This document shows, piece by piece, positions 1 to 64,000 of a DNA stretch of 64,000 bases. The first letter of the stretch is position 1, and each line of letters opens with the position of its first letter. This stretch comes from Zhihengliuella flava. Lineage in GTDB: Bacteria > Actinomycetota > Actinomycetes > Actinomycetales > Micrococcaceae. The notes under the pieces are model-generated. The model did no database searches. It was given only the letters and a program-made list of their open reading frames with translations, and was not told the origin of the DNA. The DNA is taken from NCBI RefSeq assembly GCF_015751895.1, contig NZ_JADOTZ010000001.1:248001-312000 (forward strand), given 5' to 3'. The position numbers and the translations under genes were made by a program.

Positions 1-853
1 CGGCCCCGAACTTGCTGGCCATCACGATGTCCGTCGGAAGGACGATCTCGCAGCCCAGCTCGCGGGCTTTCTTGAGATACCCCTTGACGACGTCAAGTTG
101 ATCTTCTTCCAGCAAGCTGGAACCGACCGGGTGGCCCAAGGCCTTGAGAAAGGTGAAGACCATGCCGCCACCAATGAGCAGGTGGTCCGCGCGCCCCAGA
201 AGATTGTCAATAACGGCCAACTTGTCCGAGACCTTTGAGCCGCCGAGCACGACGACGTAGGGCCGCTTTGGTGCCTCCGTGAGCGTCTTGAGGACTTCGA
301 CCTCCGTATGAACGAGGTCTCCTTGATAGGCCGGCAGCAGGCCAGCCACATCGAAGACCGAGGCATGTCGGCGATGCACGGCGCCAAACGCGTCGTTGAC
401 ATACGCGCCCTGCTCCCCCGTCAGTGCGACGAGCTCGCGCGCGAACGTCAACCGCTCGGCTTCGTCTTTGCTGGTCTCCCGCGCATCGAAACGCACGTTC
501 TCCACGAGCAGCAGCTCGCCCTCTGCCAAGTCGCTCGCCAAGCGCTGCGCGTCCGGACCAGCGACATCCTGGGCAACCGTGACGGGAAAGTCCGCCAGAT
601 CGGCCAGTCGCTGCCCAGCCGGCTTGATCGAAAACTGTGGGTCCACTTGTCCCTTGGGGCGGCCCAAGTGCGCCATGACGATGACCTTGGCGCCAGCCTC
701 AGTCAGCTGGGACAGCACTGGCAGGGAGGCACGAATTCGACCATCGTCGGTCACGGTAGAACCGTCAAGCGGCACGTTCAGGTCGCTACGAACCAGAACG
801 TGCCGCCCACGGACACCATCAGCGAGAAGATCGTTGAGAGTGTGAGAAGTCAT
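1..853 (-). CDS. pgk: Phosphoglycerate kinase, 3' end cut by window edge
   Basis: Glycolytic enzyme that transfers the acyl phosphate of 1,3-bisphosphoglycerate to ADP in the cytoplasm. The first 284 codons are present; the gene runs off the left edge, so most of the nucleotide-binding half is missing. Seen: VRSDLNVPL at residues 21-29, AHLGRP at 61-66 (substrate loop) and LGGSKVSDK at 203-211, all PGK hallmarks. The ATG at 853 is chosen because the family begins about 20 residues before VRSDLNVP. No clear Shine-Dalgarno precedes it. It lies 24 bp after gap on the same strand, so the two are probably co-transcribed, as is usual in Actinobacteria. Confidence 0.96.
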   Translation of the reverse strand, partial: MTSHTLNDLLADGVRGRHVLVRSDLNVPLDGSTVTDDGRIRASLPVLSQLTEAGAKVIVMAHLGRPKGQVDPQFSIKPAGQRLADLADFPVTVAQDVAGPDAQRLASDLAEGELLLVENVRFDARETSKDEAERLTFARELVALTGEQGAYVNDAFGAVHRRHASVFDVAGLLPAYQGDLVHTEVEVLKTLTEAPKRPYVVVLGGSKVSDKLAVIDNLLGRADHLLIGGGMVFTFLKALGHPVGSSLLEEDQLDVVKGYLKKARELGCEIVLPTDIVMASKFGA

Positions 854-877
854 GTGAAAAGGCTATCCGATCAGTGC

Positions 878-2219
<1,342 letters not shown>

Positions 2220-2229
<10 letters not shown>

Positions 2230-2241
2230 TTATCCGTCGAG
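2220..2241 (-). terminator. Possible terminator overlapping the whiA stop codon
   Basis: Read on the minus strand, CTCGACG and CGTCGAG form a 7-bp stem with an 8-nt loop that contains the whiA TAA. The sequence after it is T-rich only weakly (AATTGTTG). It would separate whiA from gap, but the stem is short. Confidence 0.35.
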
Positions 2242-3210
2242 CATCTCCGCTGTTACGCTGTCCTCTGTTCCCGGAATGGCAAGCTCGGCGGCGCGCTTGT
2301 CCGCCATGGCCAGCAGTCGGCGAATCCGTCCAGCTATCGCGTCCTTCGTCATGGGCGGATCTGCCAAGCGCCCGAGCTCATCGAGGCTCGCCTGCTTGTG
2401 GGCGATGCGCAAGGATCCGGCATACCGAAGGTGCTCGGGCACCTCATCGCCCAAGATTTCCAGCGCGCGTTCAACGCGCGCTCCCGCAGCAACCGCGGCT
2501 TGGGCCGATCGCCGCAAATTGGCGTCATCGAAATTGGCGAGCCGATTCGCCGTGGCTCGAACTTCTTTGCGCATGCGGCGCTCTTCCCACGTCAACAGCG
2601 TCTCGTGAGCGCCCATTCTGGTGAGCAGGGCGGCGATCGAATCACCGTCCCTGATGACCACGCGGTCTACACCGCGCACCTCGCGAGCTTTTGCGACGAT
2701 GTCGAGGCGGCGTGCAGAACCAACCAGTGCGAGCGCCGCCTCGGGACCTGGGCACGTGATTTCGAGGGCTGAGGATCGACCGGGCTCGGTCAAGGACCCA
2801 TGGGCCAGGAAGGCGCCCCTCCAGACGGCTTCGGCGTCGGCCGTCGAGCCGTTGACAATCACCGACGGTAGCCCACGCACCGGACGTCCCCGCCCGTCGA
2901 GGAGCCCAGTCTGCCGGGCCAAGGCTTCTCCCTCGCGGACGACGCGGACGACGTAACGGTTGCCGCGCCGGAGGCCTCCTCCAGAGACCACGATGATCTC
3001 GGCCTGATGACCGTAGACCTCAGCAATGTTTTGGCGCAGACGACGTGCGGAGGCTGCCAAGTCCAGTTCGGCTTCGATCACGATCCGACCGGAAATGATG
3101 TGCAAACCGCCCGCGAAGCGCAGGGTCGACGAGACTTCTGCCTTGCGCTCCGAGGACTTTTTGATATCGAGCCGGGCGAGCTCGTCCTTGACCGACGCGG
3201 TCAATGCCAT
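2230..3210 (-). CDS. whiA: WhiA family transcriptional regulator
   Basis: WhiA proteins combine a LAGLIDADG-homing-endonuclease-like N-terminal domain with a C-terminal helix-turn-helix. In Streptomyces WhiA acts with WhiB on cell-division and sporulation genes; in non-sporulating Actinobacteria the role is presumed to be cell division. The 326-aa product starts [14 protein letters not shown], the typical family N terminus, and has the conserved [19 protein letters not shown] region near residues 28-47 and a helical C-terminal half rich in basic residues. It follows yvcK by 2 bp in the conserved rapZ-yvcK-whiA operon. Confidence 0.95.
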
Positions 3211-3212
3211 GT

Positions 3213-4262
3213 TCAGGGTTCCTCACTACCGGATTCACGATTCATAAAGGACGTAAAGACGTCCTGGTACGCGTTGGCGAGCCGCAATGGAGAGTGCACG
3301 GCACGGCCGGACGCCGTCCCCACTTTATCGAAGAAACAGACGGCACCGAGTTCTGCGGCTGCGGCGCGGAAAGCCTCGACGTCGTCCACTGCCCCGGGGT
3401 CCGCCACCACGGCATCGATGCGTAGATCGGGAGCATAGCGTTTAAAGACCCTGAGATGATCGGCTGCGCTCATCCCCGGCGTCTCCCGGGTCTTGGTGTT
3501 CAAATTCATGGTCAAGAGTCGACGCGCCGTGGTTGCTTCCAGGGCGCGCCGGGTCTCGGGCAATAGCACGTGCGGCAGGACTGACGTGTACCACGACCCT
3601 GGCCCGAGGATGACCCAGTCCGCTAGCTCGATTGCCTCGAGTGCTTCCCGGCAGGCGGGTGCATCTTGAGGCTCAAGCTCAACTGCCTGAATGGTGCCGA
3701 GGTGGGAGGCATGGGCCAAATTGGCCTGACCGCGCACGACCGTCCGGGTCAGTTCCCCGGACGCCGATTCGGAGAGGACGGTACCCTGGATAGCCAGCGG
3801 CGTCGTACTCATCGGCAAGACGGTGCCGCGAGCCCCGAGTAGCGCGCCAGCCCATTTCAGCCCGTCCACGGGATCACCCAAAAGCTCCCACAGAGTGACG
3901 ATTAACAGGTTTCCGAGGGCGTGGTTTTCTAGGCTGCTGGGCACGGCCCCTCGCCCTTGGAAGCGATGCTGCATCACGTCGCGCCAGGTCCTCCCCCAGT
4001 CGGAGTCATCACATAGCGCCGCCAGGGCCATCCGTAGATCCCCCGGGGGTAGCACGTCGAACTCGGCTCGCAGGCGGCCAGATGAACCACCGTCGTCGGC
4101 GACGGTCACGACGGCGGTGATGTCCGGCGTGAGGCGCCTCAGGGCAGACAGCGAAGCGGAGAGGCCGTGCCCACCGCCGAGCGCAGTGACCCGGATTCGT
4201 TCCCCCGGACCGTCCTCACCCCGCGGTGGGACCAAGGGAATTTGTCCCGTCAGCATGGTCAT
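3213..4262 (-). CDS. yvcK: YvcK/CofD-like UDP-GlcNAc-binding regulator
   Basis: YvcK (GlmR) proteins bind UDP-GlcNAc and link carbon metabolism to cell-wall precursor synthesis in Bacillus and Mycobacterium. The 349-aa product has the nucleotide-sugar loop [12 protein letters not shown] near residues 27-38, then [24 protein letters not shown] and HALGNLL, as in the CofD/YvcK fold. The start ATG at 4262 overlaps nothing and has GGGAG five bases upstream, at the end of rapZ. The ORF is sandwiched between rapZ and whiA with 2-bp spacings, so translation is probably coupled. Confidence 0.94.
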
Positions 4263-4264
4263 GC

Positions 4265-5158
4265 CTACTCCCGGCCCAAATCTCGGTGGCTGACATTCAC
4301 GGTGACGCGTGGTAGCTGATCTAGCCGACGCGCCAATTCCTCAGTGACGGCCACCGACCGGTGTTTACCACCGGTGCAGCCAACCGCGATCGTGGCATAG
4401 TGCTTGTTCTCCCGCCGGTAACCTTCCAGCGCCGGCTTAAGCGCGTTGAGGTAGTGCCCAATGAATTCCTCGGTCCCCTCGGCATCGAAGACGAACTGCT
4501 TGACTCCCTCATTTTGTCCGGTCAGGGGACGCAGCTCCTCGACCCAGTGTGGATTGGGGATAAATCGAACATCGGCAACATAGTTCGCGTCCGCTGGTAG
4601 ACCGTATTTGAAGCCGAAACTCATGACGTTCAAGCGCAGGACGATGGGGCCGTCGTCGCTAAAGAGTTGAGTGATCTCCGTGGAGAGCTTGTGGACGTTC
4701 TGGTGCGTTGTGTCCAGCACAATCTCTGCTCGATTGCGCAGTTCACTCAAGAGTTCGCGTTCAGCGCGCAGGCCGTCTAGGATCGTCCCTTCCTCCTGGA
4801 GGGGGTGCGGACGGCGACCCTGTTCGAAGCGCCGAACCAGGACGTCGTCGGCAGCGTCTACGAAGAGGATTCGGTACTGCACGCCGGCGGCCGTCAGGTC
4901 TGCCAGCGCCTCCGACAGCTCGGGATTAACCGAGCTACTACGCACGTCCATGACCACGGCCAGCTTGTTGAAGATCTTGGTCGCCGGTGTCTCCAATTCC
5001 ATGAGGCGCCGCAGCAGCTGCGGTGGCAGGTTCTCGACCACGTACCAACCGTGATCTTCCAAGGCGTGCGCCGCCGTCGTTCGTCCCGCACCCGACATGC
5101 CCGTAATAATGAGCAGCTCTGACTCGGCGGGCTTGACCGTCTCCAACTCACTGTCCAT
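4265..5158 (-). CDS. rapZ: RapZ (YvcJ) nucleotide-binding RNase adapter
   Basis: RapZ proteins have a P-loop N-terminal domain and a C-terminal domain; in E. coli the C-terminal domain binds GlmZ/GlmY RNA and GlcN6P. The function in Actinobacteria is not settled. The 297-aa product has Walker A GMSGAGRT at residues 20-27 and, near the C terminus, CTGGKHRSV, the conserved anion-binding loop. It is the first gene of rapZ-yvcK-whiA, 44 bp after uvrC. Confidence 0.95.
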   Translation of the reverse strand: MDSELETVKPAESELLIITGMSGAGRTTAAHALEDHGWYVVENLPPQLLRRLMELETPATKIFNKLAVVMDVRSSSVNPELSEALADLTAAGVQYRILFVDAADDVLVRRFEQGRRPHPLQEEGTILDGLRAERELLSELRNRAEIVLDTTHQNVHKLSTEITQLFSDDGPIVLRLNVMSFGFKYGLPADANYVADVRFIPNPHWVEELRPLTGQNEGVKQFVFDAEGTEEFIGHYLNALKPALEGYRRENKHYATIAVGCTGGKHRSVAVTEELARRLDQLPRVTVNVSHRDLGRE

Positions 5159-5202
5159 ACCGCCCAGTCTAGGACGGACACGGCCGATCCGTGACCCGCA
5201 GG

Positions 5203-7116
5203 CTAACTCTGGTCTGGGGCCTGCAAGGCGGTGTAGAGGTGATCTGCGAGCGCCGGTCCGATCCCCGACACAGTGAGCAGTTCCTCACGAGATGCAGCGC
5301 GCAGCTTCTTGAGCGATCCAAACTCCTTCAGCAGCGCCGTACGTTTGGCCGGGCCCAATCCCGGAACGTCGTCGAGGACGCTCTCGAGCATGGAAGACGA
5401 GCGCTTCTTCCGGTGAAAAGTAATGGCAAACCGGTGAGCTTCATCGCGCAGGCGCTGCAGGAGGTACAAGGACTCGGACGCGCGGGGAAGGATCACCGGG
5501 AATTCGTCCTCTGGCAGCCAGACCTCCTCCAGTCGCTTGGCCAACCCGACGACGTACACGTCGTCGATGCCCAAGTCCGTCAAGGCCTGGCTGGCGGCCG
5601 CTACCTGTGGCGGGCCGCCGTCAACGACCACGAGCGACGGTGGATAAGCAAACTTCCGGGCACCAGCGGCGGTCTCAGCCTCTACCTGACCAGAGATGAG
5701 GGTGCCCGTGGCCTCACGCTCGTCCAAGTACCGCTTGAAGCGCCGCGTCAGGACGTCGTACATCGCCGAGGTGTCGTCCCGAGCGGCCTGGCCCGAAATC
5801 GAAAACTTGCGGTAGTCCGACTTCTTGGGCAGCCCGTCCTCCACCACGACCATCGAGGCGACCACGTTGGTTCCCGAGACATGGGAGATGTCATAACACT
5901 CAATCCGCATCAACGGCACGGGCACGCCCAGCGCTTCCTGCAATTCTTGAAGCGCCGCCGAACGAGTCGTGATGTCACCGGCTCGGCGCGACTTATGCAA
6001 ACGCAGCGCTTGCTCGGCGTTTTCCCGGACGGTCTCCATGAGTGCGGCCTTCTCCCCCCGCTGGGGGACGCGCAGGTTGACCGCTGAACCGCGTAGCGTC
6101 TTCAGCCACGCAGCAAGGTGTTCGCGCTCGTCAGGTTCGACGGGCACGAGGACTTCGCGCGGTAGCCGGTCGCCGCCGTCGTCGTTCCCGTAGACCTGCT
6201 GCAGCAAATGGGTGATGAACTGGGCGGGTCCGAAGTCTTCAACCTTCTCGACAACCCAGCCGCGCTGGCCGCGGATTCTCCCATTGCGCACGTGGAAAAC
6301 CTGTACAGCAGCCTCCAGCTCGTCTTCTGCCACGGCGAAGATATCCGCCTCCGTGTCTTCGCCGAGAACAACGGCATTGCGCTCGAAGACGCGCCGGAGT
6401 GCTTGGACGTCGTCTCGCAGTCGCGCCGCTCGTTCGTAGTCCATGTCCGCGGCGGCCGCGCCCATCTGCCGCTCCAGATCGCGGATAAAGGCGGTTCCTT
6501 CACCACCCATAAAGCGGCACAGTTCGTCAGCCAACTGCCGATGATCCGCTTCGCTAATCCGTCCAACACAGGGCGCGGAACACTTGTCGATATACCCCAG
6601 CAGGCACGGACGGCCGCTCTGTTGAGCCCGCCGGAAGACCCCGGGGCTACACGTTCGCACGGGAAACACCCGCAACAGCGTGTCCAAGGTTTCGCGGATG
6701 GCCTTCGCCGGATAGAACGGCCCAAAGTACTTCACGTCCTTGCGCCGGTCTCCACGCATCACTTGAGCTCGCGGATACTTTTCCCCCATGGTGACCGCAA
6801 GGTAGGGGTAGGACTTGTCGTCTCGAAAGACGATATTAAAGCGAGGCGTGAACTCCTTGATCCAGGTGTACTCGAGCTGCAAGGCCTCGAGTTCATTGCT
6901 CACCACAGTCCATTCCACACTCGCGGCGGTGTGCACCATGGCGTGCGTCTTGGGATTCAGCTGTGCCGGCTTGACGAAGTAAGAGCTCAGGCGCGAGCGA
7001 AGGTTCTTGGCTTTGCCCACGTAAATCACGCGACCCTGTGGATCGCGGAACCGGTAGACCCCGGGTGTGGTAGGAATGTCCGACGTCCGTGGGCGGTAGC
7101 TCTGCGGATCTGCCAT
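5203..7116 (-). CDS. uvrC: Excinuclease ABC subunit C
   Basis: UvrC makes the two incisions in nucleotide-excision repair after UvrA/UvrB damage recognition. The 637-aa protein shows the GIY-YIG nuclease at the N terminus (PGVYRF...VIYVGKA, about residues 18-36), the UVR motif with [12 protein letters not shown] near residues 218-229, the RNase-H-like C-terminal nuclease ([17 protein letters not shown]) and a C-terminal helix-hairpin-helix ([24 protein letters not shown]). uvrA lies 1.4 kb upstream on the same strand; uvrB is not in the window. Confidence 0.97.
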
Positions 7117-7142
7117 CGTCCCTCTCCCTCCGTTGGCCGGTG

Positions 7143-7811
7143 TCAGGCCCCCGACGGCGCCTGGTTGTAGTGGTCAGTTCTTTCTTGTCCACTGAGTTCG
7201 GCGATCGCGTCAACAATGGCGTCCGTGGCTTGCCGACGCGCTGGCAGCGGATGCTTGGGACCCACGTGATCGAACTGCAACGGCGGGCCAACCGTCAAGG
7301 AGAAATGCCGCGGCCGAATCCGATTTGACCCAGCCGGCTGCAGCTTCTCTGTCCCTTTGAGGCCAACGGGAACCACCGGCGCACCCGTGCTCAGGGCCAA
7401 CCAACCGACGCCGGTGCGGCCACGGTACAACTTACCGTCGCGTGAGCGCGTGCCCTCTGGATAGATCCCGATGCCCCCGCCCGCATCAAGGATTTCGACC
7501 AGCTGGTCCAGCGCCGCAACAGAAGCTGCCTGTTCACCGCGTTCGACAGGGATGGACCCCACCGACTCAAAGAATGACTTCATCACGCGCCCTTTGAATC
7601 CGGGCGTGGTGAAGTACTCGGCCTTGGCAAAGAACGCCACCTGCCGCGGCAAAAGCGCCTGAATAATCACGCTGTCCAAAAAGGACAAGTGATTCGACGC
7701 GACAATGAACGGTCCTTCATCCGGAATGTTCTCGAGCCCCGTCACGGTGGGGCGGCAGGTTGCCTTCAGAGAGGCCGACACGGTGAATCGCACGGAGTCA
7801 AAAACACTCAT
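7143..7811 (-). CDS. 1-acyl-glycerol-3-phosphate acyltransferase (PlsC family)
   Basis: Likely membrane-associated acyltransferase that acylates lysophosphatidate or a related acceptor. The HX4D catalytic motif is NHLSFLD (His41, Asp46) and the second family motif EGTRSRDG begins near residue 119. At 222 aa it is normal for the family. The ATG at 7811 is preferred over the GTG six bases earlier because AGGAG sits 7 nt before it; this makes an ATGA overlap with the HAD gene. The exact acceptor cannot be told from sequence. Confidence 0.88.
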
Positions 7812-8503
7812 CGGCACTCTCCTTTCGCTGCCACATCCAATAGTTCCGTAATCCCTCGCCGGGCCGCCACTGCGTCTGTCGCGAGGTACGCCGCTCCAGC
7901 CGCCTCAAGTTCGCCCGCCCTGGCATATCCCCACTCGACACCGACGCACGCGAGGCCATGAGCGCGGGCTCCCTCGACATCAAAATGGCGATCGCCCACC
8001 ATGACCGCGAGCGGCGGGTCTCCAAGCCGCTGTAGGGCGCGGGCGATGATGGCCGCTTTTCCCTCATGCGGCCCATCCTCACGAGCAGTGGCCCCGCACA
8101 CCACGTCGAACGCCTCATGAATCTGCATCACCGTCAGCAATTCGACGGCCAAGGGCTCTGGTTTCGACGTCGCGACGCCGATCAGCACGCCGTCACGACG
8201 TAACTCGGTCACCAACTCTTCGATTCCGGGATACACGGCACTCGAGGCCATGCCCGTGGCGCGATACTGCCGACGATAGGCCTCAATAATCGAGGGGAGA
8301 TTCTCCGCGGTGACCCCGGAGACCGACTGAAGGCTCTCAGCGAGTGGAGGACCAATCATGGCCTCCAGCTCGTGATCTGATGGTGCAAGGACTCCATGGC
8401 TGCTCAAGGCAGACCTGAGGCCGGACGTGATGGCATTGCGTGGGTCGACCAACGTGCCATCGAGGTCGAACAAGACAGCACGCTGGGGTGGGGCAGATTT
8501 CAT
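7808..8503 (-). CDS. HAD-family hydrolase, phosphoglycolate phosphatase-like
   Basis: HAD superfamily phosphatase with motif I VLFDLDGTLVD near residues 9-19, motif II around VATSKP, and motif IV VGDRHFDVEGA. The alpha-helical cap after motif I resembles Gph/PGPase. Substrate is not determined by sequence; 2-phosphoglycolate is a guess from similarity. The start is ATG at 8503 or the adjoining GTG at 8506; no good Shine-Dalgarno distinguishes them. It overlaps the downstream acyltransferase by ATGA, so the two are translationally coupled. Confidence 0.85.
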   Translation of the reverse strand: MKSAPPQRAVLFDLDGTLVDPRNAITSGLRSALSSHGVLAPSDHELEAMIGPPLAESLQSVSGVTAENLPSIIEAYRRQYRATGMASSAVYPGIEELVTELRRDGVLIGVATSKPEPLAVELLTVMQIHEAFDVVCGATAREDGPHEGKAAIIARALQRLGDPPLAVMVGDRHFDVEGARAHGLACVGVEWGYARAGELEAAGAAYLATDAVAARRGITELLDVAAKGECR

Positions 8504-8553
8504 CACCGGGTTATTCTGCCATGTGATTCATCAGACTGTCGGGTTCATACCTC

Positions 8554-11448
8554 TCACGGCATAGACGGTTGGGGCAGAATCTCGGCAAGAAACGCACCCG
8601 TGTGGCTTGCGCGGACCTGCGCAACCTGCTCAGGTGTACCTTCCGCGATGACTTGCCCACCACCGGAGCCGCCTTCCGGTCCCAGGTCAATAATCCAGTC
8701 CGCGGACTTGATGACGTCGAGGTTGTGCTCAATCGTGATCACGGTGTTTCCCTTGGAGACGAGGCCTTGCAACACTCCCAACAGTTTGCGGATGTCCTCG
8801 AAGTGAAGGCCCGTCGTAGGTTCATCAAGCACGTAAATCGCACGGCCATTGCTGCGTTTTTGAAGTTCAGCAGCGAGCTTGACGCGCTGAGCTTCACCAC
8901 CCGAAAGGGTCGTAGCGGGCTGCCCTAGGCGCACATATCCCAGTCCCACATCGACCAACGTGTTGAGGTGCCGAGCTATGGGCGGGAACGCTTCGAAGAA
9001 TTCCGCGGCCTCCTCGATGGGCAAGTCCAGCACCTCGGCGATATTCTTGCCCTTGTAATGGACCTCCAAGGTTTCGCGGTTGTAGCGCGCGCCCTCGCAG
9101 ACCTCACACGGCACATACACGTCCGGCAGGAAATTCATTTCAATCTTGAGCGTTCCGTCGCCGGAGCATGCCTCGCACCGTCCGCCCTTGACGTTGAAGG
9201 AAAAACGGCCCGCTTGATAGCCCCGCACCTTGGCTTCGTTAGTCTCAGCGAAGAGCTTTCGTACCCGATCAAAGACACCGGTATACGTGGCGGGATTAGA
9301 CCGCGGTGTGCGCCCGATCGGACTCTGGTCAACGTGAATCACTTTGTCCAGCAGGTCAACGCCCAGCACGCGGGTGTGACGCCCGGCGACCTGCTTGGCC
9401 CCATTGAGCTTATTGGCCAGCACCTTGTACAGGATGTCGTTGACCAAGGTCGACTTTCCGGACCCCGAAACGCCTGTCACGGCGTTGAGGACGCCGAGCG
9501 GGAAGTCCACCGTGACGTTCTGTAGGTTATTTTCCTTCGCACCGACGACGGTCAGTTGGCGTTCGGGATCGACGGTGCGGCGCTCTGTCGGAATCGTCAA
9601 TTCACGCCGTCCCGCGAGGTAATCGCCAGTCATCGAGTCGTGATTGGCGAGCAAGCCCTCTAACGAACCTGAATGCACGACGCGACCGCCATGCTCGCCA
9701 GCGCCTGGACCGATATCCACGATCCAATCTGCCTCGGCGATAGTATCCTCATCGTGCTCGACCACGATCAGCGTGTTTCCAAGATCGCGCAATCGCACCA
9801 ACGTTTCAATCAGCCGCCGGTTATCCCGCTGGTGCAGGCCAATCGATGGCTCGTCGAGGACGTACAACACGCCAACGAGGCCCGAACCGATCTGCGTGGC
9901 TAGCCGGATGCGCTGGGCTTCGCCGCCGGACAAGGTGGCAGCTGGGCGCTCCAGATTCAGGTACTCGAGTCCCACATCCAGGAGGAACGTGAGGCGGGCA
10001 CAAATTTCCTTCAGGACTTGCTCGGCGATCTGCCGATCCCGCTTGCTGAGCTCCAGACCGAGAAAGAAGGCCTCCGCTTCCCGCATCGGCAAACGTGACA
10101 CGTCCGCGATGGACCGGCCAGCGACATGCACGGACAACGCCGCTGGATTCAGTCGCGCGCCGTCGCACTCTGGGCACGGTGTTTGACGCATGTACTGCTC
10201 GTACCGGTCACGCGCGTGGTCAGACTCCGTCTCCACGTGCTTGCGATGGATATATGGCACGACACCTTCGAAGCCGGTGCTGTATTTTCGCTCACGCCCG
10301 AACCTATTGCGGTACTGAACCACGACCTTGTGATCCTTGCCGTGCAGAATCGACTTGCGGACCGATTTTGGCAATCGATCCCACGGCTCATCCAGACTGA
10401 ACTCGAGGTCCTGACCGAGCCCTTCGATGAGTCGATTCCAGTACTCGGTCGTCGCTTTGCCTAAGGACCACGGAGCAATGGCACCTTCCCGGATGCTCAG
10501 TGCACCATCCGGGACCACCAGCTGCTCGTCCACTTCCAGCCGGCTACCGATACCTGAGCACGCTTGGCATGCACCGAACGGATTATTGAAGGAAAAAGAT
10601 CGTGGCTCGATCTCGTCGAGGGCCAAAGGATGTTCATTGGGACAGGCGAGGTTCTCCGAGTACGGGCGACGACGATCGTCATCATCGGCCTCGAGGTCGA
10701 CGAAGTCGGCCACGACTCGACCGTCTGCAATGGACAACGCCGTCTCAATGGAGTCTGTCAACCGTTGGCGAACGCCGTCTTTGATGACCAAACGGTCCAC
10801 CACGACGTCAATCGTGTGCTTGACCTGCTTTTCCAACTTGGGCGGATCGGACAACTGCACGACGTCGCCATCGACAATGGCCCGCGCGAATCCCTTGGCC
10901 GCGAGGTCCTGAAAGAGGTCAACGAACTCCCCTTTCCTCCCCCGCACCACGGGAGCCAACACCTGAAACCGCGTCCGCTCCGGCATGTCCAAGAGTTGAT
11001 CCACAATTTGCTGCGGTGTTTGCTTGATGACTGGCTCGCCGCACGTGGGGCAGAACATTTGACCCACGCGGGCCCAGAGCAAGCGCATGTAGTCGTAGAT
11101 CTCGGTGATCGTACCGACGGTCGACCGTGGATTTCGGCTGGTCGACTTTTGATCGATGGACACGGCTGGCGAGAGTCCTTCGATGAAGTCGACGTCCGGC
11201 TTGTCGACCTGGCCCAAGAACATTCTGGCGTACGCCGACAGGGACTCCACGTAGCGACGCTGGCCCTCAGCAAAGATCGTGTCGAACGCAAGCGATGACT
11301 TACCTGACCCCGAGAGGCCGGTGAAAACAATGAGGGAATCACGCGGAAGATCGACGTCAACATTCCGCAGGTTATGCTCGCGAGCGCCCTTGACCACCAA
11401 ACGATTGGGGTCGAGCGGTTCTCCGGGGGTCACAGGATCAATAGCCAC
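8554..11448 (-). CDS. uvrA: Excinuclease ABC subunit A
   Basis: Damage-recognition ATPase of nucleotide-excision repair. The 964-aa protein has two ABC modules: Walker [10 protein letters not shown] at residues 44-52 and GVSGSGKST in the second half, each followed by a LSGGEAQR signature. Zinc-binding cysteines are visible ([27 protein letters not shown]). The start is GTG at 11448 with AGGA about 10 nt upstream. A LexA-like palindrome lies 14-29 bp upstream, fitting SOS induction. Confidence 0.97.
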
Positions 11449-11461
11449 GTGGTCATCCTAA

Positions 11462-11477
11462 TCGAAAACTCATTCGA
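11462..11477. promoter_or_regulatory. Candidate LexA (SOS) box upstream of uvrA
   Basis: On the minus strand the 16-mer reads TCGAAT-GAGT-TTTCGA. The Gram-positive/actinobacterial LexA consensus is TCGAAC-N4-GTTCGA, so each half matches 5 of 6 bases and the two mismatches are symmetrical. It ends 14 bp before the uvrA start. uvrA is a known SOS gene in many Actinobacteria; binding here is inferred. Confidence 0.5.
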
Positions 11478-11509
11478 ACGTTGTCTTGTCGGTGTATCGC
11501 ACGCGAACC

Positions 11510-11890
11510 CTACTGACTGCGCAGCCGTTCCATCGCCGCACTGAGGCGGGCGGCGGCTTCGTCAGGCCCCTGGGCCCACTTAAGTGCGACGGCGGCGTAG
11601 GCCTCAGCGGCGCGCGTGAGTTCCGCGTCGAAGGTTTCCGTCGCCTGTGCCACACGGGTGCCTGCCCGACCGAGTGTGTCCACCAGCCCGTCAGACTCGA
11701 GCTCTTTATAGACCCGAGCCACAGTATTCACGGCAACACCCAGTTGTCCGGCCAAGGCGCGAACCGCGGGCAGCTTTTGACCACTGACCAGCACACCATC
11801 ACGGATAGCTTCCGCGATGGACGTCTTCAATTGCAGGTACGGCGGGATATTTGACGAGGCGTCAATCGAGACAAAATCAAGTTCGGTCAC
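11510..11890 (-). CDS. GntR-family regulator, short YtrA-like type
   Basis: A 126-aa protein with the N-terminal GntR winged helix (PPYLQLKTSIAEAIRDG, LPAVRALAGQLGVAVNTVARVYKELESDGLV) and only about 45 residues after it. That tail is too short for a FadR or UTRA effector domain and fits the YtrA subfamily. YtrA regulators usually sit beside ABC transporter genes, but none is adjacent here, so the target is unknown. It lies 61 bp upstream of uvrA on the same strand. Confidence 0.85.
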   Translation of the reverse strand: MTELDFVSIDASSNIPPYLQLKTSIAEAIRDGVLVSGQKLPAVRALAGQLGVAVNTVARVYKELESDGLVDTLGRAGTRVAQATETFDAELTRAAEAYAAVALKWAQGPDEAAARLSAAMERLRSQ

Positions 11891-11992
11891 TGGTCAAGCC
11901 AACTAGGTCACGACGACTTGCGCAACTACGAGTATCGCCCATTCCCCGTAGATCCGGCGACTGGTGGAGGTGGCGCCTAGTGGCTTTGTCGA

Positions 11993-12496
11993 TTATCCAA
12001 CCTGATGCAACCAACGTACGGGAGCGCCCTCTGAAGCGTGCCGGAAGGGCTCGAGTTCCTCGTCCCACGCCTCACCGAGGGCGAGAGATAGCTCATGGTA
12101 GACGGCGGCAGGATTTCCGTGGCCCTGCTCGTATGCGTATCGAATCCGGTCTTCACCCACCACGATGTTGCCGGACGCGTCCGTCGTCGCGTGGAAAATG
12201 CCCAGCTCTGGCGTATGAGACCAGCGGCTCCCATCAACGCCAGTGCTTGGGTCCTCCGTCACTTCAAAACGAAGGTGTGCCCAGCCGCGCAGGGCGGAGG
12301 CAAGGCGTGCTCCCGTGCCTTGGGGACCAATCCATTCAATGTGGGACCGGTACATTCCTGGAGCAGCCGGTTGGGCAGTCCAGCTCAGGTCCGTGCGCTG
12401 GTCAACAACGGAGCCAATAGCCCACTCGATATGCGGGCACAACGCAGTCGGGGCTGAGTGTACGTAGAGTACGCCCCGAGTTGTGGGTGCAGACAT
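11993..12496 (-). CDS. DUF3145 family protein
   Basis: 167-aa protein starting MSAPTTRGVLYVHSAP, with HIEWAIG, RSHIEWIGPQGTGA and a C-terminal GEAWDEELEPFRHA, the conserved pattern of actinobacterial DUF3145. No function is known. GGAGGAAGGC directly precedes the ATG. It stands between gntR and xerC with non-coding gaps of 102 and 142 bp, so it is probably transcribed alone. Confidence 0.85.
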   Translation of the reverse strand: MSAPTTRGVLYVHSAPTALCPHIEWAIGSVVDQRTDLSWTAQPAAPGMYRSHIEWIGPQGTGARLASALRGWAHLRFEVTEDPSTGVDGSRWSHTPELGIFHATTDASGNIVVGEDRIRYAYEQGHGNPAAVYHELSLALGEAWDEELEPFRHASEGAPVRWLHQVG

Positions 12497-12638
12497 GCCT
12501 TCCTCCAGTTGCCGTTGGTACGTCTTCCCCTACGACCGACGACTCTTCTGGTGGTTCATGAGCTGTACGCCCGGGCAACATTCTGCCTCAACATGAACCT
12601 TTACGCCAGTACTGCCACCCACGATGTGCTGCTGGCCC

Positions 12639-13634
12639 CTAAGCTCGGGGGTGCGCTTGCTGATAGTTGTGGCGAAGCCTCTCGATGGAGACGTGCGTAT
12701 ACAACTGCGTTGTTTGCAGCGACGCGTGTCCAAGAAATTCTTGAACCGCGCGCAAGTCTGCACCCCCATCCAGCAGGTGCGTCGCTGCCGTGTGCCTCAG
12801 AGCGTGCGGACCAGAGGCCGAGGTATCACCGAGGGCGCGCAAGGCCTCGGCGACGATACTACGCACCTGTCGCTGATCGATGCGACCACCACGCGTGCCC
12901 AGAAAAATGGCGCGGTGATCTGGCCGACGTCCCCTCTCAAGAGCGGTTTCCACGATGACCGAGCGTCCGCACGTCAACCAGCTATCGAGCGCCTTCAAAG
13001 CTGGCCTGCCCAAGGGTACGATGCGCTCTTTGTTGCCCTTTCCTGTCACGAGCAGGCACTGACGCTCACGATTGACGTCTGCCACATCGAGCCCGACCAG
13101 CTCGCTGACGCGAAGGCCCGTTGCATAGAGCACTTCAAGCATCGCTCGATCTCGTAGCCGACGTGCAGTCGCCATACCGCCCGCCTGTGGGTCCTCGGGG
13201 GCTGTTGGCGAGCCCTCGGATGCACTGAGTAATCGTTCCACTTGTTGTCGTTGGAGAACGCCAGGCAGCTTTCGGACCGTTCGTGGCGACTGGAGCCGCA
13301 CGGAGGCGTTCTGATTCAGGTGTCCCCTCCGTTGACACCACGCAAAAAAAGTACGGACTGCTGCCGCCCGGCGTGCAAGCGTGCTGCTCGCCAGTCCTTC
13401 CTCGTGTTGTTGCCCCAACCACTGGCGCAGGTGCTCCAGGCCCACGTCGGACAGCGCACGCGCACCCTGACGGTCAACGCAAAGAAACATCGATTCCACG
13501 TCCTGCCGGTAGGCGCGTACCGTGTTCTCGCTGCGTCCTTTCTCCAAGCTTTCGTGGCGCACAAATTCCTCCACGGTGGATTTCCACCATGGCTGCGATG
13601 CCGCGCTTGAATCCGGAGCCAGACTGTTGCTCAT
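12639..13634 (-). CDS. xerC: Tyrosine recombinase XerC
   Basis: Site-specific recombinase that resolves chromosome dimers at dif with XerD. It has an N-terminal SAM-like domain (SLEKGRSENTVRAYRQDV) and the catalytic set: Arg in ATGLRVSELVGLD, HxxR in HALRHTAATH, and the Tyr in QTTQLYTHV. The start is uncertain: ATG at 13634 (331 aa) is closer to family length; a GTG at 13664 would add 10 residues. dprA lies 74 bp upstream on the same strand. Confidence 0.93.
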   Translation of the reverse strand: MSNSLAPDSSAASQPWWKSTVEEFVRHESLEKGRSENTVRAYRQDVESMFLCVDRQGARALSDVGLEHLRQWLGQQHEEGLASSTLARRAAAVRTFFAWCQRRGHLNQNASVRLQSPRTVRKLPGVLQRQQVERLLSASEGSPTAPEDPQAGGMATARRLRDRAMLEVLYATGLRVSELVGLDVADVNRERQCLLVTGKGNKERIVPLGRPALKALDSWLTCGRSVIVETALERGRRPDHRAIFLGTRGGRIDQRQVRSIVAEALRALGDTSASGPHALRHTAATHLLDGGADLRAVQEFLGHASLQTTQLYTHVSIERLRHNYQQAHPRA

Positions 13635-13708
13635 GCTTCCAAGCCTGCCGCAGGATTCTGACACGGCAGCGGGGGCGCGCCGAATCGATCATCACCGGCC
13701 TGGACGCT

Positions 13709-14926
13709 CTACTTCGCCGCGGACCGTCGCCACTGGCCGTCCGCTTCAGTCGCCAGCCCACACGCCCTCAGACGCGACAGGCCGCTCAGGACGGCCCCCA
13801 AACTGAGACCGGCCACACGACAGAGTTGATCGACAGTCGTCAGTTGCCGCAGCGGCAAGGCGTCGAAGAGGAGCCGGTCGGGCACATCCAGATCGTCGTA
13901 CTGACGTCCTGACATTCCCCCATGGGGCGTTGAGACATGGGAATGTTCGAGAGACAACAGCTCTAAGAGATCGCCACCGGAGACGACGGGCAGGGCACCC
14001 ACCTCGTGCATGAGCCGGTGACAGCCCGCCGAATTGGCTGAAAAAATTGATCCCGGCACTGCCGCGACGGTCCGCCCCAGTTCGGCAGCCCGCCGGGCCG
14101 TGGCCAGTGCTCCCGACCGCCACCGCGCCTCGACCACCACGGTCAGCGTGCTCAGGGCCGCAATGACACGGTTTCTCTGCAGGAAACGCCACCTCGTCGG
14201 GGACGATCCGGGCGGAACCTCCGACAGTAAGAGTCCCGTTCGCGCGACCTCCCGGAGCAACGATTCGTTGCCAGCCGGGTAGAAACGATCCAAGCCGCCG
14301 GCCATCATGGCAATCGTCGGTGCCCCGCGCACCCCCGGCGCCTCTCCACGTGCCGTGGCACCCAAGGCCGCCCGATGGGCAGCGGCATCAATACCGTAGG
14401 CCCCTCCGGAGACGATCTGACAATCGCGCTCCATGAGGGGAGCAATGAGTTCATGCGTTGCGCGGATGCCATACTCGCTGGCATCTCTGCTCCCCACGAC
14501 CGCCACTCGCGGCCTCGCCAATCCGACGGCCGGCGAGACCTGGCCTCGCCACCAGAGGCCGAGCGGTCGCGCCAAATCCAGCCCATTGACGGCCTCGGGC
14601 CAGTCGGGGTCCTCGGGGCCCAAGAATCCACCGCCGACGCGTCGGAGCGTGTCGAGGTCGCGCTGTGGGGCGAGGTCAGGGACCCGCGTCCGCCACCGTT
14701 GAAAACCTGTTTCAAGACGCACTTCACGGCGTGTGGTGGCCGCATCGCCGAGTCGGTCGGAGACGGACTGCTGAAGCGCAGCGGTGGGTTTCCTCGAGTC
14801 ATCGCACATCAGCTCCAAGGCTTCTTCCGGACCAGTAACGTCAACCAGGGCAGCCCCCAAAAGATCTCCGGGCTCAATGAGTCGGGTCAGCGCAGCACGC
14901 GCTAGCCGTTGATTCTCCTGTTCCAT
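13709..14926 (-). CDS. dprA: DNA-processing protein DprA
   Basis: Single-stranded-DNA-binding protein that loads RecA in transformation; widespread also in species not known to be competent. The 405-aa protein has an N-terminal helical domain, a Rossmann-like DprA core (VVGSRDASEYG, IVSGGAYGIDAAAHRAAL, AGGLDRFYPAGN) and a C-terminal winged-helix-like segment. ATG at 14926 is chosen because GGGGAG sits 8 nt before it; the GTG at 14932 would have a 2-nt spacer. It follows the yifB stop by a few bases and is probably in one operon with it. Confidence 0.93.
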   Translation of the reverse strand: MEQENQRLARAALTRLIEPGDLLGAALVDVTGPEEALELMCDDSRKPTAALQQSVSDRLGDAATTRREVRLETGFQRWRTRVPDLAPQRDLDTLRRVGGGFLGPEDPDWPEAVNGLDLARPLGLWWRGQVSPAVGLARPRVAVVGSRDASEYGIRATHELIAPLMERDCQIVSGGAYGIDAAAHRAALGATARGEAPGVRGAPTIAMMAGGLDRFYPAGNESLLREVARTGLLLSEVPPGSSPTRWRFLQRNRVIAALSTLTVVVEARWRSGALATARRAAELGRTVAAVPGSIFSANSAGCHRLMHEVGALPVVSGGDLLELLSLEHSHVSTPHGGMSGRQYDDLDVPDRLLFDALPLRQLTTVDQLCRVAGLSLGAVLSGLSRLRACGLATEADGQWRRSAAK

Positions 14927-14931
14927 GAGCA

Positions 14932-16497
14932 CTACTCCCCTTCGCTTTTGCGCAGATTCAGGGCGATGTCCACATGTTCCCGTGTCGGGGCACCCGCACC
15001 CGCGAGATCAGCCACCGTCCAGGCGAGTCGCAGGACCCGGTCATAGCCTCGGGCACTCAACCAGCCTCGTTGGACCGCCTGTTCCACGCTGGATACCGCT
15101 GGGGCCGCCGGGGCGAGCGGCCCGCGCAACAAGCGCCCCGGGACCTCAGCGTTGGTCCGGCAACCGAACCCCGTGAGCCGATCCAACTGCTGCTGACGAG
15201 CCGTGGCCACGCGATGCGCAATCTCCCGGCTACTTTCGCCCGCCTCCGCTGACATCAGTTCCGACGCCGGCACGCGTCGCACTGGAATCTGAATATCGAC
15301 GCGGTCCAGTAGTGGCCCCGAGAGTCGGCCGAAATAGCGACGCCGCGCCATGGGGGTGCAGTCACAATCCGTGACACCTGCCGCGCTCCGGCCGCACGGG
15401 CACATATTGGCAGAGAGAAGAAGTTGAAACTGTGCCGGGAACCGCGCGGCTCCAGATGAACGATGAATCGAGATCTCGCCCGATTCGAGCGGCTGACGCA
15501 AGGCATCCAGCACGCCGGAGCGGAACTCAGGGGCTTCGTCGAGAAAGAGTACACCGTGGTGGGCGCGACTCGCGGCTCCTGGCCGAGGTAGGCCACTACC
15601 TCCACCGACCAGCGCTGACATGGTGGCCGTATGGTGCGGCGCCACGAGGGGTGGAGTCCGCAGAAGCTCAGTGACGCGCGCGCTACCATCCACTGAGTGA
15701 ATGGCCGTTGTCTCCATCGCTTCCTGGTCGGAGAGTCGCGGAAGAATCGTTGGTAAGCGTTCGGCGAGCATCGTCTTGCCGGCACCAGGCTCTCCGCGAA
15801 GCAGCAGATGATGCCGGCCCGCCGCCGCGACCTCAACCGCGAATCGGGCTAGCTGCTGTCCTCGAATATCAGCGAAGTCGCCCGCTGTCCGGGCGGCGGG
15901 CACAGGTTCACTGCGGGGCGCGGCCTCCGGCGCATCCGAGGAACCCCCGGTGGAACGCCGAAGCGAGCGAGCTAACGCGGGGTCGACCAGCCGCTCCTCG
16001 ACCACATCGGCGAGGTGCCGGTACGACCGAACCTCCGCCCCCGGGACGAGCCGCGCCTCAGCGACGTTGTCCTCCGGCACCACAAACTGGTGGAAGCCGG
16101 CCTGCAGGCCCGCAAGGACTGCTGGCAAGACACCAGGAACAGGACGCAGCGAGCCGTCGAGTCCAAGCTCGCCGAGACACACGACCTGATTCTTTGACTC
16201 GATGAGGCCTTCGGCCGCAAGCGTGGCCAGCATGATCGCTAGATCGAGAATCGAGCCCCGCTTAGGTAGGGTCGCGGGCTGCAGATTGACGGTGATCCGC
16301 CGCGGGGACAGAGGAATTCCGGTGTTGCGAGCCGCAGACCGGATGCGGTCACGTGCCTCCGCCAAGGAAGCGTCTGGAAGGCCAAGCAGGATGAAGTTTG
16401 GCAAACCGCCACCGATGTCTGCCTCGACATCAACGACGTGCCCCGTGACGCCCGTGAGCGCTATACCTCGGCTACGCCCGAGCCGCGCGACGCTCAT
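14932..16497 (-). CDS. YifB/ComM-family Mg-chelatase-like AAA+ ATPase
   Basis: AAA+ ATPase of the YifB family; Vibrio ComM is a branch-migration helicase used in transformation. The 521-aa protein has the N-terminal ChlI-like domain (GLPDASLAEARDRI, TVNLQPA), Walker A GEPGAGKT, Walker B GVLFLDEAPEF, a cysteine cluster CPCG...CDC and a C-terminal helical Mg-chelatase domain (ARGYDRVLRLAWT). It overlaps yraN by ATGA and adjoins dprA, an arrangement common in bacteria and suggesting a role in DNA uptake or recombination. Confidence 0.93.
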   Translation of the reverse strand: MSVARLGRSRGIALTGVTGHVVDVEADIGGGLPNFILLGLPDASLAEARDRIRSAARNTGIPLSPRRITVNLQPATLPKRGSILDLAIMLATLAAEGLIESKNQVVCLGELGLDGSLRPVPGVLPAVLAGLQAGFHQFVVPEDNVAEARLVPGAEVRSYRHLADVVEERLVDPALARSLRRSTGGSSDAPEAAPRSEPVPAARTAGDFADIRGQQLARFAVEVAAAGRHHLLLRGEPGAGKTMLAERLPTILPRLSDQEAMETTAIHSVDGSARVTELLRTPPLVAPHHTATMSALVGGGSGLPRPGAASRAHHGVLFLDEAPEFRSGVLDALRQPLESGEISIHRSSGAARFPAQFQLLLSANMCPCGRSAAGVTDCDCTPMARRRYFGRLSGPLLDRVDIQIPVRRVPASELMSAEAGESSREIAHRVATARQQQLDRLTGFGCRTNAEVPGRLLRGPLAPAAPAVSSVEQAVQRGWLSARGYDRVLRLAWTVADLAGAGAPTREHVDIALNLRKSEGE

Positions 16498-16850
16498 GCC
16501 GCTATCCCCTCAAAGTGCTCCACCGTGTAGGAGTTGGCGTCGCCCTCAACGGCGATGACATCAACTTGGCATCGCTTCCCGGGCTGCCCGTGGGCTCGAT
16601 ACCACTCCCACGCGAGCGAGCTGAGTCGGTGGCGCTTGGGGCGCGTCACGGCCTCGGCTGCTGACCCACACCATCGACTAGTTCGCGTCTTGACCTCGAC
16701 AATGACGTACACCGCGTCACGGACCGCCACAAGATCTATTTCACCGACGGTGCTGCGCCAGTTACGCGCGACGATGACGTAGCCCTGTGCCTCGAGAAAT
16801 TCGGCGGCGACTGCCTCGCCCCACGCTCCAACCCGCTGGTTGTGTCCCAT
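16494..16850 (-). CDS. YraN/UPF0102 family nuclease-like protein
   Basis: 118-aa protein with the restriction-endonuclease-like fold signature: GEAVAAEFLEAQGY, ARNWRSTVGEIDLVA and IVEVKTR, where the E/D-ExK pattern is conserved. Its cellular substrate is unknown; the family is often next to yifB-dprA, as here. GGAGG lies about 7 nt upstream of the ATG. It overlaps yifB by four bases (ATGA). Confidence 0.9.
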   Translation of the reverse strand: MGHNQRVGAWGEAVAAEFLEAQGYVIVARNWRSTVGEIDLVAVRDAVYVIVEVKTRTSRWCGSAAEAVTRPKRHRLSSLAWEWYRAHGQPGKRCQVDVIAVEGDANSYTVEHFEGIAA

Positions 16851-16884
16851 GTTGTACCTCCCACCCCAGTCTGTGGGCAGAGAA

Positions 16885-16913
16885 AGGGCCCCGGGAGTGA
16901 ATCCAGGGGCCCT
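16885..16913 (-). terminator. Terminator after the DUF2469 gene
   Basis: Minus-strand hairpin with 8-bp GC arms (AGGGCCCC and GGGGCCCT) and a 13-nt loop, followed by TTTCTCT. It lies 46 bp after the DUF2469 stop and before yraN, a good intrinsic terminator. Confidence 0.65.
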
Positions 16914-16959
16914 GTGGACGCTTCGTCAGGCTTGAGCGGTTGTGGACGGCGAGTGGGCC

Positions 16960-17289
16960 CTAAGCACCATCCATACCCGTGGCCTTCTCAACCGTCAGAT
17001 CATCGGTCTTCGCCAGTTCTTCGACGTTGACATCTTTGAACGTGATGACCCGAACTTGCCGCACAAAGCGAGCGGTGCGGTAGACATCCCACACCCACGC
17101 GTCCTGGAGCGTGACGTCGAAATAAACCTCGCCGTCTGAGGAACGTGGCGTGACGTCCACCTGATTGGCGAGATAGAACCGACGTTCGGTCTCCACGACG
17201 TAGTTGAACAGGTGGACGACGTCGCGGTACTCGCGATAGAGCTGGAGTTCCATGTCGGTCTCATAGTTTTCGAGATCTTCTGCGCTCAT
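16960..17289 (-). CDS. DUF2469 family protein
   Basis: 109-aa acidic protein beginning MSAEDLENYETDMELQLYRE, the strongly conserved start of actinobacterial DUF2469 proteins, followed by VETERRFYLANQVDV. No function is established. It lies 52 bp after rnhB in the usual actinobacterial order lepB-rnhB-DUF2469-yraN. GGGAGGAAAG precedes the ATG. Confidence 0.9.
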   Translation of the reverse strand: MSAEDLENYETDMELQLYREYRDVVHLFNYVVETERRFYLANQVDVTPRSSDGEVYFDVTLQDAWVWDVYRTARFVRQVRVITFKDVNVEELAKTDDLTVEKATGMDGA

Positions 17290-17341
17290 CTTTCCTCCCG
17301 GTAGACGTCTATTGTGCCCGACCGCTCACCGAGCCCGGCGA

Positions 17342-18010
17342 TCACGTCAGGCGCCACGAACGGCGGTGCTTCTCGCTGGGGCCGTGTGCGGCAATCGCCG
17401 CGCGATGGGCCGCCGTTCCATACCCTTTGTTGTCGACCCAGCCGAAATGCGGCTCGGCATCGTGATAGCTCGACAACAACTCATCCCGTTCCACCTTCGC
17501 CAGGATGGACGCCGCCGCCACGCTCACGCAGGATAAGTCCGCCTTGATGCGCGTAACCACGGGTGGGACGGGAGACTCTCCGGACGGCTCCAGGGCCTCA
17601 AAGAGACTGCCCTGATCACGCGGCGTCAGCCAGTCGAAGTTACCGTCCAGCAGCACACTATCGGCGGACGCACCGGCGCGATCCTGAGCGTCGATCAGGG
17701 CCCGCCGTCCCGCCATGCCCGTGGCCGGCAGGATCCCGAACTCGTCGATCTCGGCTGCCGTCGCGTGTCCTACGCCCCAGCCAGCAGCCCAGTCTTGGAT
17801 GACGGGTGCCAGTGCGGCCCGAGCGGACGCCGAGACTAATTTGCTATCCCGCACGCCGTCCAGCACGGCCGCATCCGTGGCCCGCAGCAGCACCATGCCC
17901 ACGCTGACCGGGCCCGCCAATGCTCCGCGCCCCACCTCGTCGCAGCCCGCCACCCAGGGGCCAAAACGGCGGGCGAGGTCTATTTCAACGTCAAGCGTCG
18001 GCACGGTCAC
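17342..18010 (-). CDS. rnhB: Ribonuclease HII
   Basis: Removes RNA from RNA-DNA hybrids and single ribonucleotides. The 222-aa protein has the metal-binding GCDEVGRGALAGPV near residues 19-32 (DExGRG), the mid-sequence LLDG and IKAD Asp residues, and HFGWVDNKGYGTAAH near the C terminus. The GTG start at 18010 overlaps the lepB1 stop by GTGA, so it is translationally coupled to the signal peptidase gene. Confidence 0.95.
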   Translation of the reverse strand: MTVPTLDVEIDLARRFGPWVAGCDEVGRGALAGPVSVGMVLLRATDAAVLDGVRDSKLVSASARAALAPVIQDWAAGWGVGHATAAEIDEFGILPATGMAGRRALIDAQDRAGASADSVLLDGNFDWLTPRDQGSLFEALEPSGESPVPPVVTRIKADLSCVSVAAASILAKVERDELLSSYHDAEPHFGWVDNKGYGTAAHRAAIAAHGPSEKHRRSWRLT

Positions 18011-18714
18011 TGAGCGCCACCCGCGTCCAGACGTGCAAAGACTTCCTCATGGCTATCGATGACACCGATGCGATCCAGTGGCCACACAATGACCGAAGCG
18101 GTACCCTCGACGTCGTCGAGATCGATAAAACCCTCACCCCGCTCCTGATGAAAGCGCGAATCGGCGGACGCATTGCGATGATCACCGAGCACCCATAGTT
18201 TTCCGTCCGGCACCGTAACTTCGAAAGGAATATCACTCGGCGCCGCGCCGTCGGCGATATACGTCTCATCAAGGGCCACGCCATTGACGGTCACGCGACC
18301 TTCGGCATCGCAACAACGCACGGTGTCCCCGGGAAGCCCAATCACCCGCTTGACGAGGTGCTGATTTGCTGGGTCGGGCATTAGCCCCACAAACATGAGA
18401 GTTTGCTGCACGGGGTTGAGATCGACGTCGGGCTGGGGACCTAACCACCCGAGTTCGTCCCGGAAGACGACGACGTCGCCGCGCTGCAGGTCAAAAGGTC
18501 CGGGGACCATGAGATTGACAAAGATTCGGTCGTCAATTTCCAGCGTCGGTTCCATGGAACCTGACGGAATGTAAAAGGCGCGGAAAAAGAAGGTCTTGAC
18601 AATCAGTGAGATCACCAGCGCCGCCACGATGATGACCACGATTTCCTTGAGCCACGTCCACAGTCCATGCCCCGTCCGGGATCGGGGCGATGAGCCCGTG
18701 CTTTCGTGCGTCAC
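18007..18714 (-). CDS. lepB: Signal peptidase I, copy 1
   Basis: Membrane-bound leader peptidase. One N-terminal transmembrane segment (VVIIVAALVISLIVKTFFF) precedes the catalytic serine in PSGSMEPTL; the general-base lysine is in KRVIGLPGD. GTG at 18714 is preferred because GGAAGGA lies 5 nt upstream; the ATG at 18774 has no ribosome binding site and would overlap the previous gene by 32 bp. The product is then 235 aa. It is the second of two adjacent signal peptidases. Confidence 0.92.
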   Translation of the reverse strand: MTHESTGSSPRSRTGHGLWTWLKEIVVIIVAALVISLIVKTFFFRAFYIPSGSMEPTLEIDDRIFVNLMVPGPFDLQRGDVVVFRDELGWLGPQPDVDLNPVQQTLMFVGLMPDPANQHLVKRVIGLPGDTVRCCDAEGRVTVNGVALDETYIADGAAPSDIPFEVTVPDGKLWVLGDHRNASADSRFHQERGEGFIDLDDVEGTASVIVWPLDRIGVIDSHEEVFARLDAGGAQ

Positions 18715-18742
18715 ATTCGTCCTTCCGCGGGTCCCTCGAACG

Positions 18743-19420
18743 TCACTGACGGACGTGCGGGGACGTGTTTTCATCGATGTCGCCGGCCCGGTCGAGGGGC
18801 CACACGATCTTGTCTACCCTGCCGACGACCCGATCGAGCGGAATCATGCCCCCGCCCGGCGCGCCGAGTAGCGCCCGCGAGTCGGCCGAAGCGCTGCGGT
18901 GATCCCCTAACAGCCATAAGCGGTCCGAGGGGACGGTGACCTCAAATTCCAGGTCGCTGGCCGGCCCGTCGGCGGCGACGTACTCCTCCTCGAGGATACG
19001 ACCATTCCGCGTGAGTTCACCATCGGCCGTGCAGCAACTGATGGTGTCTCCCGGGAGGCCGATGACCCGCTTGACGAAGTACTCGTCGTGACCCGTTAGC
19101 CGCAGCGCTTTCAGGAGGTCCCGGACCGGATCGGGGCTACGGTAGGGCGCCAGCGTACCCGTTCCATCGAAAACGACCACGTCTGAGTGCTGGATCTCGT
19201 CGGCAGCCAGGCGGTTCACGAGGATGCGGTCTCCAGCCGTCAAGGTGGGTTCCATCGAACCCGATCCAATGGAGAACACGTCAAAAAGCGTGGCGCGGAA
19301 CAGCACTGCCAAGACGGCCCCGATGGCCAGCGCGGGGACGACGAAGCGCCAGCCCCGAGAACGGGACCGGCGCTTGGTCTGTTCCCGGCCGGGGCCGGGA
19401 ACGGAGGATTCTCGCGTCAA
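18743..19420 (-). CDS. lepB: Signal peptidase I, copy 2
   Basis: Second leader peptidase, placed between rplS and lepB copy 1. It has a basic N terminus, one transmembrane segment (FVVPALAIGAVLAVLF), catalytic IGSGSMEPTL, KRVIGLPGD with the lysine, and GDHRSASADSR. The open frame runs back into rplS, but no ATG or GTG lies between the rplS stop and the transmembrane segment. The only supported start is the TTG at 19420, with AAGG upstream inside the end of rplS. That gives 225 aa. Confidence 0.9.
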   Translation of the reverse strand: MTRESSVPGPGREQTKRRSRSRGWRFVVPALAIGAVLAVLFRATLFDVFSIGSGSMEPTLTAGDRILVNRLAADEIQHSDVVVFDGTGTLAPYRSPDPVRDLLKALRLTGHDEYFVKRVIGLPGDTISCCTADGELTRNGRILEEEYVAADGPASDLEFEVTVPSDRLWLLGDHRSASADSRALLGAPGGGMIPLDRVVGRVDKIVWPLDRAGDIDENTSPHVRQ

Positions 19421-19433
19421 CTCGCGGCGGGCC

Positions 19434-19793
19434 TTACTTGGCGCCGTTGAAGTCGCGCTTCTCCTTGATGCGGGCAGCCTTACCGTGGCGATCGCGCATG
19501 TAGTACAGCTTGGCGCGGCGCACGTCACCGCGGGCTGCGACCTCAATCTTTTCGATGACCGGGGAATGCACCGGGAAGGTACGCTCCACGCCCACACCGA
19601 AGGACACCTTACGCACGGTGAACGTCTCGCTGACGCCGTGGCCCTGGCGGCCCATCACGTAGCCCTGGAAGACCTGAACACGGGTGTTCTTGCCTTCGAT
19701 GATGTTCACGTGAACCTTGACGGTGTCGCCCGGACGGAAGTCGGGAACATCGTGACGCAGCGAAGCTGCGTTAACAGAATCGAGGATATGCAT
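19434..19793 (-). CDS. rplS: 50S ribosomal protein L19
   Basis: Large-subunit protein at the interface with the 30S subunit. The 119-aa protein starts [19 protein letters not shown] and has the family core [23 protein letters not shown] and [17 protein letters not shown] at 19793 is chosen: GGGAG lies 9 nt upstream, and the longer frame covers the leader. It follows trmD after a 183-bp structured leader. Confidence 0.97.
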
Positions 19794-19881
19794 TGAGCTC
19801 ATCTCCCTAGGCGGGCGCCGCAGGTCCCCCGCCTTGTCTGCGGTCAGGCGGCCCGGGCCTCCCGGGGAATGCGCTGACCGA

Positions 19882-19924
19882 AGCGATTTCACCGCGCGCG
19901 TGTTGGGCGCGCGGCCGTCTCGCT
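19882..19924 (-). promoter_or_regulatory. Structured RNA leader of rplS
   Basis: In the minus-strand transcript, an outer 5-bp stem (19920-19924 with 19882-19886) encloses a symmetric 5x5 internal loop (GACGG/TGAAA) and an inner perfect 8-bp stem (19907-19914 with 19892-19899) with a 7-nt loop. It lies about 90 nt before the rplS start. A second hairpin is at 19937-19951. Such leaders often serve r-protein autoregulation; I know of no described actinobacterial L19 leader, so function is inferred. Confidence 0.45.
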
Positions 19925-19936
19925 GTTAGCTCACTC

Positions 19937-19951
19937 CCCCTGCGGCAGGGG
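19937..19951 (-). terminator. Small hairpin after trmD
   Basis: CCCCT/AGGGG stem with a GCGGC loop, 26 bp after the trmD stop. No T-run follows in the minus direction. It might be a weak terminator or attenuator separating trmD from rplS, or part of the rplS leader fold. Confidence 0.3.
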
Positions 19952-19976
19952 TAAACCCAGCGGACACAAACACCTA

Positions 19977-20777
19977 TTATTCCACACTTGGAGCGTTGTT
20001 CACGCGCACGAGGCGACCGTCGACGGTGTGATACCCGCAAACGCTCAGTACGCCGAGGTCTGCGGGGTCCAAGTCGTCAATCGCCAGATCGCTGATCAAG
20101 TCGGGACGCCGCGCCGCGGTCCGGCGCAACTGCTCATCGCGACGCCAGCGAGCGATGCGCGCGTGATTGCCACTGAGCAGGACCTCGGGGACGTCCCGTC
20201 CGTCCCAAGCCGCGGGTTTAGTGTAGACCGGGTACTCGAGGAGTCCGTCCGAGTGCGACTCCTCAATGAGGGACTCTGGATTACCCACGACGCCGGGCAC
20301 GAGCCGACCCACGGCCTCGACCATCGCCATGACGGCCACTTCCCCGCCATTGAGAACGTAGTCGCCGAGGCTGACGGGGCGGACCTCAAAGTGTTCAGCG
20401 GCCCACTCAAGGACCCGCTCATCAATTCCCTCGTAGCGACCGCACGCGAAGACAAGATGCTCTTTCTCAGCGAGCTCATAGGCCATGGCTTGAGTGAAGA
20501 CGGCGCCCGCCGGCGAGGGCACCACCAGCAGCGGACGCGGCGCGGGCGACTGAGACCTGATGTTCGTCAGGGCTTCGGACCAGGGCTGTGGTTTCATCAC
20601 CATGCCTGCCCCGCCGCCATAGGGGGTGTCATCGACCGTGCGATGTCGGTCGTGCGTGGAGTCACGCAGGTCGTGTACCGCGAGCTCGAGCAGGCCCTCA
20701 CGCCGCGCCTTCCCGATGAGGGATAGGTCAAGTGCGGCCAAATACTCCGGAAAAATGCTGACGACGTCGATGCGCAC
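19977..20777 (-). CDS. trmD: tRNA (guanine-N1)-methyltransferase TrmD
   Basis: Methylates G37 of tRNAs, preventing +1 frameshifting. SPOUT-family protein with [13 protein letters not shown] at the N terminus, [13 protein letters not shown], and the trefoil-knot AdoMet loop [12 protein letters not shown] and [11 protein letters not shown]. The start is GTG at 20777, one base after the rimM stop, giving 266 aa; the longer frame lies inside rimM. Genes rpsP-KH-rimM-trmD-rplS keep the standard bacterial order. Confidence 0.96.
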
Positions 20778-20778
20778 C

Positions 20779-21306
20779 TTAAGCGTCAGCCTCCGGTGCG
20801 TTGAGCTCAAGCAGGCCCGGCGGGGGCGTGAGCAGGACGACCTGTTCTTCGAGGTCCACCTCGGGAACAATCTCTTCCACGAAGGGAACCAGCGCGGTGG
20901 CGCCGTCGTTCAATTCGATTTCTAGCAGATCCTGGGCTTCGCCCTGTTGTAGTGCGACGACGTGCCCGACGGGGCGACCGCCGACGAGTGCGGTCAAGCC
21001 GACGAGCTCATGGGCGTACCACTCGTCTCCAGCATCAGTCATCTCCGTGTCATCGGAGTCGATGAACAGTTGGGAACCGCGCAAGGCCTCGGCCGTATTG
21101 CGGTCCCTGACCTCCTCGAACGCGAGCAGCAAAATGTTCTTGTTCCACCGGGACCTCGCCACGGTCAGGGGGCCCCGTGACGAGGGTTCAACGTCAAGAA
21201 CTTGACCGGGAACGAAGCGTTCCTCGGGCGCATCGGTCATCACTTGAACGGTGACTTCTCCCCGAATTCCGTGGGGCTTGCCGATGCGTGCCACCTGCAG
21301 GCGCAT
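20779..21306 (-). CDS. rimM: Ribosome maturation factor RimM
   Basis: 16S rRNA processing factor for the 30S head that binds S19. The 175-aa protein has the N-terminal RimM barrel ([18 protein letters not shown]) and a C-terminal PRC barrel ([20 protein letters not shown]). AAGGAG precedes the ATG by 5 nt. A strong hairpin pair separates it from the KH gene, so it may have its own promoter or depend on read-through. Confidence 0.95.
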
Positions 21307-21374
21307 GTCGTCTCCTTGGGTTATGCACTGGCCGTCGATGCTTCAGCCGGTATCAGTCTAGTGGTGACAGACGA

Positions 21375-21407
21375 ATGGGCCCCGCGCCGGGATGGCACGG
21401 GACCCAT
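21375..21407 (-). terminator. Hairpin upstream of rimM (second of two)
   Basis: In minus-strand RNA a 14-bp stem forms between 21394-21407 and 21375-21388, with two G-U wobbles and the 5-nt loop AUCCC. The wobbles pair only in this strand, which favours a role for the rpsP-KH transcript. It is followed by TCGTCTGTC. Confidence 0.5.
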
Positions 21408-21430
21408 ACGTCACGATGCGGGAGGGCTGA

Positions 21431-21464
21431 GGCTCAGGTGAGGCGCATGCGCCTCACCTGAGCC
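21431..21464 (-). terminator. 34-nt perfect palindrome after the KH gene
   Basis: A perfect 17+17 inverted repeat with no spacer, 4 bp after the KH-protein stop codon. As RNA it would fold into a very stable 15-bp hairpin with a 4-nt loop. It lacks a T-run, as many actinobacterial terminators do. Confidence 0.55.
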
Positions 21465-21468
21465 CGTG

Positions 21469-21711
21469 TCAGCGCCGGTCCGTGTCGACGACGTCGACGC
21501 GCGTCGGCTGACCGCCAGCGAGGGCGGCGACCACGGTGCGCAGCGACTTCGCCGTGCGCCCTTGGCGACCGATGACACGGCCCAAATCATCGGGGTGAAC
21601 GCGAACCTCGAGTAGGTCCCCGCGGCGGTTCTCACTGAGTTCCACCCGGACATCGTCTGGAGAATCGACGATGCCACGCACCAGATGATCGAGGGCTTCA
21701 GCAAGCATCAT
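21469..21711 (-). CDS. KH-domain RNA-binding protein (KhpA/YlqC-like)
   Basis: 80-aa single KH domain with the GxxG loop in VIGRQGRTAKSLRTVV. In other bacteria KhpA binds many RNAs with KhpB and affects cell division; here the role is inferred. ATG at 21711 overlaps the rpsP stop (TAATG), so it is translationally coupled to S16 as in most Actinobacteria. Confidence 0.93.
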   Translation of the reverse strand: MMLAEALDHLVRGIVDSPDDVRVELSENRRGDLLEVRVHPDDLGRVIGRQGRTAKSLRTVVAALAGGQPTRVDVVDTDRR

Positions 21712-22139
21712 TACTCAGCCTCGGTGGACTCAGCCTCTGCGGACTCCTCGGCCGGAGCCTCCTCCGCCTCGGCCTTGTTGGCCTTCGGAGTCACGGCCTC
21801 GGGCAGCACGACCGAGCCCTTGTCCGGAGCCACGTAAGCTTCCTTCTCAGCCTTGGTCTTGAGGGTGCCTTCCTGGCCCTCGATGCCCTTGAACTTCTGC
21901 CAATCACCGGTGATCTTCAAGATCGCGGCAACCTGCTCGGTCGGCTGAGCGCCGACGGACAGCCAGTGCTGGGCACGCTCCGAGTTGACCTCGATGAACG
22001 AAGGCTCCTCGATCGGGTGGTACTTGCCGATCTCCTCGATGGCACGGCCATCGCGCTTGGAGCGCGAGTCCATGACGACGATGCGGTAGTACGGGGCGCG
22101 CATCTTACCGAAGCGCTTCAGACGAATCTTAACGGCCAC
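21711..22139 (-). CDS. rpsP: 30S ribosomal protein S16
   Basis: Small-subunit assembly protein. The core [12 protein letters not shown]...[17 protein letters not shown] is standard. The 142-aa product carries an acidic Glu/Ala-rich C-terminal tail (about 25 residues), seen in several Actinobacteria. GTG at 22139 is chosen from the family start, with AGGAG 11 nt upstream; the longer frame lies in the leader. Confidence 0.96.
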
Positions 22140-22267
22140 TGTTGTGGTCACTCCTGTTTCATTAAGGGGCGGGCAGCAGGTTTCCGCACCGTGGGGACAG
22201 CACGTACTCACAGCACCCTAAGGACGAGATGCACACGCGGTGAGAGGGGCCGCGCGGATCAAGTACC

Positions 22268-22297
22268 TCCCTAGTATGTCAGACGTGGGAGGCTGAT
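22268..22297 (-). promoter_or_regulatory. Possible rpsP promoter
   Basis: On the minus strand a -10-like CATACT (about 22275-22280) is preceded after 18 bp by TTCGCA. It lies about 135 bp upstream of rpsP, between the ffh terminator-like hairpin and the gene. The -35 match is weak. Confidence 0.3.
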
Positions 22298-22311
22298 GCG
22301 AACGTACAGAA

Positions 22312-22327
22312 CGTGCCGCGCGGCACG
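22312..22327 (-). terminator. Hairpin after ffh
   Basis: Palindrome CGTGCC-GCGC-GGCACG, 8 bp after the ffh stop codon, followed in the minus direction by TTCTGT. Short but fully paired; a likely terminator for ffh. Confidence 0.5.
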
Positions 22328-22335
22328 ACGGCGGG

Positions 22336-23874
22336 TCAGCGCAGGAACTTATCGAAACCCTTAGGAAGGGACGCGGGATCGAAGTCCTGGGAAGCTTGGC
22401 CGAACGCCGCCCCTGTGGGCTTCTGCTCCTTAGCCAGCTGCCCCTGCGCGGCCTGGGCCGCCTTCGCAGGATTGCCGTACTTCTGCTTCTTCTTCGACTT
22501 GCCACCCTGCTTCTTCTTGGGCTTGCCGCCGCCGGGCATTCCGGGCATCCCGCCCTGAGAGGCCATTTTCTTCATCATCTTCTGGGCTTGGCCGAACCGC
22601 TCCATGAGCTGGTTGACCTCTGAGACGTGCACGCCAGAACCGCGGGCAATGCGCGCACGCCGGGACCCGTTGAGAATCCGCGGAGCAACCCGCTCGTGCG
22701 GGGTCATGGACCGGACGATGGCTTCGATGCGGTCGATCTGCCGCTCGTCGAACTGCTCCAGCTGCTGCTTGGAAATGGCCGCTCCGGGCATCATCGCCAG
22801 CATCTTTTTCATCGAGCCCATCTTGCGGATCTGCTGCATCTGGGCCAAGAAGTCGTCGAGGGTGAAGTCCTCCTGATCGGTGAACTTCTTCGCCATCCGC
22901 TCGGCCTCGCCCTTATCCCAGGACTTCTCCGCTTGCTCGATCAGGGTGAGGATGTCCCCCATCTCCAGAATGCGGCTAGCCATGCGATCCGGGTGGAAGA
23001 CCTCGAAATCGTCGAGCGTCTCGCCAGTGGAGGCATACATCACCGGCTTGCCCGTCACGTGCGTCACGGACAGCGCGGCACCGCCGCGCGCGTCGCCGTC
23101 GAGCTTGGAGAGGACGACGCCGGTGAAGTCCACACCCTCGTTGAAAGCCTGGGCCGTATTCACGGCGTCCTGACCGATCATGGCGTCGATCACGAACAAC
23201 ACTTCGTGGGGGTTGATGGCCGAACGAATGTTCGCAGCCTGTTCCATCATTTCCGCGTCGACGCCGAGTCGGCCTGCGGTATCGACGATCACGACGTCGT
23301 GCTGCTTCTGCCGGGCCTCGGACACACCATTACGGGCCACCACCACCGGATCACCGGTGACCTCGTCGAATTCGCTCGAAACGCCCGGGTGTGGCGCGTA
23401 GACCGGCACGCCGGCCCGCTCGCCGTTAATCTGCAGCTGCTTCACCGCGTTCGGGCGCTGCAAGTCACAGGCCACGAGCAGCGGCGTGTGCCCCTCCGAC
23501 TTCAGGTACTTGGCCAGCTTGCCGGCGAGCGTCGTCTTACCGGCACCCTGCAGGCCTGCCAGCATGATGACGGTGGGCGGGTTCTTCGCCAAGTTGAGCC
23601 GCCGCGTTTGCCCGCCGAGGATCTCCACCAGCTGGTCATTGACGATTTTCACGACCTGCTGGCCGGGGTTCAGCGCCTGAGACACCTCGAGCCCCAGAGC
23701 CCGCTCCTTGACGTGAGAGACAAACGAGCGAACCACGGGCACCGCGACGTCGGCATCGAGCAGCGCGCGCCGAATCTCACGGACGGTACCGTCGATATCC
23801 GCCTCGGTCAGGCGGCCCTTGCCACGCAGGTTTTTGAAGGTGGCTGTCAGGCGGTCGGAAAGCGAATTAAACAC
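22336..23874 (-). CDS. ffh: Signal recognition particle protein Ffh
   Basis: GTPase of the SRP that binds signal sequences and 4.5S RNA and docks with FtsY. The 512-aa protein has the N domain, G domain with GLQGAGKT at 107-114, DTAGRLGVD and SKLDGDARGG, and a Met-rich M domain (MKKMLAMMPGA, QKMMKKMASQGGMPGMPGG) ending in a Lys-rich tail. It is separated by terminators from both glnB and rpsP. Confidence 0.97.
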   Translation of the reverse strand: MFNSLSDRLTATFKNLRGKGRLTEADIDGTVREIRRALLDADVAVPVVRSFVSHVKERALGLEVSQALNPGQQVVKIVNDQLVEILGGQTRRLNLAKNPPTVIMLAGLQGAGKTTLAGKLAKYLKSEGHTPLLVACDLQRPNAVKQLQINGERAGVPVYAPHPGVSSEFDEVTGDPVVVARNGVSEARQKQHDVVIVDTAGRLGVDAEMMEQAANIRSAINPHEVLFVIDAMIGQDAVNTAQAFNEGVDFTGVVLSKLDGDARGGAALSVTHVTGKPVMYASTGETLDDFEVFHPDRMASRILEMGDILTLIEQAEKSWDKGEAERMAKKFTDQEDFTLDDFLAQMQQIRKMGSMKKMLAMMPGAAISKQQLEQFDERQIDRIEAIVRSMTPHERVAPRILNGSRRARIARGSGVHVSEVNQLMERFGQAQKMMKKMASQGGMPGMPGGGKPKKKQGGKSKKKQKYGNPAKAAQAAQGQLAKEQKPTGAAFGQASQDFDPASLPKGFDKFLR

Positions 23875-24012
23875 GTGAGCCGGAACTTCCTTCGTGAAAG
23901 TGCTGTCGGTGGCGGGTCACCCGCCGGATTCAACCACCCAGCCTATCAAGCAAGAACCGCCGCGTCTGACGTACCGCGGCAGCGAGGCCGGACGGCCCGT
24001 AGACACCAGAAA

Positions 24013-24059
24013 CGACGGCGGCTGGTGACCTCACCGGGTGAGGTCACCAGCCGCCGTCG
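24013..24059 (-). terminator. Strong terminator after glnB
   Basis: Perfect 22-bp stem (24013-24034 with 24038-24059) and 3-nt loop, 24 bp after the glnB stop, followed in the minus direction by TTTCTGG. It closes the amtB-glnB operon and insulates ffh. As it is nearly symmetrical it could also work on the other strand. Confidence 0.8.
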
Positions 24060-24082
24060 GTCTCCCTAGCGACGCGAGGCGC

Positions 24083-25710
<1,628 letters not shown>

Positions 25711-25802
25711 GTCCGTCCTCCTGTGTTTGATCAAGGTGCAGGCGATGCCTCGCCTTCGACCTCTACACAACAGGAGCCGTGTTTCGCCGCGCTCGCCCTC
25801 TC

Positions 25803-25818
25803 GTTTCTTGGTGATTAC
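25803..25818. promoter_or_regulatory. Candidate GlnR-type site upstream of amtB
   Basis: On the minus strand the sequence reads GTAAT-N6-GAAAC. The GlnR half-site pair known from Streptomyces is gTnAc-N6-GaAAc, so 9 of the 10 defined positions fit. It lies 93-108 bp upstream of the amtB start, where a nitrogen regulator would be expected. A second related arrangement, GTAAC-N6-GTTTC, is at 25856-25871. No regulator gene is in the window. Confidence 0.35.
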
Positions 25819-25824
25819 AGGAAG

Positions 25825-25853
25825 GGCGGCCACGTAAAAGAAACGTGGCCGCC
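25825..25853 (-). terminator. Terminator after ftsY
   Basis: Perfect 11-bp stem (25825-25835 with 25843-25853) and 7-nt A-rich loop, 76 bp after the ftsY stop and before the amtB promoter region. No strong T-run follows. Confidence 0.55.
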
Positions 25854-25929
25854 ACGTAACGGCAGTGTTTCGCGCTCTCTTGCGCGGTAGTTACCTCTTC
25901 CTCTCAGTCATGCTCGACACCGTGGGGGG

Positions 25930-27114
25930 CTAGCCGTCGAGCAAGGCGTCGACGAAGTCGTTCACCTCGAAGGGTGCCAGGTCATCGGCGCCTTCGCCCA
26001 GACCAACCAGTTTGACGGGCACCCCAAGTTGACGCTGAATCGCCACCACGATCCCGCCCTTGGCCGTCCCATCCAGCTTGGTCAACACAATGCCGGTCAC
26101 GTTCACGGCCTCGGAAAACACCTTGGCCTGGTTGAGCCCGTTTTGGCCGGTCGTGGCATCCAGCACGAGCAGTACTTCGTCGACCTGAGCCTGTTTCTCG
26201 ATGACGCGCTTAATCTTGCCGAGCTCGTCCATGAGCCCGACCTTGTTCTGCAGTCGACCGGCGGTGTCGACCATCACCACGTCGACCTCCCCTTCGATAC
26301 CGGACTTCACGGCCTCGTAGGCCACCGAGGCGGGGTCCGCCCCGTCCTCGAAACTGCGGACGGTCGGCACACCTACGCGGCTTCCCCAGGTGGCCAATTG
26401 TTCGGCCGCCGCGGCGCGGAAGGTGTCCGCCGCACCGAGGAGCACGTCCTTGTCCTCTGCAACGAACACGCGGGCCATCTTGCCGATGGTGGTGGTTTTC
26501 CCGACGCCGTTGACCCCGACCACCATGACGACGGCCGGCCGGTCCTCCCGGCGCTCGGACGCAACGCTCCGATCCACCGTGGGGTCAATGAGGAGTGTCA
26601 GTTCCTCCCGCAACATGGACCGCACGGCGCCGGCGTCGCGCAGCCCCTCCACCGTGACGCGCTCGCGCAGTCGATCCACGAGTTCGCTCGTCGCCTCGGC
26701 GCCGAGGTCGGCGAGGAGGAGAGTTTCCTCGATCTCGTCCCAGACGTCGTCGTCAATCTTGTCTTGGCTCAGCAGCGCCAGCAACCCCTTGCCGAGCGCG
26801 TTGTTCGACTTGACGAGCCGGGCGCGCAAACGGGCTAGGCGACCCGCCGCAGGAGCTGGCGTTTCGAGCACGGCGGACGAGGCGGGGCCAACCGACGCCT
26901 CGGCGTCGGCCGCAGCACGTTCATCCTCGGTGGTGACTCCGTCGTCGGTGCCCGCCGGCGCCGGACCGGTCGGGGCCGGATCGTCGGCGTCGCGCGTGGT
27001 GGTGTAGGTGCCGGGCTTGGTCTTTTTCCCGCGCAGTAGCGCCGCGATGCCGACCACGGCACCGAGCAGCACGACGGCGGCGATGACAATGATGAGGGTC
27101 AATTCAGTAGACAC
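25930..27114 (-). CDS. ftsY: Signal recognition particle receptor FtsY
   Basis: Membrane-docking GTPase for SRP. The 394-aa protein has an N-terminal membrane helix ([19 protein letters not shown]), an acidic Pro/Ala-rich linker to about residue 90, then the NG domain with GVNGVGKT at 200-207, DTAGRLQNK and [11 protein letters not shown]. The membrane helix is typical of actinobacterial FtsY. It is divergent from the MFS gene with 72 bp between. Confidence 0.97.
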
Positions 27115-27186
27115 TCCCCCAGCTTATCTACCGAGGCCGTGAGCCACGCATCGGGCGATCCATGCCGCGGCTAGGATTGGAGGCCT

Positions 27187-28452
27187 ATGGCAACTTCCAG
27201 CGCAGACGTGACCATCCCCGCCGAGATCAAGGTCCTCATCGGCGCGGCCTTCGTGATCGCCATCGGCTTTGGCATTATTGCCCCGATCTTGCCGCAGTAC
27301 GCGGCAAGCTTCGACGTCTCCCTCGCCGCCGCGGGCTTCATCGTGTCCGTCTTTGCCCTGACCCGATTGGCGTTCGCCCCCGTTTCCGGACGGTTGACAG
27401 AACGGCTCGGCGAGCCCGTGGTTTATGTCGGCGGCGTACTGCTGGTGGCTATTTCGACGATCCTCGTTGGCCTCGCACCCAACTACGAACTGCTGATCCT
27501 GTTCCGCGGACTCGGCGGCATCGGGTCGACGATGTTCACCGTCTCCGCCATGGCGCTCATCGCGCGGCTTGCACCACCACAGATCCGCGGCCGCATCTCG
27601 GGGCTCTACGCTGGCGCCTTCCTCATGGGCAATATCGCCGGACCCGTCATCGGTGGGCTCTTAGCCAACTTTGGCTACCGTCTCCCGTTCTTCCTCTACG
27701 GCGGAGCGCTCGTGGTGGCCGCCGCCTTGGTCCACTTCTCCCTCGCCCGTGTGCGGCGTCGCACGGCAGCAAGCACCGAGCCCGATTCCGAACCGTCGCC
27801 GCCGCTGAGCGTCGCCGAGGCGCTGTCCTCGCCGACCTACCGGGCCGCGCTCGTCTCAGGCTTCGCTAACGGCTGGACCAACTTTGGGGTCCGCGTGGCC
27901 ATGATTCCGCTCTTCGCCGTCTTCGCTTTTGCGGAGCATGGAGAAGTTCTCGCCGGGATCTCCTTAGCCCTCTTCGCCGTCGGTAACGCGGCAACGCTCA
28001 CGTTCTCTGGACGACTGACGGATCGGTTTGGGCGTCGGCTCCCGGTGATCGTGGGGCTCCTCATCGGGTCCGTCTCCATGGGCGTGCTGGGGTTCGCGCA
28101 GAACGAGGTGGTGTTCATCGCGCTCTCCGTGATCGCCGGAGCGGGAATTGGTGTCATGAATCCGGCACAGCAGGCCGCGGTGGCTGACGTCGTCGGACAA
28201 GGCCGCAGCGGCGGGCGCGTGCTGGCCACGTTTCAAATGTGTATGGACTTCGGCGCCATCCTGGGTCCAGTCGTGGCCGGATTCATGGCGGATCAGGTCG
28301 GCTACGGGTGGGCCTTCGCGGTGGGTGGACTGATTGGGCTAGTTGGCGTCTTCGCCTGGACGCGCGTGCCGCCGGCGCACGAGGATCACGTGGCGGCGGA
28401 AGGCTCCGAGTCCGATGCCGACGAGGCGCCGGATACTCGCTCCAGCCGCTGA
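27187..28452 (+). CDS. MFS exporter, DHA1 drug-efflux type
   Basis: 421-aa major facilitator protein with about 12 hydrophobic segments. It carries the DHA1 pattern: SGRLTERLG after TM2 (motif A), LFRGLGGIGSTMFT in TM4, and GRISGLYAGAFLMGNIAGPVIGGLL in TM5 (motif C-like, typical of drug:H+ antiporters). The substrate is unknown. GGAGG precedes the ATG closely. It is the only plus-strand gene in the first 32 kb, and its last 67 bp overlap the 3' end of smc tail to tail. Confidence 0.88.
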   Translation: MATSSADVTIPAEIKVLIGAAFVIAIGFGIIAPILPQYAASFDVSLAAAGFIVSVFALTRLAFAPVSGRLTERLGEPVVYVGGVLLVAISTILVGLAPNYELLILFRGLGGIGSTMFTVSAMALIARLAPPQIRGRISGLYAGAFLMGNIAGPVIGGLLANFGYRLPFFLYGGALVVAAALVHFSLARVRRRTAASTEPDSEPSPPLSVAEALSSPTYRAALVSGFANGWTNFGVRVAMIPLFAVFAFAEHGEVLAGISLALFAVGNAATLTFSGRLTDRFGRRLPVIVGLLIGSVSMGVLGFAQNEVVFIALSVIAGAGIGVMNPAQQAAVADVVGQGRSGGRVLATFQMCMDFGAILGPVVAGFMADQVGYGWAFAVGGLIGLVGVFAWTRVPPAHEDHVAAEGSESDADEAPDTRSSR

Positions 28453-31400
28453 CTAATCACCTGCGTGACACCGTCACCGCGCATGGACACCCCGTACAGG
28501 GCATCTGCCACCTCCATCGTGCGCTTCTGGTGCGTGATAACAATCAGCTGGCTGGATTCACGCAACTCCTCGAAAATCGTGATGAGGCGGCCCAAATTCG
28601 TGTCATCGAGGGCGGCCTCAACCTCGTCCATAACGTAGAAGGGCGATGGGCGGGCTTTGAAAATGGCCACGAGCAGCGCCACCGCGGTCAGCGACCGTTC
28701 TCCACCAGAGAGCAGGGACAACCGCTTGACCTTCTTGCCGGCTGGCCGTGCTTCGACCTCGATCCCCGTATTGAGCATGTCCTCCGGAGCCGTCAGGACC
28801 AGCCGGCCCTCGCCCCCCGGGAACAGGCGGCCAAACACGCGCTCGAATTGCAGCCGGGTGTCCTCGAACGCCTCCGCAAACACGGTTTCGACGTGCTCGT
28901 CAACGTCCTTGATGATCTCCAGCAGGTCACGCCGCGAGGAATTCAGATCCTCCAACTGCTCCACGAGGAATTTGTGGCGCTCCTCGAGGGCCGCGAATTC
29001 TTCGAGGGCGAGCGGATTAACCTTGCCGAGGGAGGCCAAATCCTTCTCGGCCTGTTTGAGCCGCTTGCGCTGCTCGCTGCGGTCGTACGGCTTACCCGCC
29101 GTGAGCGGCTGCCCGTGCTCGTCGACTTCCTGACGCAGCTCGGCCCACTGATCATCGTCCGGCACGGGGACCGGCTGGTCCGGCCCGAAGTGCTCAACCA
29201 AATGTTCCGGTGTCAGCCCCAGTTCTTCGACGGCTTTGTTCTCCACGGCCTCGATCCGCAGGCGATGCTCGGCGTGAGCCATCTCCTCCTGATGCGCCCG
29301 ATCCGCCAATACCCGGAGTTCCTCGTCGAGATGACTGGCGACCTTACGGGCATCACCCAACTCGGCTTCAAGCCGCGTGCGCTCTGCCTCAGCTTCTGCG
29401 AGATCGTGGCGGGCACGGGCCAGGGAACGATCGGCTACACCAGCGGCCTCGTGGGCCGCCGCAACCACGGCGCGGGCCGCCTCGGCGTGGATGGCCCGCT
29501 GGCGTGCCCGGCGCTCGGCCTCGACGCGTGCGCGTTGCTCGGTTTCCGCAGCGCGTCGCAGCGATTGAATTCTCCCGTTGAGATTGGCCGCCCGCTCCTC
29601 GGACGAGCGCAGCGCCAACCGTGCCTCGACTTCGCGTTGCCGCGCCGCTGCTGCCACAGCATTCAGCCGATCCCGCTCCTCGGACGACGGTTCCTCGTCG
29701 TCTTCAGGCGCAGTCTGTGCTGCGTCGAGACGAGCTGCCACGCCCTCCAGCGTCTGCAGTTCCGCCGCGATCTGTTCCTGTGCTCGCTCCGCCTGGTGTT
29801 CCGCTCGTTCAGCCTCGGCGTCGGCCTGCTGCAAACGTGCCGTCAGTAGGGCCAGCTGCCGGCTCGCGTGGGCGTTCCGGTGCTCGGCTTCGCGATGGGC
29901 CTGCCGCGCCTGGTGCTCGGATTCCTCCGCGGACCGCAGGGCTTCCCGCGCCGCATCCAAGTCGGCGCTGACGCGCTCCTCGCGCGCGGCCGCTGCCTGA
30001 AGTTCCTCCCGAGCCGCTTCAACGAGCGCCTGTTGCTCCAACAGGGACGGTGCCTGCGGGGTCCCACCCTCGATACCAGTGCGGGTGACGACGACGCCCC
30101 CGGTGGTGGCCACCTGCCGCAGCCGAGAGTTCGCCGTCGAGAAGGCTGCGTAGGCCGTGGCGACGTCGTGAGCAATGGCCGTAGAACTGAGCAGTTGCGC
30201 AACGATCGCAGAAAATCCCTCTGCGGCCTCGACGGCGTCCAGCGCCCACGTGCACCCTTCAGGCGGAGGGACCGATTCTGGATGCTCGCCGCTGGCCCCC
30301 GCGCCGAGGGGTATGGTGTGGATCACGTGCAATCGGCCCAGATCCTCCGCCACGACAAAATCGAGGATCTTCGGGGCCTCACCTGAACTAACAGTCAACG
30401 CCTCGGCGAAGGGACCAAGGACCGCTGCAATCGCCTGCTCGTATCCGGGCTCCACCCGTAAGTGAGCGGAAAAACGCGGGCCCACCGTGTCCGGCCACCG
30501 GCGAGCCACCACTTCGGACGCGTCGGCCCGATGCAGGGAGGCCGTCAACGTGTCGACGCGCGCCTGAAGTCCGGACCGAGCCCCGTAGGCATCGCGCGAC
30601 TCTTTCTGCACCTGTTGCGCCGCCGCTTTCGCGGCATCAACGTGGTCGACGGCCTCCCGATGCGCTGCCTCGAGTGCGTCCACGGGCTCCCCATCAGTGT
30701 GTGCCAGCCGCTGCTCGAGGACGGTGTATTCCTGCTGGGCCTGGTCACGACGCTCCCGCGCATCCGCAACCGTCGCCCGCAATCGATCGCGTTCGCCCTC
30801 GGCGGCCTCCACCCGGCTCCGCGCGGCAGCCACCTGGCCGGCGAGCCGAGCGAGGCCCTCCCGCCGATCGGCCGCCGCGCGCAGGACGGTCGTGAGTCGC
30901 TGCTCTTCTGCGGCCGCCGACTCTTCCGCTGCGCCGCGTGCTGCGATCGCCTCGTCGAGCGCGTCTGCGAAGTCCTCGTTCTGTTCTTGGAGTTCCTCGA
31001 GTTCCTCGGAGAGCTCGTCAGCCTGCTCTCTGAGGTCGTCAGGATCATGGCCGCTCGGGGCCCCGTCGTCGTGCCGTCCCAGCAGCCGCACCCGCTCCTC
31101 AGCCAGTTGACCCAACGAGCGAAAACGCTCCACAGCCGAGGACAGCGCGTACACCAGATCGCGCGCCGCGTTCTGTGCTGGCGTTGCCGCTGCCGCTTCC
31201 ACTTCGAGCCGCGCCACCTCGTGGCGGGCCCGCTGTGCGTCCGCACCCAGCCGGGCCTGCTTCTCCTCGCGCTCGGCTCGCGCGTGCGCATCCCGTTCTT
31301 GCCCCACGCGAAGCGTGACCAGGTCGTCGGCAAGCAGCCGCGACTTCGCGTCTCGTAGGTCGAACTGCACGGATTGCGCACGGCGTGCCACGGCTGCCTG

Positions 31401-32021
31401 CTTACCGAGCGGCGTCAGTTGGCGCCGAATTTCCCCCGTCAGATCGTCGAGCCGCTGCACGTTCGCCTGCATCGCATCGAGCTTGCGGAGCGTCTTCTCT
31501 TTGCGCCGTCGATGCTTAAGGATTCCGGCGGCCTCTTCGATGAACCCCCGACGATCCTCAGCGGTTGCGTGCAGGACGCGGTCCAATTGACCTTGGCCAA
31601 TGATGACGTGCATTTCGCGGCCCAATCCGGAATCGGACAGGAGTTCTTGGATATCCAAAAGCCGGCACTGGTCGCCGTTAATGGCGTACTCACTGCCCCC
31701 AGCACGGAACAGCGTCCGGGAAATAGTGACTTCGGAATACTCGATGGGAAGTGCCCCATCGGAATTATCGATCGTGAGCGTGACCTGCGCCCGGCCCAGC
31801 GGGGGCCGGCCTGAGGTCCCGGCGAAGATCACGTCCTCCATCTTGCCGCCCCGCAAGGTCTTAGCGCCCTGCTCGCCCATCACCCACGCCAGTGCATCGA
31901 CGACGTTGGACTTTCCCGAGCCGTTGGGGCCGACCACTGCGGTCACGCCGGGTTCAAACTCAAAAGATGTCGCGGACGCGAAGGACTTGAACCCGCGCAC
32001 GGTCAGCGACTTCAAGTGCAT
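28386..32021 (-). CDS. smc: Chromosome segregation protein SMC
   Basis: ATPase of the SMC-ScpAB condensin. The 1211-aa protein has head motif Walker A GPNGSGKSN at 31-39, two long coiled-coil arms rich in Glu/Arg/Ala, a hinge near residues 510-640, and the C-terminal head with LLSGGERSLTAVALL and FYVMDEVEAALDD. AGGAG lies about 10 nt before the ATG. Its last 67 bp overlap the MFS gene on the other strand. The neighbour order smc-ftsY is the usual one apart from that insertion. Confidence 0.97.
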   Translation of the reverse strand: MHLKSLTVRGFKSFASATSFEFEPGVTAVVGPNGSGKSNVVDALAWVMGEQGAKTLRGGKMEDVIFAGTSGRPPLGRAQVTLTIDNSDGALPIEYSEVTISRTLFRAGGSEYAINGDQCRLLDIQELLSDSGLGREMHVIIGQGQLDRVLHATAEDRRGFIEEAAGILKHRRRKEKTLRKLDAMQANVQRLDDLTGEIRRQLTPLGKQAAVARRAQSVQFDLRDAKSRLLADDLVTLRVGQERDAHARAEREEKQARLGADAQRARHEVARLEVEAAAATPAQNAARDLVYALSSAVERFRSLGQLAEERVRLLGRHDDGAPSGHDPDDLREQADELSEELEELQEQNEDFADALDEAIAARGAAEESAAAEEQRLTTVLRAAADRREGLARLAGQVAAARSRVEAAEGERDRLRATVADARERRDQAQQEYTVLEQRLAHTDGEPVDALEAAHREAVDHVDAAKAAAQQVQKESRDAYGARSGLQARVDTLTASLHRADASEVVARRWPDTVGPRFSAHLRVEPGYEQAIAAVLGPFAEALTVSSGEAPKILDFVVAEDLGRLHVIHTIPLGAGASGEHPESVPPPEGCTWALDAVEAAEGFSAIVAQLLSSTAIAHDVATAYAAFSTANSRLRQVATTGGVVVTRTGIEGGTPQAPSLLEQQALVEAAREELQAAAAREERVSADLDAAREALRSAEESEHQARQAHREAEHRNAHASRQLALLTARLQQADAEAERAEHQAERAQEQIAAELQTLEGVAARLDAAQTAPEDDEEPSSEERDRLNAVAAAARQREVEARLALRSSEERAANLNGRIQSLRRAAETEQRARVEAERRARQRAIHAEAARAVVAAAHEAAGVADRSLARARHDLAEAEAERTRLEAELGDARKVASHLDEELRVLADRAHQEEMAHAEHRLRIEAVENKAVEELGLTPEHLVEHFGPDQPVPVPDDDQWAELRQEVDEHGQPLTAGKPYDRSEQRKRLKQAEKDLASLGKVNPLALEEFAALEERHKFLVEQLEDLNSSRRDLLEIIKDVDEHVETVFAEAFEDTRLQFERVFGRLFPGGEGRLVLTAPEDMLNTGIEVEARPAGKKVKRLSLLSGGERSLTAVALLVAIFKARPSPFYVMDEVEAALDDTNLGRLITIFEELRESSQLIVITHQKRTMEVADALYGVSMRGDGVTQVISQRLERVSGASSASDSEPSAAT

Positions 32022-32174
32022 GAATCTTCGGCTCCTGACTGGACTGAATGAACCACCAATCTACCGCGTTCCGCACATGTCCCGGCGAACGCGCGCCGAA
32101 CTCCAGGCGGTCCACGTCATGGTCATAGGCCACCCACATCGTCCTCACCCCTCTCACCCCCTGGTCGTCATGAC

Positions 32175-32260
32175 ATGAGAACTTGATGAGAACCTCGAGA
32201 CCTCAGCCCGATGAATTCACCTCCGAGCCACTATTTCCTCGATGAGAGTTTGATGAGACC
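32175..32260 (+). promoter_or_regulatory. Two pairs of 11-nt-period direct repeats before the UDP-glucose dehydrogenase gene
   Basis: First pair: ATGAGAAC at 32175-32182 and 32186-32193, with TTG between. Second pair: ATGAGAGT at 32242-32249 and ATGAGACC at 32253-32260, again with TTG between. Units in a pair are 11 nt apart and the pairs are 67 nt apart, about six turns, so all lie on one DNA face. On the other strand the units read GTTCTCAT-like. Tandem 11-nt repeats are typical of OmpR/PhoB-family response-regulator sites. Regulator identity is inferred only. Confidence 0.45.
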
Positions 32261-32280
32261 GCCGAAATAACGGATTGACG

Positions 32281-33675
32281 ATGAGTACCATGACGAACAT
32301 GGAATTACGCATCACTGTGATCGGCACTGGATATCTCGGAGCGACCCATGCCGCGTGCATGGCAGAGCTCGGTTTTGAGGTCCTCGGGGTCGACGTGGAC
32401 CCGGCCAAAATCAACTCGCTGGCGGCCGGCATCTTACCGTTCCATGAGCCCGGGTTGCCTGAACTGTTGCGTAAGCATCTCGCGACTGGCCGGCTTCGAT
32501 TCACCACGGATTACGCGGAGGCCGCGGCCTTCGGCGACGTGCATTTCATCGGCGTCGGGACGCCGCAAAGGGCGGGGCAACACTCGGCGGATCTGACCTA
32601 CGTTGACGCAGCTGTCACCTCATTGGCCCAGCATCTCGACCGCGACGCCCTGATTGTGGGCAAATCGACGGTTCCCGTCGGGACAGCTCGTCGGCTGCGC
32701 GGCATGATTGACGACGTTCGCGCCCAGCATGGACGGACGGGCGGTCGCATCGCGCTCGCCTGGAACCCCGAGTTTCTGCGCGAGGGTCGTGCCGTTGAAG
32801 ATACCCTCACACCGGACCGACTGGTCGTCGGCACGGGAACCGCGGCCACTGCGTCCCCAGATGACCAGGTTGCCGACGAGGCACTGTGGGCGCGGGAGAT
32901 TCTCCGGCGCGTTTATGCCACACCACTGGCCACCGGTACGCCACTGATCGAAACCGATTTTGAGACGGCCGAACTCGTGAAGGTGGCTGCCAACGCGTTC
33001 CTCGCCACCAAGATCTCGTTCATCAATGCGTTCAGTGAAATGACCGAACTCGTCGGCGGGGACATCCGAATCCTGGCCGACGCGCTGGGGCATGACGCCC
33101 GTATCGGTCGTCAATTCCTCAATGCCGGCGTGGGATTCGGTGGCGGTTGCCTCCCCAAGGACATCCGCGGCCTCCAAGCCCGCGCCAACGAGGTAGGCGC
33201 CGCCTCCGCCATGCGGTTCTTGACCGAGATCGATGACATTAACCTGCGCCGGCGGGATCGAGTGGTGCACCTGGCCACGCACATGGTGGAGGAGCTCAAA
33301 GGGGCGCGCATTGCGGTCCTTGGTGTGGCGTTCAAACCTGAGTCCGACGACGTGCGCGACTCCCCTGCACTCGACGTCGCCGCCCGTTTGTACAACGCGG
33401 GTGCTGACGTGAGCGTCTACGATCCACAAGGTAACGCGAATGCCGCCCGCCGGTTCCCCCGGTTGCATTACGTTGACAGTTTGGCCGAGGCCACTGCGGG
33501 CGCCGATTTGACCATTTTGGCGACCGAATGGAGCGAGTTCAAGGCACTCCGTCCGTCCGACTTGTCTCCCCGGGTGCGCAAGCACCAGTTGATTGATGCC
33601 CGAAACGTCCTCGATCCCACCGAGTGGGCCGAGGCTGGGTGGCGCTTCGAGGCCCTCGGCCGCAAAGCCCACTAG
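32281..33675 (+). CDS. UDP-glucose 6-dehydrogenase
   Basis: Oxidises UDP-glucose to UDP-glucuronate with two NAD+. The product is about 464 aa, normal for the family. Seen: Rossmann VIGTGYLGATHAACMAELGF near the N terminus, SVxxG-type central region, active-site Cys in GFGGGCLPKDIRG, and C-terminal VAFKPESDDVRDSPAL. The start is unsure: ATG at 32281, 32290 or 32299, or TTG at 32275; none has a clear Shine-Dalgarno. It is the first gene of the glycan locus. With galU at 53-54 kb it would supply UDP-GlcA for a uronic-acid polymer. A related UDP-ManNAc dehydrogenase role is less likely. Confidence 0.88.
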   Translation: MSTMTNMELRITVIGTGYLGATHAACMAELGFEVLGVDVDPAKINSLAAGILPFHEPGLPELLRKHLATGRLRFTTDYAEAAAFGDVHFIGVGTPQRAGQHSADLTYVDAAVTSLAQHLDRDALIVGKSTVPVGTARRLRGMIDDVRAQHGRTGGRIALAWNPEFLREGRAVEDTLTPDRLVVGTGTAATASPDDQVADEALWAREILRRVYATPLATGTPLIETDFETAELVKVAANAFLATKISFINAFSEMTELVGGDIRILADALGHDARIGRQFLNAGVGFGGGCLPKDIRGLQARANEVGAASAMRFLTEIDDINLRRRDRVVHLATHMVEELKGARIAVLGVAFKPESDDVRDSPALDVAARLYNAGADVSVYDPQGNANAARRFPRLHYVDSLAEATAGADLTILATEWSEFKALRPSDLSPRVRKHQLIDARNVLDPTEWAEAGWRFEALGRKAH

Positions 33676-33683
33676 AAGCTGGG

Positions 33684-33734
33684 CCGCGTCCCAAGGCCGC
33701 GCGGGACCTTGTCCGGGGCGGCCTCGGGACGCGG
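33684..33734. terminator. Bidirectional terminator between ugd and the ABC ATPase gene
   Basis: Stem of 9+7 bp with one A-C mismatch (33684-33700 with 33718-33734). The 17-nt loop has its own GGAC/GTCC mini-stem. It lies between convergent genes, 9 bp after the dehydrogenase stop. The loop shares GGACCTTG with the terminator at 38700. Confidence 0.65.
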
Positions 33735-33745
33735 AGTCCCGGGGC

Positions 33746-34654
33746 CTAATCGCGGACAGGATCGATTTTGATGCGCTGGTTCAGCTTCTCTTGGCGGCGT
33801 CGGTAGATATTCGCGTGCTCAGTGGACGACTTGGCGAGGAGGCGCATGTACGTCCGATACTTCGGCAACACGATCTCTGGGTCCGCATCCATGATCAGCT
33901 CGCCCTTGTCGATCCACAGCACACGGGAACACATATCTTTGATGGTGCCGATGCTATGGCTGACCAAGAACACGCATCCAGCTTGCTCTCGAAGCTGATC
34001 GAGGCGCGCCTTAGTTCGGTCCTTGACCGCGGCGTCGCCAGTATTCAAAGCCTCATCAATGACGAGGATCTCGGGCTCAACGGCGGCAGCAATGGCAAAT
34101 CGGAGGCGCGAGGCCATACCGGAAGAATAGGTTCCCATCGGCAGTTCAATTTCATCGCGGAGATCAGCCACCTCCACAATCGAGTCAAACCGTTCACGAA
34201 TTTCCCCAGGCTTCATGCCCATCGCCAAACACCCCAGCCAGATGTTCTGAGAACCCGACAGCGACGGCTGGAGGGCCGCGCTCACCCCCAACATGATGGG
34301 CGTGCTTGTGGCTGAGACCGTCCCCCGGGTGGGACGGAGCTGGCCGCTGATGAGCTTGCTGAGGGTGGACTTTCCCGAGCCGTTTCGGCCCACGATGCCC
34401 ACCGACTCACCGTGTTCGACCACGAGGGAGAGCGGCTTGAGCGCCTTGACCTGCACGGTCGGTTTACTCTTCACGACGCTGTCGAACGCCCTTTTGAGGC
34501 GCGACTGCTTTTGTCGTTCTTCCTGCGACTCCGTCGAGACGTAGAACGTCATGGCCACGTTATTCAAGACCACAGCGGGGTCACCGACATAGCTCGGGCG
34601 CTGCGGCAAGGCCAGATCTGCCTCTTCGGTGGTGGTATCGCCGTTGCTGCTCAC
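33746..34654 (-). CDS. Polysaccharide/teichoic-acid ABC exporter, ATPase subunit (Wzt/TagH-like)
   Basis: Nucleotide-binding subunit of a glycan exporter. From the GTG at 34654 it is 302 aa: Walker A GRNGSGKST at 89-97, the degenerate signature YSSGMASRL typical of Wzt/TagH, and Walker B ILVIDEAL. There is no C-terminal carbohydrate-binding domain, so chain-length recognition of the Wzt-O9a kind is absent; this resembles TagH without its extension. The GTG shares a base with the permease stop (TAGTG), and GGAAGG lies 9 nt upstream. It acts with the permease encoded just before it. Confidence 0.9.
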   Translation of the reverse strand: MSSNGDTTTEEADLALPQRPSYVGDPAVVLNNVAMTFYVSTESQEERQKQSRLKRAFDSVVKSKPTVQVKALKPLSLVVEHGESVGIVGRNGSGKSTLSKLISGQLRPTRGTVSATSTPIMLGVSAALQPSLSGSQNIWLGCLAMGMKPGEIRERFDSIVEVADLRDEIELPMGTYSSGMASRLRFAIAAAVEPEILVIDEALNTGDAAVKDRTKARLDQLREQAGCVFLVSHSIGTIKDMCSRVLWIDKGELIMDADPEIVLPKYRTYMRLLAKSSTEHANIYRRRQEKLNQRIKIDPVRD

Positions 34655-35589
34655 TATGCCGTGCCTTCCATCCCGTACTTTTCTTCTCCCTGCCAGAAGT
34701 AAATGATGCCTACCACTGTCAGGATGACTGCCCAACCGCCGAGGATGGCCCACGAGTCCCATCCGGGCAGCGACTCGTACAGGATCACGTCGCGAGTCAT
34801 TTCCAATACTTGAAAGAGCGGATTGAAGGAAATGATCGTCAACACCGTGGGATTGTCCGTAAACCGCTCAACGGAGTAGAAGACACCTGAGCTGTAGAGC
34901 CAAATCCGCGTCGCAAACGGCAAGAGGTTCCCCACGTCCCGCACGGAGGCGACGGCGCGTGCCAAGACAAGCGATAGGCCCAGATTGAAAAGCACCTGCA
35001 AAGCCAAGATTGGAATCAACAGGAGCCAGCGCCACGTGATGGTCTCGTCGTCGGGAAGGATCACCACCATGACAATCATCGCGATCGCAGCGGGCAGGAA
35101 TGCCATAGATTCGCGCAAGGTCACGGCGATCGGCAGTGAAATGCGGGGGAACCGGAACGACGTGATCAGGGACCGGCCCTGCTGGATCGCTCGGGCGCCA
35201 GCGTTAATCGAGCGGCTGGTAAAGCTGAACATGAACACGCCGATGATGAGAAATCCCAGGAAATTCTCAACACCATCACGGGTTCCGAGCAGCAAGCCAA
35301 AGACCAGGAAGTAGGTCAAGCCGTTGAGGACCGGGGTCAACACCAGCCAGATGTTGCCCAGCGCAGAGCCCTCGTTTCGGGTTTCCACGCGTGCCCTTGA
35401 GTCGTAGAAAATGAAGTGACGGTACTGCCACACCTCGCGGAGGTAGGTCCCCAGTCCCTTGCGCTGGCCGACCCGTTGCAGCCGATTCATGTTGACCGTG
35501 ACGGTGGCCTTGTCCGGCCGATCGACCCGGCCCGGCTGCACCGGCTGACTCTCGGCGTCCGACGCCTGCGCTGTTGTGCGGCTGTCCAC
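34654..35589 (-). CDS. Polysaccharide/teichoic-acid ABC exporter, permease subunit (Wzm/TagG-like)
   Basis: Membrane subunit, about 311 aa, with six hydrophobic segments (TYFLVFGLLLGT, FLGFLIIGVFMFSF, FLPAAIAMIVMVVIL, LLLIPILALQVLF and others) and the ABC2-type motif YRHFIFYDSRAR before TM1. GTG at 35589 has AGGAG 4 nt before it; ATG at 35610 has none. It is co-transcribed with the ATPase gene. Together they would flip a lipid-linked glycan outward across the membrane. Confidence 0.88.
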   Translation of the reverse strand: MDSRTTAQASDAESQPVQPGRVDRPDKATVTVNMNRLQRVGQRKGLGTYLREVWQYRHFIFYDSRARVETRNEGSALGNIWLVLTPVLNGLTYFLVFGLLLGTRDGVENFLGFLIIGVFMFSFTSRSINAGARAIQQGRSLITSFRFPRISLPIAVTLRESMAFLPAAIAMIVMVVILPDDETITWRWLLLIPILALQVLFNLGLSLVLARAVASVRDVGNLLPFATRIWLYSSGVFYSVERFTDNPTVLTIISFNPLFQVLEMTRDVILYESLPGWDSWAILGGWAVILTVVGIIYFWQGEEKYGMEGTA

Positions 35590-35641
35590 AGAACTCCTAC
35601 CTCTTCCCATGACGCGCCGTTGCAGACGCGGCGTGGGTAAC

Positions 35642-35647
35642 AGTCTA
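35642..35647 (-). promoter_or_regulatory. Possible -10 box for the exporter operon
   Basis: TAGACT on the minus strand, about 55 bp upstream of the permease start. No -35 was recognised, so this is weak. Confidence 0.2.
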
Positions 35648-35740
35648 CTAATGGCCAGCCTCTGCTCGCGCAGACACTCCTGCTCCGGCCCTGTCGAGCG
35701 CGTGACGGCCCGTCCCGTAAACTGGGATGGCTAGGACCAA

Positions 35741-35754
35741 CACCTGGTCAGGTG
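35741..35754. promoter_or_regulatory. Short inverted repeat before the coiled-coil gene
   Basis: CACCTG-GT-CAGGTG, a perfect 6-bp inverted repeat in the divergent region between the exporter operon and the coiled-coil/glycosyltransferase operon. It lies about 18 bp after a TAAACT -10-like hexamer (35718-35723), a position suited to an operator. Confidence 0.3.
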
Positions 35755-35809
35755 CCCGGGCAACCGCCGGACTGTGCCGCCCCAACGAAGAGGAAACCGC
35801 CACGGACTC

Positions 35810-36088
35810 ATGAACGCTTCCAGCACCCCGAGCGACGTCGAGACGGCCCTGAACGAACTGCGCGCCGAGCTTCGCGAGTCCTACCGCAGCGAACGTGCGG
35901 CGCAGGCTCGCGTCGTCGAACTCGAGGAAGAACTTCGTGAACTGCGCGTGCACGGACTCACGCGGTCTCTGGCTCGCGCGTCGGGCCTCATCAAACTGCG
36001 TGACGTTGTCAAAGAATCCGTGGTACTCCGCCGCTCACGCACTCTCGCTTCAACGCTGAAAAAGCGCGCCCAGGAGCGACTGAAGTGA
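35810..36088 (+). CDS. Small coiled-coil protein preceding a glycosyltransferase
   Basis: 92-aa hypothetical protein with heptad-like ALNELRAELRESYRSERAAQARVVELEEELRELRV (about residues 10-45; only parts are quoted by others as coiled coil) and a basic C-terminal half. No family recognised. It overlaps the next gene by GTGA, so translation is coupled. That suggests a partner or scaffold for the glycosyltransferase, like small chain-length coiled-coil proteins; this is inference. Start ATG at 35810 has no close ribosome binding site; a GTG at 35774 is possible. Confidence 0.65.
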   Translation: MNASSTPSDVETALNELRAELRESYRSERAAQARVVELEEELRELRVHGLTRSLARASGLIKLRDVVKESVVLRRSRTLASTLKKRAQERLK

Positions 36089-38694
36089 CGGATCCGAACC
36101 CCAGTGAGCGACCATTTGACTCCTACGAGGCGCTCCGCAGACTTGAGCTGATCGACGCCCGCCTACCTCAGCTCGATGCCGCAGCGGCAGGCCTTCAAGA
36201 ACTGGCCTCTTCACCGGAAGCGCGCGCGCTGCGCGGCGTGTCGGAACGGGGTGCGCTCGAGGCCGCTGAGCGGGCGATAGCGGGCCTGCCCCCTCGTGAG
36301 TTGGGTCGCGCCCACGCCCCCTTAACGACGCGAATCGCCATCATCGCCGACCCTTTCCTCGTCACGAGCTTTGAGGCACTGGCGGACTTCTTACCCGTAA
36401 CGCCCGAGAATTATGCCGAGACGGCGACACAGGCAGATGTTCTTCTCGTCGCGTCGACGTGGCGCGGCCACGACGGCGCCTGTTGGCGAGGCGTGGGCAC
36501 CCCCGGATCCCGTGCCCGTCGTCACCTGCTCGACGTCGTCATCCCCGCCTTCCGCCGGCGAGGCGTGCCGGTGGTCTTTTACTCCAAGGAAGACCCGCCC
36601 AACTATTCCTGGTTCGTTGAGGTCGCCGCCGCAGCCGATGCCGTTGTCACCACGGCGGAGGAAGTCGTTCCCCACTACCGCGCCGACTGTCCGGATGTGC
36701 AGTCTGTCGACGTCGTCCCCTTCGGGGTCAACCCCTTGCACCATTCGCCGATTGGATCCCGCCTCCGTCCCGTCAGCTCCGTGTTCTTCGCAGGTTCGTG
36801 GCATCAGGACAAGTATCCGGAGCGCGCCACCTGGGGCAGGGCCCTGCTGGAGGGCGTCCGTCGTAGCCACCGCGATTTGCTGGTCTTCGACCGCAATTCC
36901 GAACTGCGCAGTCTTTCCTACATGTTCCCGGGCCCCGTCCTGCCCTTCGTACATAATGCAGTTCCACACGCCTTCTTAATGGATCTGCAGCGGGTGAGCG
37001 ATTTTGCACTCAACCTCAATTCGGTCATCGGCAGCAAAACGATGTACGCCAACCGGGCCATCGAGCTTCAAGCCTCCGGCACGGTGGTGATCAGCAACTA
37101 TAACCTGGGGCTGAATTCGCGCTTTCCGCACGTGCATCTGGCCAACTCGGCAGCCGACGTCGCCGGATTCATTGACTCCTTGACGTTTGACCAGCAGCGC
37201 ACCATTCAGGTGCGCGGCATCCGCGATGCCTTCGGCTCAAATCTCTCGCTGTACGGGCTCGACCGGATTCTCTCCACCGTCGGTCTCTCCACACCAGATC
37301 GCACCTTGCGCGCTATCGCCGTTGCTGATCACGCTGACGATCGACTCCGTAGTCAGTTCGCCAAACAATCCATCGGCCCGGTTGAGGTCGTCGCCCCGGA
37401 GCACCTCGAGCGCGCCGCGAACGCCGCACAGGCCAACGTCGTCCTCGACGTGACATCGCACCGGGACTACGGCGTCAACTACGCTCTGGATCACCTCAAC
37501 GCTTATAAGTACGCGTCAACTCAGCAGGCCGGCAAGTTGGACGGCCCGGCGGAAGCAGCCGATGCTCGCGCCCACCAGTACGTGGACGGCACGCCCGCCG
37601 CTGGCTTGGGATCCCGTTGGGTCTCTGCCGACTCGGCCGACACTCACGAGTGCAGCCAGAGTGACTACTACGGAATTGACCACTTCGGTTCGTGGCCACG
37701 CGGCGTGCGTACGGTGACGGTTACCGCGGCGCATCACGCAGAGCGCCCTCTCCTGTCCGTCGTCGTTCCGATCTACAACAATGGTCAGCACCTGAAGTAC
37801 AAGTGCATCCAGTCCTTGCGCCGCAGTTCCCTCTTCGAGCAGATGGAGATCATCCTCGTTGACGACGGGTCGACCGATGGCGCCACCCCGGCGACGGTCA
37901 AAGAACTGGCTGCGCAACTGCCCCGGGCCGTGCACTATCGGTTCCGCGATGGTGGCAGTGGCTCCGCCTCGCGCCCGCGCAACAAAGGCCTGGAACTGGC
38001 CACGGGCGAGTTCGTCACCTACCTCGATCCTGACAATGAGGCGACGGAGGACGGGTTTGCCCACTTAGTGGAACTCCTCCGCGCGCACCCCGAGGCTGAG
38101 ATCGCGGCCGGCAATATGAGCCGCTGGAGCGACTCGTACCGGGTCTCCAACAACGTCGCCTATCTTCGCCAAGCCACCGGCGGCGCCGGCGAGTTCGTCG
38201 CCGTGCCTCAAGCCACACTGGCCAAGCTTAAATTCCGCCCCGTGAGCATTCAGGCTCTGGTGGCCCGCACGGATTGGCTGCGCGACCTCCACTTGGTCCA
38301 ACCCGTGGGGGCGGCCGGCCAGGACAGCTATTTTTTCCAACAGGTGCTGTTCCACACGGAGAAAATGGCGCTCAGTGATCGCGTCATTCACACGTACTAC
38401 GCGGCGGTCGAGGATTCTACGGTCAATACCGTTGGCGCACGCTTTTTCGAGAAGTACTTGCTCTTGGAGATTCCCCGTGTTGCGTGGCTCCATGAGGTCG
38501 GCCTCTTTGACGCCTATGCGGAGACGCGCCTCGAGCAGTACGTGCGCGACTGGTATTTGAACAAGCTCGACGCCGTCAAGCCAGCAGAGCGGAGCGACGC
38601 CGTCGCCACGTTGGCGAAGATTCTGGCCCTCTACGCGGACCATCAATGGCGTGAGCCGCGCATTCGCGCCTTTTTGGCAGAACACGGCGTGTGA
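36085..38694 (+). CDS. Two-domain glycosyltransferase (CgeB-like GT plus GT2)
   Basis: 869-aa protein with two catalytic-type domains. The N-terminal half (to about residue 400) looks like a CgeB/GT-B domain: FAGSWHQDKYPERA, then ANRAIELQASGTVVIS near 321. The C-terminal half from about residue 555 is a GT-A family 2 domain: LSVVVPIYNNG, ILVDDGSTDG, SRPRNKGLELATGEF and the metal site LDPDNE. It is the second gene of a two-gene operon with the coiled-coil protein. It probably adds two sugars in turn or polymerises a disaccharide repeat. No membrane segment or signal peptide is visible, so it acts on the cytoplasmic side. The start is a GTG. Confidence 0.85.
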   Translation: MTDPNPSERPFDSYEALRRLELIDARLPQLDAAAAGLQELASSPEARALRGVSERGALEAAERAIAGLPPRELGRAHAPLTTRIAIIADPFLVTSFEALADFLPVTPENYAETATQADVLLVASTWRGHDGACWRGVGTPGSRARRHLLDVVIPAFRRRGVPVVFYSKEDPPNYSWFVEVAAAADAVVTTAEEVVPHYRADCPDVQSVDVVPFGVNPLHHSPIGSRLRPVSSVFFAGSWHQDKYPERATWGRALLEGVRRSHRDLLVFDRNSELRSLSYMFPGPVLPFVHNAVPHAFLMDLQRVSDFALNLNSVIGSKTMYANRAIELQASGTVVISNYNLGLNSRFPHVHLANSAADVAGFIDSLTFDQQRTIQVRGIRDAFGSNLSLYGLDRILSTVGLSTPDRTLRAIAVADHADDRLRSQFAKQSIGPVEVVAPEHLERAANAAQANVVLDVTSHRDYGVNYALDHLNAYKYASTQQAGKLDGPAEAADARAHQYVDGTPAAGLGSRWVSADSADTHECSQSDYYGIDHFGSWPRGVRTVTVTAAHHAERPLLSVVVPIYNNGQHLKYKCIQSLRRSSLFEQMEIILVDDGSTDGATPATVKELAAQLPRAVHYRFRDGGSGSASRPRNKGLELATGEFVTYLDPDNEATEDGFAHLVELLRAHPEAEIAAGNMSRWSDSYRVSNNVAYLRQATGGAGEFVAVPQATLAKLKFRPVSIQALVARTDWLRDLHLVQPVGAAGQDSYFFQQVLFHTEKMALSDRVIHTYYAAVEDSTVNTVGARFFEKYLLLEIPRVAWLHEVGLFDAYAETRLEQYVRDWYLNKLDAVKPAERSDAVATLAKILALYADHQWREPRIRAFLAEHGV

Positions 38695-38699
38695 TGTGA

Positions 38700-38762
38700 G
38701 GTGGCCGCCGAGCGCGTGCCCCGGACCTTGCGGTTGTCCTGGGCACGCGCTCGGCGGCCACC
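38700..38762. terminator. Bidirectional terminator between convergent glycan genes
   Basis: Perfect 22-bp stem (38700-38721 with 38741-38762) and 19-nt loop between the glycosyltransferase (plus) and pyruvyltransferase (minus) genes. The loop contains GGACCTTG, as in the terminator at 33684. Confidence 0.75.
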
Positions 38763-38780
38763 CTGTGCGGCGCGGCCCCT

Positions 38781-39926
38781 CTATTTTCCGGAGTCGAGAC
38801 GCTGACGTAGCTTCTTCAGGCGCCACCCCAACGCGGTCCCGAGCCTCGCTTGCGCGCTGGAAGCGGTGGAGGCCGCTGTGTGGGCCGTGCGGGTGGCCAA
38901 CCGCTGAGCGTAGCCGGCCGGATCGTTCTCGCGCTGTATTTGATCGACCAAGCGCCGCAGTTCGGCATCCGAACGTCGATGCAGTTCATCGATGAGCAGG
39001 TCCGGCACGCGCAAGCGCGTCAGCGGCAGCTTATCCGCCACGTCTTCGTCCTCAAGATGAGACAGCAGCGGGCTGCGATCCAAGAGGCGGTACAGGTTCT
39101 GGCTCTTCGACGTGGGGGAAAGCACGATGGTCGGCACACCGTAGCTGGCAGCGACCACGGTTCCGTGGAACTTCATCGACGCGAGGGCGTCGAGGCCGCC
39201 GATCGCGGAGGAAATCTCATCGATCGACTCACTGTGGATAATTTCATCGACGTCAAAGGGCAAGGTCCGAGCGACGTCGACGTCGGCTTGGCCAGTTTGT
39301 CCGGTGCCGAGGACGATGGCCACCACGGAATACCCCTCCTTCCGGGCGGCCGCGGCCAGCGTGGCCACATTGCTGTAGTCATCGGCCCCGCTGCGCCGGT
39401 ACCTGACCACCACACCGAGTGTCTTTTGCGGATAGCTGCGCGGTTCGGGCATGTCCATCGAAAACACCAAGTCCGGCGAAACGCGGACTGGGACCCGAGG
39501 CCTCAGGCGAGTGCGGATCCACTCCGCGCTTTCCTCGTCCCGGGCACTAATGGATTTCACGTTGGGGTGCCGGAAGAACTCGCGCATCTTCTTCACCACA
39601 GTCTTGTTTTCATGCGTGATCCAGGTGGGAACCCCGACCCCGGCAATGTAAACCGGCTTGGCGAGCCAGGCGGGATCCCAGTACAGCTGGGAGATCTTTG
39701 ATGGAATCACCAAGTCGCCGCCACCGATGATGAACGCATCATATTTTTCGGCGACCTGTTCAGCCGGCTCATCGAAGTACGGCACGGCTAATTTGGTATT
39801 GATGGGCTCGGCGTCAAACAATCCACCGAGCCGGTCCTTCCAGAGGTTGAGGAACAGCTCATCGCCGTAATTCCCCCACCCGAAGAATCCAATCAGGCCA
39901 ATTTTCTTACGCGTTCTCATGTACAT
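38781..39926 (-). CDS. Polysaccharide pyruvyl transferase
   Basis: Transfers pyruvate from phosphoenolpyruvate as a ketal onto a glycan sugar, as CsaB does for secondary cell-wall polymers. The 381-aa protein has the family N terminus FFGWGNYGDELFLNLW, the glycine motif IIGGGDLV and the conserved ASMKFHGTVVAASYGVPTIVLSP near the C terminus. It is free-standing, unlike the fused copy at 43.3 kb. Start ATG at 39926 or 39920. It overlaps the upstream glycosyltransferase slightly, so the three genes 38.8-43.1 kb form an operon. Confidence 0.88.
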   Translation of the reverse strand: MYMRTRKKIGLIGFFGWGNYGDELFLNLWKDRLGGLFDAEPINTKLAVPYFDEPAEQVAEKYDAFIIGGGDLVIPSKISQLYWDPAWLAKPVYIAGVGVPTWITHENKTVVKKMREFFRHPNVKSISARDEESAEWIRTRLRPRVPVRVSPDLVFSMDMPEPRSYPQKTLGVVVRYRRSGADDYSNVATLAAAARKEGYSVVAIVLGTGQTGQADVDVARTLPFDVDEIIHSESIDEISSAIGGLDALASMKFHGTVVAASYGVPTIVLSPTSKSQNLYRLLDRSPLLSHLEDEDVADKLPLTRLRVPDLLIDELHRRSDAELRRLVDQIQRENDPAGYAQRLATRTAHTAASTASSAQARLGTALGWRLKKLRQRLDSGK

Positions 39927-41097
39927 CCAATCCGGCCGGGACGGCCGCTTCCGTCAGCAGGTACTGGGCAAAATCGGAGCTAATGCGCGACGCATGATGG
40001 CGAACGGCGAAGTCGGCCGCCGCACTGCGGGCCTCCTCGCCGACCAGTCGGTCGGCAGCGATGATCGCCTCCGCGGCGTTCTGGGGCCCGTCGAAGAATT
40101 CCGTGAAGGACTGTTCCAATAGGTGCGGTAGTACCCCGACTCGGCGAGCCAGCAGCGGCCGTTCAAACGTCGGGCCGAGGAGGGCCGCACCACTGTTGAG
40201 CGCGCGTGCATGCGGGGCCACCATGATGTCGGCAGCGCGCAGGAGGAACTGTACGCGGTCCGCAGGAACCTTTCGGTCGTCGAGCAAAACCCGCGGGTGT
40301 GCACGAAGTCGATCAAGGAGACGCTCGGTTTTCTCGCTACCATCGCCGGCACCGGCGACGATGAGTCGGCGCGGGCGACCGGAGGACGCCACCGCGTCAA
40401 AGCCCTCAAGAAAATCCTCGATACCTTTGTAGGCCATGATGGCCCCAAAAATCGTGTACACGACCTCATCCGGGTCGATCTGCAAGGTTTCCCTCGCTTC
40501 AGCACGGGTGATGTAATCCTCGTAAGCACCGAGGTAAGCCGGGTGGGGAATCACAAAGGTCTTGGCGTCCTCTAGGCGGACAAAATCCTGCGTCAACGAT
40601 GCCGTGGACTCGTGCATGACATGGATCCGCCACGCTGAGTCCGCGATGAGCTGCTGAAGACGCAGTTCCGCATCCACGTAGACAGCGTCGTGCGTCACCA
40701 AATTGTGTACCGTCCAGAGCAAGCGTCCACCGGACGCGGTGAAGGCCCGCACCTTGGCCTCAAACTCGTCGACTCGTTGTTCCGCCTCCACGGAGCTACT
40801 TACCCCGCGGAGCACGAAGCTCGGCCAGTGGATGTGGACCACGACGCCGCTGGTCTGGTGGGCAAGTCTCAGCAGCTCATCAAACGCCCAGGGATCGGTG
40901 ATTGGGGCTACGGCGATGCCAGCCTGCCGCAGCTGGCTATAGAGCAATGATTGGAACGGGTTGACTCGGGCCACCGGCGTGTAGCCGACGAGGAGCGGCT
41001 TCGCTCGCCCGGCAGCTTCCTGATGGCGAATAGCCGTCGCTGCCTCTCGAACGGGAGACCCTGCGGCGGTCTGAAAGCCGTGGTACTGCAATTTCAT
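39907..41097 (-). CDS. Glycosyltransferase, GT-B fold (GT4-like)
   Basis: 396-aa protein. LLWTVHNLVTHD lies in the N-terminal Rossmann domain; the C-terminal domain has TIFGAIMAYKGIEDFLEGF, LIVAGAGDGS and the phosphate-binding region PHARALNSGAALLGPTFERP. This is a GT4-like retaining pattern, though the acceptor and donor cannot be told. The ATG at 41097 overlaps the upstream stop (ATGA), so the longer frame is rejected. It is the middle gene of three. Confidence 0.85.
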   Translation of the reverse strand: MKLQYHGFQTAAGSPVREAATAIRHQEAAGRAKPLLVGYTPVARVNPFQSLLYSQLRQAGIAVAPITDPWAFDELLRLAHQTSGVVVHIHWPSFVLRGVSSSVEAEQRVDEFEAKVRAFTASGGRLLWTVHNLVTHDAVYVDAELRLQQLIADSAWRIHVMHESTASLTQDFVRLEDAKTFVIPHPAYLGAYEDYITRAEARETLQIDPDEVVYTIFGAIMAYKGIEDFLEGFDAVASSGRPRRLIVAGAGDGSEKTERLLDRLRAHPRVLLDDRKVPADRVQFLLRAADIMVAPHARALNSGAALLGPTFERPLLARRVGVLPHLLEQSFTEFFDGPQNAAEAIIAADRLVGEEARSAAADFAVRHHASRISSDFAQYLLTEAAVPAGLDVHENA

Positions 41098-43064
41098 GGT
41101 TGCTGCTCCCTCTGCGGCTGGTCGGAATTCGCGTTCTCCGCCGTGGCAGCGCGCCGGTGCGCTGTCGCGTGGGCAAAAGCCTGCCGATAGCGTTCGCCAT
41201 TGTGCTTCCACTGACGGCTCGCTTCGACCCACGCGCGTCCGGCATCGGCCAGCGCGGCCCGAGCCTGTTCGTCGTGCAGAAGTTCGGTCACCGTCGACAC
41301 GAGGCTGGACACGTCCTCGGCGGCGAACGCTCGGCCACGGTGTGGTGGATCAACGACTTCCACCAACGCGGGTAGGTCGGAGACGACGACGGGGCGCATC
41401 ATCGCCATGGCTTCGAAGGGCTTGAGGGGCGTGACATAAATCGCCGCGCGCTCCCGGATCCGCGGCACGACGAAGACGTCGATCAACGCGTAGTGACCGG
41501 CAATGCTGTGGTGGTCCACGGGGCCCGTAAAAATCACCCGGTCACTGACGCCACGTTCGGCAGCGAGGGCCTTCAGTTCCTCCACCCGCGTGCCGCCACC
41601 CACCAAGACGCACTGCGCCTGCTGGCCGTTCTCCTTCATCCGGGCCGCGGCCTCGATGAGCAGTTCCTGCCCTTCACGGCGGTGGTCCATGTTCGAGACG
41701 TAACCAAACGTGGGCATCGTCAACCCGTACTCGGCACGCAATGCGGCGACATCGGCCGCGGCTGCCGGCTGAAACCGCGCCAAGTCGACAGCGTTGGGCA
41801 CGAGCTCAATTTTCTCGGCGTCGATCCCGCGGGAGATCAACTCGTCCCGCATGGCGTGCCCCAGCGTCAGTATGCGGTCGGCGCGGCGCATACACATTTC
41901 CTCGACGGCGCAACGCAGCCAGTAGGTTTCACTCTCAACGTCGACCCCTGTTTCGCTGGTCCACGTGGCCTCGAAAAAGGACCGCACCTCGTACACCAAC
42001 GGCACGTCAAACTTTTCTTGGAGTGCGAGTCCAACGAGGGCAGTTTCATACCCGCGTCGCCCGGAACTGACGTGAATCACGGCCGGCCGGATGTCCCGGA
42101 CCTTGTCCGCGGCGAGCCAGGCGAAGTCCTGCAACCACTGATTGACCGGCAGGTCGGTGTGGTGCGGACCCAAGTCCAACCGATGGTGTTCGATTCCGTC
42201 GATCACCTCGAGAGGCTCGAACGACTCCCCCACAACGTCGCGCGGAAAACCTGGTTCGGTGACAATGACCGGCTCAAGGCCAGCCTGCGCCTCCGCCACG
42301 AAATTATTGTGGCTGCGCGAGGTGAATCCGTTGGAGTGATACGGGCGGCTCTCCTTAACCAGATGCAGGATGGTCTCAGCGGAGCGCGGTTCAATGTGCT
42401 CCGATTCACCCGGCAGCCGCGGAATCCAGCCGGACAACTCCATCAGTCGGCCTTCCAGGATGCGGTAGTCAGACTCTTTGAAGCGGCGATCGGTCGCGAG
42501 GAGCTTGGCCGCGAGGCGGACGTTCTCGGTAATCGATCCATCAGCGGCCGCGAGTTTTCTAGCCGCGTGAAGGAACTTGGCGTCCTGTCCGTTGGTGGGC
42601 TCCAAGGCGGATGCCCAGAGCCTCCCTGCTCGATACCGCCGCGAGATCCGCGCCTGCTCCACCGGATGATGGGCGGTATATTCGCTGGTGGCGGGATCCG
42701 TATTCATGGCCGCAAAGCGACGCCGAAGCACCACCGGGCGGGCCAGAGTTTCCGCAACGACGGCCTTGACCAAGGCCCCTGCGAACGCGGGAAGAGCCCC
42801 ACGATTCTTCTGGACGTTTCGCCATGGCTCGCCGACCCGGCGCTTGACGCGCTGGGCAAGGTCCTCCGCCCGCAGCCGAGGTCCACCTTTCAAGTAGCCG
42901 TTGCTGTCCCGCAGTGCGCGAGCGAGGCTATTGCGTTCGGCCAAGAGGCGCGTGTGCTCTGCGTGGATCGCGGCCAGTTCTTCACGCGCCGTTGCGAGGA
43001 GTTGCTCGGCGTCGTCGTTCCCCGGCCACGCGGGCCGTGGGTGAGGCGATCCTGTCTCATGCAC
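41094..43064 (-). CDS. Glycosyltransferase with N-terminal extension (GT4)
   Basis: 656-aa protein. About 200 N-terminal residues are helical and charged (EELAAIHAEHTRLLAERNSL coiled-coil-like); the GT4 domain follows from about 220 (LHLVKESRPYHSNGFTSRSH; VPNAVDLARFQP; VVPRIRERAAIYVTPLKPFEAMAM). The GTG start at 43064 has AGGA about 10 nt upstream. It is the first gene of the operon with a second GT and the pyruvyltransferase. Specificity unknown. Confidence 0.85.
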   Translation of the reverse strand: MHETGSPHPRPAWPGNDDAEQLLATAREELAAIHAEHTRLLAERNSLARALRDSNGYLKGGPRLRAEDLAQRVKRRVGEPWRNVQKNRGALPAFAGALVKAVVAETLARPVVLRRRFAAMNTDPATSEYTAHHPVEQARISRRYRAGRLWASALEPTNGQDAKFLHAARKLAAADGSITENVRLAAKLLATDRRFKESDYRILEGRLMELSGWIPRLPGESEHIEPRSAETILHLVKESRPYHSNGFTSRSHNNFVAEAQAGLEPVIVTEPGFPRDVVGESFEPLEVIDGIEHHRLDLGPHHTDLPVNQWLQDFAWLAADKVRDIRPAVIHVSSGRRGYETALVGLALQEKFDVPLVYEVRSFFEATWTSETGVDVESETYWLRCAVEEMCMRRADRILTLGHAMRDELISRGIDAEKIELVPNAVDLARFQPAAAADVAALRAEYGLTMPTFGYVSNMDHRREGQELLIEAAARMKENGQQAQCVLVGGGTRVEELKALAAERGVSDRVIFTGPVDHHSIAGHYALIDVFVVPRIRERAAIYVTPLKPFEAMAMMRPVVVSDLPALVEVVDPPHRGRAFAAEDVSSLVSTVTELLHDEQARAALADAGRAWVEASRQWKHNGERYRQAFAHATAHRRAATAENANSDQPQREQQP

Positions 43065-43186
43065 GGGTTAGCTGTCCTTCACTCGCGAGCAGCACTTGGG
43101 GGTTCGTCGCGCTACCAACCCACTGTGATGACAGCTCGTTCCGGCTTGTCACCGGGTGTCGGGTCGGTCAACGGTCAAGCCCCCAG

Positions 43187-43192
43187 TATAGT
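43187..43192. promoter_or_regulatory. Shared -10-like hexamer between divergent glycan genes
   Basis: TATAGT on the plus strand; the opposite strand reads ACTATACT, also a good -10. It sits between the GT4 gene (minus) and the fusion gene (plus), with about 108 bp to the latter's start. No -35 recognised for either direction. Confidence 0.3.
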
Positions 43193-43299
43193 CATGGGCG
43201 AACACGTCGGAGAGAGACGATCCCCGCGCGGGCGCGTCTACCGACCACGGGGTGCTTGCACGACGGCGAGGACCCAAAAAGTTTGACCCGAGGAGTCAC

Positions 43300-46155
43300 G
43301 TGAACACCACCATCGAGGGCCTGCGGCGCGAGCTGGCTGACAAGATCTTCGACCAAGGCTTCCACTGGAGGGTGCTGTTTGTAGGCACCTCCGTGAACGG
43401 CACCACGGACATTGTCTCTTCACTCTCGCGGTCACTACGCAACTTGGGCCATCACGTCCTGGACGTGGATACTCGCCAGCACCGAGGGATGTTGCACAAT
43501 CCTCACAAGGTCTCGGGCGGAATGGGCCCGATTTACGTCAAGTACGACCGGTTGGAGCCCTTCCTGGAGAACTTTGCTCCGCAGGTGGTGATTTTCTGCG
43601 CGGGCGGGCTCACGATGACCGAAGAAGAAGCGCAGCGCGTCAAGGACCGCGGTATCGCTCTGGTGGGCATTACCTTGAGCGATCCGGACGTCTTCCCGAC
43701 GGTGCGCGACCACAACCACGTGTTCGACATTCACACGACCAACGCGGAGATCGCGCTGGAGATGTACCGCGAAGCCGGAGTCGAAAACACCGTCTACTTC
43801 CCCTTTGGCATTGACCGCGGATTCGTCACCCAGCAGATCCCGTACGACCCGCAGTTTGAGGCGGATGTTATTTGCCTTGGGCACGCCAACAACCGGCCAG
43901 ACCGCAATGAGGTCATGACCTCCCTGGCCCAACAATTTGACGTGCGCACCTACGGGCGAGGCTGGGAAATCCCGGACTCCATCACCGTCTCCGGTGAGCA
44001 AACCGTCCAAGCCCTCAAGGCTGGCCGCATCCACGTGAACTTTCCGCTCACCCGGGCTGGCTTCATCAACATTAAATGCGGTGTCTTCGAATCCGCCGGG
44101 CAAGGGGCCTTGGTCGCCACCGGCCGCTTCGATGAGATGGCCAAGTTCTTCACGTATGACGAGGACATCGTCGGCTACGAATCCAAGGAAGAGCTCGCCG
44201 AGAAGATTCAGTGGCTACTTGATCATCCCGACGAGTATGACCGCATTGCCGAAAACGGCTTCCGCCGCGTGATCACCGAGCACTTGTATGAGCACCGTTG
44301 GATGGAGCTGTTTGCCCGCCTCGCAGATCTGACGGAAGAGAATTCCGGCTGGCTCTCCGACGAGCGTCGTCACGCCTTGCGGGAGACGCTCTCCGTCAGT
44401 CACGGCCGGGCTAAGAAGGTCATCGTGTCCGGGTTCTACGGTGCCCGCAACCTCGGCGACGAGATGATTCTTGGCTCGATCACTCAGGCTCTGACGCAGC
44501 ACGACGACTCCGTGCAGGTCGTCGTCGCCGCCGAGAACCCGGCGAATGTTGAAGCCAGCCACGGTCTGCAGGCCTTCCAACGCACCAATCACGTCGCCGC
44601 AGCGCACGAGGTCCAAACGGCCTCTGCCGTGATCGTGGGCGGCGGCGGCCTGTGGCATGACTACACGTATGAAGCGGGCGGTGGCCTCCTGTCCCTGTTC
44701 AACGGCGGCAAAATCTCGATGGCTGGGTTCGGCATCCTGCCGATGATGGGCCGCGTGCTGGATCGGCCCTACCATGTGGTCGGTCTTGGGGTCGGCCCGT
44801 TGGACGACTACGGGGCCCGCCAGACGGTGAAGTTCCTCGCGGAGCACACCGAGAGCCTCTATGTCCGGGACCCGGAATCAGCCCGAGTCCTCCAGTCCCT
44901 GCCGGTGGCTCAGGATCGCATTACGGTCGGCCCCGACGTCGTCTACGGTGTCGATCTGCCCCAGCCCACCGAAGCAGACCTACCGGAGCAGGTGCGGGAA
45001 CTTTCGGCTGCCGGCCGTCGCATCATTGCCCTCAATATGCGCCCTTGGAAGAACGCCGACATGGACGCCGTGAGCGCTCGCGTGGCCGCAGCCCTGCGCT
45101 CGCTGGCCGACCAGGAGCCAATCGCCGTCGTCGGAGTGCCCATGCAGGCCGGAAAGTCCTTTGACGGGCGCGCCATCGAATTGGTGACCGCACAATTGGG
45201 CGCCGACGTACCCGTGATCCCGTTGACCGCACCGCTGACGACGGCGCAGCTCGCCGCCGTCTACCGGTCCGCGTCGGCACTCGTGGCGATGCGCTTGCAT
45301 GCATGTCTGGTAGCGCACCGGCTCGGGCTGCCCACCGTTGGCTTGTGCTACGACCCTAAGGTGCGTCGGCACTTTGAGGAAGTTGGCCGCCCAGAATTCG
45401 GACTGCCCCTCGAGGCAACCGCAGAGGAGCTCGCAGGGCAGTTGCTCGCGGCCGTTGGCGCGGACCTGCCTGAAGCGACGCATGCAGCCGTCCGGGAATT
45501 GGAAGCGGGGGCACGCCGAGCACTGTCCGTAGCCGCCACCTCCATCGCGGACAGTCGCCGGGTGGACGCTGTTTACACCGTGCCCGAGGAGAGTGCGGTG
45601 GCCGGCCTGCCGGCGAAGGAAGAACTGGGTGAGCGGCTCACTGATGTCCGTGGTGGGCGATTCCAGGCCATGCAGGCGTCCTCGGAGCGGGTCGAGCTGC
45701 CCGTTTCGGGCCCAGGCGCCCCGGCCGTCGGCAAGCACGGCATCTCGGTGGCACTGCCCACCACGGCGCCCCAGCGCGGCATGTCGGCGCAACTCACGGG
45801 TCAGCTACGCCGCACCATCTCAGCTCCGGCCGAGCTGTGCTTCCGCTTGACCAACGACTACGCCAACCCCAAGGCCACGGGACGGCTGTTCTACGAGCTG
45901 ACCGTCGGTGACCACGTGATCCGCCGTGACCTGGCGGAGGGCTCGGATCCGGTGATTGTGCGGTACCTGACCCCGGCGTCCGCCGATGTTCCCATCACAC
46001 TTCGGGTCTTTGCGGAGAAGAAGCCCTTTAGTTCGAGTTCCTGGCCGCGGGTTACCCGCGTACATCTGTCCTTCATCGGGTCCCTCCCCCTCGAGGATCA
46101 GCTGGGCGCGCCAGTGTTGATGTCCACCGCCGGGGACGTGCGCACGCAAGCCTGA
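43300..46155 (+). CDS. Fused CgeB-like glycosyltransferase and polysaccharide pyruvyltransferase
   Basis: 951-aa protein with three parts. Residues 1-345 are a CgeB/GT-B-type glycosyltransferase (VLFVGTSVNGTTDIV, FESAGQGALVATGRFDEM). From about 372 is a pyruvyltransferase (SGFYGARNLGDEMILGSI, VIVGGGGLWHDYTY, VAMRLHACLVAHRLGLPT near 663). From about 800 a beta-rich region (CFRLTNDYANPKATGRLFYEL, VPITLRVFAEKK) looks like a carbohydrate-binding module, though no family is recognised. GTG at 43300 has GAGGAG 4 nt upstream. It probably adds a sugar and pyruvylates it in one polypeptide. It is one of two pyruvyltransferases in the locus. Confidence 0.88.
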   Translation: MNTTIEGLRRELADKIFDQGFHWRVLFVGTSVNGTTDIVSSLSRSLRNLGHHVLDVDTRQHRGMLHNPHKVSGGMGPIYVKYDRLEPFLENFAPQVVIFCAGGLTMTEEEAQRVKDRGIALVGITLSDPDVFPTVRDHNHVFDIHTTNAEIALEMYREAGVENTVYFPFGIDRGFVTQQIPYDPQFEADVICLGHANNRPDRNEVMTSLAQQFDVRTYGRGWEIPDSITVSGEQTVQALKAGRIHVNFPLTRAGFINIKCGVFESAGQGALVATGRFDEMAKFFTYDEDIVGYESKEELAEKIQWLLDHPDEYDRIAENGFRRVITEHLYEHRWMELFARLADLTEENSGWLSDERRHALRETLSVSHGRAKKVIVSGFYGARNLGDEMILGSITQALTQHDDSVQVVVAAENPANVEASHGLQAFQRTNHVAAAHEVQTASAVIVGGGGLWHDYTYEAGGGLLSLFNGGKISMAGFGILPMMGRVLDRPYHVVGLGVGPLDDYGARQTVKFLAEHTESLYVRDPESARVLQSLPVAQDRITVGPDVVYGVDLPQPTEADLPEQVRELSAAGRRIIALNMRPWKNADMDAVSARVAAALRSLADQEPIAVVGVPMQAGKSFDGRAIELVTAQLGADVPVIPLTAPLTTAQLAAVYRSASALVAMRLHACLVAHRLGLPTVGLCYDPKVRRHFEEVGRPEFGLPLEATAEELAGQLLAAVGADLPEATHAAVRELEAGARRALSVAATSIADSRRVDAVYTVPEESAVAGLPAKEELGERLTDVRGGRFQAMQASSERVELPVSGPGAPAVGKHGISVALPTTAPQRGMSAQLTGQLRRTISAPAELCFRLTNDYANPKATGRLFYELTVGDHVIRRDLAEGSDPVIVRYLTPASADVPITLRVFAEKKPFSSSSWPRVTRVHLSFIGSLPLEDQLGAPVLMSTAGDVRTQA

Positions 46156-46175
46156 CACCGGCTCCGGCCGTCACA

Positions 46176-46216
46176 ACGCACGGGGTGCCCAGCTGATCGC
46201 TGGGCACCCCGTGCGT
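46176..46216. terminator. Terminator after the fusion gene
   Basis: Perfect 18-bp stem (46176-46193 with 46199-46216) and 5-nt loop TGATC, then CTTTT on the plus strand. It is a strong terminator for the plus-strand gene and also serves the convergent GT4 gene. Confidence 0.85.
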
Positions 46217-46260
46217 CTTTTCTCGTGCCGTGAGGTTCTCGCGTCGGGTACGGACCGTAC

Positions 46261-48057
46261 TCAGACCGTGGAGCGAGTGCCGCCGAGTCGTTCGTAGACT
46301 GCCGTGTATTTGGCGGCGTTGGCCTCCCACGTCCTGTCCGCCAACGCCCACGCGCGGCCCGCCTGGCCGAATCGCTCGCGCAGGGCGGCGTCGTCGAAAA
46401 AGGTTCCGATCTTTGCGGCGAGGTCGGCGGGGTCCTCCGGCGCTGCGAGGTACCCGGTAACCGAGTCCTCCACCAGTTCAGCCAACGCCGGCAGGTTGGA
46501 AGCCACCACGGGGCGGCGCGAGGCCGAGGCCTCGACGAGCTTCAACGGCGTGACCTGACGCGTGACCTCCAAATCCTTGCGGGGCACGGAGAAAACATCG
46601 AGCGCCTGATGATAGGTGCTCGCCTGCGGGCGCGGGATGCGGCCCGGGAAGATGACCCGGTCCCCCAGTCCGAGTTGTGCGACTCGATGCTTCAGGCCCG
46701 GCAGGGCGGCGCCGTCGCCCGCGATCAGGAGACGAATATCGCCACGCTCGGCGGCCAACAGCGCGAACGCTTCCACCAACGTGTCGAGCCCCTCGTAGCC
46801 CACGATGCTGGAGACGGTGCCCACGTAGAGGCCCTGGGCCGGTAGACCGAGCTCTTGCCGTGCCGCCGTCGTCCCGCCCGGTTCTGCGAGAAACGACTCG
46901 CCGACGGCATTGGGACAGATCTCAAGTCGCTCGGCGGAGACCCCCTGCCCAATCAATTCGGTCCGCATGGCCTCGCCTAACGTGACGACGGCGTCGGCGT
47001 GCCGAGCCACCTCCGCTTCACGCTCCTTGAAGAGCCGGTAACGTTCCGAGTCCTTCGCCGCGGGTCCGCGGGTGGACGCCCATGTATCAGCCAGCTGACC
47101 CCGCGCCTCGTAGACCCACCGAAGACCGTACGCCTCGGCGACGGCCCGTACAACCAGTCCGTTGACGAAGTGCGTGGTCGTATGCAGGATCGCGGGCCGA
47201 AACTCCTCGACCATCCGTGCGAGTTCCTCGGCCTGTTGCTGCAGACGGGCATCGAATCCGGCGGCCAACCGCGACGGGAGCATGCGGCGGTACTCGATGC
47301 CGTCCACGACGTCGACGTCGGCCGCCCACGGCTTACCCACCTGCACCGGGTATCCTAGTCGAGTCGCAGCAGCGACCTCCCACCCGGCCTCGCGCAGCGC
47401 CACGAGGATCGAATGGGTGCGCTGCGCGTACCCGCTACCCGTGTGAGGCAACGAGTTGGTGGCCATGTGCAGCACGCGGTGAGCCACCGGAGCGTAGGAT
47501 TCCGGCGCTTCAACGCGTGGCCTCCTGCCGGAAAACGTCGCCAGCTCGGACGCGAGCCGGCCGTGCAGCGTGGCCGCCGCCCGGTCGCGCTGAGGGCCGC
47601 TGGCATAGGGGGCGAGCAGAGCCACAGCTTCGCTCATCTGCCCGCGATGCCAAGCCAGACGCGCCGCACTGGTGGCCACCCGTGCGCTGGACGGCAAGCC
47701 GTCGAGTAGACGCTCCGCGAGGTCGATCTCCGCCATGGCTGTCGCAACGTCGGCCAGCTTGCGGGCGCGCTCGGGGGACAATTGATGCGCCCTCGCGCGT
47801 TCGATGCGTTCAGCCGCCGTTTGCTCGTGCCCCCGGACCACGTGGGCTATGGCCCCGACCACCGAGGCGTCAGCGCGCCCGAGACGAGCGGCCAGTGCCG
47901 CCGCGACGCTAACGGGCGCCGAGGGTAATCGGCGGGCGACCTGCAGGGCCAACACCACGGGATCGTCGCCAAGATGTTCGCGCACCGTGTTGGCTGTCAA
48001 GCATAGGTTGGCCGCGAGCCGTCCCGGCGTCAGCTTCCCGGCGGAATCGGCGCTCAT
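46261..48057 (-). CDS. Glycosyltransferase with helical N-terminal region (GT4)
   Basis: 598-aa protein. The first about 180 residues are helical and Ala/Arg/Leu-rich (repeat-like VARRLPSAPVSVAAALAARL), perhaps TPR-like. The GT4 domain starts near 190 (HMATNSLPHTGSGYAQRTHS) and has LYVGTVSSIVGYEGLDTLVEA, LLIAGDGAALPGL, FPGRIPR and PLKLVEASASRRPVVASNLP. It overlaps the next upstream gene by ATGA. Specificity unknown. Confidence 0.85.
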   Translation of the reverse strand: MSADSAGKLTPGRLAANLCLTANTVREHLGDDPVVLALQVARRLPSAPVSVAAALAARLGRADASVVGAIAHVVRGHEQTAAERIERARAHQLSPERARKLADVATAMAEIDLAERLLDGLPSSARVATSAARLAWHRGQMSEAVALLAPYASGPQRDRAAATLHGRLASELATFSGRRPRVEAPESYAPVAHRVLHMATNSLPHTGSGYAQRTHSILVALREAGWEVAAATRLGYPVQVGKPWAADVDVVDGIEYRRMLPSRLAAGFDARLQQQAEELARMVEEFRPAILHTTTHFVNGLVVRAVAEAYGLRWVYEARGQLADTWASTRGPAAKDSERYRLFKEREAEVARHADAVVTLGEAMRTELIGQGVSAERLEICPNAVGESFLAEPGGTTAARQELGLPAQGLYVGTVSSIVGYEGLDTLVEAFALLAAERGDIRLLIAGDGAALPGLKHRVAQLGLGDRVIFPGRIPRPQASTYHQALDVFSVPRKDLEVTRQVTPLKLVEASASRRPVVASNLPALAELVEDSVTGYLAAPEDPADLAAKIGTFFDDAALRERFGQAGRAWALADRTWEANAAKYTAVYERLGGTRSTV

Positions 48058-49292
48058 GCGTGGTTCCTTTGCGTCTGTAGATCGGCCAAGAGATCGGCGA
48101 ACTGGTCGCCCAGCCGCGCCAGATTGCGGTGTTCCGCGACCCAGCGTCGGCCCGTCGTGCCGACGTCGAGCCTCGCGGGGTCACGGCGAAGGTCTTGCCA
48201 CAGCTCGGCCATCGCCTCGGCGTCGTGTGCTACGACGTCGGCCCCGCCGGCGGCCCGGAGCACCTCGGATGCCTCGCCGCGCACCGCGGCCGTGATGTGG
48301 CGTGAGACCGCCAAGAGCTCGAACGTTTTCGAGGGGATGGTGCGTTCAAAGCTCGGCCAGTCATCCCGCAGGGACACGACGGCAGTGTCCGCCCAGTCGT
48401 ACTGGGCCAACGTCTCCTCGCCGTGCGTGGCCTCGAGGAAGTCGACGTCGGCACCGGCGGCCCGCGCCCGCTCGATGAGCTCCTCCTTCATGGTGCCGGT
48501 ACCGACCATGCGCAGGCGAACGGAGTCACCGGCCAGCTGCGCGGCGTCAATGAGGACGTCCAGCCCCTGGCTTTCGCCGTGGTTTCCCAGGTACAGCACA
48601 TGGAGGGGCTCGCCAGCAGAAGACGGCTTCCCCGCCGAGGCCAGCGCGGGCGCCGTCGCCGCCTGGCGGGGCAGGCGCGAAGCGGTGAGACCGTTGGGCA
48701 CCACTTCGACGCGTTGGCAACCGCGTTGGCGCAACAGCTCCGCAAATCCTTCGGTGACGGAGACGACGGCGGCCGCTCTCCGTTGGACGAAGGTCACCAC
48801 AGCTTCCATCACCGACGGGCGCCGAGACGTGACGATCGCGGCATCGCGTGCCAAGTCCGGCCAGGCATCGCGCATATCCACCACAAGGGGTCTACGCCAG
48901 AGGATGGACAGGAGGTAGCCAGCTGCGGTGTTGGGCAACGCCGGGACCGTGACGACGACGACGTCAGGGCGGCCACTGCTCATGGACGCCACGAGCGCCC
49001 GCGGGACCGTGCTCAGTGAGCTGAGCACGTTGGACGCCAACTTACTGAGCCGAGATTCGGTGTGTCGCAGCAGAGGGACGCGGTGCACGCGCTCACCGTG
49101 CCGGCCGTCCTCCGCGCGGAAGAAGGTACCGCCGCTGCCGGCGTCCGCCGGAGAACGGTCCGGATGCGGTGCGGGGGCGACGACGTCGACATCCCACCCG
49201 CGGTGGATCAAGCGGGCGACGAAGGCGCTCCACCGGCGTTGCGGAGCCGTGGCCTCCGGGTCATATGAGTGTGTGATGAGCAGAACTTTCAC
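48054..49292 (-). CDS. Glycosyltransferase, GT4 (WbuB-like)
   Basis: 412-aa protein. N-terminal domain starts VLLITHSYDPEATAPQRRW, followed by WRRPLVVDMRDAWPDLARDAAI. The C-terminal domain has VLYLGNHGESQGLDVLIDAAQ and TIPSKTFELLAVSRHITAAV. This resembles WbuB/aminosugar GT4 enzymes. GTG start. It lies 6 bp after the LCP gene and is followed by the overlapping GT4 gene, so the three form an operon read toward the left. Confidence 0.87.
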   Translation of the reverse strand: MKVLLITHSYDPEATAPQRRWSAFVARLIHRGWDVDVVAPAPHPDRSPADAGSGGTFFRAEDGRHGERVHRVPLLRHTESRLSKLASNVLSSLSTVPRALVASMSSGRPDVVVVTVPALPNTAAGYLLSILWRRPLVVDMRDAWPDLARDAAIVTSRRPSVMEAVVTFVQRRAAAVVSVTEGFAELLRQRGCQRVEVVPNGLTASRLPRQAATAPALASAGKPSSAGEPLHVLYLGNHGESQGLDVLIDAAQLAGDSVRLRMVGTGTMKEELIERARAAGADVDFLEATHGEETLAQYDWADTAVVSLRDDWPSFERTIPSKTFELLAVSRHITAAVRGEASEVLRAAGGADVVAHDAEAMAELWQDLRRDPARLDVGTTGRRWVAEHRNLARLGDQFADLLADLQTQRNHA

Positions 49293-49298
49293 GAAAGA

Positions 49299-50420
49299 CT
49301 ACTCTGCCACGCTGGTGCTGCCTTGGTCCTCTGACGCGTCGGGGCTAGGGGAAATTCCGCCGAGCTCATCGGTGGTAATCGGGTTGCCGTAAGCGTTAGT
49401 CCCGGTCTCCTCGGCGAGGAACGTGGCGAGGTCGTCATTCTCGAGCGCTTGACTGAGGCGCTCCATCGCTTCTTCATCGCGCAGAATGACTTGAGCCGCG
49501 CCCACCTGCGCGGGGCCGCCGGTCGGGATGGTGAAGAAGTGCACGTCGTCGGTGCGGATATCCTTCAGCGTCGCGGCGAGGCCCACCATCGTGGAGGAAT
49601 CGAGGGTGTCATCCACCGTGAGGTAGCCGGAGAATTGATCAACGACGTCGTACAACTTCATCGGGTTGGAGAGCGTTTCGGCCGTGAGGAAGTCCCGCAT
49701 CACGGCCTTGATGAAGAGCTGCTGGTTCTGAACCCGCTGGAAGTCACCGTCGAGGAAGGCCTTCCGTTCGCGGACAAAACGCAGCGCATCGTTGCCTTCA
49801 AGGTGGATCATGCCCTCCTCGAAGCAGCTCGGCGTGGCGTGACCGGTGCAGAACTGGTTGGGGTTGTCGAGATCCACCCCGCCGAGTGCCTGCGTCAGGG
49901 AGCTGAAGCCCTCGAAGTCGATGGAGACCACGTTGTCGATCGGCGCGCCGATCAACTCTTCGACGGTTTCCACGACCAAGGGGTATCCGCCGAGGTTGAG
50001 CGCCGCATTGACCTTGCGCTCACCGTGGCCGGGGATCTCCACCCACAGGTCCCGGACCATGGACATGACGTACACGTTCTCACGGTCTTCGGGGATATGG
50101 ACGATCATCATGGTGTCCGAGCGCTGCCCGTCCTCGCCCTTGACCGAGGCGACGTCGTTGCCCTCACCACGCGAATCTGAACCCAGCAGAAGAATATTGC
50201 GCGGGCCGGTGATCTCCTTCACCGGCCGAGTGCTCAGCCCGGCGTCCACCTGGGTGGTCTTGGCATCGAAGGTGTTGAGGAGGCTCAGCACGTAGGCTCC
50301 GGCACCCAGCACCACAATGAGCACGACGGCGAGGCCACTGAAGAGCGCGATCCGCCCGGTGTGCCGCTTCGGCTTGGCGCGATGCCGCGGCGTATACGGG
50401 TCGGACACGGATCGTGACAC
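49299..50420 (-). CDS. LCP (LytR-CpsA-Psr) family glycopolymer ligase
   Basis: LCP enzymes transfer lipid-linked wall glycopolymers to peptidoglycan outside the membrane. The 373-aa protein has a basic N terminus, one membrane helix (IALFSGLAVVLIVVLGAGAYVL, about 24-45) and an extracellular catalytic domain with LLLGSDSRGEG, RSDTMMIVHI, SMVRDLWVEIPG and RFVRERKAFLDGDFQRVQNQ. Cys in FCTGHATPSCFEEG may form a disulfide. GTG start at 50420, GGAG about 9 nt upstream. It is the first gene of the LCP-GT-GT operon and the border of the glycan locus. Confidence 0.93.
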   Translation of the reverse strand: MSRSVSDPYTPRHRAKPKRHTGRIALFSGLAVVLIVVLGAGAYVLSLLNTFDAKTTQVDAGLSTRPVKEITGPRNILLLGSDSRGEGNDVASVKGEDGQRSDTMMIVHIPEDRENVYVMSMVRDLWVEIPGHGERKVNAALNLGGYPLVVETVEELIGAPIDNVVSIDFEGFSSLTQALGGVDLDNPNQFCTGHATPSCFEEGMIHLEGNDALRFVRERKAFLDGDFQRVQNQQLFIKAVMRDFLTAETLSNPMKLYDVVDQFSGYLTVDDTLDSSTMVGLAATLKDIRTDDVHFFTIPTGGPAQVGAAQVILRDEEAMERLSQALENDDLATFLAEETGTNAYGNPITTDELGGISPSPDASEDQGSTSVAE

Positions 50421-50538
50421 TCTTGGGTCTCCTCGTCGTCAGGTGAATTGAAGCCAGGTGGTCCTGCACGACTGAACCTCTCCTGGTTCCCCCTGCCAGC
50501 AGCCACCGCTGTATGCCAACCCCTCTACTTTAGTGGGT

Positions 50539-51486
50539 TCAGCTGTGAGAACGCTGCAGGCGCCGTCGGCGTTGGCAATGGGGACAGCGATAGGAGGAGC
50601 GGCCCATGAACGGTTCCCGGACGATCAGCCGGCCACACCGGCCGCACGCCTGGCCGGCACGGCCATAGGCCTGCAGTGATCGCGAAAAGTAGCCCGACTC
50701 GCCGTTGACATTAACGTAGAGCGAGTCGAAGGAGGTGCCTCCCTCCTCAAGCGAGCGCTCCATGACCTCGATGAGCGCCTCGAGGAGATCCTCGCTCTGC
50801 TTCGGGCGGAGCGTGTGCGCTGGCTTCTCGTAGTGCAGCCGCGCATGCCACAAGGCCTCATCTGCATAGATGTTGCCGACGCCGGAGATCAGCCCCTGGT
50901 CCAGAATCGCGCGCTTGATTCCGGTCATCCGCGGCCGGCCACCGGCCGACTGCGTCACGGCGCGGTGGAATCCACGCGGAGTCCAGACTGGATCCAGCAC
51001 GTCACGCGCGATGTGGTGGGCGCTCACCGGGATCAGCGGATCCTCCGCACCAAAACCACCGGGCAGGCCATCACCCGTAGAGATCAGCGGATCCAAGCGC
51101 AGGCCGCCAAAGATGCGCTGATCAACGAACCGCAGCTCCGCTGGCATGCCAGCGGCCTCGGACAGACCAATGCGGACGCGCAGGTGCCGCGGATCCGGCA
51201 GCTCGTGGTCCTGCAGGAGCAGTTGCCCACTCATGCCAAGGTGCGCCACCAGGGCGGACGACGGCATCGTCTCCCCCGGGCGCGCGATCGGCATCCACAT
51301 GAACTTGCCTCGCCGCGCGACGGCGGTGACGCGCGCCCCGGCGAGCCGGGACGTGAAGTCGGCCGCGCCGCCGTCGTGCCGCCTGACCGACCGGGCGTCG
51401 AGCACCTCGACGCCGGTGACGGTGCGGCCGCGCACCCAGGCATCAAGGCCGCGGCGGACCACCTCCGCCTCGGGCAACTCGGGCAC
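50539..51486 (-). CDS. mutM: Formamidopyrimidine-DNA glycosylase
   Basis: Repairs 8-oxoguanine. The 315-aa protein starts [10 protein letters not shown] (catalytic Pro2 and Glu3), has the H2TH region ([18 protein letters not shown]) and a C-terminal zinc finger [24 protein letters not shown] with Arg and Lys-like DNA contacts. It lies 3 bp after rnc. In many relatives it is followed almost directly by smc; here the glycan locus lies between. Confidence 0.96.
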
Positions 51487-51489
51487 GGC

Positions 51490-52185
51490 TTAGGCCTGAG
51501 CCTTCTGGTCAGGGTTGAGCTGACGCCAACTCACGGCGGCGGCTTCCTGCTCGGCCTCCTTCTTGGAGGGGCCGGTTCCGGAACCGTAGGAGTCCCCGCC
51601 AATGGTGAGAGTCGCGGTAAAGACGCGCGCGTGATCCGGCCCGTCGCCCTCCACGACGTAGCGGATGGCGCCGAGCTTGCGCGCGGCGGCCACCTCTTGG
51701 ATGGCCGTCTTCCAATCGATCCCGGCGCCGAGGTTCTCCACCTCATCGATCAATGGAATCACGAGGCGCAGCACCATCTCCTTGGCGGCGTCGGTCCCGC
51801 AACTGAGGAACGCGGCTCCGATGATGGCCTCGGTGGTGTCCGCGAGGATCGAGGATTTGTCCGCGCCGTTGGTGCGCTTCTCCCCCTCGCCGAGGAAGAC
51901 ATACGGCCCCAGGCCCAGCTCGCGCGCCACCCGGGCAAGGGCGCGGGTGCTGACGACGGCGGCGCGACGCTTGGCGAGGTCCCCTTCCGGCAGGTCCGGG
52001 TACCGGTGGTACAGATACTCGGTCACGGTAAAACCCAAGACGGAGTCGCCGAGGAACTCGAGGCGCTCGTTGGTGGGGATCCCGCCGTGCTCGTACGCGT
52101 ACGAGCGATGGGTCAGGGCAAGACGAAGCGTCTCGGAGTCAATGGTGACTCCGAGACGCTTCAACAGGTCTTCTGATGCTGGCAT
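51490..52185 (-). CDS. rnc: Ribonuclease III
   Basis: Double-stranded-RNA endonuclease for rRNA and mRNA processing. The 231-aa protein has the signature [13 protein letters not shown], the second acidic cluster [12 protein letters not shown] and a C-terminal dsRNA-binding domain ([29 protein letters not shown]). It lies 9 bp after rpmF and before mutM in the usual order DUF177-rpmF-rnc-mutM. Confidence 0.97.
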
Positions 52186-52194
52186 CAGACGTCT

Positions 52195-52398
52195 TTAGGC
52201 GTCTGCTACCTTGCGCCCCTTGTACTCAAGGAACAGCTCGGTGCCGGCAGAGTCGGTCACGACCTTGGCCTGGTGCGGCAGGCTGTAGGTGACGCGGCCG
52301 TTCTCGACGGTCTTCACCAGGTTCGGCGCGGACGCCTTCCACTGGGAACGGCGTGCGCGGGTATTGGCGCGAGACATTTTCCGCTTTGGAACAGCCAC
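52195..52398 (-). CDS. rpmF: 50S ribosomal protein L32 (cysteine-free)
   Basis: 67-aa ribosomal protein starting [20 protein letters not shown]. The four zinc-binding cysteines of the classic L32 are absent (the region reads [21 protein letters not shown]), so it does not need zinc. This C-minus form is the usual main copy in Micrococcales. It sits 2 bp after the DUF177 gene. Confidence 0.95.
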
Positions 52399-52400
52399 GG

Positions 52401-53018
52401 CTAACTCTCTTCTCTCTCGACTGAATCTTTACTCTGGTCCGCCTCATCGGCGGTATTGCCGAGCAAGCCGCTCAAGGCTGCCCAGCGAGGATCAAGGACC
52501 TCGTGATGGTGGTCCGGATCCTCTTCAAGGCGTATCCCACATTCAGGGCAGAGGCCTTCACAGTCTTCCCGGCACACCGGCTGGAACGGCAGTGCGGTCA
52601 CCACTGCGTCCCGCAGTACCGGTTCCACGTCGACGTAGTCGTCCTGGACCAAGTACTGCTCGGCTTCTTCGTCCTCCGGCGCCTCGGCGGCGTCGTAGTA
52701 GAAAAGCTCCTGAAAATCGGCCCGCAGCTCATACTCGATGGGATCGAGGCACCGACCGCATTCACCCTGAATTTCGGCGAACGCCTTGCCCGTGACGAGG
52801 ATCCCCTCATGGACGGCTTCGAAGCGCACCTCGAGATCAAGATCTGATCCCTCGGGAACTCCGATCAGAGCCGCACCCAGTTCCGCGGGGGCGGAGACCG
52901 TCTCCTCAAGAGTCCTCATGTTCCCCGGGCTGTGCCCGAGGTCTTTGACCCCAAAGGTCAACGGCGAGCTGCGATCGAGGCCGCGTGACGACGGCTGATC
53001 TTTTCGCTTGTCGCTAAT
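52401..53018 (-). CDS. DUF177 (YceD-like) protein
   Basis: YceD proteins are linked to 23S rRNA or ribosome assembly and are nearly always next to rpmF, as here. The core has [32 protein letters not shown], and a C-terminal [13 protein letters not shown] zinc-like cluster. The start is odd: no ATG, GTG or TTG lies at the expected place, but AGGAG with a 5-nt spacer precedes an ATT at 53018, giving 205 aa. Alternatives are a GTG at 53141 with no ribosome binding site, or a TTG just before TFGVKDL. Function in the core is not affected. Confidence 0.82.
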
Positions 53019-53186
53019 GAGAACTCCTGTAGAACATAGACCGACAGTACATCTTAGCCGCTGGCGCGCCGTGACCCAAACTGAGTGCGCACGGGCGCGC
53101 CGCGTCCTCTTATTCTCCCACGTGGAATCGACCGAGGTCACTCGGCCGACGCGCGGCGTGCCTCACATCGGGCGGGGACGACGGCG

Positions 53187-54083
53187 CTACAGCCCGGCCG
53201 CGAAGTCCTTCAACCACGGCTTCAAGCCAGGGCCCAAGTCCTCACGCTCGGCCGCGAGCTCCACGATGGCCTTGAGGTAGCTCAGCTTGTCCCCCGTGTC
53301 GAACCGGCGCCCCTTAAAGGTCACCGCGTAGACACCGCCGCCTTCGCCGTCGTCTTGGGCCAGCGTTTCCAACGCGTCGGTGAGCTGAATTTCATTTCCG
53401 CGCCCGGGGCCAGTCTGCTCCAGCACCTCAAAGACCTTGGGAGACAGGACGTAGCGGCCGATGACGGCCAGGTTGCTCGGCGCGTCCTGCGGCGCTGGCT
53501 TCTCCACCAGCCCGTTGACCTTGACGTAGTCCTGACCCTCCACGGCGGTAACATCCGCGCAGCCATAGGCGCTGATGGCCTCCGGCTCCACCTCCATGAG
53601 CGCGATCACCGAGCCTCCGGTCGCCAGCTGCACCTGCATCATCTCTTCGAGGAGGTTCTCCTCCTCGCCGATCAGGTCATCGCCCAGCAGGACGGCGAAC
53701 GGCTCATCGCCGACGTGGCGACGCGCGCACAACACCGCATGCCCGAGCCCCTTGGGATCGATCTGGCGGACAAAGTGAATGTCTCCCAGTGCCGTGGCCT
53801 CGTTGACCAGGGCGAGCTTCTTCTCGTCTCCCTTTTCCGCCAGCGAGGCCTCGAGCCCCGGCACGCGGTCAAAGTGATCCTCGAGGGCGCGCTTGGAGCG
53901 GCCCGTGATCATCAAGACGTCCTCGAGGCCGGCCTTCACGGCCTCGGACACCACGTACTGGATCGCCGGGCGGTCCACCACGGGGAGCATTTCCTTGGGA
54001 GTGGCCTTCGTTGCGGGCAGGAAGCGAGTTCCCAGTCCGGCGGCCGGGATGACGGCCTTGGTGATCTTACGGTTCTCGGTCAT
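53187..54083 (-). CDS. galU: UTP-glucose-1-phosphate uridylyltransferase
   Basis: Makes UDP-glucose from UTP and glucose-1-phosphate. The 298-aa protein has AVIPAAGLGTRFLPATKATPKEML near residues 10-33, then GLGHAVLCA, LLGDDLI and LVEKP. ATG at 54083 has GGAAGG about 9 nt upstream; the longer frame runs into coaD. It sits between coaD and DUF177, and supplies the substrate of the dehydrogenase at 32.3 kb, so it probably supports the glycan locus as well as general envelope synthesis. Confidence 0.95.
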   Translation of the reverse strand: MTENRKITKAVIPAAGLGTRFLPATKATPKEMLPVVDRPAIQYVVSEAVKAGLEDVLMITGRSKRALEDHFDRVPGLEASLAEKGDEKKLALVNEATALGDIHFVRQIDPKGLGHAVLCARRHVGDEPFAVLLGDDLIGEEENLLEEMMQVQLATGGSVIALMEVEPEAISAYGCADVTAVEGQDYVKVNGLVEKPAPQDAPSNLAVIGRYVLSPKVFEVLEQTGPGRGNEIQLTDALETLAQDDGEGGGVYAVTFKGRRFDTGDKLSYLKAIVELAAEREDLGPGLKPWLKDFAAGL

Positions 54084-54160
54084 GCTCTCGGTCCTTCCGT
54101 CGTACTTCTTCGGGCGCGGCAGCGGCGGGATATGCACCGTCCACTCAGCCTGCGCGTTCG

Positions 54161-54643
54161 TCAGTGGGCAGAGCCTGTGCTGTTCAAGCGGTTCAGCACC
54201 GTGCGTGGGACGTAGTCGGAGATGTCTCCGCCCAGGGCGTGGACTTCCTTGATGAGGGACGAGGAGACGTGGGTGTACTGCGTATCGGCCAAGAGGAAGA
54301 CCGTCTCGACGCCCGTCAGGTGCCGGTTCATAGCCGCCATGGGCGCCTCGTAGTGATAGTCGGTCGCGTTGCGCAGTCCCTTGACGATGGCGTTCGCCCC
54401 CTGCTCGCGGCAAAATTCAGCCAGCAGGCCGCTGCCCATCGGCACCACGGAAATTCCCGCTAAGGAGGAGAGCGTTTGCCGGGCGATGTCGATGCGCTGT
54501 GATTCCTCGAACCGGTATTTCTTCGCGTAGTTCGTGGACACCGCCACGATCACCTCGTCAAAGATGGCAGTCGCCCGTGCAATGATCTCGATGTGCCCCT
54601 TGTGAATGGGGTCAAAGGATCCGGGGCATACGGCACGTCTCAT
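54161..54643 (-). CDS. coaD: Phosphopantetheine adenylyltransferase
   Basis: Penultimate step of coenzyme A synthesis. The 160-aa protein has PGSFDPIHKGHIE with the HxGH nucleotide motif and HVSSSLIKEV near the C terminus. Start ATG at 54643 follows from the family N terminus MRRAVCPGSFDP. It lies 77 bp upstream of galU on the same strand and is divergent from the aminotransferase. Confidence 0.96.
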   Translation of the reverse strand: MRRAVCPGSFDPIHKGHIEIIARATAIFDEVIVAVSTNYAKKYRFEESQRIDIARQTLSSLAGISVVPMGSGLLAEFCREQGANAIVKGLRNATDYHYEAPMAAMNRHLTGVETVFLLADTQYTHVSSSLIKEVHALGGDISDYVPRTVLNRLNSTGSAH

Positions 54644-54815
54644 GCCATCAAACCTACCCGACGCCGTCGATTCGGCGACGTATTGGGCGACACGGTGACG
54701 TGATACCTGCGCCGCGGCCCTCGCCCGTCCGCGGAGCCCCCGTAGGATGCTGCGCAGAACGCACCCGGCGTCACGGCACCGCAAACCCCTCACCGAACGA
54801 TCAGGAGGCCTCATG

Positions 54816-56084
54816 ATGTCCCGACCGGACGACCCTGTTCACCGCTCGCTTCCGTGGCAAGGTGCCGCGCGGGGCGCGCACCTGCTCGATCCCTCGGGAG
54901 CGGTCCGCCCCACGGTCTTCGAGGAGCTCACGGGGCTTGCCCAAGTGCACGACGCCATTAATTTGGGTCAGGGATTCCCCGACACCGACGGACCGGAGGA
55001 GCTGCGCCGCATCGCCGCCGACGCCGTCGTGCGGGATCTGTCCGACGGCGGCCTGAACCAATACGCACCGGGCGCTGGCCTTCCCTCGTTGCGGCAAGCG
55101 GTCGCCGACCACCAGCACCGCTGGTACGGCCAGCGCCTCGACCCGGCGCACAACGTCCTGGTCACGACGGGTGCGACCGAGGGAATCGCCGCGTCGCTTC
55201 TGGCCGTGGTCTCCGCCGGAGACCGCGTCGTGACGTTTTCCCCCTACTACGACTCTTACGCTGCCATGCTCGGCCTCGTCGGTGCCGAGCATGCCAGCAT
55301 TCCGCTGCGCTGGCCGGACTTTCAGCCGACGCCGGAGGACATCGCCGCCGCCATCACCCCGGAGACCCGGGCCGTGCTCCTCAACACTCCTCACAACCCC
55401 ACCGGCACCGTTTTTTCCCGGGAAACCCTCCAGCAGATTGTCGACGCCGCGGCCGCGGCGGACGCGATCATCATCAGCGACGAGGTCTACGAGCATCTGG
55501 TGTTCGAGGCCGAGCACGTGCCGGTGGCCTCCGTCCCGGGAGCGGCTGAACGTACGCTCACGCTCGGCTCAGCCGGGAAATCGTTCTCACTCACCGGCTG
55601 GAAGGTCGGTTGGGTGACGGGGCCGGCCGAGCTCATCACCGGAGTGCGCGCCGTGAAGCAATTTATGTCCTACTCCTCCGGGGGCCCGTTTCAAGCTGCG
55701 ATTGCCACAGGTTTGGGGTACGACGACGACTATTTCCGGGCCGGAGCCACTCGCCTCGCTGCGGGGCGGGACATCTTGGCCGACGCCCTGCGCGGAGTGG
55801 GCCTGGCCGTCAATCGTCCCGCCGCGGGCTACTTCCTCATCGCCGACGCGGCACCGCTCGGCGTGCACGATGCGCGGGAGCTGGCCTACCGCATGACCTC
55901 CGACCTCGGCGTCGCGGCGATCCCTGTCAGCGCGTTCGTCGACCCGCAGGAGGTTTCCGAGTACCGCTCCCAGCTCCGCTTCGCCTTCTGTAAGCGGCCC
56001 GACGTTCTGGCCGCCGCGGCCGCGCGGCTGGCCGACCTGCCGGACGTGTGCGCCAGCCTAAGCAGCGCCCAGGAGAGGGCCTAG
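54816..56084 (+). CDS. PLP-dependent aminotransferase, class I/II (DapC/KAT-like)
   Basis: 422-aa fold-type I aminotransferase. Seen: substrate loop NLGQGFPDTDGP, VTTGATEGI, LNTPHNPTG, SDEVYEHL and the PLP lysine in GSAGKSFSLTGWK (about residue 255). It resembles kynurenine/glutamine transaminases and actinobacterial DapC (N-succinyl-diaminopimelate aminotransferase); substrate is not certain. AGGAGG lies 7 nt before the second of two adjacent ATGs (54816), which is chosen. It shares a base with the next gene (TAGTG). Confidence 0.88.
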   Translation: MSRPDDPVHRSLPWQGAARGAHLLDPSGAVRPTVFEELTGLAQVHDAINLGQGFPDTDGPEELRRIAADAVVRDLSDGGLNQYAPGAGLPSLRQAVADHQHRWYGQRLDPAHNVLVTTGATEGIAASLLAVVSAGDRVVTFSPYYDSYAAMLGLVGAEHASIPLRWPDFQPTPEDIAAAITPETRAVLLNTPHNPTGTVFSRETLQQIVDAAAAADAIIISDEVYEHLVFEAEHVPVASVPGAAERTLTLGSAGKSFSLTGWKVGWVTGPAELITGVRAVKQFMSYSSGGPFQAAIATGLGYDDDYFRAGATRLAAGRDILADALRGVGLAVNRPAAGYFLIADAAPLGVHDARELAYRMTSDLGVAAIPVSAFVDPQEVSEYRSQLRFAFCKRPDVLAAAAARLADLPDVCASLSSAQERA

Positions 56085-56950
56085 TGGCTGCTCGAGCACC
56101 ACTGCCGCTGCCGCGAACCCTCTCCATGGCCTCGGGCCTCGTCGCCCGGCTTGAAGCGGATGAGATCACGGGAGACGGGATCATCCTGCTCGTCGACGGC
56201 GCGGAACAGTCTCACGTCGACGTGGCGGATCAGCGCCGGGTCTTTTACGAGTACCTGCAACGGATCGCCCACGTGCTCGCGTCCTTGTGCCCGCCGCAGC
56301 CGCGCGTGCTGCACCTCGGCGCCGGAGCCATGACCCTGCCCCGCGCGCTCGGGATGACGCATCCGGGCAGCCGCCATGTCGTCGTGGATCGTGAACGCGA
56401 GCTCATGGACTTCGTCCTGCGCTACGTTCCGTTGCCGGAACCCTTGCGTGCTGCGCGGACGGCAACGCTCACCACCGCGCTGGAAGCGCGCATGACGGCG
56501 GGAGCCGACGGAGCCGACGTCGTGCCCGTGATTGCCGATGCCAAGGACTACGTGGAGGCCGCGCTGCGGGGAGACGGTGAGGGATTCGACGCGATCGTGC
56601 TGGATATCTTCACGGGGCGAGACTCCCCCGAACACCTCGCCGACCCCTCGTTCTACGCCATGCTCCACCGGGCGCTGGCAGCGAAGGGGACCCTGGTGGT
56701 GAATCTGGGCGATGACGAGGGGATGCACTTTGCCCGCGCGCAGATTCGTGCGCTGCAGGCGGAGTTCGGTGATGTGCTGGCCTCCGGCGAAAGCACACTG
56801 TTCAGCGGCCGGTACCCCGGGAATATCATTGCCGCCGCGACGGATCAGCCGTTCCCGCCGGCGGTGGTGGACCGGCTCCGCGCTGCGGGACCGCATCCGG
56901 CGACGGTCCTGTCCGGACCGGAGCTCGACGGGTTCGCTCGCGATCGTTAG
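56084..56950 (+). CDS. Spermidine synthase-like methyltransferase-fold protein
   Basis: 288-aa class I methyltransferase-fold protein with RVLHLGAGAMTLPRAL (AdoMet/dcAdoMet loop), VVDRERELMDFV, and VLDIFTGRDSPEHLADPSFY where spermidine synthases have the catalytic aspartates. Membership of the SpeE-like family is clear from layout; polyamine synthesis itself is not proven. No transmembrane half. GTG at 56084 overlaps the aminotransferase stop, so the two are co-translated. Its stop overlaps the rsmD stop on the other strand. Confidence 0.8.
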   Translation: MAARAPLPLPRTLSMASGLVARLEADEITGDGIILLVDGAEQSHVDVADQRRVFYEYLQRIAHVLASLCPPQPRVLHLGAGAMTLPRALGMTHPGSRHVVVDRERELMDFVLRYVPLPEPLRAARTATLTTALEARMTAGADGADVVPVIADAKDYVEAALRGDGEGFDAIVLDIFTGRDSPEHLADPSFYAMLHRALAAKGTLVVNLGDDEGMHFARAQIRALQAEFGDVLASGESTLFSGRYPGNIIAAATDQPFPPAVVDRLRAAGPHPATVLSGPELDGFARDR

Positions 56951-57579
56951 GGGTCGTTCCGTTCGTGGTCCGCGCCAGCGGCCGGCTCGGCATACCAGAG
57001 CCGTGTCTCGCCGAACTTCTTGCCGGACAGCGGCACCAACGCCTCGGGCCACGTGGGCTCGGGCGAGCGGCTGGAGCGCTCGATCACGACGACGGCGTCG
57101 TCCGCGAGCCGCGGCGCGACGGCGGCCAGGATCGCGGCCAATTCCTCCTCGCCCAGAGGGTATGGCGGGTCCAGGAAGACCAGGTCCCAGACATCCCTCA
57201 CGCCGTCTAAGACTGCCGGCGCCTTGCCCCGGAGCACGCGCGCTCCGCGGGTTCCGTCCTCGACGCGCGGCCCCGGCGCATCACCGGACCGCGTGCGCAG
57301 GGCACGATTGACGATGTCAGCATTCTTGCGCGCGGCACGCACGGCCGGCTCGGCGGAGTCGATCAGCAGCGCGCGCTCGGCTCCACGGCTCAGGGCCTCG
57401 AGCCCCAACGCGCCGCTGCCGGCAAACAGGTCCAAAACCCGCGCCCCGGAGATCGCGTCCCAGTGCTCCAACCGGGAAAACAGGGACTCCTTGACCCGGT
57501 CCGTCGTCGGCCGGGTTCCGGTGCCCGGGACGGAGGTGAGGGAGAGTCCGCCGGCGGCCCCGGCGATAATGCGGCTCAT
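56947..57579 (-). CDS. rsmD: 16S rRNA (guanine-N2-)-methyltransferase RsmD
   Basis: Methylates G966 of 16S rRNA. The 210-aa protein has RPTTDRVKESLFSRL, DLFAGSGALGLEALSRGA and the catalytic LVFLDPPYPL. It overlaps recG by ATGA. Its 3' end overlaps the spermidine synthase-like gene by four bases (convergent). Confidence 0.94.
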   Translation of the reverse strand: MSRIIAGAAGGLSLTSVPGTGTRPTTDRVKESLFSRLEHWDAISGARVLDLFAGSGALGLEALSRGAERALLIDSAEPAVRAARKNADIVNRALRTRSGDAPGPRVEDGTRGARVLRGKAPAVLDGVRDVWDLVFLDPPYPLGEEELAAILAAVAPRLADDAVVVIERSSRSPEPTWPEALVPLSGKKFGETRLWYAEPAAGADHERNDP

Positions 57580-59891
57580 GCTCGCTCCAAATACTCGCGG
57601 CGGTCATCGTCCAGGCGTGCTAGCGCCGCCCGCAAGGGAGCGTGCTCCGCGAGCTGCCGGTCGGCGGCCACCAGCTCAAAGGCCTGCTTGCGGGCACGGG
57701 CAATGAGTTCGCCGTCCCGCGTCACCTTGACGAGGCGCAGGCTGGAGGTCCCTCCGCTCTGCGTCGAGCCGAGCACGTCGCCCTCCTTGCGGGTTTCCAC
57801 ATCGTACTCACTCAGGGCCAGGCCATCCGTCGTCTGGGCGACCGCCTGCAAGCGCTCCACCGACGGGTGCTGTTCGGGCAATTGCGTGACCAAGAGGCAG
57901 GTGCCCGCCTCACTGCCACGGCCGATCCTGCCGCGCAGCTGATGTAACTGGGCGACGCCGAATCGGTCCGCGTCCAGCACCACCATGACCGTCGCATTGG
58001 GCACGTTGACCCCCACCTCGATCACCGTGGTGGAGATGAGCACATCGATCTCGCCGCGAGAGAACGCCACCATGACGGCGTCCTTATCCTCACTCGGCAT
58101 TCCCCCGTGCAGCGGTTCAAGCCGCAGGCCCGCCAAGGCTGGCTGCTGCGCCAAGTAAGCGTACGTGCTCTCGACCGATGTCATGGGCGCGCCGCCGGTG
58201 CCCTGGCCCGACGAATCAGCGATCAGCGGGCAGACGACGAAGGCTTGCCGACCGGCGTCGACCTCCTCCCGGATCCGTGCCCAGATCCGCGCGGCCCAGG
58301 TCGGATGGGATTCGAGGCACACGAGGTGCGTGGCGATCGGCTGGCGGCCCGCGGGCAGTTCGGTCAACGTCGAGACCGCGAGGTCACCGAAGGTGGTCAT
58401 GGCGATGGTCCGCGGGATGGGGGTGGCCGTCATGACCAGCACGTGCGGCGGAATGTCCGCCCGGGTGCGCAGCGCATCGCGCTGTTCGACGCCGAATCGG
58501 TGCTGCTCATCTACGACGAGCAGGCCGAGTTCGGCGATGGACACCTTGTCCTGAACCAGAGCGTGCGTGCCAATGATCAAATCCACCGTACCGGCGGCCA
58601 GATCCAGCAGGACCTGCTTTTTGCGCTTGGTGGGCATCGAGCCAGTGAGCAGTTCGACGCGGACACGGGGGCCGCCGGAGACGTCCGTCCCTGCGGAACC
58701 GAGCATGCCCTCGCCGTCCAGTAAGTCATCCGCGTCGCGGCTGGGGGCACCCACCGGACCGGAGGCGAGCGGACCGAGCGCTTCGAGGATGGACCGCAAG
58801 TGCTGTTCGGCGAGAACTTCGGTGGGGGCGATCAGCGCGGTCTGCCCTCCGGCGTCGATCACCTGCAGCATGGCACGCAAGGCCACGAGTGTCTTGCCGG
58901 ACCCCACTTCGCCCTGCAGGAGCCGATTCATCGGGTGCGGCTGTGCGAGCTCGTCGGCGATGCGTTCACCCGTTTCCCGCTGGCCACTGGTCAGCTTAAA
59001 CGGCAGGGCGGCGTCGAACGCGTTCAGTGCGCCATTCGCGCGCGCCGGCCGCGGTGTCGCCGGCTCGGCTTGGCGCGCAGCGCGGCGCGTGGCAAGCACC
59101 GTCTGGAGGAGAAACGCCTCTTGGAAGGCGAGGCGTCGGCGCGCGGCATCGACCTCCCGCACCTCATCCGGCCGGTGAATCCGGCGGTAGGCCTCTTCCA
59201 GTCCGATGAGGCGCTCGGCCTCGCGCACCGATTCTGGCAGCGGGTCCGCCAGGCGGCGGTGGAACCCGGAATCGAGCACCCGCGCCACGCACTGCCGGAC
59301 GACGTTGCTGGAGAGCTTCTTCGTCGCCGGATAGATCGGCAGTGGGCGGGTGTCCACCGCCGCGCCGGCGTCGCCAGTCTCATCCGTCTCGTCAATCATC
59401 TCGTAGCTGGGATGGCTGAGGCTGCGTTGACCTTTGAAGTCCTTGACGGTGCCAAAGACCGCCATGCGTCGCCCGATGAACCGCCCCGGCTGTTCAAAGC
59501 TGCGATCGTTGAAAAACACCACCTCGATGGTGGAAGTCGGCTCATTCGGCTGATCCCCGAAGTCCACCTTGTAAATCTTCCCGCGACGACCCGAGCGCAT
59601 GTATTGGCTGGACACCCGCGTCACGTAACCAATCAGGGTGACGTCTTGCCCGGGCTCGGCGGAGGCAATATCGACCATTTCGCCGCGTTCGGCGTACCGG
59701 CGCGGATACGTATCTAAGAGGTCCTCGACCGTCTCAACGCCCAGTTCGTCCCGGAGTTTGGCGGAGTGTGTTGCGCTCAGCAGCGATTCGAGCGGGGTGT
59801 GCTGCGGGCGCCCGAACGGCTGCTGCTCCCCCGTCCCCGCCACCGGCGTTGCAAGGCCAGCACGCGCCGCCGCGTCGACGGCGTCCGTCAC
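57576..59891 (-). CDS. recG: ATP-dependent DNA helicase RecG
   Basis: Branch-migrating helicase for stalled forks and recombination. The 771-aa protein has an N-terminal wedge/OB region (TLIGYVTRVSSQYMRSG), RLLQGEVGSGKTLVALRA (Walker A), APTEVLAEQH, VVDEQHRFGVEQR (DEAH-like), and C-terminal helicase motifs (HGGMPSEDKDAVM, VNVPNATVMVVLDADRFG, QLRGRIGRGSEAG). GTG start at 59891 overlaps the DAK2 gene. Operon DAK2-recG-rsmD. Confidence 0.96.
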   Translation of the reverse strand: MTDAVDAAARAGLATPVAGTGEQQPFGRPQHTPLESLLSATHSAKLRDELGVETVEDLLDTYPRRYAERGEMVDIASAEPGQDVTLIGYVTRVSSQYMRSGRRGKIYKVDFGDQPNEPTSTIEVVFFNDRSFEQPGRFIGRRMAVFGTVKDFKGQRSLSHPSYEMIDETDETGDAGAAVDTRPLPIYPATKKLSSNVVRQCVARVLDSGFHRRLADPLPESVREAERLIGLEEAYRRIHRPDEVREVDAARRRLAFQEAFLLQTVLATRRAARQAEPATPRPARANGALNAFDAALPFKLTSGQRETGERIADELAQPHPMNRLLQGEVGSGKTLVALRAMLQVIDAGGQTALIAPTEVLAEQHLRSILEALGPLASGPVGAPSRDADDLLDGEGMLGSAGTDVSGGPRVRVELLTGSMPTKRKKQVLLDLAAGTVDLIIGTHALVQDKVSIAELGLLVVDEQHRFGVEQRDALRTRADIPPHVLVMTATPIPRTIAMTTFGDLAVSTLTELPAGRQPIATHLVCLESHPTWAARIWARIREEVDAGRQAFVVCPLIADSSGQGTGGAPMTSVESTYAYLAQQPALAGLRLEPLHGGMPSEDKDAVMVAFSRGEIDVLISTTVIEVGVNVPNATVMVVLDADRFGVAQLHQLRGRIGRGSEAGTCLLVTQLPEQHPSVERLQAVAQTTDGLALSEYDVETRKEGDVLGSTQSGGTSSLRLVKVTRDGELIARARKQAFELVAADRQLAEHAPLRAALARLDDDRREYLERA

Positions 59892-60916
59892 CGGCAGGGC
59901 TCCGCGGAGCTCAAGGAGGTGATGGTCACGTTATCGGGGCTGCCGTAACCGTTGAGCAGCTGCAGCACCGGATCCGCGGCAGGAACGTGGACATGAATAC
60001 GCCACCGGACGGCTTCCTGCGACTCGGCCTCACGGTCGAGGTCTTCGGCGTCCCCAGAACCGGGCCGCGGCAGGGGGCTCATCACCACCGAATCGCCGAG
60101 CCCGGCCAGTTCGCCGCGCAACGTGGCAGCGCCCAGCGGGTCAAGGTCCATTGAACACATGACCTCCACACCGTCCTGAATCTCCCCCGGCACTTGGTGA
60201 TGGGCCGCTGCTGGCTGATGCGTGCCGAACTCAGCCAGGACGCCGTCCGGCACCTCCTCGCCGGTCAACGCCGCGCGGAGCGCTTCGAGGACGAGCAGGA
60301 AGCCGACGGCGCCCGCGTCCACGACGCGGGCTGCTGTCAACGTCTCCAGTTCAGATTCGGAGCGCACGACGGCGGCCCGCGCCGCGGTCACCGCGCGCTC
60401 GAGCCCGGCCAGCAACGCGGCCCTGGACTCGGGCTCGCCGCCGGTCACCTCGTCATCGTGGAGAGCGTCAGCGGCCGCGCGGGCTGCGGCGCTCATGGCC
60501 GTGGGCATCGTGCCGGGAACGGGATCAGTCAGGGCGGACCAGGCCCGCAGCTGCCCCCGCTCCAACGCCTCGGCAAAGCGCGGGAGGTTCAGTCGACTAG
60601 CCGCAGCGAGCGGCTCGGCGAAGCCGATCAGAAAGACGGAGAGAATGGTGCCAGAATTTCCCCGGGCGTTATCCAGGGCCGACTCAGCGGCCGCATGCAG
60701 GATGCTGCCTACGTCGTCGGCGCCGTCGTCGAACGCTTCCCAGGCGCCGCGGGCGGCCTCGCGGGCCGTGAGGTGCAGGTTGGTGCCGGTGTCACCGTCC
60801 GGAACGGGGAACACATTGATGGCGTCCAGCCGCTCGCGGTGGCGTTCAAGAAGGGCTTCGACGCCGTTCAGCCAGGCGAGAGCGCCGTCGATCCCTTTTG
60901 CGAGTTTCTGTTGCAC
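59888..60916 (-). CDS. DAK2-domain protein (FakA-like N-terminal kinase domain)
   Basis: 342-aa protein. The DhaL/DAK2 domain has INVFPVPDGDTGTNL near residues 34-48 and DNARGNSGTILS near 96-107, the ATP/Mg-binding signatures also of fatty-acid kinase FakA. FakA proteins are usually about 550 aa with a large C-terminal region; here only about 100 residues follow the kinase domain, ending in a small alpha/beta stretch (WRIHVHVPAADPVLQLLNGYG). A DegV/FakB partner is not in the window. It overlaps recG by 4 bp, the common arrangement. Confidence 0.82.
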   Translation of the reverse strand: MQQKLAKGIDGALAWLNGVEALLERHRERLDAINVFPVPDGDTGTNLHLTAREAARGAWEAFDDGADDVGSILHAAAESALDNARGNSGTILSVFLIGFAEPLAAASRLNLPRFAEALERGQLRAWSALTDPVPGTMPTAMSAAARAAADALHDDEVTGGEPESRAALLAGLERAVTAARAAVVRSESELETLTAARVVDAGAVGFLLVLEALRAALTGEEVPDGVLAEFGTHQPAAAHHQVPGEIQDGVEVMCSMDLDPLGAATLRGELAGLGDSVVMSPLPRPGSGDAEDLDREAESQEAVRWRIHVHVPAADPVLQLLNGYGSPDNVTITSLSSAEPCR

Positions 60917-61061
60917 GTCCTTGTTCCCATCCAGCGTTGGTCGAGCCCACGCGGATTAGCGTGAAGTATGCTGGTCTCCGCCCAGCCTATCTGACGCGTT
61001 CGGTCTGCGCGCGAGCGCGCGCCGAGCGCGTCGGCGTCATCGATCCTTGTGGAAGGCAGGT

Positions 61062-61400
61062 ATGCCCGCTCCCCGCTCCGCCACGCCGCGGCATCTGCGC
61101 ACGAGCTCGTCCTTCTCCGTGCCCGCCGGCTACACGGATCCGTTCCAACCGAGCGAAGGCGATGACCGGGGCGAGGAGTTCGCGCCCCCGCTGGGATCGC
61201 GCTCCATGCCAGCTCCTCGGCAACGCCGGCGCGGCGGGCAGCTGGCCACAGTGCAGGATTCGGCGTGGGCGCAGTTCAACTCCGACGGCGCCCAACGGCG
61301 CCGTCGCCTGACCGTGCGCCTCCTCCTGGGCGCCGCCATCGCCGTCAGCGCCGCGCTGGCGTGGGGCCTGTTCTTGGTCAATCAGACGCCGGCCGGCTGA
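61062..61400 (+). CDS. Small single-pass membrane protein
   Basis: 112-aa hypothetical protein. A charged, Pro/Arg-rich cytoplasmic N terminus of about 85 residues is followed by one C-terminal transmembrane segment (LLLGAAIAVSAALAWGLFLV). No family recognised. GGAAGG lies 5 nt before the ATG at 61062. It is divergent from the DAK2 gene and convergent with the next gene. Tail-anchored layout suggests a membrane-bound adaptor; that is inference. Confidence 0.6.
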   Translation: MPAPRSATPRHLRTSSSFSVPAGYTDPFQPSEGDDRGEEFAPPLGSRSMPAPRQRRRGGQLATVQDSAWAQFNSDGAQRRRRLTVRLLLGAAIAVSAALAWGLFLVNQTPAG

Positions 61401-61404
61401 GCCA

Positions 61405-61429
61405 CCGCCGGCTGGCTCGAGGCCGGCGG
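61405..61429. terminator. Bidirectional terminator between two small genes
   Basis: CCGCCGGC and GCCGGCGG form an 8-bp GC stem around a 9-nt loop between convergent genes ending at 61400 and 61434. No T-run. Confidence 0.45.
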
Positions 61430-61433
61430 CGCT

Positions 61434-62006
61434 CTAGTACGTCAGCTCAATGCCGAGGCGCGCCGGCTCGGCGAGCCGGCGCAAGCGCTGCTCGGCCGCG
61501 GCCCGCTCCTCCAGCCTCAGCGATGACGCGTCGAGGACGAACTCGTCCGCAGCGGCACCTCGAACGCCCAACAGCGCGGCGGCCAGCATCAGCTCCATCC
61601 GGCGCGGGCCGTCACCACCCATCAGGTGAGCATTGGAGGCTCCCGCGCCGAAACCACCGGCGGGGCCGGCCGGCGCATCGCGCAACACGCTCACACTGGG
61701 ACCGCCGAGCGGTAGCTTGGCCGCCTCGTAGCTCACGGGTGCCGGGCGGACGGGCACGGGAGCGGCATCGGTTTCGATGGCGCGAGCCAGGGCCGGGCTG
61801 ATCCCCTCCGGCAGCTCCAGCGCACCCGAGGTGTAGGGCCCAAAGACCAAGTAGGCGCACAGTCCGAGCCGGTCGGGGTGAAGGTCGTCGCTGTCCTCAC
61901 GCGCGCGCGGAACGCTGAACCGCAGGATGGGCGGATAGGCGTCATATTCTTGCGGCACGGCACGCAGTGCCCAGTCGGCCGCCGTGTCGTCTTGCTGGAT
62001 CTTCAT
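61434..62006 (-). CDS. Hypothetical protein co-translated with a glycosyltransferase
   Basis: 190-aa protein with no recognised family, no signal peptide and no membrane segment. It has ILRFSVPRAREDSDD and LCAYLVFGPYTSGALELPEGISP near residues 27-70, and a charged helical C terminus (LRLEERAAAEQRLRRLAEPA). It overlaps the glycosyltransferase gene before it by ATGA, so it probably works with that enzyme. Codon use is like the neighbours. Confidence 0.6.
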   Translation of the reverse strand: MKIQQDDTAADWALRAVPQEYDAYPPILRFSVPRAREDSDDLHPDRLGLCAYLVFGPYTSGALELPEGISPALARAIETDAAPVPVRPAPVSYEAAKLPLGGPSVSVLRDAPAGPAGGFGAGASNAHLMGGDGPRRMELMLAAALLGVRGAAADEFVLDASSLRLEERAAAEQRLRRLAEPARLGIELTY

Positions 62007-63265
62007 CGTTTTCCCCTGCGCAGTCCGCGCCGCAGCGCCCGTCTCATGATTCTCTGCAGCCGGCGGTGCCCGAGTGCTTTCCGGGGGCGGCGCGCCGCCG
62101 GCGCGGGACGAGTCGTCTCTGCTGGCGGTGCAGCCGTCGACTTCTCGGCGTCCCCACTGATCCAGCGGAGCCCGGCCTCGCCGGCCGCCCGCCGCACCTC
62201 ATCGGCGAGATCAGCCGCCGTCCTACCTTTCCCGTAGGGGAAGGCGCCGGATCCCGCGCGGTGGCTCCAGCGATCTACCACGCGGCGGCACAGATCGGCG
62301 CGCAGGAGGACGCCGTCGCGAAACTGAGCGCCCGCGACAGCGACCTCCATGGCGGCAAGCGCCCCCACGGGCGCCGCAGCATTACCAATCCACAGAAAGC
62401 TTGGACCTTCCTCGAGCCATTCGGCGAGGTCCACCAGCGAGGCCGACGGGACGGTCTCGATGAGCAGTTCGGGCGCGTCAGTGAGGCGGTACCGCCACGC
62501 GTCGGTGTTACGCGCCCACGTGCGTTCGTGGTCCACAATGGCCCGGTTTTCCCTCACGGCCTGCTTGACGGCGTCGGAGATCTCCGGATTCTGCAGGGCG
62601 GGCTGGTGCCACAGGTGATACATGGCCACGCGCTCGTCTTCGACCCAGACCGTGCGGTATCCGGCGCGGGCCGCGCGCCACCCCAGGTCCATGTCCTCGC
62701 GCCCGTAGGTGTGGAGGCGCTCGTCAAACCCACGGATCCGGCCGAGCCCCTCACGGCTGATCGCCATCATGCCGCCCATGCCCCAGCGCGGGCGGAGTCG
62801 GGCGGACCGACGGATCAGGCCCCAGTCGATGGACTCCCAGTCCGCGGGCGTTGCAGCGGAGGGCAGGTCCCGGCACTGCAGGAACAGGGCGGATTGCGGG
62901 CTCGCCAGCCACCACGAATGGATGCCTTCCATGGCGTGCGGGCTAAAGATGATATCCGCGTCGGTAGAAATAAGGAGGCGACCGCGCGCGGCGGCAAAAC
63001 CGGCGTTGAGGGCACGCGAGCGGGACCACCGGGGCGCGTCCTCGATCCGCACCAGGCGCGCGCCGGTGCTGGAGCAGACGCGTGCGGCGGGATCCGGGTC
63101 ATCGGATCCGTAGTCCACCACGATCACTTCGCCCTGGCGCTCCCCGAAGCTGGCCTGCACGGAGCGGATGGAGAGTTCGAGCCGCTGCGTGTCCCAGTTG
63201 CGGAATCCGTACACCACGGAGAGCTCAATCCCCTCCGTGGCCTCGTGATCCAGTTCGATCGTCAT
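62003..63265 (-). CDS. Glycosyltransferase family 2 (GT27/chondroitin-synthase-like)
   Basis: 420-aa GT-A protein. Seen: ELSVVYGFRNWDTQRLELSIRS, VIVVDYGSDD, RSRALNAGFAAARG, metal-binding STDADIIF, and GMGGMMAISREGLGRIRGFDERLHTYGREDMDLGWRAARAG (quoted in part by key residues GRED) typical of the GalNAc-transferase C-terminal motif. The C terminus is very basic. ATG at 63265 has GAGGAG 3-4 nt upstream; the longer frame is not protein-like. It is co-translated with the next hypothetical gene. Sugar specificity unknown. Confidence 0.82.
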   Translation of the reverse strand: MTIELDHEATEGIELSVVYGFRNWDTQRLELSIRSVQASFGERQGEVIVVDYGSDDPDPAARVCSSTGARLVRIEDAPRWSRSRALNAGFAAARGRLLISTDADIIFSPHAMEGIHSWWLASPQSALFLQCRDLPSAATPADWESIDWGLIRRSARLRPRWGMGGMMAISREGLGRIRGFDERLHTYGREDMDLGWRAARAGYRTVWVEDERVAMYHLWHQPALQNPEISDAVKQAVRENRAIVDHERTWARNTDAWRYRLTDAPELLIETVPSASLVDLAEWLEEGPSFLWIGNAAAPVGALAAMEVAVAGAQFRDGVLLRADLCRRVVDRWSHRAGSGAFPYGKGRTAADLADEVRRAAGEAGLRWISGDAEKSTAAPPAETTRPAPAARRPRKALGHRRLQRIMRRALRRGLRRGKR

Positions 63266-63321
63266 GGACTCCTCGTTCGTGATCTCTCGGCGGTGGCGTC
63301 GTCGGGCTGCCACGGGGCAGT

Positions 63322-64000
63322 TTACGCGGGCGTCAGCACGACGACGTCGCACACGCCGGGATGGTGTGCGATGTGGCGCTCCAGCCGCGCGGCGGATATC
63401 AGGCTGTCCCCGCCCGGGGCATAACTGATGATCGTGACGCTGCGGCCGCTGGGGCTGTGCGCGCTGAGCGCGGGGGTGGCCGGCTCTGACGCGCGGATGG
63501 CGTCGGCAACGGCGGTATGGGCGCGCGGTTGGCTGCGCACGACGACGCACGGGCCGGCCGCGACGCGGCGGTCCCGCCGGTCCATGAGTGCGCCAGCGAC
63601 GGCCCAGTCGGGGGCGTCGTCTCCTGGCGTTGCAGGCCCCCACTCCCCTATGTTCACCACGCGGACCGTGGAGACGCTGTAACCCTGGCCCGCCACTTCG
63701 TAAAACTCACGCCAGCTCAACCCGCTCACGGAGAGCAAGACGGCCTCATAGTGAACAAGGTCGGCCGCGCCGTCGGGCCCCTGGGCGGCGGGGCCTGGCC
63801 TCAACGAGCAGGCATAGCCGGAACGGTGCTGACCGCCGGCGCCCAACAGGGCGTCTGGTAGGAAGGGCGCCACGAGCTCGCGAAAGTCGGGATACTTCCG
63901 CCGGGAGCCATGGCGCGGCTCCATCTGGCTGGAGAAGCGCTCCCTCAGCGCGGACAGACCGGCTTCGGCAGCGCGTTTTTGGGCGGCGCCCCGCTCCCCA
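63322..64000 (-). CDS. Unknown protein, 5' end cut by window edge
   Basis: The frame stays open from the stop at 63322 to the right edge with no stop codon, so the gene continues beyond the window; the ATG at 63924 is probably internal because the upstream reading (AAEAGLSALRERFSSQ) looks like protein. Only the C-terminal about 225 residues are seen. They include HYEAVLLSVSGLSWREFYEV and VTIISYAPGGDSLISAARLERHI. I do not recognise a family. It lies 57 bp upstream of the GT2 gene and may be part of a second glycan operon. Confidence 0.55.
   Translation of the reverse strand, partial: GERGAAQKRAAEAGLSALRERFSSQMEPRHGSRRKYPDFRELVAPFLPDALLGAGGQHRSGYACSLRPGPAAQGPDGAADLVHYEAVLLSVSGLSWREFYEVAGQGYSVSTVRVVNIGEWGPATPGDDAPDWAVAGALMDRRDRRVAAGPCVVVRSQPRAHTAVADAIRASEPATPALSAHSPSGRSVTIISYAPGGDSLISAARLERHIAHHPGVCDVVVLTPA

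Follow-up and report, generated by a model that had tools for sequence, protein, structure and literature searches.

Pyruvylated wall polymers hold SLH-domain proteins on the surface of Bacillus anthracis and Paenibacillus, and the polymer of Micrococcus luteus has been studied chemically for decades. The latter is a teichuronic acid made of Glc and ManNAcA that starts from GlcNAc and is attached to peptidoglycan, and its producer belongs to the same family as Zhihengliuella flava (PMC3005890). In Streptomyces, the teichuronic-acid-like utr loci, whose products act as umbrella toxin receptors, are variable and combine few core genes with exchangeable sugar genes, among them a set for diacetamido-uronic acid; the polymer they encode is linked to teichoic acid, and a term search of this paper found no mention of pyruvate (PMC13274773). 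A further actinobacterial wall polymer of the teichuronic type, from Promicromonospora VKM Ac-1028, contains glucuronate with a 2,3-pyruvate ketal (PMC6801904). Our literature search found no paper on a polymer locus between smc and mutM.

The window, a stretch of 64,000 nucleotides, lies in a complete 2.9 Mb genome of Z. flava (G000); genes outside it were called with a simple in-house caller. Judging from the encoded domains, the most likely task of the genes lying between smc and mutM is the construction of a negatively charged sugar polymer and its tethering to the cell wall. They probably constitute a wall glycopolymer locus of the teichuronic-acid type, in which a conserved frame surrounds an exchangeable centre. 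The expected product resembles the M. luteus polymer of the same family in being a uronic-acid wall polymer. The WecC-type dehydrogenase and WecB-type epimerase needed for ManNAcA are found in the mutM loci of G102, G020, G153, G018 and G007, whereas the G000 locus has a glucose-type dehydrogenase and two pyruvyltransferases and lacks an epimerase; M. luteus enters this comparison through its polymer only. The likeness to the utr loci lies in a comparable variability and in similar diacetamido-uronic sets in G003 and G004, and the difference in the joining of the utr polymer to teichoic acid. Glucuronate plus pyruvate, as in Promicromonospora, is the chemistry predicted by the G000 locus, although that system is known from its chemistry. 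The CsaB/SLH system of B. anthracis and P. alvei shares with G000 a CsaB-like domain, a wall polymer and SLH proteins in the genome. In G000, however, this domain is part of a fusion with a glycosyltransferase (GT) and a CBM-like region, does not reach the CsaB cut-off and is encoded away from the SLH genes; moreover, the exporter is of the Wzm-Wzt type and the sugar is likely not ManNAc.

The interval from the start of smc (28386-32021, minus strand; PF02463/PF06470) to the stop of mutM (50539-51486, minus; PF01149/PF06831) spans exactly positions 32022-50538, the coordinates given by the original prediction. According to Pfam and NCBIfam it holds 12 genes for synthesis, export and attachment of a surface polymer; the prediction had spoken of 11, although its own list also sums to 12. 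They form six units on alternating strands: ugd (plus), wzm-wzt (minus), a coiled-coil gene with gt2 (plus), gt656-x441-pyv1 (minus), gtpyv (plus) and lcp-gt412-gt598 (minus). Glycosyl transfer is represented by five GT genes and one fused GT domain. The TuaD-like UDP-glucose 6-dehydrogenase Ugd (32281-33675, plus; open reading frame from TTG at 32275) matches PF03721/PF00984/PF03720, carries the motif GVGFGGGCLPKD and exceeds the cut-off of TIGR03026, so that an enzyme for a UDP-uronic acid is present with a predicted substrate; its best equivalog is TuaD, with 359 bits under a cut-off of 700. The ABC exporter consists of the TagH/Wzt-like ATPase Wzt (33746-34654, minus), which has an intact Walker A motif (GRNGSGKS) and no C-terminal sugar-binding extension, and the ABC-2 membrane protein Wzm (34654-35610, minus; PF01061), which reaches 64 bits on the galactan Wzm model, below the cut-off of that model. 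A small coiled-coil protein of 104 aa with weak Pfam coiled-coil matches only (35774-36088, plus) overlaps the start of gt2 (36085-38694, plus). The latter encodes a bifunctional glycosyltransferase with a weakly CgeB-like N-terminal half (PF13524, E 0.0027, residues 290-368) and a GT2 domain (PF00535, E 3.6e-20, residues 558-671).

Between gt2 and the convergent pyv1 lies an inverted repeat with 27-nt arms, 96% complementary (38700-38762), which is a probable terminator or cassette border. The stand-alone polysaccharide pyruvyltransferase Pyv1 (38781-39926, minus; PF04230, E 4e-23) scores 68 bits on the CsaB model TIGR03609, short of the cut-off of 213.1, and a PDB sequence search with it returned nothing useful. 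Next to it are the GT4-type glycosyltransferase gene x441 (39907-41097, minus; PF13692) and gt656 (41094-43064, minus; PF00534/PF13692), the product of which is a GT4 enzyme with an N-terminal extension. The gtpyv gene (43300-46155, plus; open reading frame from GTG at 43252) combines a CgeB-like GT (PF13524), a CsaB-like pyruvyltransferase (PF04230) and a C-terminal beta-sandwich in a single protein. Its pyruvyltransferase domain is the most CsaB-like enzyme of the locus (E 5e-50 and 170.5 bits on TIGR03609, below the same cut-off). In the structural model (mean pLDDT 73), residues 370-754 adopt a GT-B fold with Z values of about 25 to GT-B enzymes, and the C-terminal 185 residues form the beta-sandwich (pLDDT 88), for which Foldseek/VIA returned only generic beta-sandwich and CBM matches (best Z 7.9), many carbohydrate-binding modules among them. 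A hairpin of 18 pairs with a T-rich tail (46176-46216) separates gtpyv from the convergent gt598 (46261-48057, minus; GT4, PF00534), a frame gene with 54-67% identity in four congeners. The frame is continued by the conserved WcaI-like GT4 gene gt412 (48054-49292, minus; PF13579) and the LytR-CpsA-Psr (LCP) ligase gene lcp (49299-50420, minus; PF03816, E 2e-38; TIGR00350 above cut-off).

The site is occupied very differently across the family. Where smc and mutM could be placed on the same contig (122 family genomes), their relative orientation was constant, and the spacing was 13-179 bp in 24, about 1-1.4 kb in 16 and 1.9-97 kb in 82 genomes. Among the 64 intervals whose gene content was read, about 39 are occupied by the olefin-synthesis cluster oleA-oleBC-oleD. 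In each of the five genomes sampled from the genus, a polymer locus fills a gap of 17-27 kb, and the same frame recurs in all of them, namely lcp-gt412-gt598 adjoining mutM and wzm-wzt towards smc. It was also found at smc-mutM in G020, G030, G102 and G118, and adjoining mutM in G018, G153 and G007; altogether, at least five further genera have it beside mutM. Of 197 family genomes, 105 contain gt412. The distance between this gene and mutM is 1.25-1.9 kb in six genera (g1, g4, g13, g15, g17 and g27). Among the genomes listed, this proximity holds for 5/5 of g1, 6/6 of g4 and 4/4 of g15 (the latter two counts referring to genomes with gt412 and mutM on one contig), for g17 and for one genome each of g13 and g27. 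Arthrobacter-like genera carry gt412 mostly 22-83 kb from mutM, in several of those read beside ddl, and the listed gt412 matches include none from genera such as g7, g12 and g26, in which the gap is empty. Quick trees of gt412 and SMC broadly agree, with g6 as an exception. As the mutM position of gt412 is seen on either side of a deep split, it must be old; either it is ancestral with later moves away, or it was reached at least twice.

The centre of the locus behaves differently from its ends. Identity to the congeners is 44-56% for wzt and wzm on the smc side and about 44% for gt2 where this gene is present at all, and none of the four congeners has pyruvylation genes at smc-mutM. While G000 combines ugd with the pyruvyltransferases and gt656/x441, the centre of G001 and G002 consists of ugd and SGNH-acyltransferases; the dehydrogenase is TuaD-like in G000 and G001, and the G002 copy belongs to the same family. 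The diacetamido-uronic sets of G003 and G004 are of the WbpA/B/E/D type, as are sets in G030 and G118, and the WecB-type epimerase of G102 and G020 is accompanied by a WecC above its NCBIfam cut-off. The acid predicted from these genes thus differs among the loci and would be GlcA, ManNAcA or a diacetamido-uronic acid. Since every smc-mutM polymer locus examined encodes at least one nucleotide-sugar 6-dehydrogenase, the presence of a charged sugar seems to be constant and its identity variable, a combination that fits polymers of the teichuronic-acid type.

The pyruvylation cassettes occupy two sites in the genus. Both cassettes of G000 sit in smc-mutM, and its leuC-thiL site, about 50 kb from mutM, contains an IclR regulator gene and no pyruvylation genes. 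At this second site, G002 and G004 carry a fused GT-pyruvyltransferase between leuC and thiL, G001 has a different pyruvyltransferase, and homologues of gt656, x441 and pyv1 lie beside leuC in G003. At mutM, the gt656-x441-pyv1 set is found again in G102 and G132, and Kocuria tytonis has it too, so that x441 travels with gt656 and pyv1 in these three genomes as well as in G003. Copies from K. tytonis, Arthrobacter SW1 and G102 are the clade-mates of pyv1. The fused enzymes of G002 and G004 group with Propioniferax and apart from the G000 copy, at moderate support and with few sequences in the tree; this does not support a plain vertical inheritance of the fused enzyme in the genus, and the grouping fits independent acquisition better than a mere relocation.

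The gene content supports the export-and-attach pathway of the original prediction, which envisaged a pyruvylated wall polymer that probably contains uronic acid, the chemistry being predicted. The prediction had also found no priming transferase. There is none inside the locus, but the genome contains two genes that exceed the PF00953 cut-off: one is mraY of the mur cluster, and the other lies beside atpB. This WecA-type gene (contig C1 of G000, about 435.8-436.9 kb) adjoins the ATP synthase operon, and its product scores 123 bits on the WecA model, below the cut-off of 326. It would initiate the pathway by loading GlcNAc-phosphate onto the lipid carrier, after which gt412 and gt598 may build a shared inner part. 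The variable GTs would then assemble a repeat containing glucuronate, with Ugd as the predicted source of UDP-glucuronate, which could be further converted. Pyv1 and the fused enzyme would add pyruvate ketals with phosphoenolpyruvate as donor, and the CBM-like tail of the fused enzyme may hold the acceptor. Export of the finished chain by Wzm-Wzt and its linkage to peptidoglycan by the LCP protein would complete the process. Exporter and ligase are both encoded in the locus. As the genome encodes four LCP proteins in total and also a second LCP/GT/Wzm locus, the pairing of this ligase and this exporter with the polymer is presumptive.

The original prediction had described the locus as inserted and lineage-specific. 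A gain of the whole 18 kb as one block between smc and mutM in the present lineage is highly improbable. The 24 genomes with less than 200 bp between the two genes show that the gap can be empty; the supposed smc-mutM adjacency applies to a part of the family only, and the site varies across the family, with 13 bp to 97 kb between the two genes. In addition, the gt412-gt598 pair is sited elsewhere in other families, where gt412 is mostly found beside gt598; the pair is common outside the family, and no mutM lay near it in the 21 flanks inspected. However, the presence of the frame at smc-mutM throughout the sampled genus and in several other genera, together with the gt412 tree that broadly follows that of SMC, argues against a recent block insertion, as does the identity to the congeners, which is similar for lcp and gt412 (62-75%), smc (67-73%) and mutM (65-70%). 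Composition gives no signal of recent import, with a GC content of 63.9% in the locus and 63.5% in the left flank and no GC step. The borders share no repeat of at least 11 bases, no tRNA was found, and no integrase, recombinase or transposase domain was detected among the proteins scanned, in agreement with the original statement that no recombinase, tRNA or insertion sequence marks the borders. Relatives carrying the same genes would, according to the prediction itself, point to an ancestral locus, and this is largely what we found for the frame, given its occurrence in the genus, the six genera with gt412 near mutM, the tree agreement and the unremarkable composition, but not for the exchanged central cassettes. 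Lineage-specific insertion was therefore rejected for the frame, and these comparisons, based on five genus genomes and quick trees, suggest an old locus whose ends were kept while its middle was swapped. A different objection concerns the product, which might be a capsule or exopolysaccharide unbound to peptidoglycan. LCP ligases attach capsules as well, pyruvyltransferases and uronic acids are frequent in capsules, and Wzm weakly matches KpsM. We nevertheless consider a capsule unlikely because an LCP ligase gene stands at the head of the locus and is kept with it in 5/5 genus genomes, Wzt is closest to TagH of teichoic acid export, no capsule-specific gene was found and the precedent in the family is a wall-bound teichuronic acid (PMC3005890).

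Compatible with the teichuronic-acid-type reading is the possibility, which we hold only tentatively, that SLH-domain proteins bind the pyruvylated polymer as their ligand in the wall. In G000, 18 SLH matches fall on six loci, corresponding to six SLH proteins, and none was found in the four congeners. The five proteins scanned contain three SLH domains each, with amidase, SpoIID, VanY, 5'-nucleotidase and choice-of-anchor I as partner domains. Across 197 family genomes, PF04230 is present in 50 of 54 genomes with SLH proteins versus 51 of 143 without; when the two traits were shuffled within genera, 41.8 joint occurrences were expected (p = 5e-5). Because of this co-occurrence the polymer may anchor SLH proteins, and the CsaB likeness of the fused enzyme points in the same direction. 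On the other hand, the SLH genes are neither in nor adjoining the locus, the nearest being about 77-90 kb away, and the genome has two further PF04230 matches elsewhere. G002 and G004 with a fused enzyme and G003 with a pyv1 homologue do without SLH proteins. Moreover, the tree places both pyv1 and gtpyv outside the clades that adjoin SLH genes in the family, and neither was retained as the family's SLH-linked CsaB. It is less likely still that a teichuronic-type polymer pyruvylated by the GT/CsaB-like/CBM-like fusion anchors SLH proteins and that cassettes gained and lost at two docking sites about 50 kb apart, smc-mutM and leuC-thiL, switch the surface proteins that can be displayed.

With the teichuronic-acid-type reading, the smc-mutM site becomes a probable genetic address for such wall polymers in the Micrococcaceae. 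The pattern seen across the family is one of fixed attachment and export genes and an exchanged charged sugar. In Streptomyces, a polymer of this kind serves umbrella toxin particles as a receptor, which makes the locus a candidate for determining who attacks whom. If the link to SLH proteins were true, the rule of SLH anchoring by pyruvate would extend to a new type of polymer.

In about 39 of the 64 family smc-mutM intervals read (regions L024-L063 and others), the gap is occupied by the olefin genes oleA-oleBC-oleD, and in the family genome G030 a single gap contains the polymer frame as well as the ole genes. An insert of roughly 45 kb is common to the smc-mutM intervals of G009 (L108-L110) and G117 (L111-L113), two genomes assigned to different genera. 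The proteins it encodes agree in length between the two, and it lacks polymer genes; it looks like either a shared mobile element or an assembly or labelling oddity.

A second LCP/GT4/Wzm/Wzt-like locus of Z. flava adjoins ddl (L097:2938-12353; contig C1, about 334.9-344.4 kb) and encodes a multi-glycosyltransferase of 1311 aa. Its Wzt-like protein has a Walker A motif without the lysine (GNRQDGVD), which is also missing from the corresponding proteins of the congeners G001, G002 and G004; judged from this motif, an exporter ATPase apparently unable to bind ATP is conserved in the genus.

Two distinct kinds of pyruvyltransferase gene adjoin SLH-protein genes in the family (L122, L123, L124, L130 and L126-L129). 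In one, a GT2 gene is paired with a CsaB-like gene; the other is a separate, small type that starts at about LISWAGYPNFGDEL. An identical SLH triplet terminates two unrelated proteins, a choice-of-anchor I protein and a 5'-nucleotidase, encoded at distant sites (L119:1897-4044 and L120:226-2445), which suggests that the anchor was copied recently. The fused glycosyltransferase-pyruvyltransferase also occurs in Propionibacteriaceae, in Propioniferax innocua (L019). This copy is closest to those of G002 and G004, suggesting that the fused gene has been transferred between families.
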